64,000 bases of DNA, from assembly GCA_002702705.1 (NCBI GenBank), contig PABH01000008.1, positions 62,001 through 126,000 on the forward strand. Reading direction: 5' to 3'. Positions 1 to 64,000 of the stretch are shown in pieces (position 1 is the stretch's first letter; each line of letters opens with the position of its first letter). Made by a program: the position numbers and the translations under genes. This DNA comes from Anaerolineaceae bacterium. GTDB taxonomy: Bacteria; Chloroflexota; Anaerolineae; Anaerolineales; Anaerolineaceae. The notes under the pieces were generated by a model, which saw only the letters and a list, made by a program, of their open reading frames with translations, did no database searches and was not told the DNA's origin.

Positions 1-715
1 TGGAAATAGCTGCCAGATGTAAACCTGAAACCCAGCCCTCGGTGAATTGCGTTAACTTTTCAATTTCTTCTTGTTGAAAAGTGGGATATAGGTTCCGGCT
101 AAAAAGTTCTTTCGCTTCATCGATGTTGAAAGATAGAGCGTTTTGCCTGATTTCGATCAATTGACCATATGTTCTTAAGCGAGCTAAAGAAAAATGTGGA
201 TCGGATCTGGATATGATGATCAGGCATAGTTGTGGTGGTAAATGATCGATTAAAAACGACATGAAAAGATGAATGGGTGAAGCAGAAATTAGATGGTAAT
301 CATCCAAAACTAGATAAATTTTTTGTGGTGAGACATTAATCTGATTGATCAATAGAGTTGCAAGAATTTCTGGAGATTGAGATTTGTGAGTTTGAATCGC
401 GTTCAGAATTTCAATCCCAAATTTTGGCACAACCTGTTGAATGGCTGAAATGAAATAGGTTAAAAATCCGACTAAATAATTATCGCTTTTTTCAAGGGTT
501 AACCAGGCAACGGAATTCCTGTCAATTACTGAGGAACGGTTAATCCAATCACTGATCACCATCGTCTTCCCATAACCTGCAGGCGCTGAGACTAAAATGA
601 TTGGGATTGATTGCATGATCCCATCATCTAACAATTGCATCAATCGCTGGCGATGCACCAGTGACCTGCCTGAAGATGGGATATTAAATTTTGTCGTTAA
701 CAGTGGGATGGTCAA
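1..715 (-). CDS. MalT/LuxR-family ATP-dependent transcriptional regulator, 5' part (cut by window edge)
   Basis: I translated the minus strand and found one open frame from position 715 to the window edge, 238 codons. It reads like the N-terminal STAND ATPase domain of MalT-type LuxR activators. It opens with the family's usual IPLLTTKF-like segment. A Walker A (APAGYGKT) follows at about residues 48-55, then a Walker B-like YLVLDDYH near residue 125 and the family motif TEGWVSGLHLAA near the edge. The sensor repeats and LuxR helix-turn-helix would lie outside the window. The start is TTG at 715, chosen because a GAGGT ribosome site lies just upstream and an in-frame stop a little further up. 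The inducer is unknown, and a link to the rest of the window is not shown. Confidence 0.85.
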   Translation of the reverse strand, partial: MTIPLLTTKFNIPSSGRSLVHRQRLMQLLDDGIMQSIPIILVSAPAGYGKTMVISDWINRSSVIDRNSVAWLTLEKSDNYLVGFLTYFISAIQQVVPKFGIEILNAIQTHKSQSPEILATLLINQINVSPQKIYLVLDDYHLISASPIHLFMSFLIDHLPPQLCLIIISRSDPHFSLARLRTYGQLIEIRQNALSFNIDEAKELFSRNLYPTFQQEEIEKLTQFTEGWVSGLHLAAIS

Positions 716-1048
716 TAGAGACCTCGGTAAATAGAAGGAAAATTCGTCAATCTATAATGATTATAGCAGAATGAATTTAGGTGTTGTTCATAATTACTTA
801 ACCTGACATCAAGATAAAATTTTTGAAAGGTATAGAAAAATAATTTCCCATATAATAAATTTATCCGCTTTTCATGCACGAATCACTTGGTCTGCTTAGA
901 AATCAAATTCTAGTTTTCTCATTCCAGCCAACATTGAAGGTAACCAAGAAATCGGATCTAAAAGAAAAACTAAATACCACATATCCCCAAACCGCGAACC
1001 AATTGATCCCATTTATATCCATTATGCACCTCAGTTTTTTATTGTTCC
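716..1048. other. Gene-free stretch, AT-rich
   Basis: These 333 bases lie between the start of the MalT-like gene and the 3' end of the DUF1801 gene, both on the minus strand. I see no convincing RNA gene, hairpin or repeat. A short plus-strand frame that runs on into the DUF1801 gene has no ribosome site and looks accidental. The promoter of the MalT-like gene should lie in the left half. Confidence 0.5.
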
Positions 1049-1468
1049 TTATGCCGCATTACTTTCTTGCATATGTTTTACCGACAATATCACCAATTCT
1101 TTCAAAACATCCAGATTTACATCCTCTAGTTTTTTAATATATAAACATGCCTTTCCGGTTTTATACTTCCCCAATTGTTTCATTAAATTTTCATACCGCT
1201 CGAATCCTGGCATAATATACAGTGTAAGATTTTGTTTGCGCGGAGAAAATGCAGTCAACATCCAATCCCCTTCTTGTCCACTGGCATACTTATAATGATA
1301 AGAACCAAAACCAACAATGCTGTCACCCCACATTTTCGCTGGTTCACCCGTGATCTCTTCCATTATTTTTTTTATCTGAAAACTATCTTGTCGTTTTTTC
1401 TCATCAGGCACACCATTTAAAAATTTTTCAACCGATTGATCATTGATTTTTGTTTTTAACTCAGCCAT
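1049..1468 (-). CDS. DUF1801 (YdhG-like) domain protein
   Basis: This is a small soluble protein of about 139 residues. It matches the DUF1801 fold: an N-terminal segment with VEKFLNGVPDEKKRQDS, then the typical MWGDSIVGFGSYHYKYASG stretch, and a C-terminal KYKTGKACLYIKKLEDV segment. The family's biochemical role is not established; members are often described as YdhG/YjhX-like or iron-chaperone-like. The start at 1468 is preferred over an in-frame ATG 33 bases upstream because GGAGG sits six bases before it. It is a single gene between two AT-rich gaps, with nothing tying it to the methyltransferase genes. Confidence 0.75.
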   Translation of the reverse strand: MAELKTKINDQSVEKFLNGVPDEKKRQDSFQIKKIMEEITGEPAKMWGDSIVGFGSYHYKYASGQEGDWMLTAFSPRKQNLTLYIMPGFERYENLMKQLGKYKTGKACLYIKKLEDVNLDVLKELVILSVKHMQESNAA

Positions 1469-1756
1469 ATCCACCTCCAAGTGAATTTCAGATTTGTTCA
1501 AATGGTACTTTGCATCAATTCTTTCCTATTTTTTGAACGTATGTTCAGTATACAAAGTTGTGGATTATAATTTAATTAATTGTTCATACTTCTTTAAGTA
1601 TAAAATTTGATTTTTAAAATTAACGGATTGTAAAATTAGATTAACAGATTGTTAAATCACCTTTATCATATTTACTTAATTTTTTAATTAGTGTAAAATA
1701 TAGTTGTCATTATGTAGTTTATATCTTGCTTAATGGCTTTGTAGAAAGGACAATAA

Positions 1757-2353
1757 ATGAACAATTTAACTTCCGTTGAAACCTTTTATGCCTTCAGTGC
1801 CATCATTGGAGGAGTGCTTTTTTTGATCCGTACCATTCTCTCATTGGTCGGTGCAGATGCAGATGCCGATTTTGATATGAGTGGCGCAGATATCGGTCAT
1901 GATCTACAAGGCCATCTTGGTGATCACAGCGGTATAGACAGCCATGGTGCATCATTTAATTTGTTTTCCATGCACAGCATCACAGGTTTCTTCTTAATGT
2001 TTGGGTTGATCGGATTGTCCTTATCAAAAGCAGGTTTACCCGAATTATTAACTGCCATCGGTGGAATGGCTTCCGGCGCATTTACCATGCTGGTAGTCGC
2101 ACTTATTTATTATTTTATGCAGCGACTTCAATCCGACGGCACCATGAAGATCGAAACAGCCGTTGGTAAAACCGGAACGGTCTATCTCTCTTTGCCGGAA
2201 AAAGGCAGCGGTCAGGTTAGCATTGTGGTTCAAGGTGGATTAAAACAATTTGATGCCATCTCCGCTGACAAAAGCCGTATTCCCACCGGAGAGGAAGTAC
2301 GCGTAGTGCGGGTTGTCAATGGCAAAACCTTGGTTGTGGAGCGGGTTGATTAA
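1757..2353 (+). CDS. NfeD-like membrane protein (YqiJ/YuaF type)
   Basis: The protein has 198 residues: an N-terminal membrane helix (about 8-30), an Asp/His-rich loop (about 33-67, with the run GADADADFD), two further helices (about 70-118) and a C-terminal OB-like domain (about 130-198) ending in VVRVVNGKTLVVERVD. This is the layout of NfeD proteins that partner flotillins in bacterial membrane microdomains. The flotillin gene follows 89 bases downstream on the same strand, which supports a two-gene unit. An AAAGGA ribosome site precedes the ATG. The acidic/His loop may bind metal, but loops of this kind occur in many NfeD homologues. Confidence 0.8.
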   Translation: MNNLTSVETFYAFSAIIGGVLFLIRTILSLVGADADADFDMSGADIGHDLQGHLGDHSGIDSHGASFNLFSMHSITGFFLMFGLIGLSLSKAGLPELLTAIGGMASGAFTMLVVALIYYFMQRLQSDGTMKIETAVGKTGTVYLSLPEKGSGQVSIVVQGGLKQFDAISADKSRIPTGEEVRVVRVVNGKTLVVERVD

Positions 2354-2442
2354 ACAATTACCGCTGTAAAAATCAAAAACGTACGGCAGTTCGTTCACAC
2401 CGTTCGTTCTACCGTTTTTCATTTTTTTCAAAAGGAGTAACA

Positions 2443-3891
2443 ATGAACACTTCATCATTCTTTGGATTGCTGGGAATCGCCGCATTTATTGTGATCGTTT
2501 TTTCAGCTATCCTCTACTTAGCCAGCCGCTATAAACGCTGTCCATCCGACAAGATTCTCGTCGTGTATGGCCGGGTTGATCCTGGCAAATCCAGCCGTTG
2601 TATGCATGGCGGTGGTACCATTGTCTGGCCATTAATCCAATCCTATTCTTATCTCAGCCTGACCCCAATTACGATCAATATTCCGTTGCAGGGTGCATTA
2701 TCCTTACAGAACATCCGTATTAATGTTCCATCCACATTCACAGTTGGTATTAGTACGGAACCGGAAATTATGACCAATGCTGCTGAGCGTATGCTCGGAT
2801 TAGCGCGAGCTGATATCGAAGATATGGCAAAAGAAATTATCTTCGGTCAGTTACGTCTGACAGTGGCTTCCTTAACCATCGAACAAATTAACCAGGATCG
2901 TGAATCCTTCCTTGAATCAGTTCGTAAAAACGTGGAACCGGAATTAAACAAGATCGGTTTATACCTGATCAACGTCAATATCACCGATATCACCGATGAA
3001 TCGGAGTATATTGAATCCATCGGTAAAAAAGCAGCCTCGGAAGCTTTAAATACAGCCAAAGTGGATGTTGCCGTGCAGGATAAAAATGGTGCTATTGGTG
3101 AAGCCGAAGCCAACCGGGAAAAAGAAATCCGCGTAGCAGAGAACATGGCAACCGCTGAAAAAGGTCGAAAAGCAGCAATGGCTGATCAACGTATTTATGT
3201 CCAAGCCCGTGAAGCCGAAGCGGTTGACGGCGAAAATACAGCCCAAGCTGATATTGCCAACTCCAATGCGAACTTAGCGGTCAAAGAAGCCGAAGCCAAA
3301 CAGCGTGCCGAAGTTGCCCGTCGTGAAGCCGAAGTGCAAATTCAAAAAGCGCAGTACAAAGCTGAATTGGAACGTTTGAACGCAGTCGAAATCGTACAAA
3401 AAGAAGTTGACAAACGCAAAATTGAAATTGAAGCCGAAGCACAAGCGGAACGTATCCGTCGTGAAGCCAAAGGTGAAGCGGATGGCATCCTGCTGAAATA
3501 CAAAGCGGAGGCTGAAGGTTTACAGTCTCTGCTGGAAAGCAAAGCCCTTGGTTATCAAAAACTGGTCGAATCCGTCAATGGTGATACCCAGGCTGCAGCA
3601 ACCTTGCTCTTAATTGAAAAAATGCAGGAACTGGTCAATGCCCAGGTGGAAGCCATCAGTAAACTGAAGATCGACAAGATCACCGTTTGGGATTCGGGAA
3701 ACGGGAATGGCAATTCATCGACTGCCAATTTCATCTCAGGACTGGTAAAGAGTGTTCCTCCGCTGCAAGAAATTGCCGCCATGGCCGGCGTAGAACTGCC
3801 TGATTATCTTGGTAAAATGGTCGACCACACACCGCAAAAACCGGATGTGGTAAACGTGGAAGTCGAAACCGATTTGCCTGAGACCGAATAA
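2443..3891 (+). CDS. Flotillin family protein (YqiK/FloT-like)
   Basis: The protein has 482 residues. It has one N-terminal membrane segment (about 5-27), an SPFH/prohibitin-homology domain (about 30-210) and a long coiled coil rich in EAEA-type repeats (about 200-385). The tail is variable and Gly/Asn-containing and ends in an acidic segment. Flotillins oligomerise on the inner face of the membrane and organise membrane domains. The NfeD partner lies directly upstream and a strong hairpin terminator follows the stop. AAAAGGAG precedes the ATG. The repeated GAAGCCGAA codons reflect the coiled-coil repeats rather than a mobile element. Confidence 0.88.
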   Translation: MNTSSFFGLLGIAAFIVIVFSAILYLASRYKRCPSDKILVVYGRVDPGKSSRCMHGGGTIVWPLIQSYSYLSLTPITINIPLQGALSLQNIRINVPSTFTVGISTEPEIMTNAAERMLGLARADIEDMAKEIIFGQLRLTVASLTIEQINQDRESFLESVRKNVEPELNKIGLYLINVNITDITDESEYIESIGKKAASEALNTAKVDVAVQDKNGAIGEAEANREKEIRVAENMATAEKGRKAAMADQRIYVQAREAEAVDGENTAQADIANSNANLAVKEAEAKQRAEVARREAEVQIQKAQYKAELERLNAVEIVQKEVDKRKIEIEAEAQAERIRREAKGEADGILLKYKAEAEGLQSLLESKALGYQKLVESVNGDTQAAATLLLIEKMQELVNAQVEAISKLKIDKITVWDSGNGNGNSSTANFISGLVKSVPPLQEIAAMAGVELPDYLGKMVDHTPQKPDVVNVEVETDLPETE

Positions 3892-3911
3892 ACGAACAAA
3901 TAAAGTTATGG

Positions 3912-3942
3912 AAAAGTGGAGGGTTTTTAACCCTCCACTTTT
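3912..3942 (+). terminator. Hairpin terminator after the flotillin gene
   Basis: A perfect 12-base stem (AAAAGTGGAGGG, 3912-3923, pairing with 3931-3942) with a seven-base loop lies 20 bases after the flotillin stop and ends in TTTT. It separates the NfeD/flotillin unit from the next gene, whose ribosome site begins 10 bases later. Confidence 0.8.
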
Positions 3943-3960
3943 ATCCATTCCAGGAGATCT

Positions 3961-4602
3961 ATGGATCCTAACCGTGAAAACCTATCAACTTTACTTCTGA
4001 TTTTTGCCCTGACCGCACTTGGCACACTTGGTTGGCTGGTGGGTTTATTTCTTTTTTGGCTTTTCTTGCGCATTTTAGGCGGTGCACCAGATTTTTTCTC
4101 TTTAACCGAATCCTTTTCCACAGCCGTTACCGCAGCCGCCGTTTTAAGTGCAGGATTTATAGCCTACCGTGAATTAAACGAAGGTTCTTATTCGCGTTAT
4201 ATAGAAGTAGCTGACCGCTTATTTGAGGAATTAAATTCCGAAGATAATATCAATGCCCGGCGTTGGATTTATCAAAATCTGCCGGATGACCCACAAACTG
4301 GTCTAAAAAAGATTGGTGAAGAGGGGCGAACAACTATAAAAAAAGTGCTCAATTCTTTGGACCGCGTGGCTTTTTTAACCCAAAAGAATTGGATTCCTGA
4401 AAAAATGATTATGCCGTGGATGAGTCCAATGGTAATAAAAACATGGGTCAAATTGGAACCTTATGTGAATTACGAATCAGAACGGCGGGGTGAACCAGAG
4501 TATTACCGCCTGGCCCGTGACCTGGCAAAACGCTGCCAGACTTGGCAAAAATCGAATCATCCCGAATCTTTAAATGTGCACTGGCTGGACGATGCCCTTT
4601 AA
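3961..4602 (+). CDS. Membrane-anchored protein of unknown function (DUF4760-like)
   Basis: The protein has 213 residues. Two N-terminal membrane segments (about 10-40 and 55-72) are followed by a soluble part of about 140 residues rich in aromatic and charged residues, with stretches such as EVADRLFEELNSEDN and RRWIYQNLPDD. The layout resembles DUF4760-type proteins, but that match is from memory of the general pattern and is weak. AGGAG precedes the ATG. It ends two bases from the convergent lipoprotein gene. No function can be given. Confidence 0.6.
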   Translation: MDPNRENLSTLLLIFALTALGTLGWLVGLFLFWLFLRILGGAPDFFSLTESFSTAVTAAAVLSAGFIAYRELNEGSYSRYIEVADRLFEELNSEDNINARRWIYQNLPDDPQTGLKKIGEEGRTTIKKVLNSLDRVAFLTQKNWIPEKMIMPWMSPMVIKTWVKLEPYVNYESERRGEPEYYRLARDLAKRCQTWQKSNHPESLNVHWLDDAL

Positions 4603-4603
4603 A

Positions 4604-5056
4604 TTAAGATGAAATCCGAATAAACTTAACACCCAATCCATCTGGAAAATTAATTAACAGGCTGTTCTGATCCAACTGCCAGATTTCCACTTCAAGAAGT
4701 TTTCCATTCCAGGGAAGCAGTAACTCTGTTTCGCTGGTGAAACGATAATAACCCAAAAACAAATCGGGGTTTCCAGTTTGAAAAAATTGAAAATCTTCTG
4801 TAAATCGATAGATCTCTCCACTATTAACTTCCTGCCAATGCCCAATAAGCCAGGTTTTCAAACTGGAAGGGAAGGATTGGGGGGTATTGGTAAATACCAC
4901 AGAGAAATGTTGTTCGGGAGTGCTGGTCTCTGTTATTTTCTCAACCGATGTCGCATTTTGGGGAGAAATCTCAGATACTTCTCCGGAAAACCGGCAAGCA
5001 ATAAATATAAAAACAAAAAGGGAAAGAATCCATAATCTTTTTTTCTGATTTAACAT
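4604..5056 (-). CDS. Small secreted lipoprotein of unknown function
   Basis: The protein has 150 residues. It begins with a lipoprotein signal: basic MLNQKKR, a hydrophobic run, then the lipobox FIAC with the lipidated Cys near residue 21. A Ser/Thr-rich linker follows. The C-terminal domain of about 90 residues contains GHWQEVNSGEIYRFTEDFQF and ends in a beta-rich segment, as in small lipocalin-like or DUF5640-like domains. No exact family is claimed. It is convergent with the membrane protein at 3961-4602, with a single base between the two stops. The GGAAGG ribosome site lies unusually close to the ATG. Confidence 0.65.
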   Translation of the reverse strand: MLNQKKRLWILSLFVFIFIACRFSGEVSEISPQNATSVEKITETSTPEQHFSVVFTNTPQSFPSSLKTWLIGHWQEVNSGEIYRFTEDFQFFQTGNPDLFLGYYRFTSETELLLPWNGKLLEVEIWQLDQNSLLINFPDGLGVKFIRISS

Positions 5057-5152
5057 CCTTCCAGTATAACCGGATTTAGCCTATACAAACATGGATACAA
5101 GTCACCATCAATCGTGTTAAACTGTTTTTATACCCATCAGGAGAGGTGAACT

Positions 5153-6247
5153 ATGGCAAAATCCAATATTTATAAAGCAGAAGATTTATACGATTTTATG
5201 GTTCGATTTTTTGTTAAGCTTGGCGTTCCTCAGGACCGGGCAGAAATCACCGCAGAAGTCTTACAAGCGGCCGACCTGCGCGGTGTTAATTCACACGGCA
5301 TGATTCGGCTTCACACGTACTATGGCAGCCGTTTACAAAAAGGTTTAATTGATCCCTTAGCGGAACCAGAGATCATACGCGAAAGTGTAGCCTCAATTGC
5401 CATTGACGGAAAAAATGGATTAGGCCAGGTGGTTGCCAAACAAGCCATGCAGGCCTGTATTAAAAAGGCTGAGAACAGTGGTATAGCAATGGTCACCGTA
5501 AATAATAGTAATCACTACGGTATTGCCGGATATTATGCCATGATAGCGTTGGAACATGATATGATCGGCATCAGCCTGACCAATGCTCAACCTCTGGTAG
5601 CTCCAACCTATGGTCGAAAACGGCTGCTCGGAACCAATCCAATTGCTGTTGCCGCCCCTGCACTTAACCACCGCCCTTACGTACTGGATATGGCAACCAG
5701 TATTGTACCTATAGGAAAAGTAACCGTTTACCAAAAAGCTGGTGAGGAGATCCCTGCTGGATGGGGAATGGATCAAACCGGCCAGATTACTTCAGACCCA
5801 TCTCAAGTATTAAATGGCGGAGCATTATTCCCTTTGGGTGGCAGTGATTTAATGCGAGGTTATAAAGGCTATGGATTGGCTTTATTGGTGGACATTCTTT
5901 CCGGCGTTTTGTCCGGGGCAGCATTTGGGGAAAATGTCGGAAAATCCGGTCAAAATCTAGCCTCAAACGTGGGACATTTTTTTGCCGCGATGCGGCTTGA
6001 TGCTTTCCGCGATCCCGAAGAATTTAAACAAGACCTTGATGCTTTATTTGACCAACTTACGAAAGCCGAAAAAGCGGTTGGGCAGGAACGGATTTATATT
6101 CACGGAGAAAAAGAATTTGAACTAACAGAACAGTACCAAAAACACGGCATCCCGTTGATGGAGGAAGTAGTGAAAAATCTACAAGAAGCGGGTGAAAGTG
6201 TAGGTGTAGCATTTGACCTCATTCCGATTGGTGAAACAGAAACATAA
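5153..6247 (+). CDS. Malate/L-lactate dehydrogenase family oxidoreductase (Ldh2/YbiC type)
   Basis: The protein has 364 residues, the usual length for the type-2 malate/lactate dehydrogenase fold, which is unrelated to classical LDH. Typical motifs are AADLRGVNSHGMIRL near residue 45 (with the catalytic His), NNSNHYGIAGYYA near 120 and GTNPIAVAAPA near 160. The family reduces 2-oxo acids such as oxaloacetate, pyruvate, ureidoglycolate or 2,3-diketogulonate with NAD(P)H, so the substrate is open. AGGAGAGGTGA lies just before the ATG. It stands alone, 95 bases before a small unknown gene. Confidence 0.85.
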   Translation: MAKSNIYKAEDLYDFMVRFFVKLGVPQDRAEITAEVLQAADLRGVNSHGMIRLHTYYGSRLQKGLIDPLAEPEIIRESVASIAIDGKNGLGQVVAKQAMQACIKKAENSGIAMVTVNNSNHYGIAGYYAMIALEHDMIGISLTNAQPLVAPTYGRKRLLGTNPIAVAAPALNHRPYVLDMATSIVPIGKVTVYQKAGEEIPAGWGMDQTGQITSDPSQVLNGGALFPLGGSDLMRGYKGYGLALLVDILSGVLSGAAFGENVGKSGQNLASNVGHFFAAMRLDAFRDPEEFKQDLDALFDQLTKAEKAVGQERIYIHGEKEFELTEQYQKHGIPLMEEVVKNLQEAGESVGVAFDLIPIGETET

Positions 6248-6341
6248 TTCGTCTATACAACCACTCTAGAAATGTTTATTTTGACCGATACTATCAATAT
6301 AATCCAAAGCTGCAAGGAGGCAGCTAGAAAGGTAGGACAAA

Positions 6342-6650
6342 ATGGGACTCAATGGAATGGGTCTGTCCTCCCTGGTAATGGCACGGCGTATTATGGGTTA
6401 TATCGAAAAGCACTCGTATAAAATCGAGATACCCAAATCACGCCAATCCACTGCTCACCACACTCCCAAAGACGATAAGGCACTTATCCAGGGGCAAGAC
6501 AGAAACCAAAAAAAAATTGAACCTGCGGTTCAAACAGACGCTCCGCGCGATTTTTCTCCACCGGAAACCAATTTATATACGTTAAAGCATTCCCAACCCG
6601 GTGTAGAAAAAATCATTCCGCCAGGAAAAACAATTAAACGCGAGGTTTAA
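6342..6650 (+). CDS. Small protein of unknown function
   Basis: The protein has 102 residues and is not recognised. The N-terminal 30 residues (MGLNGMGLSSLVMARRIMGY) could form an amphipathic helix; the rest is polar, basic and Pro/Gln-rich and looks disordered. A strong AAGGAGG about 20 bases upstream of the ATG and a second AAAGG close to it suggest real translation. The stop is convergent with the alpha-glucosidase gene, one base away. Confidence 0.5.
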   Translation: MGLNGMGLSSLVMARRIMGYIEKHSYKIEIPKSRQSTAHHTPKDDKALIQGQDRNQKKIEPAVQTDAPRDFSPPETNLYTLKHSQPGVEKIIPPGKTIKREV

Positions 6651-6651
6651 G

Positions 6652-8256
6652 TTAAACGGTTTTTAAAATAAGTGCTTCGTAAGGAGCCAAACTTATCTTG
6701 CGGTCAGACACCACTGGGAGCTTTGTTCGTTTGTTTGAAAGCAGAAGTTCCCAGTTCTGCCTGGTGATACTTGAGCTAACCACCAAGCCTGTTTTCCGCC
6801 GGCTGAAATTTATCGCGACCAACACCGTTTCATCACCGATTTGTCGTGTATAAGCTAACAAACGCCTTGGCTCGAAAGTGATTGGCATATACATACCACG
6901 TCGTAAAGGTAAAGATTCGCGACGAATATGCAACAATCTTTTATAAAAGTGATATAACGAGGTTGAATCCGCTTGTTGATTTTCCACATTACGAAATGAA
7001 GTATTTGCGTGCAGCGGCAGCCAAGGATCACCGCTGGTAAATCCCCCCTTCGGACCGGCATTCCACTGCATTGGCGAACGACATCCGTCGCGCCCCTTAA
7101 AAAACGGCCAGAATCTTTTTCCAATCGGATCCTGCACATCTTCTTTGCGTTTAATTGGTATATCCCGCATCCCAATTTCTTCACCATAATATAAAAAGGG
7201 TGTTCCTCTTAGGGTTAAAATTAAAGCCGCAAGCACAAATAAGCGGTCATCTTTTTCATTCCGGGTATATCGAGTAGCCGAACGAGGTTCATCATGGTTG
7301 TTTAATACATAATTAGGCCATGTTTTATCATCCAGCACTTGCTCCCAATGCTGAATTGCTTTATAAAAAGGACCAGGGCGAAATGGTTTTTTTAGAAAAT
7401 CAAGATCAAATGCAGCATGTAATTTATCTTCACCCGTATAACTGGCAGCACGTTCCTGATCTGCCATAAAGGTTTCTCCCACCGCATATCGTTCTGGATA
7501 TTCATCCAGAATTTCACGAAACTCATTTAACAAGGGTTTCATTTCTGGTTGGTCAAGATCAAACACATGATGCTGCCGGAAAAACGGTGTTAATCCAAGC
7601 AATTTCGTGGGGTTATTTTCAAAATTTGCACTCTTAAAATATGCATTAAACACATCTAATCGAAAACCATCCACCCCTTTATCCAGCCAAAACCGCCAAA
7701 CATCCAAAATTGCTTTTCGCACCTCCGGATTATGCCAATTTAAGTCCGGTTGTTGTTTGTAAAACATGTGAAAATAATACTGCTCTGTGTTTTCATCCCA
7801 TTCCCACCCTTTACCACCAAAAACGGAATGCCAGTTATTCGGCACACCGCCGCCTGGTGCCGCATCTTTCCAGATATACCAATCCCGATAAGGATTATCT
7901 TTGGATTTTCGTGATTCTAAAAACCAGGGGTGCTGGTCAGAAGTATGATTTAACACCAAATCCATGATGATATGGATTTTACGCTTATGAGCTTCTTTAA
8001 TTAATTCATCAAAATCCTGGATTGTCCCATATTTTGGATCAATACCAGTGTAATCCGCTACATCATAACCAAAATCCGCATCAGGAGAAGGGTAAATTGG
8101 CGATAGCCAGATCGCATCTACTCCTAAGTCTTTTATGTAATCCAATTTGGAAATGATACCAGGCAAGTCCCCAATTCCGTCTCCATTTGAATCCATATAC
8201 GATCGCGGATAAATTTGATAAATCACACCATCTCGCCACCAAAGCCAATTATCCAC
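6652..8256 (-). CDS. GH13 alpha-glucosidase (oligo-1,6-glucosidase type)
   Basis: The protein has about 534 residues. It has the conserved GH13 regions in order: DLVLNHTSDQHPWF, DGFRLDVFNAYF (nucleophile Asp), AVGETF (acid/base Glu) and NHDEPR (transition-state Asp). A C-terminal beta domain follows. The YQIYPRSY and GDGIGDLPGI segments near the N-terminus are typical of GH13 subfamilies that hydrolyse small alpha-glucosides. No signal peptide is seen, so it acts in the cytoplasm. I prefer the GTG at 8256, with GAGGTG seven bases upstream, over the GTG 21 bases further up, which has no ribosome site. It is a single gene, convergent with its left neighbour. Confidence 0.88.
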   Translation of the reverse strand: MDNWLWWRDGVIYQIYPRSYMDSNGDGIGDLPGIISKLDYIKDLGVDAIWLSPIYPSPDADFGYDVADYTGIDPKYGTIQDFDELIKEAHKRKIHIIMDLVLNHTSDQHPWFLESRKSKDNPYRDWYIWKDAAPGGGVPNNWHSVFGGKGWEWDENTEQYYFHMFYKQQPDLNWHNPEVRKAILDVWRFWLDKGVDGFRLDVFNAYFKSANFENNPTKLLGLTPFFRQHHVFDLDQPEMKPLLNEFREILDEYPERYAVGETFMADQERAASYTGEDKLHAAFDLDFLKKPFRPGPFYKAIQHWEQVLDDKTWPNYVLNNHDEPRSATRYTRNEKDDRLFVLAALILTLRGTPFLYYGEEIGMRDIPIKRKEDVQDPIGKRFWPFFKGRDGCRSPMQWNAGPKGGFTSGDPWLPLHANTSFRNVENQQADSTSLYHFYKRLLHIRRESLPLRRGMYMPITFEPRRLLAYTRQIGDETVLVAINFSRRKTGLVVSSSITRQNWELLLSNKRTKLPVVSDRKISLAPYEALILKTV

Positions 8257-8470
8257 CTTAAGCACCTCGCAGATCACAAAATCAAACGCAATATATTATA
8301 TTTCTTAGGTTTTGTTCGAATTCCTTTGTCTTATTTTAGCATCAATAAAAAGATATACCTAAATATATACCTTATTTCACTGTACGAGTGTCTGCAGACG
8401 TAATTCAAATTATGGTAAGGTAAATATACGGCGATTTGCCGGTTATATTAAAAATAAGGAGGTTAATAAT

Positions 8471-9043
8471 ATGACCCAAGATAACAAAAAACCAAAAAAA
8501 TCCATTGATCCTTACACAGGTGAAGAGACACGAGAAGCAGAAGATGCCAATAATATTACGGAAATTTCTCCAGTAGATGGCGGCAATAGGGAAGGTGCAA
8601 ATTTCCTTCTAAAAGAAGAAAGCAGCATGGATCATATTGCAGCAGATGCGGATGCTGATGCGGTAGCGGAAAAATCAGAACAATTTACCAATGATCAAGC
8701 AATTGAAGAAGTGTTTGAAGATCGTCAAGAACGGGCAGCCGCTGGGCGAAAAGAGTTAGAAGAAGAGCTGGAAGAGTATCATTCTATGTCGCCAAAATTA
8801 AGCGGCGGTGATATTGATGCAAAATGGGAATATGCAAATTCCGGGGGGGAAGAAACCGTTGGAGGCACCGTTCCAACGCCAGATCAAGATATTGTTGAAG
8901 AGCTCGGTGAGGCAGTTGGAATAACCTACGAAGATGATGAACCACTTCACACGGAGGAGAAACTTCAACAAAGAGATGAAGAACGGTTTGAATTAAATCC
9001 GAATTCTGAAAACCAGAATGTAAATAATTCTAAAAAAGGGTGA
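8471..9043 (+). CDS. Acidic DUF6335-like protein
   Basis: The protein has 190 residues and is very acidic and hydrophilic. The core LSGGDIDAKWEYANSGGEE and VGGTVPTPDQDIVEELGEA, then EPLHTEEKLQQRDEERFELNP, matches the DUF6335 family known from cyanobacteria and Chloroflexota. Its function is unknown and the protein is probably largely disordered or helical. The N-terminal 70 residues are a low-complexity extension with a DADADA run. An AAGGAGG ribosome site lies nine bases before the ATG. It converges with the CobW-type gene across a 52-base gap without a clear terminator. Confidence 0.65.
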   Translation: MTQDNKKPKKSIDPYTGEETREAEDANNITEISPVDGGNREGANFLLKEESSMDHIAADADADAVAEKSEQFTNDQAIEEVFEDRQERAAAGRKELEEELEEYHSMSPKLSGGDIDAKWEYANSGGEETVGGTVPTPDQDIVEELGEAVGITYEDDEPLHTEEKLQQRDEERFELNPNSENQNVNNSKKG

Positions 9044-9095
9044 TATTTAACAAACGATTCTTTCACCTTATATTGCTTCTTCATTAAAAAAGGAA

Positions 9096-10187
9096 TTACT
9101 GAATTAAACGATGCGTCGGTGTAGGAAAACCTGGATGGAATGCTTCTTCATCAACGATTTTGACCAAAAGAGCGTGTTCCTTTTGATTTTGGTTAAATAC
9201 AGATTGCATCAGTTGGCTAATCTCTAACTGTGAACATTCCAACCTGGCATTTATTAACAGCGTGACAGGTGATTTCCATTCATCATTGGGTCTAAATTGG
9301 AATTCTTCCATCTCATAAAGACTAGTCATACTGATTTTTTGGTGTTTGTGCGAATCACGAATTAATAATTTCAAATGGCCTACCGGAATATTTTTTGATT
9401 TAATTGCTTTTTGTAAACCGGATAAAAATGAGCTGATCCAATCTGCCACCTGTTTAGAATCTGCATTAATTTCATATACACCATCGTACCAGGCCAATAC
9501 TTGCTCCCCCGCCCCATAGACTTGATAATTAATACTTAATGGTTTTTTATCCAGAGGATAATGTTCTTCTTCTGCCATAAGGTTCAACCATGAAGAAACA
9601 CCTTCCGGCGTTAACGAAGTCTGTTTAAGGATAATTTTATCCGGATATCGTTCTTTTGCTTTTTTTAATAATTCTTCCCCCTGTTTTACATCCATTAAAT
9701 CGATCTTGTTAAGAATTAAAATACTCGCTTCTTCAATTTGTTTTTCAAACACATAAATAACACCATCCTGAAATGGCAAATCCAAACCATCTAAATAAGC
9801 TCTTAATAAACGGGCGTCCGTAAAAACTGAAAGACTAATGTCTTCCGGACTTTTGTCTTTAAACTGCAAAAGTGGCTGTAACACGGTTGCAACCACATCA
9901 GCGCAAGACCCCACCGATTCAGCAAAAACAACATCCGGTTGAATTTGGTCGACCAATTTATCCAGCGATTCGTCAAAATCCGTATAATTGCAGCAAAAAC
10001 AACCCCCATTTACCTCAACTGTTGGGATATCTTCTAATCGCATAAAATTGGTATCCACCAAATATTTTCCTTGATCATTTGTGATTACCCCCACTGTTAA
10101 CCCCTGTCTTATTAATAACTTTGCTGCGGAAATTATCGCGGTTGTTTTACCACTGCCTAAAAAACCACCTACCATATGAATTTTCAT
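9096..10187 (-). CDS. CobW/COG0523-type GTPase, putative metallochaperone for the corrinoid module
   Basis: The protein has 363 residues. It has a Walker A GGFLGSGKTT at 7-16, the metal-binding CxCC-type motif (Cys63, Cys65, Cys66) in GGCFCCNYTD and the guanine-specificity motif NKID at 160-163. These mark the G3E family (CobW, HypB, UreG). Members deliver or insert metals, and homologues next to corrinoid methyltransferase genes are thought to serve cobalt/corrinoid handling. The C-terminal part carries the CobW C-domain. A TGAGGA ribosome site precedes the ATG, and a promoter with a LacI-type operator lies 40-65 bases upstream, so it is probably co-regulated with the methyltransferase genes. 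Confidence 0.82.
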   Translation of the reverse strand: MKIHMVGGFLGSGKTTAIISAAKLLIRQGLTVGVITNDQGKYLVDTNFMRLEDIPTVEVNGGCFCCNYTDFDESLDKLVDQIQPDVVFAESVGSCADVVATVLQPLLQFKDKSPEDISLSVFTDARLLRAYLDGLDLPFQDGVIYVFEKQIEEASILILNKIDLMDVKQGEELLKKAKERYPDKIILKQTSLTPEGVSSWLNLMAEEEHYPLDKKPLSINYQVYGAGEQVLAWYDGVYEINADSKQVADWISSFLSGLQKAIKSKNIPVGHLKLLIRDSHKHQKISMTSLYEMEEFQFRPNDEWKSPVTLLINARLECSQLEISQLMQSVFNQNQKEHALLVKIVDEEAFHPGFPTPTHRLIQ

Positions 10188-10223
10188 TTTAAATCCTCAC
10201 AAATAGAATTGTTTAACACTTTA

Positions 10224-10252
10224 GTTATATACAATATTGACAACGTTGTCAA
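10224..10252 (-). promoter_or_regulatory. Promoter of the CobW-type gene
   Basis: Read on the minus strand, a perfect -35 box TTGACA (10247-10252) is followed by a 17-base spacer and the -10 box TATAAC (10224-10229). The start codon is 37 bases further on. The -35 box and most of the spacer are covered by the palindromic operator, so a bound repressor would exclude RNA polymerase. Confidence 0.75.
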
Positions 10253-10255
10253 TAT
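10234..10255. promoter_or_regulatory. LacI-type operator, site 1 (perfect 22-base palindrome)
   Basis: This is a perfect 22-base palindrome with the core GACAACGTTGTC and a central CpG, as LacI-family operators typically have. It sits 47 bases upstream of the CobW-type gene and overlaps its -35 box. The same core recurs at 12367, 16040 and, with one change, 56321. The LacI-family gene lies 150 bases to the right, which makes it the natural candidate for the binding protein. Confidence 0.82.
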
Positions 10256-10400
10256 GAAGGGGCAGATAGTCCAGGACGATTTAAAAACTAGCAATAAAAA
10301 AGATTTTGGGGAACAAAAAGTTATCAGTTAAACAGATACCCCATTCAAATCAATCGAGCAAGTTTATTTTCCCTTGAACATCCTCTACCGCAATTGAGAA

Positions 10401-11408
10401 TTACTCTTTTCTAGCCGTGGACCCCCGCTCAATAATGGTGGTGGGAAAGATCATTTGCTTCACATCCAAAGGACGATCTTCAACCAATTTTATTAACATC
10501 TCAACCGATTGTTCAACAATCTGCTCAACCGGGTACTTGACAGCGGTAATACCTGGCCATATTTGATGGCTAAAACCCATATCACCAAAAGAGACCAAAG
10601 AAACCTGATGAGGCACTTTAATTCCCAATTCATTCAATGCAAACAACGCTCCCGCTGCAGCCTCATCACTTAATGCAAAAATGGCGCTGGGTGGTTGTTT
10701 TAAACCCATTAATATTTTTGTCGCATTGTATCCACCGGGGAAATTGTTTTCTGAATCAATTGCCAATTGTTCATTAAAAGCCAGGTCATTTCGTTCCAGT
10801 GCAGCTCGAAAGCCGTACAATCGATCCAGGCTGGTGCGGTGGTTCCGCAGCCCCATTAATAACCCAATTCGATAATGCCCCAATCCAATCAGTCGTTCTG
10901 TCATTTGATATGCACCAGTATAATCTTCAGCAGAAACATAAGGTGTACCACCGGTGGGATTAATCGGAGCAATATGTACATGGGGTAGTTTGCTCTGTTG
11001 AATCATATTAATTAAATAAGGATCACTATCACAAGGCGGTGTTGTTACCAATCCATCAATTCGGCGTTCATTAATTAAGGAAGCGATTTTGCTTTGAGAA
11101 CGTGAAAAGGCAGGGTAATAGGTCTGGATTAAAATATCATAATTGCCCTCATATCCAAGATCAAGCACTTTTGAAATAAGGGAAGATTGAAAAACTCCGG
11201 AAGCATGCAGCAAAATACAGATCATATACGATCGGTTCTGAACCAACCGGCGCGCTGAAATATTGGGAACATAACCCAACTCATCAATGACAGCAAGGAC
11301 TCGGTCTCGTAAATCAGGTGTTACATGTGCTTCCTGGTTAACAACCCTTGATACTGTTTTTATCGAACATCCCGCTTTTTTTGCTACATCCCGTATCGTT
11401 ACAGACAA
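10401..11408 (-). CDS. LacI-family transcriptional regulator of the corrinoid/URO-D regulon
   Basis: The protein has 335 residues. The N-terminal LacI helix-turn-helix (TIRDVAKKAGCSIKTVSRVV, about 3-22) and hinge helix (NISARRLVQNRS, about 53-64) are followed by a periplasmic-binding-protein-like sensor domain. It is full length for the family. The start is TTG at 11408 with AGGTGA just upstream; no nearby ATG fits. Four matching palindromes in the window lie at promoters of corrinoid and URO-D genes, so it probably represses methyl-transfer genes until a substrate or product binds. The ligand is unknown. A 9-base inverted repeat lies in its own upstream region, but the four-site palindrome does not. 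Confidence 0.87.
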   Translation of the reverse strand: MSVTIRDVAKKAGCSIKTVSRVVNQEAHVTPDLRDRVLAVIDELGYVPNISARRLVQNRSYMICILLHASGVFQSSLISKVLDLGYEGNYDILIQTYYPAFSRSQSKIASLINERRIDGLVTTPPCDSDPYLINMIQQSKLPHVHIAPINPTGGTPYVSAEDYTGAYQMTERLIGLGHYRIGLLMGLRNHRTSLDRLYGFRAALERNDLAFNEQLAIDSENNFPGGYNATKILMGLKQPPSAIFALSDEAAAGALFALNELGIKVPHQVSLVSFGDMGFSHQIWPGITAVKYPVEQIVEQSVEMLIKLVEDRPLDVKQMIFPTTIIERGSTARKE

Positions 11409-11447
11409 ATTATCACCTGGACCCTGAATTTTATTCTATTATAACAA

Positions 11448-11480
11448 ACAAAGGATGACTGAATCTCAGAAATCCTTTGT
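11448..11480. repeat. 9-base inverted repeat upstream of the LacI-family gene
   Basis: ACAAAGGAT (11448-11456) and its reverse complement (11472-11480) flank a 15-base loop, 40-72 bases upstream of the LacI-family start. On the minus strand it follows the corrinoid-protein gene and is followed by TTTGTTATAAT, so it could be a weak terminator for that gene, an operator, or chance. I cannot decide. Confidence 0.35.
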
Positions 11481-11630
11481 CAATTTTTTCCACAAACCAT
11501 TTTTTAGATGAGTGAAATGGAAAATTTGGATAAATCCAAGATCCTTAAAACCAATATCATCTACCACTATTAAGGGTTTGTTTGAAAACAATAATATTAA
11601 ATTTTTATGATAAAAGGGAAATTTTGTTGA

Positions 11631-12269
11631 TTATTTTTGCAATAAGGCTTTTGCTTTAGCAACAGCCCGGCTGGCATCCTCAGCGAAACCATCAGCACCA
11701 ATTTGATCTGCATAAGCTTGTGTAATTGGAGCACCACCAATCATAACTTTCACCTGGTCACGAATGCCTGCTTCAACCAGCGCATCGATTGTGTTTTTCA
11801 TATTGGGCATTGTGGTAGTTAATAAAGCGGACATAGCAATGATTTGAGCTCCGCTTTCTTTTATAGCTTCTACATATTTTTCGGGACTGACATCGGTTCC
11901 CAAATCAACCACTTCAAAGGCAGCACCTTCCAACATCATAGCAACCAGGTTTTTACCAATATCGTGTAAATCACCTTTGACCGTTCCGATAACGACCTTA
12001 CCAGGAGATTGAACATCATCTTCAGAAAGGTAGGGTTTTAAGACTTCCAAACCTTTCTGCATTGCGCGGGCTGCAATCAGCATTTCGGGAACAAAATACT
12101 CGCCATCTTCAAACAATTGCCCCACTTCTCCCATAGCAGCGATCATACCCTCGTTCAAAATCACTGCCGGTTGGATGTTAGCAGCCAATGCGGCTTCAAC
12201 ATTTTCCAATACCTGTTTGGTATTACCATCCAAAATACCTTCATAAATTTTTTCTAATTCAGGACCCAT
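11631..12269 (-). CDS. Corrinoid protein (MtbC/MttC/MtmC-type methyl carrier)
   Basis: The protein has 212 residues, the usual size of free-standing methanogen/acetogen-type corrinoid proteins. The helical B12-binding-2 cap (about 1-85) includes GQLFEDGEYFVPEMLIAARAM. It is followed by the B12-binding Rossmann domain (about 88-212) with the base-off motif DLHDIG at 100-105, His102 being the lower cobalt ligand. The family carries methyl groups as methyl-Co(III) between a substrate methyltransferase and an acceptor methyltransferase. It is transcribed away from the RamA-like activator, and an operator lies between the two. GGAGG precedes the ATG. The URO-D proteins and the homocysteine methyltransferase here are its likely partners. 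Confidence 0.92.
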   Translation of the reverse strand: MGPELEKIYEGILDGNTKQVLENVEAALAANIQPAVILNEGMIAAMGEVGQLFEDGEYFVPEMLIAARAMQKGLEVLKPYLSEDDVQSPGKVVIGTVKGDLHDIGKNLVAMMLEGAAFEVVDLGTDVSPEKYVEAIKESGAQIIAMSALLTTTMPNMKNTIDALVEAGIRDQVKVMIGGAPITQAYADQIGADGFAEDASRAVAKAKALLQK

Positions 12270-12366
12270 TAAATACCTCCAATATATTTTAGAAACAAGC
12301 TTGGCCAGTTATAAAAAATAGATAAAAGAATTATAATGCAAAAATAATAAAATCGTGTAAAATTAT

Positions 12367-12378
12367 GACAACGTTGTC
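12367..12378. promoter_or_regulatory. LacI-type operator, site 2, between divergent corrinoid genes
   Basis: The 12-base core GACAACGTTGTC is intact, flanked by T on one side and TA on the other. It lies 14 bases before the ATG of the RamA-like gene and about 100 bases upstream of the divergent corrinoid-protein gene. It would block transcription start or elongation towards the activator gene and could also affect the divergent promoter. Confidence 0.78.
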
Positions 12379-12392
12379 TAAAGAGAAAACAA

Positions 12393-14246
12393 ATGTCACA
12401 TTCCGACCCCAAAAAATTATTTATTGTTGATCTTGAACCGCTAGGTAAACGAGTTCAAATCCAATCAGATCAAACCATTGTTGATGCTGCATTACTTGCT
12501 GGCCTGGATTTGATTACCTCTTGTGATGGACTTGGCATTTGTGCTTCTTGCAAAATTCACCTCATGCAAGGCCAACTTTCTTCACCAACAATCGAGGAAA
12601 AAAACAAATTATCCGACTTGGATTTAAACGAAGGAATCCGTTTGGCTTGCCAGGTTTCACCGCACAGCGATGTGCGGATTTATGTTCCCCCTGGTTCCTT
12701 AACACAAGGTCAAAAATTGCAGGTTGAAGGAAGACAGCAAACCGTTTATTTGTCCTCATCGATATCGGCATTGGATCTATCCCTTACCCCCCCTTCCCAA
12801 ACCGACTTAAGTGATGATTTTGAACGGTTGCGCCAGAATTGTCTGGAAAATCACCAAATCAACCTAAGTGCTTCACTGCCTGTTTTGCAAAACCTTCCTG
12901 AGATTCTGCGAAACAACCAATGGCAGGTACGTTTAGTTTTAAACCGTAATGAATTGGTATCAGTACTGCCCTCGAAAACAGATTATTATGGGTTGGCACT
13001 TGATATCGGGTCAACAAAAATTGCAGCATATTGGGTCAATCTAACATCAGGAGCCATCATTAAGCAAACTGGTTTTATGAATCCACAAATCTCCTTTGGA
13101 GAAGATGTGGTTAATCGAATCACGTATGCCAATCAGGGTGAAAAACAACTTCAAAAACTTCACGAAGTATTAATTAACACTATCACTCAGCACATCAGTG
13201 AAACCTGTGCTGAGTTTGATCTTCAACCCCAGCAAATTGTGGATATGGTCGTGGTTGGCAACACCATTATCCATCATCTATTCTGTGGTTTGCCAGTCCG
13301 CTCAATGGGAGAAGCACCTTATGTGCCGGTGGTGAAACAGGCTCTCGACTTTCCTGCAGTCCAGCTTAACTTAAAAATTGCGAATGGTGCAAAAGTCTAT
13401 TTACCTCCAAATATCGCCGGATACGTGGGTGCAGACCACACCGCTGCCATCTCGGCAGTTCGCTTAAATGAACAAAAACAAACGGTTTGTTTAATCGACA
13501 TCGGCACCAATACGGAAATCAGCCTGATTCATAATCAAACCATCCAGGCTTGTTCTTGTGCTTCCGGACCAGCATTTGAAGGTGCACACATTCGAGATGG
13601 AATGCGGGCTGCTCCTGGCGCTATTGAACAAGTTTATATCAATCAAGATCAAATTTCCTATACCACAATCAATCAAAAACCCGCTGTTGGTATTTGTGGT
13701 TCTGGTATTCTTTCGGCTGCCGCAGAAATGCGAAAAAATTCAATCCTGGACCGGCGCGGCGTGTTTCAAAAAAGCCATCCTCTTGTCCAACATAATGGAA
13801 AAGAAACATTTTTACCTCTCGCAGCCCCACAACAAAAAAATCAAAATCACACTATCCTAATTAATCGCTCTGATATTCATGAAGTCCAGTTAGCAAAAGG
13901 TGCCATTCGCAGTGGGATTGAAATTTTATGCAAAAAAGCAGATATCGAACCGCAAAATGTGGATGTATGGCTCATTGCCGGGGCATTTGGCACCCATTTG
14001 GATATCCAAAGTGCAATTGATATTGGCATGTTCCCAGATACCCCCCTCGTTCGTTACCAACAAATTGGCAATGCTGCAGGGGTTGGCGCAAAAGAATTAC
14101 TGATTAATGCAGAACGACGCCAACAATTGGAAGAAGTGGTTAAGGATATAAACTATATTGAACTAACTGCGGAACCAACGTTTAGCGATACTTATGTTCA
14201 GGCATTATCCCTGGAGAAAAATGAAAAACTCGATTTTGAAGATTAA
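12393..14246 (+). CDS. RamA-like corrinoid reductive-activation protein (2Fe-2S, DUF4445)
   Basis: The protein has 617 residues. It starts with a plant-type [2Fe-2S] ferredoxin domain with Cys44, Cys50, Cys53 and Cys86 (TSCDGLGICASCKIHL ... RLACQ). A linker follows, then the DUF4445/ASKHA ATPase-like region with LALDIGSTKIAAYWV (about 203-217), VCLIDIGTNTEISL and CGSGILSA. Such proteins reduce inactive Co(II) corrinoids to Co(I) in an ATP-dependent way and keep methyltransferase corrinoid proteins active. The gene starts 14 bases after an operator and overlaps the next gene by 26 bases. Confidence 0.9.
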   Translation: MSHSDPKKLFIVDLEPLGKRVQIQSDQTIVDAALLAGLDLITSCDGLGICASCKIHLMQGQLSSPTIEEKNKLSDLDLNEGIRLACQVSPHSDVRIYVPPGSLTQGQKLQVEGRQQTVYLSSSISALDLSLTPPSQTDLSDDFERLRQNCLENHQINLSASLPVLQNLPEILRNNQWQVRLVLNRNELVSVLPSKTDYYGLALDIGSTKIAAYWVNLTSGAIIKQTGFMNPQISFGEDVVNRITYANQGEKQLQKLHEVLINTITQHISETCAEFDLQPQQIVDMVVVGNTIIHHLFCGLPVRSMGEAPYVPVVKQALDFPAVQLNLKIANGAKVYLPPNIAGYVGADHTAAISAVRLNEQKQTVCLIDIGTNTEISLIHNQTIQACSCASGPAFEGAHIRDGMRAAPGAIEQVYINQDQISYTTINQKPAVGICGSGILSAAAEMRKNSILDRRGVFQKSHPLVQHNGKETFLPLAAPQQKNQNHTILINRSDIHEVQLAKGAIRSGIEILCKKADIEPQNVDVWLIAGAFGTHLDIQSAIDIGMFPDTPLVRYQQIGNAAGVGAKELLINAERRQQLEEVVKDINYIELTAEPTFSDTYVQALSLEKNEKLDFED

Positions 14247-14967
14247 ATGTATCAGTTGTGAAGCCTTAGCGCGACCCGTTTATTATTACAGCGCTATCAC
14301 ACCACACCAAGTGGATTTGGAAATCCAACGTATCGGACTCCATGACCGGCCCACCAGCCTGCGAGAACAACTCCAACAGCAGATAAATGAAACCCCATCA
14401 AACACTTATGATGCCATTGTTTTGGTTTATGGTTTATGCGGGAGGGCTATCGATGGCCTCACCAGTCTAGACACACAACTTGTAGTACCTAGAGCACATG
14501 ACTGCATCACCTTGCTTTTAGGCAGTCGAGAAGCATATCAGCAGCAACAAAACGAATATCCAGGCACGTATTGGTATTCTCAAGATTATTTAGAACGCAG
14601 TGGTCGTTATGGGGAAAGTATGGCACTCGGCAGTGGTATGCCGGGTGATTTACAAACCGTTTATCAAGAATATATCGATAAATATGGACTTGAGAACGCA
14701 GATTACCTGATGCAAACAATGGGAAGTTGGCAGGCGCATTACACTCGCGCTGTATTGGTTGAAAACGATCTGGGTGTGAAACAGAATATCGCTGAACAGG
14801 CTCACATTGAAGCAGAAAAACGCGGCTGGAAGTTAGAAAAACTGGAAGGCAACTTATCCATCGTAAAAAAATTGCTTTTTGCAGAATGGGATCAGGATTT
14901 CTTAATAGTCCCCCCAAAAGCCAGCATCCACATGACTGTCGATGAAGAGATCATCACTGCAAAATAA
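14221..14967 (+). CDS. DUF1638 protein of the corrinoid module
   Basis: The protein has 248 residues from the ATG at 14221, which has GGAGA upstream; an upstream in-frame ATG at 14194 has no ribosome site. The sequence has the DUF1638 hallmarks: ISCEALARPVYY near the start, AIVLVYGLCGRAIDGL near residue 65, VVPRAHDCITLLLGSREAY near 85 and a C-terminal ILIVPP-like segment. DUF1638 proteins recur next to RamA-like and methyltransferase genes in anaerobes, but their role is not settled. The conserved Cys residues (CISCEA, GLCG, HDC) could bind a metal or thiol ligand. Overlap with the activator gene argues for translation coupling. Confidence 0.8.
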   Translation: MKNSILKIKCISCEALARPVYYYSAITPHQVDLEIQRIGLHDRPTSLREQLQQQINETPSNTYDAIVLVYGLCGRAIDGLTSLDTQLVVPRAHDCITLLLGSREAYQQQQNEYPGTYWYSQDYLERSGRYGESMALGSGMPGDLQTVYQEYIDKYGLENADYLMQTMGSWQAHYTRAVLVENDLGVKQNIAEQAHIEAEKRGWKLEKLEGNLSIVKKLLFAEWDQDFLIVPPKASIHMTVDEEIITAK

Positions 14968-14995
14968 ACGATATTAACCAGCAGGAGAATACTTA

Positions 14996-15877
14996 ATGAA
15001 TACATCTGAATTAAATAATTGGCTGCAAAATAAAAAAACTGTAATTATTGATGGCGCTACCGGGACAAACCTCCAAAAAATGGGCCTTCCGATTGGTGCC
15101 AGTCCGGAAACATGGGTCATAAATAATCCCGAGGCTGTATTAGGTTTATACACCCAATTTGTAGATGCCGGTTCGAACATCATTCTTAGCTGTACCTTTG
15201 GTGGCAACCGTATTCGATTAAGCCACGCTGGTTTAGAAACGAAATCTCAAGAGGTGAATCAAACAGCTGTCACACTTGCAAAACAAGCGACCCATGGGAA
15301 GGATGTGTTGGTTGCCGGTTCAATTGGACCAACGGGTGAAATGATGGAGCCTTTTGGTACCCTCACCGAGGAAGCGGCTTTTGATATATATAAACAACAG
15401 GCCCAATACTTAATTGATGCTGGTGTTGATTTGCTGGTGGTCGAAACCCAATATGATTTAAACGAAGCCTTAGCTGCCATTCGGGCAGTGCGGTCCATAA
15501 GTGATATCGCGCTGATTTGTTCGTTTAGTTATGACCGCGGTACCCGTACCATGATGGGTCTTAAACCAAATCAAGTCGTGGAAGCCTTAAAAGAAACGGA
15601 TGTTTTTGCAATCGGGGTTAACTGCGGCAAAAGCCTGGAAACCAATCTTCAAGTTCTAGAAACTTTAAGTTCAATAACCGATAAACCATTATGGTTTAAA
15701 CCAAATGCCGGCGCTCCGGAAACGGATGAAACGGGTGGCGTCCATTACCATATCGCTCCGGAAGATATGGGTTCACAGGCAAAAGAATGGGTAACCATGG
15801 GGGCACGGTTTGTGGGTGGCTGCTGTGGTACCAGTCCACAACACTTGGCCGCGATTAAACAAGGCATAAAAGGGTAA
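14996..15877 (+). CDS. Homocysteine S-methyltransferase domain protein (MetH N-module type)
   Basis: The protein has 293 residues and forms a zinc-dependent homocysteine-binding (beta/alpha)8 barrel. It opens with IIDGATGTNLQKMG, and carries the three zinc cysteines at Cys210 (GVNCGKS) and Cys276/Cys277 (GGCCGTSP). It is only the homocysteine-binding module; the folate, B12 and activation modules of MetH are absent. With the free corrinoid protein and the activator next door it could form a split methionine synthase, or demethylate an S-methyl compound. AGGAGA precedes the ATG, 28 bases after the DUF1638 stop, so it belongs to the same transcript. Confidence 0.87.
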   Translation: MNTSELNNWLQNKKTVIIDGATGTNLQKMGLPIGASPETWVINNPEAVLGLYTQFVDAGSNIILSCTFGGNRIRLSHAGLETKSQEVNQTAVTLAKQATHGKDVLVAGSIGPTGEMMEPFGTLTEEAAFDIYKQQAQYLIDAGVDLLVVETQYDLNEALAAIRAVRSISDIALICSFSYDRGTRTMMGLKPNQVVEALKETDVFAIGVNCGKSLETNLQVLETLSSITDKPLWFKPNAGAPETDETGGVHYHIAPEDMGSQAKEWVTMGARFVGGCCGTSPQHLAAIKQGIKG

Positions 15878-15938
15878 ACCGCAGGTTTTTCACTTTCCGA
15901 GGCCCCGGTTCCCCTTAACCTTTGATTCTTATCTAGCT

Positions 15939-15974
15939 AACCTTCTGAAACAACAAAAGGTTTTATCTTTTTTT
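15939..15974 (+). terminator. Weak hairpin with T-run after the homocysteine methyltransferase gene
   Basis: AACCTT (15939-15944) pairs with AAGGTT (15957-15962) around a 12-base loop, followed by TTATC and a run of eight T (15967-15974). The stem is short. Position and T-run fit the end of the activator/DUF1638/methyltransferase transcript. Confidence 0.4.
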
Positions 15975-16037
15975 TGCTTCAGATCAATCGTTAATTGTTT
16001 TCAATCTTTTCGAAATATTGCCCCACCTTTAATCTTA

Positions 16038-16066
16038 TTGACAACGTTGTCATTTGGTGATAAAGT
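16038..16066 (+). promoter_or_regulatory. Promoter of the thioredoxin-fused URO-D gene
   Basis: A perfect -35 box TTGACA (16038-16043), a 17-base spacer and a -10-like TAAAGT (16061-16066) lie 42 bases before the start codon at 16108. The operator core covers the -35 box, the same arrangement as at the CobW-type gene. Confidence 0.65.
16040..16051. promoter_or_regulatory. LacI-type operator, site 3
   Basis: GACAACGTTGTC, identical in core to sites 1 and 2 and flanked by TT and AT. It overlaps the -35 box of the promoter for the URO-D/thioredoxin gene, so repression is the expected mode. Confidence 0.8.
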
Positions 16067-16107
16067 ATATTTGTCACAACAAAATTTCCCTGAAAAGTGA
16101 GTTAAAT

Positions 16108-17496
16108 ATGCAGCAAAACACCTCTTTTTTACGAAACGGAAAAAAGTTAATTTTTGATGTCTTAAATCATCAAGAAACAGCAGATATTCCCTGGGTTCCA
16201 TTTTCAGGCGTACATGTTGGTAAATTAAAAAACTACCACGCTGATACAGTTTTACAAGATGGTGAAAAATTATTGGAATGTTTGTTAGAAGCCAATCGTC
16301 TCTACGCACCGGATGGACAACCGGTTGTCTTTGACCTTCAGATCGAAGCAGAGATTCTTGGCTGCAATTTATTATGGGTACATGATTCTCCACCCACCGT
16401 TGTGGATCATCCGCTGCAATCAAACCCGACCATTCCGGAAATTTTACCCACCCCACAAGATCGCCGATTACCCATGATTTTAGACGTAATGCAAAAAATG
16501 AAGTCAGCTGTTGGAGAACATACAGCTTTGTACGGGTTGATCACTGGTCCATTTACCCTGGCTTCCCACCTGCGCGGAACGGATATTTTTATGGATATGG
16601 TGGATCAACCAGAATACGTGATCGATTTGTTGGATTACTGCCGTCGTTTTGTCCAAAAGATTGCCCAATATTACATCCATGCGGGAATGGATGTGATCGC
16701 TGTCGTTGACCCAATGATCTCCCAGATATCACCGCGCCATTTTAAACGTTTTATGAGCCAGCCTTTTACTGAATTGTTTAATTCAATCCGGGAACAAGGA
16801 AAGTTTTCTGCCTTTTTCGTTTGTGGTGATGCAACCAAAAATATAGAATCCATGTGCTCAACGGGGCCTGATTGTATTGCAGTTGACGAGAACATTGATA
16901 TGGTCGCCGCTCAACCCATCACCCAAAAATATAATATCACTTTACAAGGCAACATCCCCCTCACGACCCGTATGCTGCTCGGTCAGCAGGAAGACAATAT
17001 GCAGTATGTGATTCAACTACTTGATTCCTTGGATCACCAAAATCTGATCATATCACCTGGATGCGATATGCCATACGATACACCCATCGAAAATGTAATA
17101 GCAGTTGCAGAAGCGATCCGTAATCCCGAACAAACACGATTAATTTTGGAGAATTACAAAGCCAATGACATTGATCTGAGCAGTGTCATCTTACCGGATT
17201 ACAAAAACTTAAAAAAACCATTAATGGAAGTATTTACACTTGATTCTTCTGCCTGTGCCGCCTGCAGTTATATGTTAGCTGCTGCCGAACGTGCCGCAGA
17301 ATCACTTAACGGAGCGGTAGATATGGTTGAGTATAAAATCACCAAAGCGGAAAATATTGCACGATTAATGAAAATGGAGGTCAAAAACCTTCCAGCAATA
17401 TTAATCAACGGTGAATTAAAATTCAGTTCCTTAATACCTCCCCAACAGGAATTAATCGATACGCTAAAATCTTATCTCCCTTCTAATTCGGATTAG
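16108..17496 (+). CDS. URO-D family methyltransferase with fused C-terminal thioredoxin-like domain
   Basis: The protein has 462 residues. Residues about 15-350 form a uroporphyrinogen-decarboxylase-like barrel of the corrinoid methyltransferase kind (MtaA/MtbA relatives), with Cys239 (FFVCGDA) and Cys319 (SPGCDMPYDTP) at the zinc-site positions. The usual His of the H-x-C motif is replaced by Phe237. Residues about 375-460 form a thioredoxin-like domain with a C383-A-A-C386 redox motif and an AILINGE-like cis-Pro region. The ATG at 16108 is chosen because an upstream in-frame start would begin two bases after the operator. A role in methyl transfer to or from the corrinoid protein is inferred; the fused domain suggests a thiol partner. 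Confidence 0.8.
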   Translation: MQQNTSFLRNGKKLIFDVLNHQETADIPWVPFSGVHVGKLKNYHADTVLQDGEKLLECLLEANRLYAPDGQPVVFDLQIEAEILGCNLLWVHDSPPTVVDHPLQSNPTIPEILPTPQDRRLPMILDVMQKMKSAVGEHTALYGLITGPFTLASHLRGTDIFMDMVDQPEYVIDLLDYCRRFVQKIAQYYIHAGMDVIAVVDPMISQISPRHFKRFMSQPFTELFNSIREQGKFSAFFVCGDATKNIESMCSTGPDCIAVDENIDMVAAQPITQKYNITLQGNIPLTTRMLLGQQEDNMQYVIQLLDSLDHQNLIISPGCDMPYDTPIENVIAVAEAIRNPEQTRLILENYKANDIDLSSVILPDYKNLKKPLMEVFTLDSSACAACSYMLAAAERAAESLNGAVDMVEYKITKAENIARLMKMEVKNLPAILINGELKFSSLIPPQQELIDTLKSYLPSNSD

Positions 17497-17577
17497 ATTT
17501 TTATCAAAAGGCGTCATTATTCCCACGAAAGTAATGCATATACTCATTAACAAATCAAAACAAAAGAATGTCATGTA

Positions 17578-17620
17578 ATTTTTGTAAATTATCACTTGAC
17601 ATTTTTGTAAAATTCATCAC
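17578..17620. repeat. Direct repeat upstream of the Hyi-like isomerase gene
   Basis: ATTTTTGTAAATTATCAC (17578-17595) recurs with a one-base insertion and one change as ATTTTTGTAAAATTCATCAC (17601-17620). TTGACA lies at 17596-17601, between the copies. The pair could be a two-copy regulator site for the following sugar operon, or AT-rich coincidence. Confidence 0.3.
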
Positions 17621-17702
17621 AATTGTTAAGTAACAGTTAATAAAATCCAATTAATTCTAATAAATCTTATCTCAATATAAATCTCAAAAAAGGAAAAAAT
17701 CA

Positions 17703-18497
17703 ATGGAATTCACTGGCTATCTTGATTTCTGGTTTACAGATCGCCCGTTGATTGAACGGGTGGAAGCATTTGCAAAATTAGGTGTAAAGCGCTTGGATGT
17801 TTGGTGCTGGCGATTAATTGACATCGCTGGTTTGGCTGCAGAATGTAAACGCAATGGCAGCATCATTAATTCCACCTTCGATCATGCTATGGGCTCTCTG
17901 GCTGACCCAGGTGATAATGAACTCACCCTTCGCAGCTGGGCCGAAACACTGGAGATGGCGGTTAAATATGATGTGGAACACCTTTTCATTTTTTCTAATC
18001 AAATAGATATTATTGATGGAAAAGAATGGACAAAACGACTCTCAGGTAATTATTCTGAGGGAGTGCAATATGCCAATCTAATAAATCAAACAGAAAAGAT
18101 CATGAAGTTAGTTGAACAAACCAATGTGGAAGTATGGGTTGAAGGACTGAATACCTTCCCCATCCAAGGGGATGTATTGGTCCATGATCACGAAGTTGCA
18201 GCCGATTGGGTGCGAAGAATTGATCATCCTCAGTTCCGACTGGCCTTCGATTGTTATCATCAGCAAAGAACAGCAGGAAACCTAATGTATGGTATGGAAG
18301 CTTATTGGGGTCTTTATCCCACTTTCCACATCGGGGATGTGCCGACTCGACAGGAACCCGGAACTGGCGAAATTAATTTTCCAAATCTAGTTAAAAAACT
18401 AAAAGAACTTGGTTTTGATGGCTTAATTGGAATGGAATTTAAACCATCAACAACAGAAGCTGAAGCATTTGAAAAGGTAAAAGCAATTTTCGCATAA
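17703..18497 (+). CDS. Hydroxypyruvate-isomerase-like TIM barrel (Hyi/OtnI type)
   Basis: The protein has 264 residues and belongs to the xylose-isomerase-like TIM barrel family. The metal-binding pattern is present: Glu in VWVEGLNTF, Asp/His in AFDCYHQQ, and HIGDVPTRQEPGTGEINFPNL, with the final Glu in GMEFKPS. The HIGDVPTRQEPGTGEINF stretch is close to that of hydroxypyruvate isomerase and 2-oxo-tetronate isomerase. It should interconvert a 2-oxo and a 3-oxo acid or a related ketose. AAGGA precedes the ATG and a strong terminator follows the stop, so it is transcribed alone. Confidence 0.8.
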   Translation: MEFTGYLDFWFTDRPLIERVEAFAKLGVKRLDVWCWRLIDIAGLAAECKRNGSIINSTFDHAMGSLADPGDNELTLRSWAETLEMAVKYDVEHLFIFSNQIDIIDGKEWTKRLSGNYSEGVQYANLINQTEKIMKLVEQTNVEVWVEGLNTFPIQGDVLVHDHEVAADWVRRIDHPQFRLAFDCYHQQRTAGNLMYGMEAYWGLYPTFHIGDVPTRQEPGTGEINFPNLVKKLKELGFDGLIGMEFKPSTTEAEAFEKVKAIFA

Positions 18498-18874
18498 TGC
18501 TTTTTTAACGAAAACAGAAAAACCGCGTGTTTCCAGATACGCGGTTTTTTCATTAAAACAGATCAAACAAGTATTCTTAAATCAAGACTCGAAATCCATT
18601 CATGACTTAGTTGAATTTATCCAAAGGTTATGCTATGCTATACATTGTAAAGTATCTCTTAACATTTACAGCCTGCTCTGGCATTGTTAAAAAACCAAGT
18701 TACTCATCAAAATCTCATTTTTGATTGATTAGTGATGTTTGTCTTTATGTATTGCCGAATGGCAAATTATGTCACGAATCTCAAAGCACCAACCGGTTTC
18801 AGAACAAAACTCGAAATAATTTTCTTTGTTTGAATAATTATTGACAAAATACCCCATCATTTTTCGGAAAAATA
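18498..18874 (+). other. Gap before the GH31 gene; terminator plus a possible promoter
   Basis: These 377 bases begin with the terminator of the preceding gene. TTGAAT (18611-18616), 17 bases and TATGCT (18634-18639) could be a promoter, which would give a 5' leader of roughly 230 bases for the GH31 operon. I found no riboswitch consensus, operator copy or stable hairpin in the leader. Confidence 0.4.
18518..18549 (+). terminator. Rho-independent terminator after the Hyi-like gene
   Basis: AAAAACCGCGT (18518-18528) pairs perfectly with 18539-18549 around a 10-base loop, with a GC-rich core and a run of six T at the end. It is the clearest intrinsic terminator in the window. Confidence 0.9.
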
Positions 18875-21133
18875 ATGAAAACCCAAATTTCTTCTAATAC
18901 TTATGTCTATCAGCTTCCACAGCAAAATGTTTTGACCATCCAAACCAATCCATTAATTTGTTCAGTACACAATGAACACAAACAATTAATTTGGTCGCTA
19001 AATTCGGTCCGGTTCAGAGATGCTGAAGATGAATGGCATCAGGTTAATCAAACCGATATTCTTGAATCGGCAGAAAAATCCTTGTCTTTTATTTTATCTT
19101 CGCCAACCTCACCAATTCAAATTGAAGGTTTGGTCATTTTGGAAGAAAAAACATTCCGGCTGGAATTTTCAACAAAAAAAGAAAACGAAGCCTGTTGGAT
19201 AGGGGCAGATTTTTTTGCCCAATCAGACGAACATTACCTGGGACTTGGTGAACGGTTTAATCAAGTGGACCAACGCGGTAATCAGGTTGTTTTAGAGGTG
19301 CTTAATGCTGCATCCGGTGGAAAAACCTATAAACCAATTCCATTTTTTATATCTAGTTGTGGTTATGGCGCACAGTTATTAACGAGCTCCACTTGCTTGT
19401 TGCGACTGGCTACACCGGATGAACCCAAAGAAGTTTCGATTCGAAATGCATCCTCCTCCCTGACAATCCGAATTTTTATTGAGAAATCCATTAAGCAACT
19501 TCTTTCTCAATATACCAATTTTTGCGGACGACAAAAGCTGCCGCCTGATTGGGTTTTCGGCCCCTGGAAATCCCGTGATTGGACCATCGAAAACCAGGAA
19601 ACAGCAGAAGAGGATATCACTCAAGGCCGGAAGCATCACCTGGCAGGCACAGTAAAATTGATTGATGCGGCCTGGGAACCCTATATTCATAGTTTCACTT
19701 TTGATAAAAGTCGATGGCCAGACCCTGAAGGCTTTGTGACAAAAGTACGCCAATTAGGGTATCGTTTAATCTTATGGATTTCTCCCTGGTTATCGAATTA
19801 TGACCCACCTTCCCCACTCTACCAGGAATGTGCCAAACGTGGATTTTTTATCAAAAACCCAGATGGTGAAGTATATGTTCACCGCTTAGCAAACAACCCC
19901 GATTTCACCGGAAGTTGTTTCGACTTTACCAACCCGGAAGCCCGGGAATGGTGGAAAAATAACATCCGCCGGTTGGCTCAGCAAGGAGCAGATGGTTTTA
20001 AGACCGATTTTGGCGAACAAATTCCGGAGGATGCGGTTTTTTATGATGGTAGCCGGGGCCACGAAATGCACAATAAGTATCCGGTTATCTATAATAAAAC
20101 CACTTATGAGGCCCTTAACACTGTAAAACATGGGGTTTTATTAGCCCGCTCTGCTTGGGACGGTTCTCAGCCTTACTGCATGCTCTTTTCTGGGGATCAA
20201 TCCTCTGATTTTGGACCTGCCACTGGTTTAGCGAGTGTTCTGATCGCTGGGCAAAATGCTGGTTTATCCGGTTTTCCATTTTGGACCTGTGATATCGGTG
20301 GATATTTTGGCACACCGACAGATGAAGTTTTCATTCGTTGGGCACAATTTGCAGCCTTTACACCTATTATGCAAATACATGGGTTGGGGAAACGGGAGCC
20401 CTGGAATTTTTCGGAGAATACTTTAAAAATATACCGGCAGTACGCACAAATTCATATGGACCTTTTCCCTTACATATATACCTATGCCAAAATTGCCAGT
20501 GAAACAGGATTGCCAATTATTCGTGCCTTAGCCCTTGAATTTCCGGATGATCCCGGCGTCTGGGATGATTTGGGAAGTCATGAATATTGTCTGGGTGAAA
20601 ACCTCTTAATCGCACCGGATTATTTCGGCAGTTACCAGACTCGACGAACGTACTTACCGAAAGGGATTTGGTCCGATTTTTGGACTGGACAATCATACAC
20701 CGGAAATCAAAGTTATGCATTAGCCTCTCCTTTAGAACGCATTCCGGTCATGGTCAAAGCGGGTTCGATTATTCCTTTCCTGGATCCTTCAGCCGAGACC
20801 TTATTACCAGTTGATAATGACCAGATAAAGGTTGCCTCAGACAACTTGCGGTTACAAATTTACCCCAACCAAGATGGGAATTTTGTGTTATTCGATGGCA
20901 CCGAATTTACATGGCTGGATTCAACAAAAACATTAATTATTTCAAATTCTCCAGTTAATCGCTCCATCGCTTTTAAGCTCTTTTCTGAAAAAAGTCATTC
21001 GAATCGATTAATAACATGCAAAAATCAACAGCAATCGATTCCGGTGATTTTAGGAAACCTGAACAACGATCAAGATTATGCTCGAATAGAGGTGAACTCG
21101 CAAACTACCTACACCCTACAATGGAAAGAATAA
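18875..21133 (+). CDS. GH31 alpha-glycosidase (alpha-xylosidase/alpha-glucosidase type)
   Basis: The protein has 752 residues. A beta-sandwich N-domain (about 1-215) is followed by the GH31 barrel. The nucleophile is Asp378 in GFKTDFGEQIP, a motif close to alpha-xylosidases of the YicI kind. The acid/base is Asp441 in FSGDQSSDF, preceded by LLARSAWDGSQ. C-terminal beta domains follow. No signal peptide is seen, so the substrate is imported before cleavage. The sulfoquinovosidase-specific residues are not evident. It starts a run of seven closely spaced sugar-metabolism genes. The ribosome site (GGAAAAA) is weak. Confidence 0.85.
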   Translation: MKTQISSNTYVYQLPQQNVLTIQTNPLICSVHNEHKQLIWSLNSVRFRDAEDEWHQVNQTDILESAEKSLSFILSSPTSPIQIEGLVILEEKTFRLEFSTKKENEACWIGADFFAQSDEHYLGLGERFNQVDQRGNQVVLEVLNAASGGKTYKPIPFFISSCGYGAQLLTSSTCLLRLATPDEPKEVSIRNASSSLTIRIFIEKSIKQLLSQYTNFCGRQKLPPDWVFGPWKSRDWTIENQETAEEDITQGRKHHLAGTVKLIDAAWEPYIHSFTFDKSRWPDPEGFVTKVRQLGYRLILWISPWLSNYDPPSPLYQECAKRGFFIKNPDGEVYVHRLANNPDFTGSCFDFTNPEAREWWKNNIRRLAQQGADGFKTDFGEQIPEDAVFYDGSRGHEMHNKYPVIYNKTTYEALNTVKHGVLLARSAWDGSQPYCMLFSGDQSSDFGPATGLASVLIAGQNAGLSGFPFWTCDIGGYFGTPTDEVFIRWAQFAAFTPIMQIHGLGKREPWNFSENTLKIYRQYAQIHMDLFPYIYTYAKIASETGLPIIRALALEFPDDPGVWDDLGSHEYCLGENLLIAPDYFGSYQTRRTYLPKGIWSDFWTGQSYTGNQSYALASPLERIPVMVKAGSIIPFLDPSAETLLPVDNDQIKVASDNLRLQIYPNQDGNFVLFDGTEFTWLDSTKTLIISNSPVNRSIAFKLFSEKSHSNRLITCKNQQQSIPVILGNLNNDQDYARIEVNSQTTYTLQWKE

Positions 21134-21209
21134 TCAAAATCATTAATCTTTTTCTTTGCTGGTGAAAAGTGTTGGCTTCCATCCCAACTTATGAAGATAA
21201 AGGATTTAT

Positions 21210-22388
21210 ATGAAAATAACAAACATAAAAAGCACAATATTGGATTATCCCCTGCCCGTCCCATTAAAACCTTCATGGGCACCAGGTAGAACTTTTAAAA
21301 CTACTTCTTGTCTGTTAGTAGAAATTACAACAGATGAAGGGGTAACCGGTATTGGCGCGGGACCAGATTCCGGCAGAGCTGGAATTTATACCATTGCCGA
21401 TCTTGTAGCACCCTATATCTTGGGTAAGGATGTGTTTGGTATCGAACAAATTAGCCCGATCCTTCGAGTAGCTGCCAAAGATGGTAGTTATCCCTGGTCT
21501 GTGGAAATGGCACTTTGGGATATTATTGGGAAAGTCACAAATCAACCTGTTTATCGTTTATGGGGCGCATTTCAAGACACCTTACCGGCTTACGCAAGTC
21601 TGGCAGAAGTCGTCCCCGTAGAAGAACAAATCGAACGGCTTTATCAATTAAAAGAAATGGGATTCAGAGCCGTTAAACTTCGCTTACGGCGCCCAGATAT
21701 CAACGAGGATATTCGTGTTGTTCAGCAGATTCGAGCTGAATTTGGAGATTCCCTCCAATTAATGGTGGATGCAAATCAGGCTCACGTAATGCCTTGTCCA
21801 GAGCCAGTTGGTGCATGGACTTTTCACGATGCATTAAAAGTTGCCAATGCCATGCAGGAACTAGATATTTTATGGTTGGAAGAACCCTTACCGCGATATG
21901 GCTTAGACCAAATTGCCAGGCTAACCGCTGCGACAAATATCCCCATCGCCGGAGGGGAACTGCACAAAGGTCTCCACGAATACAAACAGATTATTGACAT
22001 GAACTGCTACGACATAATCCAGGCAGATGCCGCTTTCTCAGAAGGGATCTTCCAGCTGCGAAAAGTTGCTGCCATGGCCGAACTATCTTACAAACCTTTC
22101 ATTCCACATACCTGGTCGAACGGAATCGGAATGGGAGCAAATTTACATCTGGCAGCTTCATTACCGAATTGCCCTTGGTTTGAGTTCCCCATTGATCCGC
22201 CCGCGTGGACAAATGAATCAAGGGACTTTATGTTGAATGAACCGTTCCAAATCAAAAAAGATGGCACCATCACCGTCTCAGATAAACCCGGGCTTGGTTT
22301 GGAAATAAACGAAGACGCCGTACAAAAATACACAACCCTTACTTGGCAAAGTGACAAGTTATATATAGGAAGTAATAATGAATTTTGA
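21210..22388 (+). CDS. Mandelate racemase/muconate lactonizing-type enolase superfamily enzyme
   Basis: The protein has 392 residues. The enolase-superfamily ligands are in place: Asp in LMVDANQAH near residue 193, Glu in WLEEPLPRYG near 228 and Glu in AGGELHKG near 253. A KLRLRR motif occupies the K-x-K/R base position and a His sits in PHTWSNG near 306. This points to an acid-sugar dehydratase or racemase of the mandelate racemase subgroup. The substrate cannot be named. AAAGGA precedes the ATG, and the stop overlaps the next gene by 11 bases. Confidence 0.83.
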   Translation: MKITNIKSTILDYPLPVPLKPSWAPGRTFKTTSCLLVEITTDEGVTGIGAGPDSGRAGIYTIADLVAPYILGKDVFGIEQISPILRVAAKDGSYPWSVEMALWDIIGKVTNQPVYRLWGAFQDTLPAYASLAEVVPVEEQIERLYQLKEMGFRAVKLRLRRPDINEDIRVVQQIRAEFGDSLQLMVDANQAHVMPCPEPVGAWTFHDALKVANAMQELDILWLEEPLPRYGLDQIARLTAATNIPIAGGELHKGLHEYKQIIDMNCYDIIQADAAFSEGIFQLRKVAAMAELSYKPFIPHTWSNGIGMGANLHLAASLPNCPWFEFPIDPPAWTNESRDFMLNEPFQIKKDGTITVSDKPGLGLEINEDAVQKYTTLTWQSDKLYIGSNNEF

Positions 22389-23631
22389 AGCACTTGATAT
22401 AAAAATAAAATCTCTTGCTTTCGCAGAAAGAACAGAGCGGAAAGTTTTAGCATCACAAATTATTCAATTTACAGAAACCAAAGGCGTTTTTCCTGCTTCC
22501 ATATCCAAGGTATATTCCGCATTAGCAGACCAAAAACTCCCTCCAATGACCATTCCCGCCATCAATTTACGCGGCATGACCTATGATTTAGCACGTGCCA
22601 TTTGGCAGGTAATATTAAAATTACAAGCAGGACCGGTTATTTTTGAACTGGCCCCTTCCGAAATGACAGCCAGTGACCAAACCGCTTTTGAATACGCAGC
22701 CATGATTTTGGCTGCAGCTTGCAGAGAAGGTTACCAGGGCCCCGTTTTTATTCAGGGCGATCATTTTCACATCGACAGTAGAGAAGATATTAATGAAATT
22801 AAACAAATCTGCCAAGAGACTGTCTCTGCTGGTTATTATCATCTTGATATTGATGCTGCTACCCTGATTAACACCGATGGAGATTCACCTAAAGCAGTTC
22901 AAAAACCGAATGCGGAAATCTCTGCTTTGTTAACCGGTTATATCCGCTCCATTCAACCGGATGGCGTTCATATCACTGTGGGGGCGGAAGTAGGGGAAAT
23001 TGGCAGTAAAAATACGACACCTGAAGACTTAATCGGATTTATGGAAGTTTATAGCAGTACCCTTCCTTCCGGTGTATCTGGACTTGATAAAATCAGCATA
23101 CAAACAGGCACCCGGCACGGTGGAATCGTTCACGCGGATGGTAGTCTGGCAGAAATGCCCCTCGACCTTAAACTGGCAAAAGAATTAAGTGATCTCGCGA
23201 GAAATCAGTTCGGGATTGCCGGGTTAGTTCAGCATGGAGCTTCTACCCTGAGTATGGAGCAGTTATCTCAGCTAACGGAAAGCGGTATCATCGAAGTCCA
23301 TCTGGCAACCCATATTCAAAACATTGTTTTTGACCACCCTGATTTTCCCCAAGACCTTCTATCTGTGATTAAGAAACAATTAAATCCAACAAATAAAGGT
23401 GCAGAAGGTGATATGCTCGCAGATGAAGATAACCAAAGTGATCTCCAAAAATTCTATAATGCACGTTGGACGGCTTGGGGAACATTTAAACAGGAATTAT
23501 GGAATATGCCGGAAAAAAATAAAAAGCTGATTTTAGCTTCTCTGCAAGAATGGATTAGTAACTTGTTCACAGCCTTAAGAATCAATGGCAAACTTCCATT
23601 GATCGAATCAATTTACAAAAAGCAGGATTAA
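22378..23631 (+). CDS. Class II fructose-bisphosphate-type aldolase, long form
   Basis: The protein has 417 residues against about 285-310 for typical class II aldolases. Zinc-site features are FIQGDHFHID near residue 125, a conserved HGGIVH region near 243 and LVQHGAST near 285. The extra length is an N-terminal helical extension of about 50 residues and a C-terminal extension of about 80 residues (from NKGAEGD on). It should split a ketose 1-phosphate into dihydroxyacetone phosphate and an aldehyde. The kinase and isomerase for such a substrate are the next two genes. AGGAAG lies just before the ATG. Confidence 0.78.
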   Translation: MNFEALDIKIKSLAFAERTERKVLASQIIQFTETKGVFPASISKVYSALADQKLPPMTIPAINLRGMTYDLARAIWQVILKLQAGPVIFELAPSEMTASDQTAFEYAAMILAAACREGYQGPVFIQGDHFHIDSREDINEIKQICQETVSAGYYHLDIDAATLINTDGDSPKAVQKPNAEISALLTGYIRSIQPDGVHITVGAEVGEIGSKNTTPEDLIGFMEVYSSTLPSGVSGLDKISIQTGTRHGGIVHADGSLAEMPLDLKLAKELSDLARNQFGIAGLVQHGASTLSMEQLSQLTESGIIEVHLATHIQNIVFDHPDFPQDLLSVIKKQLNPTNKGAEGDMLADEDNQSDLQKFYNARWTAWGTFKQELWNMPEKNKKLILASLQEWISNLFTALRINGKLPLIESIYKKQD

Positions 23632-23636
23632 GAAAT

Positions 23637-24575
23637 ATGCCAAAATTTGATGTGATCGGTTTAGGAATGGCAACCATGGATATCCTGACAACGGTCTCAC
23701 ACTTACCAGAATCAAACGAAGTTTTTGCGGCGGACGATATCCGTATTCAAGGCGGCGGTCCTGTAGCAACAGCACTCGTTGGATTAAGTGTTCTGGGTGC
23801 AAAAACCTCTTACCTCGGCACAATTGCACCAGATAATTGGGGCAATTCGATACTAAAAGAATTCGAGCATTACAAGGTAGATACTTCACACGTGGATCAA
23901 ACCAATACTGGTACTTCTTCTGTGGCGGTTATTCTCATTGAAAAAGATAAGGGAGATCGTGCAATCCTCTACAAAAAAAGTGATTTGCCAGAATTAAATC
24001 CTGACACACTGACTGCAGATTTAATTACCCAAGCAAAAATTTTGCATTTAGATGGGGTTCACATGGAAGCAGCAATCCGAGCAGCTCAACTTGCACACGA
24101 GCATGGCATGCTAGTATCTTTTGATGGTGGGGCAGGTGAACCCTGGCCAGGGATTGAACGTTTATTACCCCTGGTTGATATTTTGGTAGTTGCCCGCCAA
24201 TTCGCTGCCCAAATGACCGGATTAACCGATCCACTCCAAAGCGGACCCGCCTTATTAAAATGGGGAGCAAATGAGGTCGTTGTGACCGATGGAGAGAACG
24301 GAAGCTGGTACTGTGATAAAGAAATCAACATCTTTCAACCAGCCTATCAAGTAGACGTAGTCGATACTACCGGTGCGGGTGATACTTTTCACGGTGCCTA
24401 TTTATATGCTTTTTTACAAAATTTGGCACCGCAGCAACGACTTGCTTTTGCCAGCGCGGCAGCTGCAATGAAATGCACAAAAATTGGTGGTCGGGTTGGC
24501 ATACCTACCCGATTACAGACGGAAATATTTATGAAAAATTATCAATTTGGAGGCTCACATGAAACAAAACAATAA
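23637..24575 (+). CDS. PfkB-family sugar kinase
   Basis: The protein has 312 residues of the ribokinase fold. The N-terminal FDVIGLGMATMDIL and IQGGGPVATALVGLSVLG segments mark the sugar pocket, and DTTGAGDTFHGAYLYA near residue 245 contains the catalytic Asp and anion hole. It resembles kinases of ketoses in aldolase pathways, including the sulfofructose/deoxyketose kinase branch, but specificity is not readable. It lies between the aldolase and isomerase genes with gaps of 5 bases and a short overlap, so the three are one pathway block. Confidence 0.85.
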   Translation: MPKFDVIGLGMATMDILTTVSHLPESNEVFAADDIRIQGGGPVATALVGLSVLGAKTSYLGTIAPDNWGNSILKEFEHYKVDTSHVDQTNTGTSSVAVILIEKDKGDRAILYKKSDLPELNPDTLTADLITQAKILHLDGVHMEAAIRAAQLAHEHGMLVSFDGGAGEPWPGIERLLPLVDILVVARQFAAQMTGLTDPLQSGPALLKWGANEVVVTDGENGSWYCDKEINIFQPAYQVDVVDTTGAGDTFHGAYLYAFLQNLAPQQRLAFASAAAAMKCTKIGGRVGIPTRLQTEIFMKNYQFGGSHETKQ

Positions 24576-25875
24576 AGTAGGGTTAATCTCCATTGGTTTA
24601 CCTTATTTTGATTATTTAACCGCAGAAAAACATCTGAAAAACACGCGCAGTCTATTAGAAAAAGAATGGGCTGTTTTTGGTCCGGAAAAAACAATCACAG
24701 ACAATGAAACGTTGGACAATTCCATCCAACAGTTTAAACAGGAACCCGATTTAGCGGTTATTGTTCTTCAAATCGGCACCTTTCCGGATGGCGAAACTCC
24801 TTTAAAAATTGCAGAACAATTAAAACTACCGGTCATCATCCACTCTCTACCGGAACCAGACATCGATAAAAAAGTATCGATGAACAGCCTTTGTGGTGCA
24901 AATCTTTCAACCTTCACACTTACAGCCATTAAACTTCCACACACATTCATTCATGGAGACCCCTTGGAAACAAGTGTTCAAGAGGGGTTAAAATCCCGGG
25001 TACGAGCCGTATTAAGTTTAAATGAATTAAGGCAAAGCCGGTTAGCTTTGATTGGCTTTAGAGCACCTGGTTTTTACCCTAGCAGTTTTGATGAATTATT
25101 GCTGCGGCGTACCTTTGGTGTTGCAATGGATTATATCGACCTGGGTGAAATTAAAGAGGCCTTTCGTTCCGGAAAAACAAAAAAAGCACCGGTTGATTCT
25201 TTTCCTGCAATTGAAGGTGGAAGTCTTTCGAAGGTATCTATCAACATGATGGAACAACATTATGCTGCTTTATCAAGTGTATTTGAAAAAAGTGGTTTAA
25301 ATTTGTTTGCGATCCGTGATTGGCCTGAATTGTTTGACGTAGAGGCACCAGCCGGATTGTGGCCAGCTTTAGGATGGCTTCAAGATGATGGATATTTAAT
25401 CGGCCCTGAGGGGGATGTAAATGCTGCTGTTACCATGAAATTGGGACACGCATTAACCAATGGCACCCCATTTTTCGCAGATGTCAGTGGTTGGAAAGAT
25501 GAAGATTCCAGCCTGGTGCTTTGGCATTATGGTGGAGCGCCAAGCCTGGCCAAAAATAAAGACGAAATTTTGTTTGGAATGGAAGGGCGTGAGGTTGAAT
25601 TCACATTAAAACCCGGCAAGGCTACCTTGATGCGGGTGGGTATGTTTGAAGGGACTTTCCGGCTATTGGGAATTTGTGGTGAAATCGTGGACAAACCAAT
25701 TCAAATTGGTCGGGCTGGTGGTTATTTTCATACTTCTAACACACCAGCGGGAGAGGTTATTCATCACATCCTTGAAAATGGGTGGGAACACCACTACATT
25801 TTATTTTATGGTGATTTATCTACCGAGTTAAAAACGATTGCCAAATTAACTGGATTATCTTTAACACTACTTTAA
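24559..25875 (+). CDS. L-fucose/L-arabinose isomerase-family protein
   Basis: The protein has 438 residues from the ATG at 24559, which has GGAGG six bases upstream; an earlier in-frame TTG lies on that ribosome site. It has the two-domain layout of FucI/AraA-like enzymes: an N-terminal Rossmann-like domain (VGLISIGLPYFD ... VIVLQIGTFPDGE) and a C-terminal metal-binding domain with AIRDWPELFDVE, GPEGDVNAAVTM and LVLWHYGGAPS. Glu/Asp/His residues in these segments match the manganese site of the family. It should interconvert an aldose and a ketose and supply the PfkB kinase and aldolase. Confidence 0.8.
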   Translation: MKQNNKVGLISIGLPYFDYLTAEKHLKNTRSLLEKEWAVFGPEKTITDNETLDNSIQQFKQEPDLAVIVLQIGTFPDGETPLKIAEQLKLPVIIHSLPEPDIDKKVSMNSLCGANLSTFTLTAIKLPHTFIHGDPLETSVQEGLKSRVRAVLSLNELRQSRLALIGFRAPGFYPSSFDELLLRRTFGVAMDYIDLGEIKEAFRSGKTKKAPVDSFPAIEGGSLSKVSINMMEQHYAALSSVFEKSGLNLFAIRDWPELFDVEAPAGLWPALGWLQDDGYLIGPEGDVNAAVTMKLGHALTNGTPFFADVSGWKDEDSSLVLWHYGGAPSLAKNKDEILFGMEGREVEFTLKPGKATLMRVGMFEGTFRLLGICGEIVDKPIQIGRAGGYFHTSNTPAGEVIHHILENGWEHHYILFYGDLSTELKTIAKLTGLSLTLL

Positions 25876-25886
25876 AAGGAAAAATC

Positions 25887-27026
25887 ATGAGCTCATCTTT
25901 TTACTTTCCTACCAAACTTATCATCTCAGAAAACGCAGCCAGCGATCTTGTTTGGGAATTAAAAGACACTGCAAAAGACTCCGTTTTCCTCGTAACCGAT
26001 CAAGGAATCCGCAAAGCCGGAATTGCTGAACCGGTAATTCAAACGTTAATCTCAGCCGGATTCAATCCGGTCATTTATGATGATGTACCAGGGAACCCCA
26101 ATGTTCCTGATGTAGATAAGGCGCTTGAAGTTGTAAAAGATAAAACAATCACCCACGTTGTTGCAATCGGTGGTGGTTCTGTGTTAGATACTGCCAAAGC
26201 AATTGGGCTTTTACTAGCAGATGAAGAATTGGATTACGAAGAGGTCCAATGGCGCAGACAACAAATTAAAAAAGGCTCTTTACCCGTCATTGGCATCCCC
26301 ACCACAGCCGGCACAGGCAGTGAAGTCACCCATGTTGCAGTCATTGGAGATCGAAAAGGGTTTAAGATGGGTGTTTTGCATCCAGCATTATTCTTAAAAT
26401 CAGCGATCATTGATGGAAGCTTAATGCAATCCCTTCCAGCCAGCCTCACAGCCCATACGGGCATGGATGCTTTCACGCATGCAGTTGAAGCATTCCTCAG
26501 TAAAAAGGCGAATAGCACGGCAGATATTTTTGCATTAGGTGCCATACAAGCAATCGTTGAATGGCTTCCTGCTGCCTATCAAGATGGAAATAATCTTGAA
26601 GCACGTCAAAATATGGCCTTGGCAGCAACGTGGGCAGGCATTGCATTTGACCAGTCATCTTTGGGATTGGTACATGCACTGGCAGGCCCTCTATGCGGAA
26701 CCTACCATCTCCACCATGGATTAGGGGTTGCCACCCTTCTTCCCGCCACACTTGATTTTAACGCCGCTGCCATTCCGCAGCAGCGCTGGAAATTGTTACG
26801 ATCAGCTCTTAATCTGCCGGAAAATTCAACACCTTACGACCTTGGGGGTTGGGTCAGACGTTTCTTAACTTCACTTAATATGCCCACCCATTTATCCGAG
26901 CTTGGATTAACCGCTGAAAAAATCCCAGCCATTGCAGAAAGCGCCACAAAAATGGCCATGATTGGGTTGAATATTCGCCCGGCATCATTGGAGGATTGTA
27001 AACAGGTACTTGAGGCTGGATTATGA
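25887..27026 (+). CDS. Iron-containing alcohol dehydrogenase
   Basis: The protein has 379 residues of the group III Fe-ADH family. Dinucleotide binding is shown by AIGGGSVLDTAKAIG near residue 93 and GIPTTAGTGSEVTHVAVI near 137. The metal ligands lie in HTGMDAFTHAVEAF near 193 and in LVHALAGPLCGTYHLHHG near 259. It probably reduces the aldehyde made by the aldolase, for example lactaldehyde or a related compound, to a diol, or works in the reverse direction. The stop overlaps the next start by ATGA, which ties it to the aldehyde:ferredoxin oxidoreductase. Confidence 0.87.
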   Translation: MSSSFYFPTKLIISENAASDLVWELKDTAKDSVFLVTDQGIRKAGIAEPVIQTLISAGFNPVIYDDVPGNPNVPDVDKALEVVKDKTITHVVAIGGGSVLDTAKAIGLLLADEELDYEEVQWRRQQIKKGSLPVIGIPTTAGTGSEVTHVAVIGDRKGFKMGVLHPALFLKSAIIDGSLMQSLPASLTAHTGMDAFTHAVEAFLSKKANSTADIFALGAIQAIVEWLPAAYQDGNNLEARQNMALAATWAGIAFDQSSLGLVHALAGPLCGTYHLHHGLGVATLLPATLDFNAAAIPQQRWKLLRSALNLPENSTPYDLGGWVRRFLTSLNMPTHLSELGLTAEKIPAIAESATKMAMIGLNIRPASLEDCKQVLEAGL

Positions 27027-28756
27027 AAACATTAATCATCAATCTCACCACCGGTGAAACAAAAACTCGCGAACTTGAAGACCCGTTGGCAGGTGGAAGA
27101 TATCTATCCGGTCAACTGGTAAGTGAATTTACTGATCCATTATGTGATCCACTTAGCCCAGAAAATACACTGGTTTTTGCTGCCGGTGTTTTGTCCAATA
27201 CCCGTACTTCAACCGGGTCCCGGCTTTCCGTTGGTTGCAAAAGTCCCTTAACCAAGGGAATTAAAGAAGCAAATGCTGGAGGAATGGCAGGAGACTCTCT
27301 GGCTGGTTTAGGCTTTCGTGCAGTTGTGTTTTTAGGCGCCTTACCGGAAGGTCAAAAAGGGGTTTATCTCCTGAAAAATAACAGTATCGAATTAAACCAG
27401 GAAGCTGCAAACGGTTGTTGGGGCATGGGTAATGAAGATACCGCAGCTTATTTGTTTGATCAGTTTGGAAATGATTACTGTATCATCAGTATTGGCCAGG
27501 CAGGTGAACAATTAATGACAGCAGCCGGGATCGCTGTTACTGATGCAGAAGGAAATCCATTTCGGCTGGCTGCCCGGGGAGGTGTAGGCGCTGTTATGGG
27601 TTCAAAAGGTTTAAAAGCCATTCTCATTCAACGCCCAACACAAATTGACTCCTCACTTAACAAAGAAGCCCGTTCGAAAATAACCGCTTTTAATAAACAT
27701 GTCGCCGGCAGCGACCGTGTTAAAGTTTTAAGAGATTACGGAACTGCTTCCACAGTAATGCCTGTTCAAATTCTAGGTGGACTACCAGTTAGAAATTTCA
27801 GCAAAGGGCGTTTACCGGATGCGGAACCTATTGGGGGAGATCACATGCGTGAACTAACGCTGCAGCGCGGTGGAAAAGGCACCCCCACCCATGCTTGTAT
27901 GACAGGTTGTGTTATTCGGTGTTCAAATGCCTTTGCAGATGAAAAAGGTGAATTACTGGCAGCCCCGCTTGAGTTTGAAACGATTGGGTTATGTGGTTCA
28001 AACCTCGAAATTGCCTCATTAGATGAAATCGCAAAAATCAATCGTTATTGTAACGATTTCGGACTAGATACAATTGAAGTTGGGGCTGCATTAGGGGTGA
28101 TGATGGAAGCCGCTGAAATGGAAAAAATTCCTGCTGAAATCAACCGCGACGATTTACCAAAATTCGGTGATGCCAACAGTGTTTTAAAAATTTTGGCGCA
28201 AATTCCGTCAGGAACTTCCTTAGCCCGGCTTGCTGGAGATGGTGTCGTTGCTGCCGGAAAAGCGCTCGGCGTAACCCGCATTCCGGCTGTTAAAGGGCAG
28301 GCGATGAGTGCATATGATCCGCGGGTGGTAAAAGGGACAGCTGTCACCTACGCTACTTCCCCCCAAGGGGCGGACCATACCGCTGGTTTAACTGTCTTTT
28401 TCCCCGTAGACCATCGTGATCCCTCCAACGCGGTTGCACTCTCCAAAAAATCCCAACTACAACGTGCCGCCTATGATGCCCTCGGTTTATGTGCATTTAA
28501 TACCAGCGCTACTGGCCAGCAGCCAGAAGTGGTTCTTAATATGCTCAGGTCTGTTTTTGACGTTGATCTACCTGAAAACTGGCTCGATATTTTAGGAAGA
28601 AAAGTAATCGATGTTGAATTAGCTTTTAATAAAGCAGCCGGACTAACTGCCGCTGATAATCGCATACCTGAATATTTTCATACTGAAAAACTGACTGAAC
28701 CATCAGAAAGTGTTTTTGATGTGCCGGATTCAGAACTGGATTCGATTTGGGATTAA
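27023..28756 (+). CDS. Tungsten-type aldehyde:ferredoxin oxidoreductase family enzyme
   Basis: The protein has 577 residues. It has the AOR N-terminal pterin-binding domain (LAGGRYLSGQL, NTRTSTGSRLSVGCKSPLT, RLAARGGVGAVMGSKGLKAI) and the iron-sulfur ligand run ACMTGCVIRCSNAF near residue 295, completed by a later Cys in LGLCAFNTSATG. The enzyme oxidises aldehydes to acids and reduces ferredoxin, with W or Mo bound by two pterins, which implies an anaerobic host. Overlap with the Fe-ADH gene suggests both act on one aldehyde. It is slightly shorter than the roughly 605 residues of archaeal AOR. Confidence 0.87.
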   Translation: MKTLIINLTTGETKTRELEDPLAGGRYLSGQLVSEFTDPLCDPLSPENTLVFAAGVLSNTRTSTGSRLSVGCKSPLTKGIKEANAGGMAGDSLAGLGFRAVVFLGALPEGQKGVYLLKNNSIELNQEAANGCWGMGNEDTAAYLFDQFGNDYCIISIGQAGEQLMTAAGIAVTDAEGNPFRLAARGGVGAVMGSKGLKAILIQRPTQIDSSLNKEARSKITAFNKHVAGSDRVKVLRDYGTASTVMPVQILGGLPVRNFSKGRLPDAEPIGGDHMRELTLQRGGKGTPTHACMTGCVIRCSNAFADEKGELLAAPLEFETIGLCGSNLEIASLDEIAKINRYCNDFGLDTIEVGAALGVMMEAAEMEKIPAEINRDDLPKFGDANSVLKILAQIPSGTSLARLAGDGVVAAGKALGVTRIPAVKGQAMSAYDPRVVKGTAVTYATSPQGADHTAGLTVFFPVDHRDPSNAVALSKKSQLQRAAYDALGLCAFNTSATGQQPEVVLNMLRSVFDVDLPENWLDILGRKVIDVELAFNKAAGLTAADNRIPEYFHTEKLTEPSESVFDVPDSELDSIWD

Positions 28757-28812
28757 AAATATGAGAAGAACGATCAACATAACATCTTTTTGGTTAACGA
28801 AAGGTGACTAAC

Positions 28813-29952
28813 TTGTCCTCATCTTTTGATGTCATTGTTATTGGTGGAGGTTTTTTAGGCCTCTCAAGTGCCTATGAATTAGCAAAACAAGGGGCTCAGG
28901 TTTTACTATTGGAGGCTGGAGATATCGGCAGCGGCACCTCCGCCTCTTGTTCCGGAAGAGCTCAAGTATGCGAAGGGCATCTTGATCCACTCAATATCCA
29001 ATTGATCGTTGATGGATTACAAAAGCATGAAGTTTTAGAAGAAGAATTAGGACAAAGTTATGATTGGCGGAAAATTGGATTGTATTTAATTATCCGGACA
29101 CAATCATCTTGGGACTATTGGCAAAATCGTGCTGCTACGCTCACAATGCAGGGAATCCCAACCCAAGTTGTAGATCAGAAGACTTTACAAACAGCCGAAC
29201 CAAATATGAACACCAACGGGTTATTGGGAGCTGTTCACACCGTTGAAGGAATGATAAATCCTTTAAAATTTTCGTTGGCTTACGCCTCTGCTGCAAGGAA
29301 ATATGGTGCAGTCATCCAGGGCCATAGCCGCGTGACAAATTTTGAAATGAATAAGAATCGTGTGGTTGCAGTCCAAACCCGGAATGAGCGTTACACATGC
29401 GATAAAGTGGCTGTCATGACAGGTGCAATGGTCTCCGAAACACTGAAATTAGCAGGTGCATCGCTGCCAGTACAATACACCCATGCAGAGGCTGTAGTCA
29501 CCGAACCGATTCCACCCATGATTTTTAATAACATTGAAATATCTGATTTTTACGAGACCATTCACGGCAAACAGAGAGCTGTCGCTATAGGTGTTCATCC
29601 TGATCTACATGGATCAATTGACATTTCCGAAGCGGTTACAGTAACAGATCACTTTCACAAAAATGTCAGTGCTTGGGGCATTACAGCGCTTGCTAAAGAA
29701 TTAATCGAACTGTATCCATTTATGTCGAAAGTTCGTGTTGTTCGAAGTTGGGGCAGACCAACCAGCTTTACACCGGATGAAGAACCTATCATTGGCTGGA
29801 TGCCGCAGTTGGAAAATGTTTTTGTTGCTACCAGTTTAGTAGAAACGATAACCGCGGTTCCGATTTTAAGTGAATGGATGGCAATGATGATGTTGGATAA
29901 AAATTCGCCCACTTCATTGGATCAATTTGCACCTTCACGATTTACTCTCTAA
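28813..29952 (+). CDS. FAD-dependent amine/D-amino-acid oxidase-type oxidoreductase (DAO family)
   Basis: The protein has about 379 residues. A dinucleotide-binding GGGFLGLSSAYELAKQG lies at the start and the DAO-fold C-terminal segment RSWGRPTSFTPDEEPIIGWM at the end. The family oxidises C-N bonds of glycine, sarcosine, D-amino acids or cyclic imino acids, or C-O bonds of glycerol phosphate-like molecules. I prefer the TTG at 28813, six bases after AAGGTGA, over the GTG at 28804 that lies inside that site. A second DAO protein of the same family is encoded at 36238. The electron acceptor is not known. Confidence 0.78.
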   Translation: MSSSFDVIVIGGGFLGLSSAYELAKQGAQVLLLEAGDIGSGTSASCSGRAQVCEGHLDPLNIQLIVDGLQKHEVLEEELGQSYDWRKIGLYLIIRTQSSWDYWQNRAATLTMQGIPTQVVDQKTLQTAEPNMNTNGLLGAVHTVEGMINPLKFSLAYASAARKYGAVIQGHSRVTNFEMNKNRVVAVQTRNERYTCDKVAVMTGAMVSETLKLAGASLPVQYTHAEAVVTEPIPPMIFNNIEISDFYETIHGKQRAVAIGVHPDLHGSIDISEAVTVTDHFHKNVSAWGITALAKELIELYPFMSKVRVVRSWGRPTSFTPDEEPIIGWMPQLENVFVATSLVETITAVPILSEWMAMMMLDKNSPTSLDQFAPSRFTL

Positions 29953-29993
29953 TTCAAAAAATGATTTTAACATATGTGTGAAAGGAAATAAAC

Positions 29994-30746
29994 ATGGACA
30001 TTAAAGGCAAAACAGCCCTAATCACCGGCGGGGCAGTCCGAGTTGGAAAGGCAATCTCATTAGGATTAGCTGAGGCTGGGGCGAATGTGGTTATAAACTA
30101 TAGTTCAAGTGCAGAATCTGCCCTTCAAACCGCGCAAGAAGCCGAAAAGTTCGGTGTAACTGCCCTAACCATTCAAGCCAACGTCGCTGATTGGGAACAG
30201 GTAAAAGCCATGTTTGATCAGGTCCATTCAAATCTTGGGAAGATAGATATATTAGTTAACAACGCCTCACCTTTTACACCGACTCCCGTACCCACAGATT
30301 CAATCGAAGCCTGGCAAATGGTAACCGGTGTCCAGATTAATGGTGCCTTTTATGTTTCCAATCTGGCAGCCAAAGATATGCTGGATAAAAAAGATGGTGC
30401 GATCGTAAATATCGTTGATCTCTCTGCCTGGGAGGCTTGGCCCAACCTTACAGCCCATGCCGTTGGAAAATCAGCCTTATTGGCTTTAACTCGCCAGTTT
30501 GCCCTTGAGCTTCACCCTTATGTTCGAGTAAACGCCATCGCACCAGGTCCTGTTTTGGCTCCCCCTGACTATTCGCCAGAAAAAATTAAACGAACAGCTG
30601 AGAAAACCCTTTTAAATCGGTGGGGAACACCAGAAGATATCTCCAAAACAGTCAATTTTTTAATTGAATCAGATTATATAAATGCTGAATACATAACAGT
30701 AGATGGTGGGCAGCGATACGCACACCGTAAACACGAGGAAGGATAA
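29994..30746 (+). CDS. SDR-family oxidoreductase lacking the usual catalytic Tyr
   Basis: The protein has 250 residues. The cofactor site LITGGAVRVGKAI (Arg-type, as in PTR1/FolM) and NNASPFTP are present. The active-site region reads DLSAWEAWPNLTAHAVGKSALL, where the Y-x-x-x-K motif has His in place of Tyr (H-A-V-G-K); the codon is CAT at 30452-30454. The Lys and the preceding Ser are kept. Either His takes over acid/base work or the protein has another role. AAAGGA precedes the ATG. It heads the first aldolase/FGGY kinase block. Confidence 0.8.
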   Translation: MDIKGKTALITGGAVRVGKAISLGLAEAGANVVINYSSSAESALQTAQEAEKFGVTALTIQANVADWEQVKAMFDQVHSNLGKIDILVNNASPFTPTPVPTDSIEAWQMVTGVQINGAFYVSNLAAKDMLDKKDGAIVNIVDLSAWEAWPNLTAHAVGKSALLALTRQFALELHPYVRVNAIAPGPVLAPPDYSPEKIKRTAEKTLLNRWGTPEDISKTVNFLIESDYINAEYITVDGGQRYAHRKHEEG

Positions 30747-30763
30747 GCAGAGAGAGGTTTTTT

Positions 30764-31543
30764 ATGGATAATATCCGCAGAATTAATAGACTATTTAAGC
30801 CAGATGGAAAAGTTTTAATTATGGCGATGGAACATTCCATTATTTTTGGACCCACCAAAGGATTAGAACAGCCTGGAGAAACAATCAAAAAAGCAATAGC
30901 CGGTGGGGTGGACGGCATAATGACATCATATGGTATGGCTTGTCATTTTGCAAAAGAAATTTCTCCGGTAGGATTAATCTTAAGATCAGATGGTGTTGCC
31001 ACTATGCTCGGACCAGATGTCGAAGCACCCGTTTGGTTTGGTGTCAAAGAGGCATTACGAATCGGTGCGGATGCATTATGTATATCTTCATTTCCTGGAG
31101 ATGAAAAGGAAATGCGCACCTTAAATAATTTGGCAAAAATCACAAAAAAAGCCCATGCCTGGGGTTTAGCTGTGCAAGCAGAAATGGTTCCTGGCGGAAT
31201 GCTCAGTTCTCCTGAATATCGCACCAAAGAACGGGTAGCTTTGGCAGCCAGAGCTGGACTTGAAATGGGCGGTGATTGGGTAAAAATCCCATATGTAGAT
31301 GGATTTGAGGAAATTGTAAAAATTTGTTACAAACCCGTTGTTATCATGGGGTCAAAAAAACGTAATACAGTCGAAGAATTTTTAACAGAAATGAAAATGG
31401 CAATGGATGCAGGTGCTGCTGGCGGCACGATCGGCCGAAATATCTTTGAATCGGACAATCCGGAAGCAATGGCAGCCGCCTTATCTGCAATCATTCATGG
31501 TGGTGTGTCCGTTGATGAAGCCACCCGAATTGCAAAGAGTTAA
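30764..31543 (+). CDS. DhnA/LsrF-type class I aldolase, copy 1
   Basis: The protein has 259 residues of the DhnA (archaeal-type class I) aldolase family. A catalytic Schiff-base Lys sits in GGDWVKIPYVDGF near residue 175; MAMEHSIIFGPTKGLEQP near residue 22 and VVIMGSKKR near 195 are family hallmarks. Relatives include LsrF and archaeal fructose-bisphosphate aldolase. A paralogue is encoded on the other strand at 45081-45863. It sits directly before an FGGY kinase gene, so a phosphorylated ketose is the likely substrate. GAGAGG lies upstream of the ATG. Confidence 0.83.
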   Translation: MDNIRRINRLFKPDGKVLIMAMEHSIIFGPTKGLEQPGETIKKAIAGGVDGIMTSYGMACHFAKEISPVGLILRSDGVATMLGPDVEAPVWFGVKEALRIGADALCISSFPGDEKEMRTLNNLAKITKKAHAWGLAVQAEMVPGGMLSSPEYRTKERVALAARAGLEMGGDWVKIPYVDGFEEIVKICYKPVVIMGSKKRNTVEEFLTEMKMAMDAGAAGGTIGRNIFESDNPEAMAAALSAIIHGGVSVDEATRIAKS

Positions 31544-31617
31544 TCGGAATTTAGTTTACCGTTACTTGTTCACCCACTTGGTTTCAACACAGCTCTGACA
31601 AAAAAGGAATTTATTAA

Positions 31618-33108
31618 ATGGAAGATCTAATCCTAAGTCTTGATATTGGGACAACGATCATTAAATGTGTTTTATTTAATAAAGAGGGACAGGAAAGAAT
31701 GGTGGCAGAAAAACGATACCACCTTATTTTCCCCCAACCTGATTATGTTGAAATCGACCCGGCAGAACTTTGGTCCGCAGTTCAACAAACAATCAATCAA
31801 ATTGTATCTTCCATAAAAACAAATGAACAAATCTCTGCTTTAGTTGTAACAACACAAGGTGGGTCCGTTTTACCTGTTGATCAATACGGACAACCAACAC
31901 ACAATTTAATCACCTGGTTAGATAAACGAGCAAAAACGTTGGTACAACAATGGAACGCAGATGGCACAAGCAAAACAATCCGAAAAAATAGCGGTTGGAA
32001 TCCCCAACCAGGATTACCGCTCGTTTTAATTGCTTGGTTAAGGCAAAACAACCGACAAGTTTTTCAAAAATCTGCCAAATGGTTATCAGTAAATGATTTT
32101 ATTATCCATAAATTAACGGGGAATTATGTTACCAATCCTTCCATGGCTGGAGAAATGTTACTGGTAGATATTCAAAAATGTGTTTGGCATGAAGGCCTAT
32201 GCAAACTAGCCGGGATTAATCCATCCCAATTATCTCCAATCATGCCGAGTTCAGCAATTGTTGGCAAAATAACCGATTCTGCCAGTAAAGAAACCACATT
32301 ACCAAAGGGGTTACCTGTCGTAAATGGTGGTCAGGATCACGCTTGTGAAGCAATAGCGTTTGGGGCTATTAATGCCAAAAATACTATTCTGGCATGTGGA
32401 ACCGCTTGGGTAATTAATATTGTAAAAGATGAAGGTTCAGTAGATACGCTGCCCAATCAAATGGATCTTAATTTCCATGTTCTTCCCGACAAATGGATTG
32501 CCAGTCAGTTTTTAGGAGAATTAGGTTCCTATCCGGAATGGATCTTAAGACAATTTTGGTCTTCTTCAAATACTTTTGATGATATGAATTTAAACCTTTT
32601 GCAAAAAAATATCATCCATGAAAACTTATTCTTTTTGCCCTTAAACGGATCAAGACAACTTGATAAACAAACAAATTATGGTGGGTTTATTGGGGCAAAA
32701 CTGAATCATGATCGAGTCGATCTATCCAAAGCCGTGTTAGAAAATGCAGCTTTTGAAGTCCGGTGGGCATTGGAACAATTAAAAGAAACCAACCATATCA
32801 AGATACAAAAACTATGGATGATTGGTGGAGCAACGCGCAGTCCGGTCTGGCCAAATATAATCGCGGATATAAACGAACTCGAAATTATACTAACTGCTTA
32901 TGCCCATGGACCCGCATTAGGTGCAGCAATTCTCGGAATGTTAAGTTTGGGTTTTATTGAAAAACCGGATCAGTTCTTTCAGTTTCTCCAATTAGAAGAA
33001 AAAATTATTAAACCAAACAAAAGCAATAGCCAGGCATATTCAAATAAGTACATCAAATACCAGACATTAACTCGCAATTTTTCAAAATTGTTGGAGTCGG
33101 ATTCATGA
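31618..33108 (+). CDS. FGGY-family carbohydrate kinase, copy 1
   Basis: The protein has 496 residues of two ASKHA domains. It starts with LSLDIGTTIIKCVLF (phosphate-binding loop). The catalytic Asp lies in NGGQDHACEA near residue 242, and the FGGY-like second signature region is WMIGGATRSPVWPNIIADI near residue 400. It phosphorylates a sugar or polyol such as xylulose, erythritol, or a diketone as in LsrK. It is clearly paralogous to the kinase at 46926-48413, sharing the VNDF-x-x-x-(K/R)LTG-x-x-x-TNPS segment. It overlaps the HAD gene by ATGA. Confidence 0.87.
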   Translation: MEDLILSLDIGTTIIKCVLFNKEGQERMVAEKRYHLIFPQPDYVEIDPAELWSAVQQTINQIVSSIKTNEQISALVVTTQGGSVLPVDQYGQPTHNLITWLDKRAKTLVQQWNADGTSKTIRKNSGWNPQPGLPLVLIAWLRQNNRQVFQKSAKWLSVNDFIIHKLTGNYVTNPSMAGEMLLVDIQKCVWHEGLCKLAGINPSQLSPIMPSSAIVGKITDSASKETTLPKGLPVVNGGQDHACEAIAFGAINAKNTILACGTAWVINIVKDEGSVDTLPNQMDLNFHVLPDKWIASQFLGELGSYPEWILRQFWSSSNTFDDMNLNLLQKNIIHENLFFLPLNGSRQLDKQTNYGGFIGAKLNHDRVDLSKAVLENAAFEVRWALEQLKETNHIKIQKLWMIGGATRSPVWPNIIADINELEIILTAYAHGPALGAAILGMLSLGFIEKPDQFFQFLQLEEKIIKPNKSNSQAYSNKYIKYQTLTRNFSKLLESDS

Positions 33109-33914
33109 TAGAAACATCATTCTTAAAAAAAATAAAGGCGTTGTTAATTGATATTGATGGAACGTTATTAAGTAGTGATAAACCACTGCCAGGTATGGTT
33201 GAATTTTTCAATTTTTTAAACCAACATTCCATAAATTATTTAATTTTGTCAAATAATTCAACCAAAAGCCCCTATACCTATTATCAAAAAATCACTTCTC
33301 TCGGTGGAGAAATTCAACCAGAAAACATATTAACCAGTGCCGGTGTAACCGTTCAAATCATGAAAGAAAAATATACCGGAAAAAATGTATATCTTATTGG
33401 TGAAGATGGCATTCGTGAAGCCCTGGAAAAGGAAGGTTATCAAATAATAAAAAACGTCACCCAAAAAGCTGATTTTGTGGTTGTTGGGGGAGATCATTAT
33501 TTGACCTATGAAAAATTAAAATTTGCCAGTCTCCATCTTCAAGCTGGAGCCCAATTTATTGGCACCAACCCGGATGTACTTGTGCCATCAGAAGAAGGGT
33601 TAATTCCCGAATGCGGCGTAAATATCGCTGCATTAGAAGCTGCTAGTGGAAAGAAAGCTATTGTAATTGGAAAACCCAATCCTTTGATGTATCAATCGGC
33701 ATTAAAACAGCTCGGGAACCACGCTTCAGAAACTGCTATGATCGGTGACCGTTTAGAAACCGACATTTTTGGAGGGCTTCAAGCTGGTTTAAAAACCATA
33801 CTCGTTGAAACAGGGGTAGATAATCATCAATCCATAATTAGGAAAGGTATAACTCCTGACCTGGTCGTAAATGATCTGATTAACTTAATATCTATTTGGT
33901 CAAATCAGTTGTAA
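33105..33914 (+). CDS. HAD-superfamily phosphatase, NagD/class IIA type
   Basis: The protein has 269 residues. Motif I is LIDIDGTLLSSD, with the nucleophile Asp near residue 16; motif II is ILSNNSTKS, and motif III and IV are GKPNPLMY and MIGDRLETDIFGG. A class IIA cap lies between. NagD-like enzymes hydrolyse small phosphoesters (nucleotides, phosphoglycolate, sugar phosphates). Translation is coupled to the FGGY kinase by an ATGA overlap, which suggests disposal of a phosphorylated side product or a kinase/phosphatase pair within the same pathway. Confidence 0.85.
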   Translation: MIETSFLKKIKALLIDIDGTLLSSDKPLPGMVEFFNFLNQHSINYLILSNNSTKSPYTYYQKITSLGGEIQPENILTSAGVTVQIMKEKYTGKNVYLIGEDGIREALEKEGYQIIKNVTQKADFVVVGGDHYLTYEKLKFASLHLQAGAQFIGTNPDVLVPSEEGLIPECGVNIAALEAASGKKAIVIGKPNPLMYQSALKQLGNHASETAMIGDRLETDIFGGLQAGLKTILVETGVDNHQSIIRKGITPDLVVNDLINLISIWSNQL

Positions 33915-33956
33915 TTTCATGTATTCTGGTTTTGTTTAATAAGGACATATTTTTTT

Positions 33957-35354
33957 ATGAAAAAAGCAGATATTTTACTAACCCACGGCCTAATCGTTAC
34001 CCAAGACAAAGACCGCAGCGTTCTGCCAGATCATTCGATTGTTATAATAGGAAATCGGATACAAGCAATTGGCCCTTCATCAGACATTGACGGACAATAT
34101 GAAGCGGAAAAAATAATCGATCTCAGCGGAAAAATCATTTTTCCAGGGCTCATCAATACACACGATCATCTCTTCCAGGTAGCCACCAAGGGGCTTGGAG
34201 AAGACATGGCTGTTCAGGATTGGGTCACTGTTGTCACTGCACCAACTGCTGCCAATATTACGCCGGATGAAATCTATACAATCTGTTTATCAGGATGTTT
34301 GGAGTTAATTCATAGTGGTGTGACTTCCGTGATTGATATGAATTATATGGCTTACACCTTTGGGCTGCATGATGAAAATATCCATGCCCTCGTCGATAGT
34401 GGTTTACGAGGACGCTATACAAGTATTATTTCTGATTATGGCCTCCAATACGGCATTCCGGAATACCTTATCCGTCCAACAGATTGGTTCATTAATCAAT
34501 ACGCTCAGCTGATAGAAAAGTACCCTCCTACGGAACGTTTAGCCGTATGGGTGGCGATAGGTGCCCCTTGGACAGTTAGCGGGGAAGGATTAGATAAAGC
34601 ACTGGATTTTTCTAAACGGACTGGAACCCCAATGGTGATGCACATTGGTGAAAATTGGGTAGATAACCATTGCAGTATTGATCGATTTGGCATGAATTCA
34701 GTCCCTTACCTGGAAAAAATCGGTTTCTTACGACCTGAGCTGCTCGCGATTCATTGTGTAACTTTAGATGATGAGGATATAAAATTATTTGCGAAACATG
34801 ATGTGAAAGTTTCTTACAATCCAGTCAGTAATATGTATTTAGGAAATGGAATTCCTCCGATGATGAAGATCCAAGAAGCAGGTTTAACCATTGGCCTGGG
34901 TGTAGATGGTGCCGGTAGTAATAACTCACAGGATATGATTGAAACAATGAAGGTTGCAGCTTTATTACAGAAAGTTGCTGCACGTGATGCATCAGTCGTA
35001 AATGCACAACAAATATTGGATTGGGCAACACTTGGTGGAGCAAAAACATTAGGGCTTGAGGACCAAATTGGGTCAATCGAGGTGGGAAAACAGGCAGACT
35101 TATTTGTGATCGCGCCAAATTCAGCAAAAGTTGTTCCAATTCACGATCCGGTAGCCACACTTGTTTATTCTTGTGGACAAGAAAATGTAGTTATGACAAT
35201 TGCCAACGGGGTCATTCTTATGCAAGATGGCGTTATTCAGCATCTAGATGAAGAAAAAATTATTCAGCAATGCCAGGAGATCAGCCTGGCTTTGGCAGAA
35301 AGATGTGGGTCAAACTCGAAAGTAAAACGGTCTTGGAAAGGAAATGCGCTATGA
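33957..35354 (+). CDS. Amidohydrolase (AtzB/SAH-deaminase-like), copy 1
   Basis: The protein has 465 residues of the metal-dependent amidohydrolase superfamily. The metal pair H-x-H lies in INTHDHLFQ near residue 66; further ligands are in VMHIGENW near residue 225, LAIHCVTLDD near 263 and LGVDGAGSNNSQDM near 319. The family removes ammonia or other groups from heterocycles such as guanine, S-adenosylhomocysteine and triazines. A second copy is encoded at 48427-49782. The end overlaps the next SDR gene by ATGA. AAGGA precedes the ATG at a rather wide spacing. Confidence 0.83.
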   Translation: MKKADILLTHGLIVTQDKDRSVLPDHSIVIIGNRIQAIGPSSDIDGQYEAEKIIDLSGKIIFPGLINTHDHLFQVATKGLGEDMAVQDWVTVVTAPTAANITPDEIYTICLSGCLELIHSGVTSVIDMNYMAYTFGLHDENIHALVDSGLRGRYTSIISDYGLQYGIPEYLIRPTDWFINQYAQLIEKYPPTERLAVWVAIGAPWTVSGEGLDKALDFSKRTGTPMVMHIGENWVDNHCSIDRFGMNSVPYLEKIGFLRPELLAIHCVTLDDEDIKLFAKHDVKVSYNPVSNMYLGNGIPPMMKIQEAGLTIGLGVDGAGSNNSQDMIETMKVAALLQKVAARDASVVNAQQILDWATLGGAKTLGLEDQIGSIEVGKQADLFVIAPNSAKVVPIHDPVATLVYSCGQENVVMTIANGVILMQDGVIQHLDEEKIIQQCQEISLALAERCGSNSKVKRSWKGNAL

Positions 35355-36124
35355 AAGGTCTAAAAGTTAGGGTGGCATGTGTAACCGGTGCAGCCAGAGG
35401 GATTGGTCAAGAAATCTGTGTCCGCCTGGCAGAAGAAGGTGCAAATATTGCGGTCATGGACATTGAAAACACGGATGAAACAGTAGATCGGTGCAGAGCC
35501 TTTGGTGTGCAAGCAGTTGGTTATTTGATGGATGTAACCAATAAAACACAAATTCACCAGGTGATCGAACATGTTAACTCCAATTGGAACCGTATCGACA
35601 TCTGGGTTAACAACGCCGGAATTTTTGATAATACCGCCACCACGGAGTTAAGTGAAGAAACATGGGACCGAGTGAGCGACATAAATTACAAATCAATGTT
35701 TTTATGTGCAAAGGCTGTAATTCCAATCATGGAAAAAAACAATTGGGGACGTTTTATTAATTTATCCTCGATGGCTGGTAAGATGGCTTATAGTGAAGAA
35801 ATTGCTTATTGCTCAACCAAAGCAGCAGTCCTTGGATTAACCCGCGCGTTGGCGGTCGAACTTGGAAATCGAGGAATCACTTCAAATGCAATTTGTCCTG
35901 GACCAATTCAAACGGAAATGCTTCGCAGTACATACCAACATTTAGCAGATATTAACGGTGTAACCCTTGAAGAATGGAATGATAGTATTTTAAAAACAAT
36001 TCCTGTTAATCGTTTTGGGAAACCGGAGGATGTTGCTGCATTGGTGGCATTTTTGGCTTCGGAAGATGCTGGTTTTATCAATGGCCAGTCCATCAATATT
36101 GATGGTGGGCTTGTTTTTTATTAA
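35351..36124 (+). CDS. SDR-family oxidoreductase
   Basis: The protein has 257 residues from the ATG at 35351, which overlaps the amidohydrolase stop by ATGA. Classical SDR motifs are CVTGAARGIGQEIC near residue 10, NNAGIF near 88, and the active-site Ser (NLSSMAG) with YCSTK near 155. PGPIQTEM and the C-terminal GQSINIDGG segment are family-typical. It should oxidise a secondary alcohol of a small sugar or polyol with NAD(P). Confidence 0.87.
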   Translation: MKGLKVRVACVTGAARGIGQEICVRLAEEGANIAVMDIENTDETVDRCRAFGVQAVGYLMDVTNKTQIHQVIEHVNSNWNRIDIWVNNAGIFDNTATTELSEETWDRVSDINYKSMFLCAKAVIPIMEKNNWGRFINLSSMAGKMAYSEEIAYCSTKAAVLGLTRALAVELGNRGITSNAICPGPIQTEMLRSTYQHLADINGVTLEEWNDSILKTIPVNRFGKPEDVAALVAFLASEDAGFINGQSINIDGGLVFY

Positions 36125-36237
36125 ATTCGAGCCCAATTGTTTTTACTCATTTGATTTAATTCAACGATAACAGGTACCCCTTATGATTTCAACTCGATTT
36201 GAGTTCTCCAGCTTGATAACTTACTTAAGGAATTATT

Positions 36238-37395
36238 ATGAAGCGAAACTTTGACGCAATTGTTGTTGGTGCGGGATATATTGGCAGCTCAATTGCGTAT
36301 CATCTTTGTAATTCTGGATTAAACGTTGCCATCATTGATCGCGGCGGTATTGCAGCAGGTGCTTCTTCGGCAAATTATGGCAATATTCAAATTCAGGATA
36401 TGGAATTATCAAAAAGTGCGGAGATGACTTTACTTGGACGTTCTTTTTTTGCAACCCTTGAAGATGAATTGGATTGGAAAATCGGATTAAGAAAAATTGG
36501 CGGTCTATTACCCATCGAAAACGAAAATCAATGGTCAATATTACAAAAACGACAAGTTGAACTATCAAGGGTTGGTATATCTTCTGAATTAATTCCTTCA
36601 AAACATTTAAATGAAATTGAACCATTGATAAACACTCGTTATTTACTCGGTGCTCTATACCATGCTGATGAAGGACAAGTTGACCCATTCCGACTCATCT
36701 GGGGGTATATATTTAGAGCCAAACAAAAAGGTTTAAAGGAATTTTATAACACAGAAGTCACGGATTTTAATGTCCAGAATAATAAAATTTATGGATTGAA
36801 AACAAATAAAGGCGATTTTAGTGCAAAGAATATTATTTTGTGTACGGGCGCTTTTACAAAAAAATTAGGCCAAACCATCGGTAGGAATTGGCCTGTACAT
36901 TATGTGCTCGGTCAAGCAATGGTCACCGAACCGATCGGTTTTTTATTAAGAAACCATTTAGCTTCAGCGTCATTTTTTGAAATGGGAGCCGATGTTAAAC
37001 CAGGAACCCTTCTGACAAATATGGCCATCAGCCAATCAGTACATGGGCATATTCTGATTGGAGAATCGATGTTTGAGGCTGACCATTTCCGTACAACAGT
37101 CCCAGCATCTGCACTACCGTCCATCACGAATTGCTGGTTACGATATTTTCCTTCTTTAGCGAAACTAAGAATATTGCGTAGTTGGTCTGCGCCTGTTGCA
37201 GATGTAAGCGATGGACTTCCAATGTTAGGGCCAGTAACTGGAATTGATGGGCTTTATCTGGCTACCGCATTTCGCTCCACAGTAATTATCACACCGCTGG
37301 TAGGAAAAACAATAGCGCAATTACTTACTACGGGCAGGTCTGATCTTGATATACAACATTTCTTACCGGAAAGGAAGATAAATGAAACGTATTGA
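36238..37395 (+). CDS. HcnC/SoxB-like FAD-dependent subunit of a three-part dehydrogenase
   Basis: The protein has 385 residues of the DAO family. FAD binding is by AIVVGAGYIGSSIAYHL near residue 7; the C-terminal SWSAPVADVSDGLPMLGPV near residue 320 completes the flavin site. The genes for a [2Fe-2S] protein and a pyridine-nucleotide oxidoreductase with a BFD-like cluster follow with overlaps, giving the three-subunit layout of hydrogen cyanide synthase, opine oxidases and D-hydroxyproline dehydrogenase. It would carry out the substrate oxidation of an N-substituted or cyclic amino acid. AAGGA precedes the ATG. Opine- or proline-like substrates are equally possible. Confidence 0.82.
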   Translation: MKRNFDAIVVGAGYIGSSIAYHLCNSGLNVAIIDRGGIAAGASSANYGNIQIQDMELSKSAEMTLLGRSFFATLEDELDWKIGLRKIGGLLPIENENQWSILQKRQVELSRVGISSELIPSKHLNEIEPLINTRYLLGALYHADEGQVDPFRLIWGYIFRAKQKGLKEFYNTEVTDFNVQNNKIYGLKTNKGDFSAKNIILCTGAFTKKLGQTIGRNWPVHYVLGQAMVTEPIGFLLRNHLASASFFEMGADVKPGTLLTNMAISQSVHGHILIGESMFEADHFRTTVPASALPSITNCWLRYFPSLAKLRILRSWSAPVADVSDGLPMLGPVTGIDGLYLATAFRSTVIITPLVGKTIAQLLTTGRSDLDIQHFLPERKINETY

Positions 37396-37690
37396 TAAAA
37401 CAAGTTCATTAATTCCTCAAGTTGAAAGAGGAACCCTAATCAAAATTTTCGTGGATGGAATTGAAATTGAAGCTTATAAAGGTGAAACGGTTGCCACTGC
37501 GCTTTTATCCGCCGGTATCACCACTTTCCGGTTAAGTCATAAACACAAAAAACCTCGCGGCCTTTACTGCGGAATGGGGATTTGTTATGAGTGTCTGGTA
37601 ACCATTAATGGTATTCACGCACAAAGGGCTTGCATTACACCTGTTGAAGAAGGGATGCAGATTGAAACATGCAAGGAGTTGGAATTATGA
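37382..37690 (+). CDS. [2Fe-2S] ferredoxin-like subunit (HcnA/SoxD-like)
   Basis: The protein has 102 residues. The four cluster Cys lie in GLYCGMGICYECLV and QRACITPV, the spacing of the HcnA-like small subunit (C-x4-C-x2-C ... C). It should pass electrons between the DAO subunit and the NAD(P)/FAD subunit. Its start lies inside the end of the upstream gene (14 bases) and its stop overlaps the next start by ATGA, so all three are translated together. Confidence 0.87.
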   Translation: MKRIDKTSSLIPQVERGTLIKIFVDGIEIEAYKGETVATALLSAGITTFRLSHKHKKPRGLYCGMGICYECLVTINGIHAQRACITPVEEGMQIETCKELEL

Positions 37691-39114
37691 TTGAGACTTA
37701 CGAACTTGCAGTGATCGGTGCCGGCCCGGCTGGAATGGAAGCCGCGATTTCAGCTTCTGAAAATGGTGTAAAAACTGTGATTGTGGATAATTACCCGCAA
37801 GTGGGCGGGCAGTATTTTATGCAGCTGCCAAAAACTTTCCAAGCGGATAAAAACACACAAACTGAATTCAAAGGTAAAAAACTTGAATCCCAATTAAATT
37901 CATTACCGGTCACAAAAATTCAGAATACATTAACCTGGGCTGTTTTTAAAGAAGATAATGATCAGAACTGGTTAGTAGGTCTGTATGGGAAAGACACACC
38001 AAAATATATTCGTGCCCAAAATCTAATCTTAGCGAACGGAGCTTATGATACCCCCATCGCATTCCCTGGCTGGACATTACCTGGTGTAATCACCTGTGGC
38101 GCAGCATTAATTCTATTAAAATCACAACGGATTAAACCAGGCACACGCGCTTTGGTAACTGGTACAGGACCATTAATTCTTTCTGTGAACGCCCATTTAA
38201 TTGCCGCCGGAGTTGAGGTTGTTTCAGTTTGTGAATCAAATCAGATCTTACCAAAAGGGTTTCGTTATGCCCCAACAATGTTAAAACATTGGCCTCGAAT
38301 AAAAGAAGGTGCCAATTATCTTCGCACCATTTTTCGTGGAAAAACTCCTTACAAGATGGGATGGTCTATTAAGGAAGCCATCGGTCAGGATCATGTGGAA
38401 AAAGCAGTCATCACCAAAGTAGATAAAAGCGGAAAACCCATTTCAGGAACACAAAAAACTTTTGAAGTAGATCTGGTTGTCACGGGATACAGTTTAACAC
38501 CCAATACCGGCTTGGCACGAATGATTGGTTGTGCGTTAGATTATCAGCCGCAAAAAGGGGGGTGGATACCGGTGCGTGATCACAATATGGAATCTTCACT
38601 TCCGGGGGTATTTATAGTGGGTGATGGTGCGGCCATTGGTGGTGCAGAAAACGCCCAACTTGAAGGGAAAATCGCAGGCACAGCAGTTGCCGTAAAAACT
38701 GGCCATCTAAACGCCAATATCGCAGAAAACTTCATTCAACAAGTTAAACCGAATCTGCGTTCCCAACAACAATTTGGCATTTTGTATGGAGATTTGTTTA
38801 CCCCACAATCAGGACTGATTTCATTAGCCACAGACCAAACAATACTCTGCCGATGCGAAGAAGTAACCTTCGGTGAAATTAAACAGGCTGTCTTAATGGG
38901 TGCCAGAACCATTGGAGAAGTAAAAATGATTACAAGAACGGGTATGGGGAATTGTCAGGGCAGAATGTGTGAACATTCTGTCAATAATGCCGTTGTTGAA
39001 GCACTTTCTTCCGAATTAGTTACCCATCAATCAATCGGGCACTACTCGGTTCGTCCCCCGTTGCATCCAATTCCGGAAAGTTATTTGGCTGAGGCACATA
39101 TTGAGGTCGATTAA
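37687..39114 (+). CDS. HcnB/SoxA-like pyridine-nucleotide-disulfide oxidoreductase subunit with BFD-like cluster domain
   Basis: The protein has 475 residues from the ATG at 37687, which has AAGGAG upstream; an in-frame ATG 18 bases earlier lies before that site. LAVIGAGPAGMEAAIS binds FAD and a second Rossmann segment (TGTGPLILSVNAHLIAAG) the other nucleotide. The C-terminal CRCEEVTFGEI ... GNCQGRMC segment is a BFD-like iron-sulfur domain. It is the alpha subunit of the three-part dehydrogenase and probably the electron exit. A gap of 49 bases separates it from the E1-alpha gene. Confidence 0.85.
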   Translation: MIETYELAVIGAGPAGMEAAISASENGVKTVIVDNYPQVGGQYFMQLPKTFQADKNTQTEFKGKKLESQLNSLPVTKIQNTLTWAVFKEDNDQNWLVGLYGKDTPKYIRAQNLILANGAYDTPIAFPGWTLPGVITCGAALILLKSQRIKPGTRALVTGTGPLILSVNAHLIAAGVEVVSVCESNQILPKGFRYAPTMLKHWPRIKEGANYLRTIFRGKTPYKMGWSIKEAIGQDHVEKAVITKVDKSGKPISGTQKTFEVDLVVTGYSLTPNTGLARMIGCALDYQPQKGGWIPVRDHNMESSLPGVFIVGDGAAIGGAENAQLEGKIAGTAVAVKTGHLNANIAENFIQQVKPNLRSQQQFGILYGDLFTPQSGLISLATDQTILCRCEEVTFGEIKQAVLMGARTIGEVKMITRTGMGNCQGRMCEHSVNNAVVEALSSELVTHQSIGHYSVRPPLHPIPESYLAEAHIEVD

Positions 39115-39163
39115 TAAATCACAACAAAAAGACCAGATTAATCAATTTTGTTAAGGAGTTAAC

Positions 39164-40153
39164 ATGGCTTTATCAAAAGATCATATGTTAAATATATATC
39201 GAGATATGGTTCTGATCCGAAGATTCGAAGAAATCATCGAAAAATACTCAAAGAATGGAACCATTCCGGGGTTTATCCATCTGAGTATTGGTCAAGAAGC
39301 CGCTCAAGCCGGTGTAATTGATGTCTTGAGAGAAACAGATTACAAATTCCCGGATCATCGAGGGCATGGAGCAATCGTTCTTGCCAGTCGTCCAGAGGAT
39401 CGAAAATTAATTATGGCAGAGATTTTTGGTAAAAAAACCGGGATTAACGGTGGCCGTGGCGGTTCCATGCACATCAATGATTTAAAAGTACGAAACATGG
39501 GTTTTAATGGCATTCAAGGTTCCACCGTTGTTACAAGTCTGGGTACTGCCTTTGCTTCGGTTTATAACCAAACTGATGATGTTACCGTTGTTTTCATGGG
39601 TGATGGCACATTAGGTGAAGGTACATGTCATGAAAGTATGAATATGGCAGCAACATGGAAATTACCTCTGATTTATGTTTTGATTAATAACCAATATGCA
39701 ATTTCAACACCTTACACAGAATCCCACCCCCAAAAACAGCTTTCGGATTGGGGGAAAGGGTATAACGTACCCAGCATGACAGTAGATGGTAATGATATTG
39801 AAGCCGTCATTGAAGTTACCCAATCCGCAGTGGATCGAGCAAAAAGAGGAGAGGGCCCTACATTAATTGAATTAATGACCTATCGTTGGCAGGGACATTT
39901 CTCTGGTGATCCCGCGGCATATCGTCCTGAAGGTGAATTGGAAAAATGGAAAGAAAAATGCCCCATCAAATTGGCAAAAGAAAAATTATTGAACCACTTT
40001 GGGGTTCATGAATCTGAAATTACGGAAATTCATAATTGGGTCGAAAAAGAAATTAACAGTTATCTTGAATTCTCATTAGCAAGTCCAAACCCATCACCAC
40101 AAGATTCAATTAAGTATGTCTACACCGATGTTGAAGTGGAGGGAAGATCATGA
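39164..40153 (+). CDS. 2-oxoacid/acetoin dehydrogenase E1 alpha subunit
   Basis: The protein has 329 residues with the thiamine-diphosphate motif GDGTLGEGTCHESMNMA through NNQYAIST (GDG ... NN) near residues 145-185. The RGHGAIVLAS and GGRGGSMHI segments are family-typical. With the E1 beta and E2 genes it forms an acetoin- or branched-chain-type complex; the substrate is not readable. E3 is absent from the window. It is transcribed with the three-part dehydrogenase genes, so a 2-oxo acid or diketone product of the upstream pathway is the likely substrate. AAGGAG lies six bases before the ATG. Confidence 0.88.
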   Translation: MALSKDHMLNIYRDMVLIRRFEEIIEKYSKNGTIPGFIHLSIGQEAAQAGVIDVLRETDYKFPDHRGHGAIVLASRPEDRKLIMAEIFGKKTGINGGRGGSMHINDLKVRNMGFNGIQGSTVVTSLGTAFASVYNQTDDVTVVFMGDGTLGEGTCHESMNMAATWKLPLIYVLINNQYAISTPYTESHPQKQLSDWGKGYNVPSMTVDGNDIEAVIEVTQSAVDRAKRGEGPTLIELMTYRWQGHFSGDPAAYRPEGELEKWKEKCPIKLAKEKLLNHFGVHESEITEIHNWVEKEINSYLEFSLASPNPSPQDSIKYVYTDVEVEGRS

Positions 40154-41127
40154 CCAGAAAAATCAGCTTTTCTAAGGCGATCAATGAAGCATTACATCAA
40201 GAGATGGAACGGGATGAAAAGGTTTTTATTATCGGTGAAGACGTCGCCAAAATGGGCGGAGATTTTGGAATTACGGCTGGCATTTGGAGTAAATGGCCCA
40301 AACGTGCCTTTGATACCGCCCTTTCAGAATCGGCAATTATTGGATTATCTTGTGGGGCAGCTTTATGCGGGTTAAGACCGGTTGCTGAATTGATGTTTGC
40401 AGATTTTATTGCCGTTTGTTATGATCAGATCGTCAACAATGCCGCAAAATTATCTTATATGTATGAAGGCAAGGCAAGCGCTCAAATTGTGGTTAGGGCT
40501 GTCACCGGCGGTGGTATTCGCTGTGCATATCATCATTCCCAATGTATCGAACCCTGGTTGATGAATATTCCCGGACTGGTCGTTCTCGCACCCTCAACAC
40601 CGTATGAAGCGAAAGGCCTGCTGATTTCCGCTATACGCAATAACAACCCGGTTATCTTTCTTGAACATAAAGGTCTTTATAATAAAAAAGGAGAAGTGCC
40701 CGAAGATTTATACGAACTCCCCTTATATAAAGCCAATATTGTCAGAGAAGGCTCAGACATTACTATTGTTGCTGCCATGAGTATGGTTGATTTTGCACAA
40801 AAAGCCGCAGAGGAACTCTCCGGTCAGGGAATCCAATGTGAAATTATTAATCCATTAACACTTTTTCCTCTGGATAAAGAAACGATTATAAATTCAGTAG
40901 CAAAAACAGGCAGATTGGTAATCATCCAAGAAGGCCCAAAATTCATGGGCTACGCCGCTGAAATTGGGTCCATGGTTTATGAAGAGATTTTTGAATATCT
41001 AAAAGCTCCAATGAAACGCATTACATCTTTAGATACACCCGTGCCTTTTGCTCCGGTGATGGAAGATTATGTTATGCCGCAATATGAAGATGTTCTCAAA
41101 GCATGTAATCAACTGATGAGTTTTTAA
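40150..41127 (+). CDS. 2-oxoacid/acetoin dehydrogenase E1 beta subunit
   Basis: The protein has 325 residues. The N-terminal FIIGEDVAKMGGDFGITAG, SESAIIGLSCGAALCGLRPVAEL near residue 57 and the C-terminal transketolase domain (VIIQEGPKFMGYAAEIGS) are typical of E1 beta. The start overlaps the alpha gene stop by ATGA, so the heterotetramer subunits are translated coupled. Specificity (pyruvate, acetoin, branched-chain) cannot be told from these motifs. Confidence 0.88.
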   Translation: MTRKISFSKAINEALHQEMERDEKVFIIGEDVAKMGGDFGITAGIWSKWPKRAFDTALSESAIIGLSCGAALCGLRPVAELMFADFIAVCYDQIVNNAAKLSYMYEGKASAQIVVRAVTGGGIRCAYHHSQCIEPWLMNIPGLVVLAPSTPYEAKGLLISAIRNNNPVIFLEHKGLYNKKGEVPEDLYELPLYKANIVREGSDITIVAAMSMVDFAQKAAEELSGQGIQCEIINPLTLFPLDKETIINSVAKTGRLVIIQEGPKFMGYAAEIGSMVYEEIFEYLKAPMKRITSLDTPVPFAPVMEDYVMPQYEDVLKACNQLMSF

Positions 41128-41143
41128 ATATCTTGGAGGAGTA

Positions 41144-42334
41144 ATGGCACAAACAGTTCTTATGCCTCGGTTTGGGGCAACGATGGAAGAAGGCACAATT
41201 ACTTATTGGGCTGTTTCTGAAGGCGATACTGTCCAAAAGGGTGATCTATTGGGCGAAATTGAAATTGAAAAGCTGTCCAATGAATTATACGCCGATCAAG
41301 ATGGCACGGTGTTAAAACTAATCGCTGAAATAGGTGTCGCTGTACCCTGTGGAGAGCCAATCCTCTTTCTGGGAGAACCTGGAGAAGCCTACGATGGATC
41401 TCCCAAGGAGACTGAAGTTGAAAACAAGGAAACAAAACTACCTGAATCACACCTGAATAATTCTGTGAAACAGGATGGTTTAAGAACGACAGCAATTACA
41501 CCAAAAGCCAAACTGTTAGCAGAAGAATTAGAGGTTGATTACACCAACATAGTTGGAACAGGTCGAATGGGAATGATTACCCGGGATGATATCAGGAACG
41601 CGTTGAATAAACCCATTAGTTCACAATCAAATATCGCGGAAACTCAAAATAAATTGGGCAAGGTGTATAAAAAAATGAATCAAATAGAGGTATCGATTGC
41701 GCGTTCGATGGATAACAGTTTAAAAACAACAGCGCAAACAACGATATCCATTGATTTTGATGCCAGTCATCTTGTTGATCAACATAATCGATTAAAGCGT
41801 GAATATCAAAACACAAATATCAGACCAACTTATACTGTTTTATTCATCAAAATTGTTGCTTTAGCGCTTGTAGAACACCCTGTTTTAAGAACCTCAATTG
41901 AAAACGAGTATCTTGTAACCAGTAACGAAATAAACATTGGTGTTGCAATGGATATCCCCCGCGGATTGGTCGTTCCAAATATAAAAAACGCACACTTAAA
42001 AAGCCTGCCTGAAATTTCTAAGGAATTGAACCGCCTTCAAGAATTAGCCAAACAAAATGCTCTTCAAGCTGAAGATATTTCAAACGGAACATTCACCATC
42101 ACAAACCTCGGTATGTTCGGAATAAAATATTTCACACCCGTATTAAATCCAGGAGAAAGTGGAATTTTAGGTATTGGCACATTACAAGAGATTCCAAGAG
42201 TCCTTAACGGTGGAATTTTTATTACACCAACCATTAATCTCAGCCTTACGCACGACCACCGCGTTGTTAATGGCGCTCCAGCTGCAAGATTTTTACAATC
42301 CATTCAACGGATATCCGATACCATATTGTTTTAA
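41144..42334 (+). CDS. Dihydrolipoamide acyltransferase (E2) with an Asn in the HxxxDG motif
   Basis: The protein has 396 residues. It has an N-terminal lipoyl domain with the modified Lys in EIEIEKLSNEL near residue 43, a peripheral-subunit-binding domain (TPKAKLLAEELEVD ... GRMGMITRDDI, about 120-150) and an acyltransferase domain. The active-site motif near the C-terminus reads HDHRVVNGAPAARF, so the usual Asp of HxxxDG is Asn (codon AAT at 42270-42272). The catalytic His is kept. GGAGG precedes the ATG. It ends the plus-strand operon, 44 bases from a convergent gene. Confidence 0.87.
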   Translation: MAQTVLMPRFGATMEEGTITYWAVSEGDTVQKGDLLGEIEIEKLSNELYADQDGTVLKLIAEIGVAVPCGEPILFLGEPGEAYDGSPKETEVENKETKLPESHLNNSVKQDGLRTTAITPKAKLLAEELEVDYTNIVGTGRMGMITRDDIRNALNKPISSQSNIAETQNKLGKVYKKMNQIEVSIARSMDNSLKTTAQTTISIDFDASHLVDQHNRLKREYQNTNIRPTYTVLFIKIVALALVEHPVLRTSIENEYLVTSNEINIGVAMDIPRGLVVPNIKNAHLKSLPEISKELNRLQELAKQNALQAEDISNGTFTITNLGMFGIKYFTPVLNPGESGILGIGTLQEIPRVLNGGIFITPTINLSLTHDHRVVNGAPAARFLQSIQRISDTILF

Positions 42335-42378
42335 ATTTGGTTTAAGGAGTAGGGATTAGAATTTAATTTTTTTATTAA

Positions 42379-43533
42379 TTAACTTTCACCATACAATCCG
42401 AATTCTTGTAGTGCTTCCCACATTGCCATAATATTTTCCGGTGGAACACTTTGTTGAATATTATGAACGGCTGCACAAACAAATCCCCCATCTTTTTTTA
42501 GGTTCTCGATATTTTTTTGGGTTTCATCCTGCACTTGTTGTGGAGATCCATTATTAAATGTCCCTTGTGGGTTAACTGTCCCACCCCAAAAGACCAAATC
42601 TTGTCCAAATTCTTTTTTTAATTTTTCAGAGTTCATATTTGGTGCATTAATCTGAACGGGATTAAGTATATCAACACCAACTTCAATTAAGTCCGGGATT
42701 AAGTCATATATACAACCGCAGGAGTGTAGAAATAATTTCGCATTCGTATGGGAGTGGATATAATCATACAGTTGTTTATGCCGCGGTTTTACTAACTTCC
42801 GATACAAACGCGGTGAAATCAAGAGTTGTCTTTGTTCACCAAGATCATCCGATTCTACAACCACATCGATCTGGTCGCCGACTTTCTCCAAAACAATTTT
42901 CCAATATGTTAGTTTAATTTCAAGAAGCTTATCAAATAATTTATTAATAAATTCAGGTTCGAGCAGCATATCGGTAAAAAGTCGTTCATAACCCAATAAC
43001 CAGGCTGAAAGTTCAACAATTCCGGCAGACATGCTATTCATCACAACAGCCCGACCAGTTTCAGCGGCTTTTTTCACATCCTCTTCCAAACCCACATATC
43101 GAGCCGCATCATTGGGATCAGGCCATTTAAAATGATCTAAATCAGCAATTCCGGCATTTTTAAGTGGATTATTTACCACATCATAATATAACCCACCCGG
43201 TTTTGGCATTTTTAAACCCATTTGCCATTCATTAATATAAAATGTATCTTCTCCCCTATCTTTGATATCCAACGACCAACTGGATGGATTTTGGGTTAAA
43301 ACAGGTTCCGTATCAATCGTTAACCTGGCTTTCACATCTTCATCCACAAAAACAATTTGTTCATCAAGGCATAAAAAATGATCTTCCGGAAGGGAAGCCA
43401 ATCCTAAAAATTCACGCAAGCGTTTATAAGCATTAACATGAATACCGGAGGTAAATGTACTCCCTAGATCAAAGGGAATTCGATCTGGCTCTTTATGATT
43501 AATTGCAAGATTCAATCTCTCTTTTGAATTCAT
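42379..43533 (-). CDS. URO-D family protein, methoxy-demethylase (MtvB)-like
   Basis: The protein has 384 residues. It has the zinc site of corrinoid methyltransferases in the URO-D family: His270 and Cys272 in FLHSCGCIYD and Cys353 in GGFVCAAVHNIQ. The C-terminal HNIQQSVPPENIMAMWEA pattern is common in URO-D proteins that remove methyl groups from methoxylated or N-methylated substrates. It is the last gene of the minus-strand set; GAGGT precedes the ATG. The corrinoid protein at 11.6 kb is the only carrier in the window. No LacI-type operator is near; the adjacent XRE-cupin gene may control it. Confidence 0.8.
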   Translation of the reverse strand: MNSKERLNLAINHKEPDRIPFDLGSTFTSGIHVNAYKRLREFLGLASLPEDHFLCLDEQIVFVDEDVKARLTIDTEPVLTQNPSSWSLDIKDRGEDTFYINEWQMGLKMPKPGGLYYDVVNNPLKNAGIADLDHFKWPDPNDAARYVGLEEDVKKAAETGRAVVMNSMSAGIVELSAWLLGYERLFTDMLLEPEFINKLFDKLLEIKLTYWKIVLEKVGDQIDVVVESDDLGEQRQLLISPRLYRKLVKPRHKQLYDYIHSHTNAKLFLHSCGCIYDLIPDLIEVGVDILNPVQINAPNMNSEKLKKEFGQDLVFWGGTVNPQGTFNNGSPQQVQDETQKNIENLKKDGGFVCAAVHNIQQSVPPENIMAMWEALQEFGLYGES

Positions 43534-43598
43534 ATAACCTCAAAAACAATCCTGGAAACTAAAGAAACAATTTGAATAACAATAAAAAAACCGTTAAT

Positions 43599-44135
43599 TT
43601 AAAATACGGGTGGCGTGATACAACAAATTATTTCTAATTCTTCATCATTGATAGAACCAAATTCTCGAAGTAGGTCACCATCGTAATAAATCGTATCCCC
43701 TTTTGTCAATTCAAATGTTTCGGTATCGATGATGATCCGCATTTTACCTGAGAGAATATGCATCCATTGTTCCGTCGATCTGGCTAATGGCATTGCGATA
43801 CGTTTGGAAAAAGGGTTAAGTCTGATGATGATTGACATCATCTGGCGCGAAAAATCCGGCGTGAGCAAATCATAACCAATTTTAGAATCCGGGAAAAAGA
43901 CCTTGGATCGTTCATCCGCTTTTACAACCAACCCGCTGGGTGTATTGTTAATGAGATAAAACATGGGAACTTTTAGTGCAGTAGCAATACTCTGTAAAGA
44001 ATTTAATGATGGAGATACCTGGTCATTTTCAATTTGACTCAGAAATCCAGCCGTAAGACCGCAAAGCTCCCCCAATTCCCTCAGGTTTAACCCCAGCTCT
44101 TTTCGTCTTTCATTTACTTTTTTTCCAATATCCAT
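43599..44135 (-). CDS. XRE-family regulator with cupin domain
   Basis: The protein has 178 residues. It has an N-terminal XRE helix-turn-helix (KKVNERRKELGLNLRELGEL, then LTAGFLSQIENDQVSPS) and a C-terminal cupin-2 domain (about 100-178, WMHILSGKMRIIIDTE and KGDTIYYDGDLLREFG). Such regulators sense small molecules and often govern nearby amino acid, polyamine or sugar catabolism. It lies between the URO-D and SDR genes on the same strand. An imperfect 10-base inverted repeat just upstream could be its own operator. AAGGA precedes the ATG. Confidence 0.85.
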   Translation of the reverse strand: MDIGKKVNERRKELGLNLRELGELCGLTAGFLSQIENDQVSPSLNSLQSIATALKVPMFYLINNTPSGLVVKADERSKVFFPDSKIGYDLLTPDFSRQMMSIIIRLNPFSKRIAMPLARSTEQWMHILSGKMRIIIDTETFELTKGDTIYYDGDLLREFGSINDEELEIICCITPPVF

Positions 44136-44149
44136 CGCGAATCCTTAAA

Positions 44150-44194
44150 CCGTTGATGTACAAACTAGTATCTTTTCAGCTTGCACACCAACGG
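44150..44194. repeat. Inverted repeat upstream of the XRE-cupin gene (possible operator)
   Basis: CCGTTGATGT (44150-44159) and ACACCAACGG (44185-44194) are reverse complements at nine of ten positions, 25 bases apart. The right half lies 50-59 bases upstream of the start codon. Another 7-base pair (44222-44228 with 44261-44267) follows further up. Either could bind the regulator; neither has been found elsewhere in the window. Confidence 0.35.
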
Positions 44195-44283
44195 AAATTT
44201 TGACAAGTATTTTGATCGTTCGTTGGGTTATTTTTAATTGAGTATGAATCGCAGTTTATTACCCAACAGACAATTATTTTCCC

Positions 44284-45063
44284 TTACGACATTATTAAAC
44301 CACCATCAACCTCAATGGCCTGGCCCGTCAGGTAGCGGGAATCCTGCGATGCCAAAAACGCTACCACGCCTGCGATTTCCCAGGGTTCTGCTACACGTTT
44401 CATTGGACAATCATTCGCACGCATAGCTAACCATTCTTCACCTGTCATGCCATCCAACGCACCAACTTTTGCTGCAACACCCCGCACCATATCTGTCAGG
44501 GTATTTCCAGGGCAAACTGCATTTGCTGTTGCACCGTAAGGTGCTAATTCCATCGCTACCGAACGTGTCAACCCAATTACGCCGCTTTTCGAAGCCGAAT
44601 ATTCTGCTGATGCAACCCAACTTGTTTTCCCAGCCATAGAGGAAATATTAATCACACTACCCGATTTTTGCGCTATCATAATGGGTGCCACTGCTTGATT
44701 GGTGAGAAAAACGCCAGTTAAATTAATATCAATTGTTCGCTGCCATTGTTTTTCTGGAACGTCTACTAATGGTGTACCAGTATAAATACCTGCAGAACCG
44801 ACCAGCACATCAATCCTGCCCCATTTATCCATTACGGTCTTTACCACTTGATTGATATTGTCTTTATCGGTAACGTCACAATGCAGAGCAATCGCTTCAA
44901 CACCCAATGCACGGCATTCGGAAGCAACGTTTTCATTTAACTCATCGGTAACATCCAAACAGGCGACAAACGCCCCTTCCTCGGCAAAACGTTGGGCACA
45001 CGCCTTTCCAATCCCATTGGCAGCACCAGTAATCAAAACAACTTGCTTTTCAAATCTTTTCAT
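44284..45063 (-). CDS. SDR-family oxidoreductase
   Basis: The protein has 259 residues. Motifs are LITGAANGIGKACAQRF near residue 12, the NAG-like region as GSAGIYTGTP near 88, and the active site NISSMAGKTS with YSASK near 155. The C-terminal TGQAIEVDGG segment is standard. The first Asn of the NNAG motif is Gly, Ser replaces the second, a deviation seen in some SDR subfamilies. It lies 17 bases after the aldolase gene in the same direction and forms part of the second aldolase/FGGY block. AGAGAGGTGA precedes the ATG. Confidence 0.86.
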   Translation of the reverse strand: MKRFEKQVVLITGAANGIGKACAQRFAEEGAFVACLDVTDELNENVASECRALGVEAIALHCDVTDKDNINQVVKTVMDKWGRIDVLVGSAGIYTGTPLVDVPEKQWQRTIDINLTGVFLTNQAVAPIMIAQKSGSVINISSMAGKTSWVASAEYSASKSGVIGLTRSVAMELAPYGATANAVCPGNTLTDMVRGVAAKVGALDGMTGEEWLAMRANDCPMKRVAEPWEIAGVVAFLASQDSRYLTGQAIEVDGGLIMS

Positions 45064-45080
45064 TATCTCACCTCTCTGGC

Positions 45081-45863
45081 TTAGTTTTTTCCATTTAAGA
45101 TATCCATTGCGGCATCAACGGATACATCTTCATGAATCAGAGCAGCCACTGCTGCTGTCATGGCTTGTGGATCATCTGCTTGAAAAATGTTCCGACCGAT
45201 AGCAACGCCTTTTGCACCCACATCCAAAGCTGTTCGGATTTTTTCAAGCATAACTCGTTCACTGCCTTTTTTAGCCCCACCAAGAATCACGGCCGGAACA
45301 TAACAGGTTGATGTAACCTCTTCAAATCCTTCTGCATAGGGGATCTTCACCCAATCAGAACCTAATTCCGCCCCAATCCGCGATGCGATTGAAATACTTT
45401 CGGCTGTGCGCATATGGTCCGGACTGTCAAAACCCCCCGGGACCATTTCACCCATTACAGGAATTCCCCAGGCGTGGGCTTCACTAATGATTTTCGCAAG
45501 CATTCGCATTGAGGATTCTTCTTCCGGAGCCCCAGGAAACGCTGAAACGGCAACCGCATCTGCGCCAATCCGAATAGCATCTTCAATAGAATAAAACTGT
45601 GAACCCGGTCCCATTTTTCCTAATTTGGTTCCACCACCATCCATTCTGAGGATTAATCCCAGTGGCTCAATTTCTTTTGCAAATCGTAACGCAGTGCCAT
45701 ATGATGTAAGAATAGCATCTGCTCCACCGGCAGCAATTTTCCGCAAAGTTTCGGCAGGTTGTTCCATTCCCTTTGCAGGCCCGTCAAGCATGCCATGATC
45801 AAAAGCAACAATAAATGCCCGTCCATCGGGACGGAAGATGTGATTTAGACGACGTGTAACCAT
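45081..45863 (-). CDS. DhnA/LsrF-type class I aldolase, copy 2
   Basis: The protein has 260 residues from the ATG at 45863; an in-frame TTG 18 bases upstream lies inside the preceding gene. The Schiff-base Lys is in [12 protein letters not shown] near residue 178, and [19 protein letters not shown] near residue 22 and [12 protein letters not shown] near 196 match copy 1 at 30764. The two aldolases share FDH/MEH-x-x-x-x-GPxKGxEQP and VKIPYxxGFEE. It follows the hydroxyacid dehydrogenase gene with one base between stop and start. Confidence 0.83.
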
Positions 45864-45864
45864 A

Positions 45865-46872
45865 TTAAGAAATCCTTTCAAACATTTCTGGGGTTATCTG
45901 GTAAACAGCTGGTTCACCAGCAAAATAACGGCGTAATTCTTCAACAGCCAACTCACCCATTTGGTTACAATTTTCAATACAACCAGCAATATGGGGTGTG
46001 ATGACAACATTATCCAAAGATCTTAATGGACTATCCAGAGCCGGAGGTTCCGGATCTGTAACATCCAAAAATGCAAAAAACCGGCCTTTACTTAACTCCT
46101 TAATTAATGCCTCTTCTTCAATCAAAGTACCACGTCCTGTATTCACGATCAAGGCTTCATCTTTCATCAAAGCCATTCCCTCAGCATTTAATAAATGATA
46201 GGTATGTTTATTTGCTGGTGCGTGCAAGGACACGATATCAGAAAGCCGTAATAAGTCATTCAGTTCCATTTTTGTGGTACCTAAGTTTTTAGCTTCTGCC
46301 TCATCAACAAACGGATCATATAAGAGGACATTGGGGGCAAAAGGTTTTAATAATTCAATCACATGACGGCCTACGTTACTTGCGCCAATAATACCCACAT
46401 TCTTTCGATACAATTCGCGAGAAAACCATTTATCCCAAGCAGGAGAATCACGCCAGCCACCATCGCGAACATGTTGCCCCAATGGCCAAATCCTTTTTTG
46501 TCCCACAATCATTAATCCTAATGTTGTTTCAGCTACGCTTCTTGCTAATGCAATCCCCGCACTCGTTAAATGAATGTTGCGCTGCCAAAATGCATCGGAG
46601 ACAAACCGTTTCACACTGCTGCCCATATGTGCCATAGCTTTGAGTTTTGGGGCAGCTTCAACCACATCAGCATCCAAACAGGCAACATCCCAACTGGTGA
46701 TACATGCATCTGCATCAGCTAACAAGGTAATTAATTCCTCTTTATTTGCAGGGTCCTGGCCTGGGTGATGAATAACATTCGCAAAGGATTCTAGTGCATC
46801 CCATGCCTGTTGGCTAAACATCCTTGGATAGTGAGATTGTCCGATTGTAATTGCAACTGTCTTTTTGTCCAT
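45865..46872 (-). CDS. D-isomer-specific 2-hydroxyacid dehydrogenase
   Basis: The protein has 335 residues. The NAD site is [19 protein letters not shown] near residue 155. The catalytic triad is Arg in [10 protein letters not shown] near residue 246, Glu in [10 protein letters not shown] near 272 and His in [11 protein letters not shown] near 293. It reduces a 2-oxo acid such as hydroxypyruvate or glyoxylate to the D-hydroxy acid. It lies between an FGGY kinase and an aldolase gene and has no counterpart in the plus-strand copy of this gene set. The ribosome site is weak (GGAG about 12 bases up). Confidence 0.86.
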
Positions 46873-46925
46873 TATTTCTTTATTAACTCCTGTATAAAAT
46901 TCGATTTCTAAATGAACTTAAATCT

Positions 46926-48413
46926 TTATTTAATTAAATCTCTGTAGTATTTGTATTTTTGAAAAGATTGTTCATATTGGTTGATTAATTCTTTTTGTGG
47001 AATGATTTCAACTTGAGATTTTTGAAATCTTTCCAACCCATATTCCAGGTCCTTAAATACACCAACCCCACAGCCGGCTAAAATAGCTGCACCTAGTGCC
47101 GGCCAATTGTCATATTGAGGCAGTTGGATTGGAATTCTGGTCACATTGGCCAATATTGTTGGCCATAAGGGACTTTGGGCAGCACCGCCAACCATCCATA
47201 ATTTCCGAATAGGAATATTCGCAGCCGTTACTCGTTCAAGAGCCCATCTCAGCTCGTATGCAGCGCTTTCCATAATTGCCCTCGCCATATCCGCCCGAGA
47301 ATGACCTAATAACAAACCAAGAAACGCACCGCGTCTGGTCGTGGAAGGATCATCATGACCTCCAGTTAGCGGTAGGAAAAACAACTCAGGGTCCATTTTT
47401 GTGCTTTCCATCTCAGTATTTAACAAAGCAAACATTTCTGAACGGTTAATTAATTCTATTTCAGGCAAATACGTCTTATTCATCCACCATTCAAATGACG
47501 CTCCCAATCCACCCAGAGATTGGGATAGAGTCCAGCGATCAGGGACGGCATGAAAATTCAAATCAAGAGTCTGCGGTAAATTGGTCATATCCGGGGAAGT
47601 TAATACACCCGTAAAAACCCAGGCTGTGCCACAAGCTAACAACATTTTGCCGGGATCATTGATACCCAAACCAAGGGCAGTACACCCTTGGTCGTGTCCA
47701 CCATTTATTAATATTGCTCCTGGTGTTAATCCCGTCAATTTACAAATTTCCGGTAAAACAGTCCCTATTTTTTCTCCTGCTGGAGCCATTTCGGATAAAT
47801 TATTGACCTCAATCCCAGCCAACTGGCATAATTTTTCACTCCACTGGCCCGTCTTGATATCCACCAATTGCATTCCACCTGCATTGGAGGGGTTTGTAAT
47901 CTTTTTTCCGGTTAACCGAAAAACCAAAAAATCGTTCACCGAAAAAAACATTTTTGTGGATTGAAATACTTCCGGATTATTCTTTTTTAACCAGTGAATG
48001 GTTGGTAAACATAAACTTGGATATAAGGACCAACCACTTAATGGTTTAACCCATTCTTGCTGACCTTCATTTTTCCAAATTTGGACAATTTCCTCAGCAC
48101 GACCATCTAACCAGGTGATCATAGGATAAACCGGGTTACCTTCACCATCTGCTGGTATTAAGGACCCGCTTTGAACGGCCATGCATAAGGCTTTAATCTC
48201 AACCGGTTGTTTTAAAGATGAAGTTAATGTTTTAATTGCTGTCAAAACAGCTAACCACAGTTCTTCAGGATCTTGCTCTACCCACCCAGGAAATGGTGTG
48301 TGATTATGATAGGGCGCAGAACTGGCACGTGCCAATTCTTGCCCTTCCAAATCGAACAACACCACTTTGGTAGAAGTTGTACCGACATCAATTCCTAATA
48401 AACCATTTACCAT
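46926..48413 (-). CDS. FGGY-family carbohydrate kinase, copy 2
   Basis: The protein has 495 residues. It starts with LGIDVGTTSTKVVLFDLEGQELA; the catalytic Asp lies in NGGHDQGCTALG near residue 240 and the second signature in WMVGGAAQSPLWPTILANV near 400. Shared segments with copy 1 at 31618 (FSVNDFLVFRLTG, TNPSNAGGMQLVDI) show common ancestry. It should phosphorylate the sugar or polyol imported by the ABC system upstream. The start lies 13 bases after the amidohydrolase stop. Confidence 0.87.
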   Translation of the reverse strand: MVNGLLGIDVGTTSTKVVLFDLEGQELARASSAPYHNHTPFPGWVEQDPEELWLAVLTAIKTLTSSLKQPVEIKALCMAVQSGSLIPADGEGNPVYPMITWLDGRAEEIVQIWKNEGQQEWVKPLSGWSLYPSLCLPTIHWLKKNNPEVFQSTKMFFSVNDFLVFRLTGKKITNPSNAGGMQLVDIKTGQWSEKLCQLAGIEVNNLSEMAPAGEKIGTVLPEICKLTGLTPGAILINGGHDQGCTALGLGINDPGKMLLACGTAWVFTGVLTSPDMTNLPQTLDLNFHAVPDRWTLSQSLGGLGASFEWWMNKTYLPEIELINRSEMFALLNTEMESTKMDPELFFLPLTGGHDDPSTTRRGAFLGLLLGHSRADMARAIMESAAYELRWALERVTAANIPIRKLWMVGGAAQSPLWPTILANVTRIPIQLPQYDNWPALGAAILAGCGVGVFKDLEYGLERFQKSQVEIIPQKELINQYEQSFQKYKYYRDLIK

Positions 48414-48426
48414 AACCGTCTCATCA

Positions 48427-49782
48427 TCATTCGATTGTTACGCCTGCCCGATCAAACAGGTCCTGACATACTTTTCTGGCTTTATTCAGAATTAATTTTT
48501 CATCCACCACGAGAATTTCTTTGTCCCGCATCAGGATGTTCCCATCCACAATTACTGTATCCACATCTCTCGTACTAACGTTGTAAACCAAAGCGGAAGC
48601 TACACGGTGAACAGGCATTGCCATAGGTGTGTTTAAATCGATTAAAACCAAATCGGCTTTTTTACCGGGCTGCAAGGAGCCAATTTGTTCAGGAATACCA
48701 AATGCTCTGGCTCCTCCTCTACAAGCCATTCTCAAAACGTCTTCCGGTAACAAAACCATCGCATTTAATGTGTTTACCTTATGCAACAATGCTGTGGTTT
48801 TTAAAACAGCCAACATATCCTGATTATTGTTACTACCGGGACCATCACTCGCCAACGCAACGGTTATTCCTTTGTTAAGCATTTCAGGTACACGAGCCAC
48901 ACCGGAAGCAAGATACATGTTACTGACTGGGCAATGGACCACAACCGCATTGCTTTTTGCGACAAGTTCGATTTCATGGTCGGTTAACCAAACACTGTGT
49001 ACTAATTGAAAGTCAGGCCCTAAAACACCAATTTGATCTAACCATTCAATATGCCGGTTACCCCGTAAATCCATATTCATTTCAATTTCTTTTTGGGTTT
49101 CTGCGACATGAATATGGGTACCTGAACACCATTCTTTACTCATCGTATGAGTCTTTTTCATGGTCTCATCGGAACAACCCCAAGGAATCAGCGGGCCGTA
49201 TTCCACCCGAATTCTACCGTTAGCCGCGTTTTCCCATTTCTGACGTAAACGTGTTGTTTCCCGCACAATTCTTTCCGGTGTTTCCATTAATGCAGGATGG
49301 TAATCCATATCTGCCCATCCTCTTGCTAACAAAAACCGCACTCCGGTTTCTTCAGCAGCACGGCATACACCATCATCATTAAAGGGATCAGCATGGATAT
49401 ATTGGTGGTCTATGACAGAAGTTGCCCCACCTCGCAGATTTTCAATTAATCCAACCATAGCAGCCAAATAAGCTTCTTCTTCAGTCATTGCCTGAGCAAC
49501 GGGCCAAATTGCAGTTTTTAACCAATCTAACAATGGTTTATCATCTGCTAAACCACGAATAAAAGTTTGGAAAAGATGGGTGTGAGCATTTACCATACCC
49601 GGCATAACAGCCATCAAATGAGCATCAATGACTGTATCAGCTTTCTGATAAGGAAGAGGAGCTTCACCTTCACCTACTGCAACAATGAGATCATTTTCAA
49701 TAAAGACAAATCCCGGACAATATACTTCTTCTTTCTCATTGATCGTTAGTACCGTACCATTTTTGATTAATATGGTTCCCAT
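48427..49782 (-). CDS. Amidohydrolase (AtzB/SAH-deaminase/8-oxoguanine-deaminase-like), copy 2
   Basis: The protein has 451 residues. Metal ligands are H-x-H in VNAHTHLFQ near residue 64, His in HIHVAETQKE near 222, His in LVHSVWLTD near 259 and Asp in ALASDGPGSNNNQDM near 310. Its length and the CPVSNMYLASGVARVPEM segment fit deaminases of S-adenosylhomocysteine, methylthioadenosine, guanine derivatives or hydroxyatrazine. It pairs with the kinase/aldolase set as in copy 1 at 33957. GAGGA lies just before the ATG, 49 bases after the upstream gene. Confidence 0.83.
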   Translation of the reverse strand: MGTILIKNGTVLTINEKEEVYCPGFVFIENDLIVAVGEGEAPLPYQKADTVIDAHLMAVMPGMVNAHTHLFQTFIRGLADDKPLLDWLKTAIWPVAQAMTEEEAYLAAMVGLIENLRGGATSVIDHQYIHADPFNDDGVCRAAEETGVRFLLARGWADMDYHPALMETPERIVRETTRLRQKWENAANGRIRVEYGPLIPWGCSDETMKKTHTMSKEWCSGTHIHVAETQKEIEMNMDLRGNRHIEWLDQIGVLGPDFQLVHSVWLTDHEIELVAKSNAVVVHCPVSNMYLASGVARVPEMLNKGITVALASDGPGSNNNQDMLAVLKTTALLHKVNTLNAMVLLPEDVLRMACRGGARAFGIPEQIGSLQPGKKADLVLIDLNTPMAMPVHRVASALVYNVSTRDVDTVIVDGNILMRDKEILVVDEKLILNKARKVCQDLFDRAGVTIE

Positions 49783-49831
49783 TTTTTCCTCGCTGTAATT
49801 TACAAATAAAATACCTTTATGCCCTCTTTTT

Positions 49832-52210
49832 TTATTCTCTTGGGCGAATTCGTGTTAATACATTTTGATCTTGAATATCTTTCTCCAAGTTATTTAATAA
49901 GGGCTCAAATTGATCCAATAATTCTTCTTCTGGCCAAATCCTGAGATTACTATCCAAAAGTAACAATGCAGTTCGTGCTGTTCCGTTTAACAAACTGATA
50001 CTCATTTCAAGATCATCTCGAACCCGTTCATATACTGTAGGCCGAAATTCTTCCAAAATTTTTGATGTTTGAATAGATAAAGAAGCAACTTGATATGGTA
50101 AGTGACACAAAAATTCTTTTCCCTTTAATTCTTGCCCACTTTCTCGTAAAGTAACGAACTCAGCAATTGCATTGGCATCCTGATCAGCGTAATGCTTCAA
50201 CTGCCTTATCAGTCCATTTAATTGATCCTTTAAATGATGAATCTGGTTTTCTGAAATCGACTGAACATCGCAAGAAATTAATACACATGCTTTACCCAAG
50301 GCGGCTGCTTGAGCTGCTGATAAAGCAATAACTGCTCCTGCCATAGCGTGCTTTTGGGATCCAACATGGGAGATAAATTCATTTCCAGTCATCGCTGTAA
50401 CCATTAATGGTTTTTGATCTACGATTTTTAGGCGCCCATCACAAACTGCCCCAGTTTCATAAGTAATTCCGCCCTTTTCCTGGATATAGGTTACCATTTC
50501 TGTGCGTAGAAAAATATCTGTATCTGAACGCTGGTAACGATTCAGGTCTACAAGCGGACAATTGTTGCGGTAATTTTCAGTGTTTTCCCAACTATCTGCA
50601 TATTCACGAATGAAATTTGTGCCCGCAATCAAAAACTCTTTTTCAAATTGTTCTTCAATTGGAACACCATTTAAAGTGATATGAAATACTGAAGCATCAG
50701 ACCGGCTTAATCCTAAAGCAATTGAATATCGAATATGGGAACTAAAGTGTAAGAAACCTCGTTCTGTGTGGGGTTCATTCGGGCGGTCAATTCGGCTGGC
50801 ATTGTCTTGTAATAAGTCGTAAATCTGTTTTCCCGTAAGCCGATAGATCCGGATCGTATCCGCAAACGGCATGATATTAAACCAATCACCCATGGTAATG
50901 ATATTTCCTAAAGATAAACCACGTCGCAAACTTGAAGAATCAATCATGCCAATATCCACTGGTTGGTTTAATGTTTTCAACCGGTAGACGATCCCATCTG
51001 TAATAAAATTTGCTAATGATAATTCGCGATTTCCATAATAATTTCTTATGTAATCGGTATGGTACTCAGGGTTATCCAATGCGATACCAATCGGTCTGGA
51101 GAATAAATTCCTTGCTTGTGTTAACAGCGGTTGAATTTGTTTTGTCTCAAAGTGCTGATCAACTGGCAATGTTTCTGTAGAAATTAATCTCACATTGGTG
51201 ACCGCAGTATTTTTATTACTTACTTGTATGTCTACCTGTCCTAAAAACCGCCCTAAAGAACCAGCTTGAACAATAGGAATGCCATTTACAATATTTTTTG
51301 CATTCAAACCTTGTCGATTTAATTCATGATGTGAATGTCCACCCACAATCAAATGCACATAACCTTTGGGTAAACGCTCGGCAAGTTCAACATCACCAGC
51401 CGTTTTCATTGGAATTGTCGCATTTGACAACTGGTATCCAATATGGCTTAGGATAATGATCACATCGCAATGAGGACGGAGCGCTGGGAGGAGATTATTT
51501 ACAGCGGTGATCGGGTTTGTCACTTCACATAAAGGATTTGAGATCTTTAATTCCGCTTGAGTAACCAAACCGATCACACCTACTCTAATTCCCTTCACAA
51601 CGATGATCGCTGCGGGATGACATAATTCTTCCAGTTCAGTACAGCCAGATAAATTAGCAGCCAAAATCGGAAATTTAGCATTCTTTTTTATCGAACGTAC
51701 CAGCAGGTCACTACCCAGATCAAAATCATGGTTCCCCAAACAAGCAGCATCTACGCCCAACTCAGAATACGTTTGATAACTGGCATGCACTTCATAATCT
51801 CGAGCCGTAGACCCCAATAGCTCATCAAAAATGGAACCTATACAGTCATCCCCTGCTGTTAGGGTAAGCACAGCACGATTGGGATCTGATGCAACAGATT
51901 TTTGTTTTTCCCGTATTTGTGAAGCCATTCTGGAGATAACCGGTTCTTCACCGGCAGGTGTAAATCGCACCAAATGGCCATGGAGGTCATTAAAATGATA
52001 TACAGTTAGTTGGAAACCTTCCTGGTTTAGTTTGTCAGAAGGTCCTGGTAAAGAAAGGTTTGGGTCTGGAACCAGTGACGAAATTTTTTCTTTGGTTGAA
52101 TCCCCAACCAAGAGATACACCTCTCGATCAGATAAATCTTCTCGATAGGAAGAATCAAATACAACACGAAGTGTACCTGGAGTGGATGGGGATTTTTTTG
52201 AAGTTGTCAA
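49832..52210 (-). CDS. 5'-nucleotidase/metallophosphoesterase fused to an FTCD_C-like cyclodeaminase domain
   Basis: The protein has 792 residues. Residues about 67-330 form the calcineurin-like phosphoesterase: YHFNDLHGHL (Asp75, His77), TAGDDCIGSIFDE, LGNHDFDLG and IVGGHSHHEL. Residues about 375-590 match the 5'-nucleotidase C-terminal domain (GMIDSSSLRRGL, TGKQIYDLLQDN). From residue 603 on, FISHVGSQKHAMAGAVIALS through RPTVYERVRDDL and LDSNLRIW resembles the formiminotransferase-cyclodeaminase C-terminal domain. There is no signal peptide, unlike most 5'-nucleotidases, so it is cytoplasmic. The start is TTG with an in-frame stop directly before it. The combination points to nucleotide or folate one-carbon work. 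Confidence 0.72.
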   Translation of the reverse strand: MTTSKKSPSTPGTLRVVFDSSYREDLSDREVYLLVGDSTKEKISSLVPDPNLSLPGPSDKLNQEGFQLTVYHFNDLHGHLVRFTPAGEEPVISRMASQIREKQKSVASDPNRAVLTLTAGDDCIGSIFDELLGSTARDYEVHASYQTYSELGVDAACLGNHDFDLGSDLLVRSIKKNAKFPILAANLSGCTELEELCHPAAIIVVKGIRVGVIGLVTQAELKISNPLCEVTNPITAVNNLLPALRPHCDVIIILSHIGYQLSNATIPMKTAGDVELAERLPKGYVHLIVGGHSHHELNRQGLNAKNIVNGIPIVQAGSLGRFLGQVDIQVSNKNTAVTNVRLISTETLPVDQHFETKQIQPLLTQARNLFSRPIGIALDNPEYHTDYIRNYYGNRELSLANFITDGIVYRLKTLNQPVDIGMIDSSSLRRGLSLGNIITMGDWFNIMPFADTIRIYRLTGKQIYDLLQDNASRIDRPNEPHTERGFLHFSSHIRYSIALGLSRSDASVFHITLNGVPIEEQFEKEFLIAGTNFIREYADSWENTENYRNNCPLVDLNRYQRSDTDIFLRTEMVTYIQEKGGITYETGAVCDGRLKIVDQKPLMVTAMTGNEFISHVGSQKHAMAGAVIALSAAQAAALGKACVLISCDVQSISENQIHHLKDQLNGLIRQLKHYADQDANAIAEFVTLRESGQELKGKEFLCHLPYQVASLSIQTSKILEEFRPTVYERVRDDLEMSISLLNGTARTALLLLDSNLRIWPEEELLDQFEPLLNNLEKDIQDQNVLTRIRPRE

Positions 52211-52309
52211 TTATGGGTAGGTCTCCAATCAAAACTAGAGCGTTCATCGTTTCCGGACTGTATCCTCCAAACAAAATCTAATCAATTAATCATCTAGAAG
52301 ACACATTTA

Positions 52310-53251
52310 CTAACCTTTAACCGCACCTTCAACCATTGCTTTAAAGAAGGTTTTACGTGTGAATAAGAAAAGAATTACCATTGGCGATGCGATAATAATA
52401 CATGCAGCTGCGAGCACCTGCAGATTAATAATGTTCTGACTCAAAAAGTCATACAAACCAAACATGGCTGGCTTAAATTCGTTTTTGTTGATTAACAAAT
52501 AAGCCACAATAAACTCATTCCATACATTCACGAAAGTTAATAGGAAAACGGAGATCAGTCCAGGCGTAGCTAAAGGCATAGTCACCCGGAATAAGGCGCC
52601 AATTGGGCTGCACCCTTCAATCAATGCGGATTCCTCTAATTCGCGTGGAATTGCATCAAAAAAGCCTTTGGTAATCCAAACACTGATGGGCAAAAAGAAT
52701 CCGATATACACAAAAATCAGGAACATTCGATCATCATAGAATGGTAAATTCTTACGCATATTGATCGTCATTTGGTATAACGCAAGGAGATTCGTTAACA
52801 ATGGTACGCCGGTCACCGCATAGATTGCCGTTAATAAAGCATTATGACCGCGAAAATCATACCGAGAAAATGCAAAACCGGAGAAACTGGCCAACAGCAT
52901 GACCAACAGAGCTGTAAAAAAGGCATACATGATCGTATTGGGAATGTAAATCCTGATTAAGTTTCCCGTTAATTCAAAACCAAGTAATGCGGTTTCGGAT
53001 GGTTTTGGAGCAAACACGCGTTGATATCCTTCAACTGCCCATCGACAGGCTGTGATATCAAAGGATTTTGTTGGTGTATCACATGGGAAAATGATAGGCG
53101 GTTTACGGGTTATATCTGCCTGCTCTTTAAAAGAAATTAATATCGTGGTGGCGATTGGAAGAATAGAAATCAAAGTAACAACGAGCAAAGCGATATTTAC
53201 TAATTTAAGATTCCGATCTCGCCGGGTGATGTGAACGTTTTTCTTGGCCAT
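52310..53251 (-). CDS. ABC sugar-type permease, MalG family
   Basis: The protein has 313 residues from the ATG at 53251, with AGGAGG five bases upstream. It has six predicted membrane helices and the MalG cytoplasmic EAA-like loop LEESALIEGCSPIGALFRVTMPL near residue 210. A large extracytoplasmic loop (about 55-105) contains Cys residues in FPCDTPTKSFDITACRW. With the MalF-type permease and the lipoprotein next door it forms a CUT1-type importer for sugars or polyols. No ATPase gene is found in the window. The start is one base after the upstream stop. Confidence 0.87.
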   Translation of the reverse strand: MAKKNVHITRRDRNLKLVNIALLVVTLISILPIATTILISFKEQADITRKPPIIFPCDTPTKSFDITACRWAVEGYQRVFAPKPSETALLGFELTGNLIRIYIPNTIMYAFFTALLVMLLASFSGFAFSRYDFRGHNALLTAIYAVTGVPLLTNLLALYQMTINMRKNLPFYDDRMFLIFVYIGFFLPISVWITKGFFDAIPRELEESALIEGCSPIGALFRVTMPLATPGLISVFLLTFVNVWNEFIVAYLLINKNEFKPAMFGLYDFLSQNIINLQVLAAACIIIASPMVILFLFTRKTFFKAMVEGAVKG

Positions 53252-53252
53252 A

Positions 53253-54197
53253 TTACCTCCTGCTCTCATTCACGCGTGTCATTCGCAGAATACTGAAGAT
53301 CAGAATCCAGTTAACAAATGCAATTAATAATGCCAATGCGGCAGCCCGGCCAAATCGTAACTGGCCCCAACCAATTACATATAATAAGTAACTGATCACA
53401 TAGGTAGAAGTACCCGGCCCTCCTCCAGTTAAACTAAATACCATGCCCACTCCATTCATACCACCAATAATTAAGTTAAACAGGGCTACCACCATCGCCG
53501 GTAAAATCAATGGAACGGTAATGTGCCGGGTAAGCTGAAAACCGGTTGCGCCATCGATTCGGGCACTTTCAATCACCTCTGCCGGAACAGTTTGTAAGGC
53601 TGCAAGAATGAGCAGTGTCACAAATGGTAACGCTCGCCATGAAGCAGCTAAAATTAGATAAATCATGGCCGGCGAAGGAGGAAATGGAAAATTACCAAAC
53701 CACGGAGCTGGCCTGGTTGCGGTTAAGACTGATAATCCATTCGGTGGAATTAATGCGGGATTCTGTAATATGCCGGAAAACAAACCGTAATCTGGTGTTA
53801 CCAATAAACGAAATACCAGACCGGCAATCACATCTGCAATAATCCATGGAATAAACAATAACGTAATATAAAGACCGGATAAACGCACGTTTTGTTTTAA
53901 CAAAAGCGCAATAAGAAATCCCAAGGTTAATGTAAAAATAGTGTAACCTAACAGGAAAACAACCGTATGTCCAATACTCTCCGGAAAAATACCGGCAGCA
54001 AAAAGACGGTCAAAGTTTTTTGTACCAACATATAACCAGCCCCCCGGTTCCCGCTCTTGTAGACTTAACCAGCCTGTATAAATAGCAGGATAAACTTGAA
54101 CAATTAAAATAACGACAATGGTGGGCAAAATCAACCAAAATGGAAGAGATTTTCTCCACCGGTACCGGAAGGATTGTAGAGCGGTTCGTTGTTGCAT
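53253..54197 (-). CDS. ABC sugar-type permease, MalF/UgpA family
   Basis: The protein has 314 residues from the ATG at 54197, which has AAGGTGA upstream; an in-frame TTG 48 bases earlier has no ribosome site. It has six membrane helices and the EAA loop VIESARIDGATGFQLTRHITVPL near residue 210. FSLTGGGPGTSTYVISY near residue 265 is typical of the family. It is separated from the solute-binding gene by a 176-base gap holding two hairpins, and probably shares its promoter with it. Confidence 0.87.
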   Translation of the reverse strand: MQQRTALQSFRYRWRKSLPFWLILPTIVVILIVQVYPAIYTGWLSLQEREPGGWLYVGTKNFDRLFAAGIFPESIGHTVVFLLGYTIFTLTLGFLIALLLKQNVRLSGLYITLLFIPWIIADVIAGLVFRLLVTPDYGLFSGILQNPALIPPNGLSVLTATRPAPWFGNFPFPPSPAMIYLILAASWRALPFVTLLILAALQTVPAEVIESARIDGATGFQLTRHITVPLILPAMVVALFNLIIGGMNGVGMVFSLTGGGPGTSTYVISYLLYVIGWGQLRFGRAAALALLIAFVNWILIFSILRMTRVNESRR

Positions 54198-54278
54198 AAA
54201 GTTATTCACCTTTCGATTTTCGAACAGTTTCAGGGTGAGTTGCAAATTTCAAAAAAAAATAAAATAATGGCTCAAATT

Positions 54279-54317
54279 GTATGATGAAAAGAAATGTTAA
54301 ATTTCTTTTCATCATAC
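54279..54317 (-). repeat. 17-base perfect stem-loop between solute-binding and permease genes
   Basis: GTATGATGAAAAGAAAT (54279-54295) is the exact reverse complement of 54301-54317, with a five-base loop. A T-rich tract lies about 15 bases further down on the transcribed strand. In many sugar importers such a hairpin after the binding-protein gene protects its message and lowers read-through into the permease genes. It could also be a weak terminator. Confidence 0.75.
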
Positions 54318-54336
54318 GTTTATAGTTTTTTCTTAC

Positions 54337-54360
54337 ATTATCTTAATTTTTTAAGATAAT
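54337..54360 (-). repeat. 10-base perfect stem-loop directly after the solute-binding gene
   Basis: ATTATCTTAA (54337-54346) pairs exactly with TTAAGATAAT (54351-54360) across a four-base loop of T. It is the first of two tandem hairpins after the stop codon of the binding-protein gene, 13 bases away. The AT-only stem is weak on its own. Confidence 0.55.
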
Positions 54361-54373
54361 GAAGTGTTAAAAA

Positions 54374-55834
54374 TTAATTGTTAGCGTTGTATTCATCCTG
54401 AACACTTTGTAATTCAGTCGCAATATCAAGGCTCGGGTCTTCTTTAACCAGTTTGTAAACTGCATTCATGATCGCCGGTGCGGCTTCAGCGGGGCGCTCT
54501 AAAGAACCAGCCCAATTTGTACAAACACTGGCGTTGACAGCGATGGCTGCTTGTTGATAAAAAGGAGTCTGCATATCAGGATGTGACTGAGCAGATTTGA
54601 GTGATGGGAATCCAGCACCTGGGCCAATAACAAATTCAACGTGGCGGTCAAGATCACTCATGATCCAGTTAATGTAATCATAAGCTGCTTCAACGTTTTT
54701 AGCACCGGTTGGGATACCAAAACCTTGAATATCTAAGTTACAACCGGGGGTCTGTCCTTCCGGAGCAAACATGGGGCGCATAACAACTTTTCCATCAGCG
54801 ATTGCATCCAGCATGTCGTTTTCGTTGCCCTTTTCATATTTGGTTCCATCCGGGGCGGTTAATGGATTGATGTAGCGATATCCAAACAAACCAGTTGGAA
54901 TGGCTGCAGCGGAGGAGTCTTTGAAGGAATCTTCTTCAACAAATCCACCAGCAAAAACTGTTTCGGGTTGGTATTCTTTCGCAATGGTTTCTCGCAGGAA
55001 TTCGATTGCTGCTACGTTTTCAGGAGTATTCAGCAACATATTTCCTTGACCATCATCATACGTTCCACCAAATGAGGAAATCAAGGACCAAACCATACGG
55101 CCGGTACCTGATCCATCATAAGCTGTGGATCCGAAGTATGTCCAGGCATAGGTACCTTCTGATTTCAATCGTTCGGCTTCAACCATGAACTGCTCTGGTG
55201 TGGTGGGATAACCATCAGGATAATGCTCTGCCCAAACATAGGTTAAGGCCGGGCGTTCTGCTGTGGGGATACAATACAAACCACCATCTGGACCAGTACA
55301 GGTAATGATAGCACCTGGATCAAGATCTTCGTACCAAGATTGTGCTTTTGCCCAATCGCTTAAGTCCATTAAAGCACCATTATTGATATAGGTGATTGTC
55401 TGCTGTCCACCCAATTCAATTAAATCGGGAACATCGCCACCGGCGATAACTGCTGCTACCAATTCCTGTGTCATTTTATCCCAGGCTTTTGGTACATTTA
55501 CCCAATTCCATTTTCCGGCGAAATCAGCGTTAAATTCGGGGATGGTTTTCTTTAAGTATGCATTACCCACACGCTCGTCACTGGCGGGGTCTTCGTTATT
55601 TTCATCGTATTGATACCAGGTCACGAAATCCATAACTTCCATGGGTTCTTCAACAACCGGTTCTTCAGCCACAGGTTCTTCTGCAACCGGTTCTTCGGCC
55701 ACAGGTTCTTCTGCCACAGGCTCGTCCACAACGGGTGCGTCAGTTGGAGCTGCAGGACTGCTGCAGGCTACCAATGCGGCTGTAAAGACAACCAAAACCA
55801 ACACAATCAAAAACGATCTAAACTTACTTTTCAT
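54374..55834 (-). CDS. ABC extracellular solute-binding lipoprotein (family 1)
   Basis: The protein has 486 residues from the ATG at 55834, with AAGGAG six bases upstream. The lipobox LVAC puts the lipidated Cys at 24. A low-complexity linker (about 36-65) repeats Glu-Glu-Pro-Val-Ala and leads to the two-lobed sugar-binding domain, which includes PDLIELGGQQTITYINNGALM near residue 130 and ends near QDEYNANN. Such linkers are common in Chloroflexota binding proteins. It delivers a sugar or polyol to the two permeases downstream. Substrate specificity cannot be read. Confidence 0.87.
   Translation of the reverse strand: MKSKFRSFLIVLVLVVFTAALVACSSPAAPTDAPVVDEPVAEEPVAEEPVAEEPVAEEPVVEEPMEVMDFVTWYQYDENNEDPASDERVGNAYLKKTIPEFNADFAGKWNWVNVPKAWDKMTQELVAAVIAGGDVPDLIELGGQQTITYINNGALMDLSDWAKAQSWYEDLDPGAIITCTGPDGGLYCIPTAERPALTYVWAEHYPDGYPTTPEQFMVEAERLKSEGTYAWTYFGSTAYDGSGTGRMVWSLISSFGGTYDDGQGNMLLNTPENVAAIEFLRETIAKEYQPETVFAGGFVEEDSFKDSSAAAIPTGLFGYRYINPLTAPDGTKYEKGNENDMLDAIADGKVVMRPMFAPEGQTPGCNLDIQGFGIPTGAKNVEAAYDYINWIMSDLDRHVEFVIGPGAGFPSLKSAQSHPDMQTPFYQQAAIAVNASVCTNWAGSLERPAEAAPAIMNAVYKLVKEDPSLDIATELQSVQDEYNANN
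55643..55723 (-). repeat. 15-base tandem repeat in the binding-protein linker
   Basis: About five near-identical 15-base units encode the repeating Glu-Pro-Val-(Ala/Val)-Glu linker. Units differ only at a few synonymous positions, so the repeat is recent and probably varies in copy number. Confidence 0.75.
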
Positions 55835-56472
55835 TCTTTTCTCCTTAATACGTCCATTGAATAACAATTCTTAAACCATTTATTCTTAAATTTCCATCAA
55901 TTTTATTGAAGCACCTCCATTATTTATGATATAGCATGTTCAAAAAAGTTTTTTTCATCGTATTTCTGAACACGGAAATTTTCTCTCAAAATTTTATGTG
56001 TTTCCATAATGGCAAAAAATCAAACTTCAAAAAATGGATAATTCCTTTATTTTGATGGGTTTAATATCTCAGTGGGTTTTTTCAGCATGTTGGGTAACAA
56101 ACTTTATGTGGATTGATTTTTTTAGTTTTTTGGGGAATTTATTTGTAAAACAGATCAGTTAGATAGTAACACAAAAGAAAATCATTTTCAAGTATCACTT
56201 AACAAAATTAAGTACCACAAAATACATTAAGAGATTTTTTTGATTTTAACGGGTTTTTATCAAGAAAAATACAGACATCCTTATGATTTGTTTATTTTTA
56301 AAATTATATTATAATTTTTTGACAACGATGTCAAATAATTCTTTTTAGAATAAAAACTTTTTAGAGTTCCCAGAAATGTTTTGTCCAGTTAATTGTATTA
56401 ATCGTTTAAACATGGTTGTAATAAATGAATATTTATCCAAAAGTGAATTTTATGATCTATATGGAGTAGAAG
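55835..56472. other. Divergent intergenic region between the ABC importer and URO-D genes
   Basis: These 638 bases separate two divergent units: the ABC-importer genes to the left and the URO-D gene to the right. The sequence is very AT-rich. The only feature I can support is the operator-like palindrome at 56321-56332, 140 bases before the right-hand gene. No small gene with a ribosome site, and no tRNA or other RNA consensus, was seen. Promoters for both sides must lie here, but no box pair stands out. Confidence 0.6.
56321..56332. promoter_or_regulatory. LacI-type operator, site 4 (one base off)
   Basis: GACAACGATGTC differs from sites 1-3 at a single core position and keeps the flanking TT and AA, so TTGACAACGATGTCAA stays a near-palindrome and again contains a -35-like TTGACA. 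It lies 141 bases upstream of the URO-D gene at 56473, 45 kb from the LacI-family gene. A -10-like TAGAAT (56346-56351) lies at a poor 21-base spacing. Confidence 0.65.
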
Positions 56473-57519
56473 ATGGAGCATAACTGGAATCAAGCACCCC
56501 AAACAATAGGAAAACCAAATTTTGAAAATCTATTAGCCATATTACGCAAAGAGAAACCTGAACGCCCCACGATATTTGAGTTCTTTTTAAATGACCGACT
56601 TCATAAACGGTTAGCTCCATTTTCTGACATCGAGGCCGAAAAACCTTTTGCTACACAACGACAGGTCATGTGGGCCTATCACAATGCTGGGTACGACCAT
56701 GCCAATATTTTGATTCCGGATTTCCGTTTCCCATCCAATAGGATTCACGGAACAGCAACTATTTCCATTAACGAAGGTGGCATTATTAAGGATTGGCAAT
56801 CATTTGAATTATATGATTGGCCTGATCCCGATTTGGTTGATTATTCAATCCTTGATGCCCTGGCAACAGAACTACCCGATGGAATGAAATTGATCCCTTA
56901 TGGTCCCAATGGTGTTTTGGAAAATGTGATTGAACTGGTTGGTTATGAAACGTTGTGTTACATGATTGCTGATGATCCAGAATTAGTAAGTGAAATTTTT
57001 GAAAAGGTGGGGTCAATTTTGGTAAGATATTATCAAATCGTATCTACACACCCTTCCGTTGGGGCCTGTATCAGTAACGACGATTGGGGTTTCAAAACCC
57101 AAACATTATTATCACCCCGGCAAATGCGCACCTATCTTTTCCCTTGGCATAAAAAAATTATAGAAGTTGTTCATCAAGCTGGAAAACCCGTCATCTTACA
57201 TTCATGCGGACATTTTGAACGGATCTTAGATGATTTGAGTGACCTTGGTATTGATGGCCGACACTCGTATGAAGACACTATTCTCCCGGTTGAACAGGCT
57301 TACGAATTGCATCGAAATCGTTTTGCAATCATTGGCGGTTTAGATGTAGACTTTCTTTGCCGGTCTACACCAGAGGAAGTTTACACCCGAGCAAAAGCAA
57401 TGTTAACCAAAACAGCAGTTTTTGGTGGTTATGCCCTTGGAAGTGGCAACTCCATCCCCGATTATGTACCCGATGAAAACTTCTTTGCCATGATTCATGC
57501 GGCCTTGGAATCCCGTTAA
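56473..57519 (+). CDS. URO-D family protein, methyltransferase-like
   Basis: The protein has 348 residues of the URO-D barrel. His243 and Cys245 (VILHSCGHFE) keep the H-x-C part of the zinc site, but the third ligand Cys is missing: the C-terminal part reads FGGYALGSGNSIPDYVP. GSGNSIPDYVPDEN resembles the substrate-side loop of URO-D proteins that act in demethylation or decarboxylation. A LacI-type site lies upstream and an AraC-type gene 39 bases downstream. Another URO-D gene closes this cluster at 61423. GGAGTAGAAG precedes the ATG. Confidence 0.78.
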   Translation: MEHNWNQAPQTIGKPNFENLLAILRKEKPERPTIFEFFLNDRLHKRLAPFSDIEAEKPFATQRQVMWAYHNAGYDHANILIPDFRFPSNRIHGTATISINEGGIIKDWQSFELYDWPDPDLVDYSILDALATELPDGMKLIPYGPNGVLENVIELVGYETLCYMIADDPELVSEIFEKVGSILVRYYQIVSTHPSVGACISNDDWGFKTQTLLSPRQMRTYLFPWHKKIIEVVHQAGKPVILHSCGHFERILDDLSDLGIDGRHSYEDTILPVEQAYELHRNRFAIIGGLDVDFLCRSTPEEVYTRAKAMLTKTAVFGGYALGSGNSIPDYVPDENFFAMIHAALESR

Positions 57520-57558
57520 TTAAAAAATATCAAACTTGATATCTTGGACAAATTTTGA

Positions 57559-58383
57559 ATGACCAGCCGTTCTTCCTCCCCCATATCCCTTCGTGATATT
57601 GTTTATAACGAAGCTGGGAAAAACTATTCAGTCCCACCGCATATACACCAGCATTACCAATGGTATTGTCTACTTCATGGCGGTGTTGATACGGTGATAG
57701 AAAATAAAACTTTTTCTCTTAACCCGGAAGAATCCGTTTTGATTCCGCCGGGGGTACTACGATCCCCACGTTCCCGTGATAAAGCACCCCGATACCTGCA
57801 TGCTGTGTTTGAAAATCACCGTTTAAATTTAGACAATCTCCCCGGAAAAATATTACCATTCCCACAGGATTTAAGACCTGATCTGACTGCCTTGGTGAAA
57901 GAATTAATCTATCCTGGAACTAACACCAATGAATTGGTTGAGGTTTTATTAATTCGTCTATTAATTGGTCTGGAAAGATCACAAAGAACTAATGATAAAC
58001 CCAACCATATATCCACATTAAATTACCTTTCTCAGGATGAAATCGTTGAACAGATTGAGGCTTATATGCAGCGCAATCTCCACCGCAATATAAACAGAAG
58101 TCAATTGGCAGATATTTTTCATCACTCACCCAGTCATTTGGCAAGAGTTTTTAAACAAACAACCGGAAAAACATTAACCGAACGATTAATAGAAATTAGG
58201 ATACTTCGAGCAAAGCAGCTTTTGCTTGAAAGTACACTTTCAGTTTCTGAAATTAGTCTACAAATTGGGTACACAAGTTTCAGTCATTTTTCCAAAATCT
58301 TTCGAAACAAGGTAGGTGTATCTCCTGGCGATTACCGTCGTTTTCAAGGAAATACCTGGGGAATTAAGTTAAATAGCACATAA
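57559..58383 (+). CDS. AraC-family regulator with N-terminal cupin sensor
   Basis: The protein has 274 residues. The N-terminal cupin (PPHIHQHYQWYCLLHGGVD, about 21-39, and NPEESVLIPPGVLRS) binds a small molecule, perhaps with a metal through its His residues. The C-terminal pair of AraC helix-turn-helix motifs covers about 170-270 (NINRSQLADIFHHSPSHLARVF, LSVSEISLQIGYTSFSHFSKIF). It likely activates the Gfo/Idh and isomerase genes that follow, or the importer. The ribosome site is weak; it starts 39 bases after the URO-D stop. Confidence 0.85.
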   Translation: MTSRSSSPISLRDIVYNEAGKNYSVPPHIHQHYQWYCLLHGGVDTVIENKTFSLNPEESVLIPPGVLRSPRSRDKAPRYLHAVFENHRLNLDNLPGKILPFPQDLRPDLTALVKELIYPGTNTNELVEVLLIRLLIGLERSQRTNDKPNHISTLNYLSQDEIVEQIEAYMQRNLHRNINRSQLADIFHHSPSHLARVFKQTTGKTLTERLIEIRILRAKQLLLESTLSVSEISLQIGYTSFSHFSKIFRNKVGVSPGDYRRFQGNTWGIKLNST

Positions 58384-58405
58384 ATCTGCACGTTTACCGT
58401 TAGCC

Positions 58406-58433
58406 TTCAATTAATCAATTCTCTATAATTGAA
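58406..58433. repeat. 8-base inverted repeat before the Gfo/Idh/MocA gene
   Basis: TTCAATTA (58406-58413) pairs with TAATTGAA (58426-58433). A TATAAT-like hexamer (58424-58429) overlaps the right half. It lies 23 bases before the start codon, so it could be an AraC-type or other regulatory site or part of a promoter for the last four genes. Evidence is limited to the pattern. Confidence 0.35.
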
Positions 58434-58455
58434 TTAAATAGATCTGGAGGATACC

Positions 58456-59637
58456 ATGCGAAATGGATTAGTAAATCTTGCTGTGATTGGTGTTGGGGCA
58501 ATGGGTAGTGCACATGCACGAGATATTTTTGAACTGCCGAACACAAATCTAGTAGCTGTTTGCGATTTGATTTCAGAACGAGCAGAATATCTGGCGAAAA
58601 AGTATCAATGTAAGGCATTTACAGATTATCAAAATTTAATTAATTTATGTGATATTGATGCCGTCATTATATCTGTTCCACATTATGATCATACACCGAT
58701 CAGTATTGATTGTTTTTCCAAAGGTATTCATGTCCTCACAGAAAAACCGATTGCTGTCCATGTGGCTGATGCAAAAAAAATGATCGGCGCATACCAGACA
58801 GCATTAAGAACCTATCCGAACTTAAAGTTTGGGATCATGTTTCAACAACGCACCTATGGATTTTGGAAAAAAGTAAAAAGTCTACTCAATGAAAACGAAC
58901 TTGGCAAAATAATTAGAGCAACATGGATCATAACGGATTGGTACCGGACGCAAAACTATTATGATAACGGAAATTGGCGTGCAACCTGGCGAGGGGAAGG
59001 CGGAGGCGTACTATTAAACCAATCTCCACACAATTTAGATTTATTTCAATGGTTCTTTGGAATGCCAAACCGCGTAACCGGTTTTGTAAATTTTGGTAAA
59101 TATCATGCAATTGAAGTTGAGGATGAAGTTACTGCTGTTTTTGAATATGAAAATGGTTTTATTGGCCATTTTATTACATCGACAGCGGAATCGCCAGGAA
59201 CAAACCGACTGGAAATAGTTGGAGAACTGGGTAAACTTGTTGTTGAAAATGAAAAACTTACATTTTGGCGTAACCGGTATTCAATGTTGGAAGATATTAT
59301 AACATCGAATATGCCATATACATTTGTTGAAAACTGGAAAATAGATGTTCCTTTTACTCACCACGGCAAACCAGGTCACGATATTCTGATTGAAAATTTT
59401 GCAAATTCGATTTTACAAAATGAGCCTTTGATTGTTCCGGGAGAGCAAGGTATAAATCAAATCCATCTTGGTAATTCAATTATGCTTTCTGGCTTTTTAG
59501 GCAAACCAGTTAATTTACCAATTGATGCTGATCTTTATGCTCAAAAACTTGAAGAACGTATTCGGAATTCTAAATTTTTAAAAACCACACACATCAAAAG
59601 TCCTCAAAATTTAGTTAATTCTTTTGACAAACCATGA
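58456..59637 (+). CDS. Gfo/Idh/MocA-family oxidoreductase
   Basis: The protein has 393 residues. The N-terminal Rossmann domain starts with AVIGVGAMGSAHARDIF and LVAVCDLISERAEYLAKKY. The Lys of the EKP motif in LTEKPIAVHVADAK near residue 98 is the catalytic/structural one. The C-terminal alpha/beta domain carries GGGVLLNQSPHNLDLFQWFFG. Such enzymes oxidise sugars, sugar alcohols and cyclitols (myo-inositol dehydrogenase type), or glycosides at C3. It is joined to a TIM-barrel isomerase gene by an ATGA overlap. GGAGG precedes the ATG. Confidence 0.87.
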   Translation: MRNGLVNLAVIGVGAMGSAHARDIFELPNTNLVAVCDLISERAEYLAKKYQCKAFTDYQNLINLCDIDAVIISVPHYDHTPISIDCFSKGIHVLTEKPIAVHVADAKKMIGAYQTALRTYPNLKFGIMFQQRTYGFWKKVKSLLNENELGKIIRATWIITDWYRTQNYYDNGNWRATWRGEGGGVLLNQSPHNLDLFQWFFGMPNRVTGFVNFGKYHAIEVEDEVTAVFEYENGFIGHFITSTAESPGTNRLEIVGELGKLVVENEKLTFWRNRYSMLEDIITSNMPYTFVENWKIDVPFTHHGKPGHDILIENFANSILQNEPLIVPGEQGINQIHLGNSIMLSGFLGKPVNLPIDADLYAQKLEERIRNSKFLKTTHIKSPQNLVNSFDKP

Positions 59638-60461
59638 AATATAGTTTCACAACTTTAAGTACACCGGCTTGGAATTTAACGAAAATATGCCAATTTGCAG
59701 AAAAATCTGGCTATCAAGGTATTGATTTTCGCGGTTATCTTGATTATTTGGATATCACAACACATCCACTATTTACAACCCAAGCACAAAACACCTATCA
59801 GCAATTAACGGATGCTGGTTTAGAGGTCAGCGGAATATCCAGCAGTATAACAATCTGTGACCAAAGATTAAGGGAAAATAATATTGAAGAAGCAAAACGA
59901 ACAATTGAGGTAGCAAAATCATTTCACTGCAAAAATATTCGAATATTTGGCGGCGGTGATTCGGATTGTTTTTCAAGATCCGAGCTTATTAACATTGGCC
60001 GTGATTGTTTTGAAGATATCGTATCACTGGATGGTGCCAATGATCTCTATTGGCTTCTCGAAACTCACGATCAGTGGACAAAGACCTCAGATTGCCAAAA
60101 AATTATAAAAAACATCCACCACCCATCTTTTGGAATTCTTTGGGATATTGGCCATACAACCAGAGTAAGTCAAGAAAAACCAACCCAATCTTTGAAGAGA
60201 TTAGGCGATAACTTTAAATATATTCATATTAAGGATGCGATTTATAATCCAAACCATCCCCTGGCAATGGATGATGGTTGGTATTATGTATTACCGGGAG
60301 AAGGACTGTTGCCAATTTCATCAGCACTGAAATTACTAAATGATATAGATTATTCTGGTTGGGTTGTTTTTGAGCATGAAAAACGATGGCATCCTGAACT
60401 TGCTGAACCTGACGAAGCGCTCCCGGCATTTATCAATTGGTTAAAAAACATTGGTTTTTGA
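59634..60461 (+). CDS. Xylose-isomerase-like TIM barrel (sugar isomerase/epimerase), first of two
   Basis: The protein has 275 residues of the AP endonuclease 2 / IolE-IolI-type barrel. Likely metal ligands are Glu in WLLETHDQW near residue 141, Asp in ILWDIGHTTR near 170, His in YIHIKDA near 199 and Glu in VVFEHEKRW near 245. Family members isomerise or epimerise keto sugars, dehydrate inosose, or cleave 3-keto-glycosides. It overlaps the dehydrogenase gene by ATGA, so the 3-oxo product of that enzyme is a plausible substrate. Confidence 0.83.
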   Translation: MKYSFTTLSTPAWNLTKICQFAEKSGYQGIDFRGYLDYLDITTHPLFTTQAQNTYQQLTDAGLEVSGISSSITICDQRLRENNIEEAKRTIEVAKSFHCKNIRIFGGGDSDCFSRSELINIGRDCFEDIVSLDGANDLYWLLETHDQWTKTSDCQKIIKNIHHPSFGILWDIGHTTRVSQEKPTQSLKRLGDNFKYIHIKDAIYNPNHPLAMDDGWYYVLPGEGLLPISSALKLLNDIDYSGWVVFEHEKRWHPELAEPDEALPAFINWLKNIGF

Positions 60462-60477
60462 GATTGAGAGGATGTTT

Positions 60478-61386
60478 ATGTATTTCACCGGATTTGCTGA
60501 TGAGGCTGGAAGTTCAATTGATACACAAATAAAAGCAACCAAAGAATTGGGTTGGAATTATATTGAATCCCGGAGTGTTAATAACACCAATATTACGGAT
60601 CTAAGTGGTGCGGATTTTGAAATTGTATTTAATAAACTTCTTGAAGCAGATATCAAAATATCTTGTTTTGGCAGCGCAATTGCAAATTGGGCAAAAGATC
60701 CAAGAAGTCAGGAAGATTTTTTATACAGTTTAGCAGCCCTTAAACGCGCAATCCCCAGAATGAATAGGCTGGGCACAAAATACCTGCGAGGCATGAGTTT
60801 TGGCATTGTTAAAGATGTCGAACCTGATCATCCAGAAATCGAAAAACAAATATTTGAAAAACTAAAAATATTGGTTAAACAATGTGAAGATGCCGGAATT
60901 ATTTATTTACATGAAAATTGCATGAATTATGGTGGTCTATCGTATGAACATACACTGCGCTTGTTAGATGCAATCCCATCACCAAACTTCAAACTGGTTT
61001 TTGATACAGGAAATCCTGTTGGTTCAGACCATCACGTTGGCACTCCCCCATACAAAAAACAAAGTTCTTGGGAGTTTTATAAGAATGTGCGTGATTTTAT
61101 AGAGTATATCCATATCAAAGATTGCATTTTTATTGAGGAAACAGGCGAAATTTTTCCAAAATTAACATTTACTTTCCCTGGTGATGGACATGGGGATGTG
61201 ATTCGCATCCTTAAAGACTTTATTGATTCCGGTTATAACGGGGGACTATCGATTGAACCACATTTAGCTGTTGTGTACCATGATGGTTCTAAAAATTCCT
61301 CACAAGAAATCCAATATGAAAATTATGTCAATTATGGAAAAAGATTAATGGATATTGTGAACGAAATCAAATCTGATAATTATTAA
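60478..61386 (+). CDS. Xylose-isomerase-like TIM barrel, second of two
   Basis: The protein has 302 residues from the ATG at 60478, six bases after GAGAGG; the ATG six bases earlier sits on that site. Likely ligands are Glu in IYLHENCMNYGG near residue 144, Asp in LVFDTGNPVGSDHH near 175, His in YIHIKDCIF near 212 and Glu in GGLSIEPHLAV near 260. It is diverged from the first copy, so the two probably act on different intermediates. It lies 16 bases after its neighbour. Confidence 0.82.
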   Translation: MYFTGFADEAGSSIDTQIKATKELGWNYIESRSVNNTNITDLSGADFEIVFNKLLEADIKISCFGSAIANWAKDPRSQEDFLYSLAALKRAIPRMNRLGTKYLRGMSFGIVKDVEPDHPEIEKQIFEKLKILVKQCEDAGIIYLHENCMNYGGLSYEHTLRLLDAIPSPNFKLVFDTGNPVGSDHHVGTPPYKKQSSWEFYKNVRDFIEYIHIKDCIFIEETGEIFPKLTFTFPGDGHGDVIRILKDFIDSGYNGGLSIEPHLAVVYHDGSKNSSQEIQYENYVNYGKRLMDIVNEIKSDNY

Positions 61387-61422
61387 TCCATCAAATGTCA
61401 TTGTTTGAAAATGTGAAAATTA

Positions 61423-62415
61423 ATGAACTCAAAAGAAATTATTTTAGCCAATATTAACCATACCAATCCTCCTCGCCCTGGCCTGGATTTTGATCGGGGC
61501 AGAATTTGCGATGTGATTTTTAGCGATTTTTATAATCCGCGATATTCGCAAAAACGTTGGCGGGAAGGAAATATTGAATACTACGATGATGAATGGGGTA
61601 ATCTTTGGAATCGTATGATTGATGGTTCCTTTAAAGGGGAGATTTGTAGACCTGCTATTTCCGATTGGGGCGAATTAAATGATTTCATCCTTCCCGATTA
61701 CACTCATGAAGATTGCACTTCCTTTATGGCTGCTGATTTTAAGGCAAATCCAGATAAATTCCATATAACAAATCTTGGCGGCTGGATATTTAATGATGCC
61801 CGCTATCTTCGAAATATGGACGTCTATTTTATGGATATGGGTTTACACCAGGAAGAATTAATCAAACTCCATAATCTTCTCGCTACGGTATATGAACAAA
61901 AAATTCATCTGGCTGGAAAGATAAAAGCTGACGCAATTTTTTTAAACGAAGACCTTGGAACCCAAACAAGATTATTATTTAGTCCAAAAATGTTTCGTTT
62001 TTATTTTAAGGATTTATACACACGCTTATTTTCAATTGCCCATGAATATGGAATGAAAGTGATCATGCATTCTTGTGGAAAAAACTGGGATATTTTACCT
62101 GATTTGCTCGATGCCGGTGTAAACGTTTTTCAATTTGACCAACCCACTGTATACGACATGCCCAAATTGGCAGCATTACTTAAAGAAAGAAAAGCCGCAC
62201 TGTACAGTCCGATTGATATTCAGAAAATATTACCAAGCGGAAATCAATCTTTCATTGAGGCTGGGGCAGTCGAGATGATTCAAACATTTAATGGACATCT
62301 GATTTGTAAAAACTATTTAGATTTACCTGGTATCGGTGTGAAACCGGAATGGGATGACTGGGGTTACCAGGCTATCTTAGAAAATATAAAAAATAATATT
62401 CCAAAGATATTTTGA
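61423..62415 (+). CDS. URO-D family protein, methyltransferase-like
   Basis: The protein has 330 residues. The zinc site pattern is complete: His216 and Cys218 in VIMHSCGKNWDILPD and Cys295 in HLICKNYLDLPG. The overall barrel and the LLDAGVNVFQFDQP segment are close to corrinoid methyltransferases of the URO-D family. It lies 36 bases after the second isomerase gene in the same direction, which argues that a methylated form of the same sugar or cyclitol is its substrate. No strong ribosome site is seen (GTGAAAA). Confidence 0.78.
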   Translation: MNSKEIILANINHTNPPRPGLDFDRGRICDVIFSDFYNPRYSQKRWREGNIEYYDDEWGNLWNRMIDGSFKGEICRPAISDWGELNDFILPDYTHEDCTSFMAADFKANPDKFHITNLGGWIFNDARYLRNMDVYFMDMGLHQEELIKLHNLLATVYEQKIHLAGKIKADAIFLNEDLGTQTRLLFSPKMFRFYFKDLYTRLFSIAHEYGMKVIMHSCGKNWDILPDLLDAGVNVFQFDQPTVYDMPKLAALLKERKAALYSPIDIQKILPSGNQSFIEAGAVEMIQTFNGHLICKNYLDLPGIGVKPEWDDWGYQAILENIKNNIPKIF

Positions 62416-62445
62416 TTTATAACACTTTCATCATTGAAAATTTTA

Positions 62446-63792
62446 TTAGACTACCCATTCCGTTTGATTATCACGGATTTGTATTTGTTTATTTACCTCT
62501 CTGCTGCGTTTCCACAACCAAATTGTTTGAGTTATATGGGCCAATGAAAAACCGGTCAATCCAACAAACAAACCAATATAACGATTTACAAAAACACCGA
62601 ACACTAGAATTACAATCACAGTGATTAAAAATATTAGGGTCGCTTCCGGTATCGCTTTTGTTTTTCGGCTATACACTATTAGCCCTTGATACCAGGATTG
62701 CAAGGAGCCCACAACCGTCATCGGGATTGCTATCAATATACCGATCTTGGCTAATTCAGTAAATGCGGGGGATAATCCGGATACATATCGAAACCATAAA
62801 TAGGCTAAAGGAGTTAATGCAACAAGTAAATGGATCAAAGTTAACGTTAAAGTTAATTGATTAACAAATTTCCGTAGATGACGAAATGATCCTTTCTGTT
62901 CGGCTAAAGCCACAACCACTTCGTTATAAGCCAAACCCGGACTGCGCAACAAAAAAACCAAACCAGTAATTACCGGCCAAATGGCCAAAGATTCAATTGG
63001 AAATGGCATACGGCTTAAGGCAGCACTCCCAATGGGTTGCCAGGTAAACGCCAACATTGGCGTTAACGCTAAAGGAATGTAAAAAGTTAAAAAACCGCGC
63101 CAAGTTAGTTTTTTCTCTGATTTTTCTTTTTTTAGTTGATCTCTTAAAACTGGTTTAACCCGAATACAGGTATAAATCGCTTCAGCAACAACACCGCAGG
63201 CTTGAGATGCTGCTCCAATGATATATCCCGGAATCGTGCCAATCACTAACCCAAAAACCAAAACAATAATATGAACTGTAATACTGATGACAGTCCCAAT
63301 ACCAACTGCATCTGAATGGCCATAACGGATCAAAACGCCTTGTTGAAATCTCCTGTATGCAATTGCCCAAGACCATGGCGTTATAATTTGTAACCCTACT
63401 CTTGATGGTTCTATTAATACATCCGGAATAGCCATTATTTGTCCCACAACAATGTCAAATAATGGTGTAAACGCCAACAAGATATGTATTGTTGTTAATA
63501 AAAACCCGGAAATTATCATAAACTGCTTTAACAACTTATATGCATGCCAATCTTTAGATAATGCAGTTGAAGCGGCTAACAACATGACAATTGGCGCTTC
63601 AAAAATCATTGCTAATGGAAAAACAACACCACCATAGGCAGCCAAACTAATTTCTGGGTTTTCAAGACGTGTAAGAATAGCCGTTATTAATGGCATTTCA
63701 ATACCCATTAACATCCACGAGCCTGCTAATGGTATCCATGTTTGAATAATTTTTTTCTGTTGCGGTGAAAAAAGATGATGTTCAGCTCTCAT
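62446..63792 (-). CDS. MOP-superfamily membrane transporter, ANKH/MATE-like
   Basis: The protein has 448 residues with about 12 predicted membrane helices in two similar halves. The N-terminal WIPLAGSWMLMGIEMPLITAIL, the AAYGGVVFPLAMIFEAPIVM segment, AIAYRRFQQGVLIRYG near residue 145 and the second-half LAIWPVITGLVFLLRSPGLAYNEVVVAL look like ANKH (progressive ankylosis) homologues within the MATE-like fold. ANKH exports citrate, ATP and pyrophosphate in animals; bacterial members are uncharacterised. It converges on the URO-D gene with a 30-base gap. AAGGT lies nine bases before the ATG. Confidence 0.75.
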   Translation of the reverse strand: MRAEHHLFSPQQKKIIQTWIPLAGSWMLMGIEMPLITAILTRLENPEISLAAYGGVVFPLAMIFEAPIVMLLAASTALSKDWHAYKLLKQFMIISGFLLTTIHILLAFTPLFDIVVGQIMAIPDVLIEPSRVGLQIITPWSWAIAYRRFQQGVLIRYGHSDAVGIGTVISITVHIIVLVFGLVIGTIPGYIIGAASQACGVVAEAIYTCIRVKPVLRDQLKKEKSEKKLTWRGFLTFYIPLALTPMLAFTWQPIGSAALSRMPFPIESLAIWPVITGLVFLLRSPGLAYNEVVVALAEQKGSFRHLRKFVNQLTLTLTLIHLLVALTPLAYLWFRYVSGLSPAFTELAKIGILIAIPMTVVGSLQSWYQGLIVYSRKTKAIPEATLIFLITVIVILVFGVFVNRYIGLFVGLTGFSLAHITQTIWLWKRSREVNKQIQIRDNQTEWVV

Positions 63793-64000
63793 TATTTATT
63801 ACCTTAAAGTTAAAATACATTGTTAAAAAATTTCAGATTAAAAAATCAGTCAAAGTTAAATAAAATTGAATATTAGAAAATGTAATGGATGAAAGAATAA
63901 ATTGATTCAGTATTTTGATAATTTTTTTACACTGGGTTGATTTTTAATAGATAAAAGAAGGTCGTTGGGGCACTAAAAATTATATTGGTTAAGAATCATT

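Follow-up and report, generated by a model that had tools for sequence, protein, structure and literature searches.

A LacI-family regulator and palindromic operators predicted to control a corrinoid-dependent methyl-transfer module in an Anaerolineaceae bacterium

LacI-family local regulons are governed by a regulator that joins a helix-turn-helix (HTH) domain to a periplasmic-binding-type sensor and that recognizes even palindromes with a central CG, placed upstream of gene starts and with a site near lacI (Ravcheev et al. 2014, PMC4052901). Autoregulation, recorded for 72% of the family's regulators, is common but not defining, and the text of that article contains neither 'corrinoid' nor 'methanol'. 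In the CdmBCA and O-demethylase systems with a URO-D-fold MTI, a URO-D-fold protein is associated with a corrinoid protein and an activating enzyme (PMC13222342); the same source counts 26 methyltransferase systems in Acetobacterium dehalogenans and describes the way in which the use of methylated compounds is regulated there as largely unexplored. A CobW-type gene adjoining mtaA/mtaB/mtaC-type genes marks COG0523 subfamily 13 (PMC2770081), and the text of a paper on Type 1 mlp clusters, which hold related methyltransferases (PMC10418091), lacks the terms LacI, DUF1638, Chloroflex and COG0523. No report of a LacI regulon on corrinoid methyl-transfer genes was found in searches of the open-licence literature, largely at the level of listings.

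The locus described here, in a relative of Anaerolinea, has the HTH and sensor architecture, the even central-CG palindrome and the upstream site positions of a LacI-family local regulon, but its targets belong to corrinoid methyl transfer rather than to a sugar pathway; it would be a new LacI regulon, and an unusual one in what it controls. Within the window, that is the whole 64,000-nucleotide stretch that was analysed, the LacI protein probably (at roughly three chances in four) acts through TTGACAACGTTGTCAA operators to repress, locally, a methyl-transfer hub that depends on corrinoid. The predicted repressor gene (10401-11408, minus strand) encodes Pfam LacI and Peripla_BP domains (PF00356, 61.8 bits against a cut-off of 27; PF13377, 101.7 against 26.5), has orthologues and sites in relatives, and lies 222 bases behind, and on the same strand as, a gene for a corrinoid protein with B12-binding domains (11631-12269, minus). 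This protein is MtgC/MtbC/MtaC-like, and although all three NCBIfam models match below their cut-offs, MtgC and MtbC score higher than MtaC. Divergently oriented from it, domain searches identified a RACo/AcsV-like corrinoid reactivase (12393-14246, plus), a DUF1638 protein (14194-14967, plus) and a homocysteine S-methyltransferase-family protein (14996-15877, plus). These are followed by UROD_Trx (16108-17496, plus), in which an MtaA-like URO-D protein is joined to a thioredoxin-like domain that carries CAAC, and whose reading frame opens at 16054 with the ATG at 16108 as the likelier start. On the other side of lacI is a CobW/COG0523-type GTPase gene (9096-10187, minus; Pfam cobW), whose neighbourhood resembles that of subfamily 13.

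MtaABC systems likewise have a corrinoid protein, an MtaA-like URO-D protein, a reactivase and a CobW-type gene. The window's genome differs in having no mtaB, and its URO-D protein differs in carrying a thioredoxin-like domain and in lacking one residue of the HxC motif: the His, which we take to be a zinc ligand in MtaA, is Phe in all 14 UROD_Trx sequences read, with PGC kept. Against the MtaA/CmuA family model TIGR01463 UROD_Trx scores 136.9 bits, below the cut-off of 235.4.

The predicted operator TTGACAACGTTGTCAA is an even palindrome with a central CG, and it is rare. Its 12-base core, GACAACGTTGTC, occurs exactly three times in the 5.9-Mb genome, where base composition predicts 0.29-0.35 occurrences, and all three are in the corrinoid module: at 10239-10250 (site 1), 12367-12378 (site 2) and 16040-16051 (site 3). 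A core with one mismatch lies at 56321-56332 (site 4). The preliminary description had these positions right except at site 1, where its span of 10234-10255 took in flanking bases. Site 1 proper (10237-10252; the sites are given without strand) is a perfect 16-base palindrome, TTGACAACGTTGTCAA, 52 bases before the CobW-type GTPase gene; this is the one site that did not bear out the idea that each marks a corrinoid or URO-D promoter. Site 2 occupies the gap from which the corrinoid protein and RACo genes diverge, 98 bases from the start of the former and 15 from that of the latter; site 3 (16038-16053, TTGACAACGTTGTCAT) is 57 bases before UROD_Trx, and site 4 (56319-56334, TTGACAACGATGTCAA) is 141 bases before a further URO-D gene. 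All four are intergenic, as had been claimed.

Chance is ruled out as the origin of the sites by shuffles, genome-wide counts and a motif matrix. At up to two mismatches the core has six matches in the window, against a shuffle mean of 1.87, and none of 100 shuffles reached six. One-mismatch cores occur at six further places in the genome: site 4, three tandem copies before another lacI (contig C4), and single copies within a LacI gene (C10) and within an open reading frame (C27). The 16-mer TTGACAACGTTGTCAA at up to two mismatches is found at six places, of which four are the sites and two fall within open reading frames, so the motif does not recur many times at unrelated genes; at up to three mismatches it has 37 places, fewer than the 44 of the reversed control, and looser matching is therefore without signal. 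With a matrix trained on 27 sites of relatives, the own genome and its nearest relative (G005) being excluded, the four sites rank first to fourth in the window at 30.8, 30.1, 27.3 and 25.9, although the strength of the matrix core arises partly by construction, since a training site could differ from that same core by no more than one base. The highest score in 20 Markov null windows was 13.8, and the next score in the window, 6.9, is the best that the sugar genes at 17.7-55.8 kb attain, in keeping with the earlier view that they have no site.

Evidence that the site belongs to this LacI protein comes from co-occurrence. Among 61 genomes, own included, the exact 13-mer TGACAACGTTGTC is present in all 14 with a LacI orthologue and in 5 of the 47 without (Fisher p 5e-10, the relatives not being independent samples). 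Orthologues were defined by at least 39% identity, a cut drawn after the table had been seen (39% kept; 37% and 36% not), and counting two more genomes, G039 and G034, both siteless, as carriers would give 14 of 16. Three of the five non-orthologue genomes have the 13-mer only inside open reading frames; the other two, G047 and G060, have it before a lacI of the contig C4 type. Among the best 80 of 172 confirmed loci in named genomes, 22 of 23 Chloroflexota lacI loci (L165-L187) have an exact core; 13 of these loci are genomes already counted, the new ones have it in nine of ten, and the contig of the one locus without begins 331 bases before lacI. With these best 80 of 172 loci included, 23 of the 24 genomes with an orthologue have the exact core, among them strain Anaerolinea thermolimosa IMO-1 (L181). 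The site is not a general trait of such LacI proteins: in the 500 bp upstream of 57 more distant lacI loci no 14-mer match at two mismatches or fewer was found (the best had three). It weighs against the regulon that the site is missing from the 500 bp upstream even for eight Caulobacter LacI proteins that carry IKTVSRV.

Position is conserved as well. UROD_Trx is encoded in 15 of the 61 genomes, of which 13 have a LacI orthologue; 11 of these 13 have an exact site no more than 1.5 kb from UROD_Trx, the remaining two having theirs at mtaB, whereas neither of the two genomes without the orthologue has one so near; no intergenic site was found at two module copies that lack a window-type LacI. 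Between the corrinoid protein and RACo genes an invariant 14-base block, TGACAACGTTGTCT, is shared by seven genomes. In 10 of the 14 orthologue-bearing genomes lacI has a site no more than 250 bp upstream, a point in common with known local regulons; it has none there in the own genome, where lacI is placed behind the corrinoid protein gene, or in G005, which has the same three-site layout. Co-occurrence, conserved footprint and genomic rarity thus make a single LacI regulon over sites 1-3, as first proposed, well supported.

The genome has 12 LacI-type HTH genes, and only the one on contig C4, with sugar-type ABC transporter genes as neighbours, shares the window protein's recognition helix, SIKTVSRVVN. 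The identical helix makes cross-binding possible, and the sites could be bound mainly, or also, by this paralogue, whose own promoter carries the three tandem near-copies of the core and whose orthologues in G047 and G060 (65%) have an exact TGACAACGTTGTCA in front. Yet in those two genomes the sole exact site outside open reading frames is the one at the C4-type lacI itself, and C4-type orthologues (at least 64%; next 40%) occur in 5 of 61 genomes and are absent from 12 of the 14 with a window-type LacI. GC content also differs (49% in 16 kb of C4 against 41% in the window), and binding mainly or also by the paralogue is judged improbable.

TTGACA is the consensus of the -35 promoter box, and 21 of the 23 operators tested carry it at their edge on the target strand. 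The -10 score is 4.7 on the target strand against 2.4 on the other (p 1.6e-4); target strands were taken from gene maps, at a point when the two-strand scores were already known. The test used 23 of 31 scored operators, leaving out seven of the site 2 type and the one next to lacI in L089; further sites near lacI (L091 9025, L092 9901, L094 1760) were unscored. In the window, TTGACA-17-TATAAC overlaps site 1 and the target strand of site 3 reads TTGACA-17-TAAAGT. The inverted TTGACA boxes before -10-like hexamers might in principle define a promoter type rather than an operator, but the conserved core spans both arms and the centre, more than a -35 box, site 2-type operators keep the 12-mer without TTGACA, and the motif is missing from the two module copies without a window-type LacI, so that this explanation is very improbable. 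With TTGACA placed as a -35 box would be, repression by promoter occlusion is the likeliest mode of action. Activation of some targets has slim prospects: site 2-type operators in several relatives adjoin, rather than cover, a leftward TTAACA-19-TATAAT pair, a position beside the corrinoid protein promoter that would allow it, but site 2 also lies just before the RACo start and TTGACA stands within nearly all the other operators.

In relatives the site also precedes mtaB, the methanol methyltransferase gene, which suggests that the regulon serves corrinoid methyl transfer. A profile search for PF12176 found mtaB in 7 of 61 genomes and not in the own genome, and a methanol regulon is thereby ruled out there. 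The site lies before mtaB or its operon at eight of nine loci seen, a biased sample because two were found through lacI; the exception, G031, has no LacI orthologue. MttB was considered as a partner and set aside: the one homologue is on contig C5, whose first 20 kb has no core at two mismatches or fewer.

Site 4 likely draws a cluster at 56-62 kb into the regulon, as the preliminary description had suggested, with the amendment that the tie is lineage-specific. Behind it runs a series of six plus-strand genes: a URO-D-fold protein with HxC (56473-57519; PF01208) and, by domain search, an AraC-family regulator (57559-58383), a Gfo/Idh/MocA oxidoreductase weakly similar to inositol dehydrogenases (58456-59637) and two xylose-isomerase-like TIM barrels (59634-60461 and 60451-61386), then a URO-D-family protein (61423-62415). 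In the first URO-D protein H243 and C245 are invariant across six sequences; its structure model gives a TM of 0.76 to MtaA (4ay7) and of at most 0.74 to decarboxylases, so that the reaction cannot be read from the fold, and its sequence is only weakly similar to CdmB (E 0.001). Site 4 might instead be a chance match or relic, with only sites 1-3 real, which we regard as possible but rather unlikely. The mismatch in its core falls on a base that hardly varies, the site has no in-operator -35, and an AraC regulator is encoded in the cluster itself. Orthologous AraC/Gfo-Idh/URO-D clusters in G004, G006 and G007 are siteless, apart from a two-mismatch match within the AraC reading frame of G004, and so is the gene for the first URO-D protein's closest orthologue (G019, 55%). 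Against this, site 4 scores 12 bits above the highest null window, and the same variant stands at the homocysteine methyltransferase gene in G020 (L088 8476) and at UROD_Trx in L174 (9821; among the best 80 of 172 loci). In G007 a homologue (40%) of the first URO-D protein has, about as far from its gene, the degenerate site TTGTCAACGCTGTCAA, another URO-D gene there has an exact core (L098 8218), and in G005 the AraC and second URO-D orthologues sit directly behind UROD_Trx (L082).

Under the repressor reading, a LacI dimer would bind the palindrome, with the operator's outer TTGACA serving at most targets as the -35 hexamer, so that the bound repressor would hide the promoter; at site 4, directly behind a promoter-like TTGTTT-16-TATAAT, the operator would lie just behind the -10, over the likely transcription start. 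A small molecule, for which a compound resembling a sugar or polyol is a likelier candidate than methanol, would release the repressor, and all targets would be made together: the corrinoid protein and LacI leftward from site 2, the reactivase, DUF1638 protein and homocysteine methyltransferase rightward, the URO-D/thioredoxin protein from site 3 and the CobW-type GTPase from site 1. The hub would take methyl groups from a substrate-specific methyltransferase, which in some relatives would be MtaB (methanol), under the same operator, and for which the URO-D operon behind site 4 is the candidate here. A more speculative and rather doubtful extension is a plug-in regulon, in which LacI and a fixed corrinoid hub stay together while lineages swap the methyltransferase under the same operator, MtaB in some and, both here and in G007, enzymes of the URO-D fold that are linked with sugar or polyol genes; the site-4 operon would then demethylate an O-methyl sugar or cyclitol and pass the methyl group to the hub, with LacI sensing that compound.

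A regulon as compact as this makes the control of methylated-compound use testable, and its predicted operator offers a search key for uncharacterised URO-D proteins that may work with a corrinoid hub.

The preliminary description had placed three exact copies of a 12-base core (site 1 at 10234-10255, site 2 at 12367-12378 and site 3 at 16040-16051) and a one-mismatch copy (site 4 at 56321-56332) in intergenic DNA, and all four are found there. A search of the whole genome for the core (5,885,093 bases, 74 contigs; the window is C10:62001-126000) confined the exact 12-mer to the three window places, versus 0.29-0.35 expected from base composition. The core with one mismatch occurs at six more places: site 4, three in tandem on contig C4 upstream of another lacI, one within a LacI gene on C10, and one within an ORF on C27. 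Allowing up to two mismatches, the 16-mer TTGACAACGTTGTCAA is also found at six genomic places, the four sites and two within ORFs. Relaxing the match further brings no signal: with up to three mismatches there are 37 places in the genome versus 44 for a reversed control. The sugar genes between 17.7 and 55.8 kb are devoid of sites, as had been described, with a top matrix score of 6.9 in that stretch. Genes for a DeoC-type aldolase, an FGGY kinase, an SDR and an amidohydrolase form two parallel sets at 28804-36124 and 44284-49782 of the window, flanking E1/E2 dehydrogenase genes; beyond the downstream end of the window there is a further set with weak similarity (L111-L112). A 792-aa protein encoded at 49832-52210 combines metallophosphoesterase/5′-nucleotidase domains with an FTCD_C domain.

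A CobW-type GTPase gene stands downstream of site 1. Genes for a corrinoid protein and a RACo-type reactivase flank site 2, the reactivase gene being followed by DUF1638 and homocysteine S-methyltransferase-type (HcySMT) genes. Site 3 is upstream of the gene for UROD_Trx, in which a thioredoxin-like domain is joined to a URO-D protein. The predicted repressor gene (window lacI, 10401-11408) is on the same strand as the corrinoid protein gene and positioned behind it. In 14/14 sequences read, UROD_Trx (16108-17496) has Phe at the position where the HxC motif of MtaA has His (FFVCGD), and its thioredoxin-like domain contains CAAC; the protein may be a modified methyltransferase that carries its own thiol. 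One MttB-family methyltransferase homologue is encoded elsewhere (C5:10119-11531, L307), with the operator absent from the fetched 20 kb. CobW-type (COG0523) genes adjoining mtaA/B/C are described in PMC2770081.

Among 61 genomes searched, this one (G000) included, 14 encode a LacI orthologue at an identity of at least 39%, a line drawn once the table had been seen (the next matches are at 37% and 36%). The exact 13-mer TGACAACGTTGTC is present in 14/14 genomes with the orthologue versus 5/47 others (Fisher p 5e-10), or in 14/16 when the 37% and 36% genomes, both lacking it, are counted. In three of those five others it falls within ORFs only, and in two it is upstream of a lacI of the type found on C4. 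Maps of the fetched stretches place the same module near the sites in most genomes (lacI/UROD_Trx, corrinoid protein/RACo, cobW, HcySMT); in G015, on a 7-kb contig, only lacI and its own site are visible. A scan of named genomes, of which the best 80 of 172 confirmed loci were kept, gave the exact core in 22 of the first 23, which are the Chloroflexota loci. Thirteen of these belong to genomes already counted, and the core is in 9/10 new ones, including Anaerolinea thermolimosa IMO-1. Judged by these relatives, the window probably comes from within or close to the Anaerolineaceae.

UROD_Trx occurs in 15/61 genomes, 13 of which carry the LacI orthologue (p 2e-10). Eleven of these 13 have an exact site no more than 1.5 kb from UROD_Trx, versus neither of the two genomes without the orthologue (G031, G034), suggesting that the site tracks the regulator rather than the module, with genomes lacking the regulator few (n=2). 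In the remaining two of the 13 (G019, G033) the site stands at mtaB, and the imperfect matches of G031 are all within ORFs.

Of 12 LacI-type HTH genes in G000, two encode SIKTVSRVVN, the window LacI and its paralogue on C4. Binding of the sites by the C4-type protein is thus a rival to be weighed, and cross-binding by it in G000 and G004 is possible. The window LacI is nonetheless the likely owner, because close C4-type orthologues occur in 5/61 genomes, and of the 14 genomes encoding a window-type LacI, 12 have none. The C4-type lacI is itself preceded by three head-to-tail imperfect cores in G000 (C4:24230-24265; L110 8231-8266), by two in G004 and G055 (L289 7563-7586; L290 5150-5174), and by a single perfect core in G047 and G060. 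The imperfect tandem cores may reflect escape from cross-talk.

Placement relative to promoters was examined at 23 of 31 scored operators, excluding operators of the site 2 type and one close to lacI. TTGACA is at the operator edge on the target strand in 21/23 and on the opposite strand in 12/23, the target strands having been taken from gene maps with both-strand scores already known. For the top-scoring -10 hexamer at a distance of 16-18 bases, the score is 4.7 of 6 on the target strand versus 2.4 on the opposite one (p 1.6e-4). This pattern fits repression through covering of the -35; the opposite trend is seen at site 4 and at the HcySMT operator in G020, and L082 7255 is a tie. At site 4 a promoter-like TTGTTT-16-TATAAT pair ends immediately ahead of the operator, which would also be a repressing position. 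The operator is the longest invariant block of corrinoid protein-RACo intergenic regions in seven genomes.

Six genes follow site 4 in a row: a first URO-D gene (UROD_56k), AraC, Gfo/Idh, two genes for isomerase-like barrels and a second URO-D gene, separated by 40, 73, -3, -10 and 37 bases. The tie to the module initially proposed for this cluster is likely in this genome and is not general among relatives. Site 4 scores 25.9, 12 bits over the highest of 20 null windows, with a matrix built without G000 and its nearest relative G005 from sites chosen as differing from the core at no more than one position, and its A variant is shared by two further sites of the module (L088 8476, L174 9821). 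In G005, UROD_Trx is immediately followed by orthologues of AraC and of the second URO-D gene (71-72%), apparently a second way of joining these genes to the module. G007 has an exact palindromic core (L098 8218) upstream of another URO-D gene, which has orthologues of the window SBP, ABC permease and 5′-nucleotidase genes (56-77%) nearby, so its sugar-transporter neighbourhood does carry a site. Against the tie, the fetched stretches with orthologous AraC-Gfo/Idh-barrel-URO-D clusters of G004, G006 and G007 have no site, except for a two-mismatch match within the AraC ORF of G004, and none was found at the UROD_56k orthologue of G019. On balance the cluster is likely linked to the module, and recently so (probability about 0.65-0.7).

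In MtaA, HxC provides zinc ligands. Retention of H243-x-C245 across six UROD_56k homologues favours a methyltransferase; the structural model (mean pLDDT 80.9) resembles MtaA and decarboxylases about equally, and the fold therefore leaves the reaction undecided. The top NCBIfam match of the Gfo/Idh protein, inositol 2-dehydrogenase, is far below cut-off (111 versus 355 bits).

CG-centred even palindromes, upstream placing and autoregulation are typical of the LacI family according to PMC4052901. Among the matches listed in open-licence literature, no account of corrinoid methyltransferase genes under a LacI regulator was found. The unusual aspect of the regulon is its target, the corrinoid methyl-transfer genes. 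PF12176 (mtaB) is absent from G000 in the 61-genome search and present in seven genomes; in six of them the LacI orthologue is encoded as well, and a site stands upstream of mtaB or of paired corrinoid protein and mtaB genes, and the seventh, G031, has neither. The site is also upstream of mtaB at L178 and L187, both located via lacI. In some of the six genomes (e.g. at L093) the listed ORF opens ahead of the site, and the start codon is therefore probably further inside. As a hint to what the regulon does, mtaB behind the operator is the strongest pointer.
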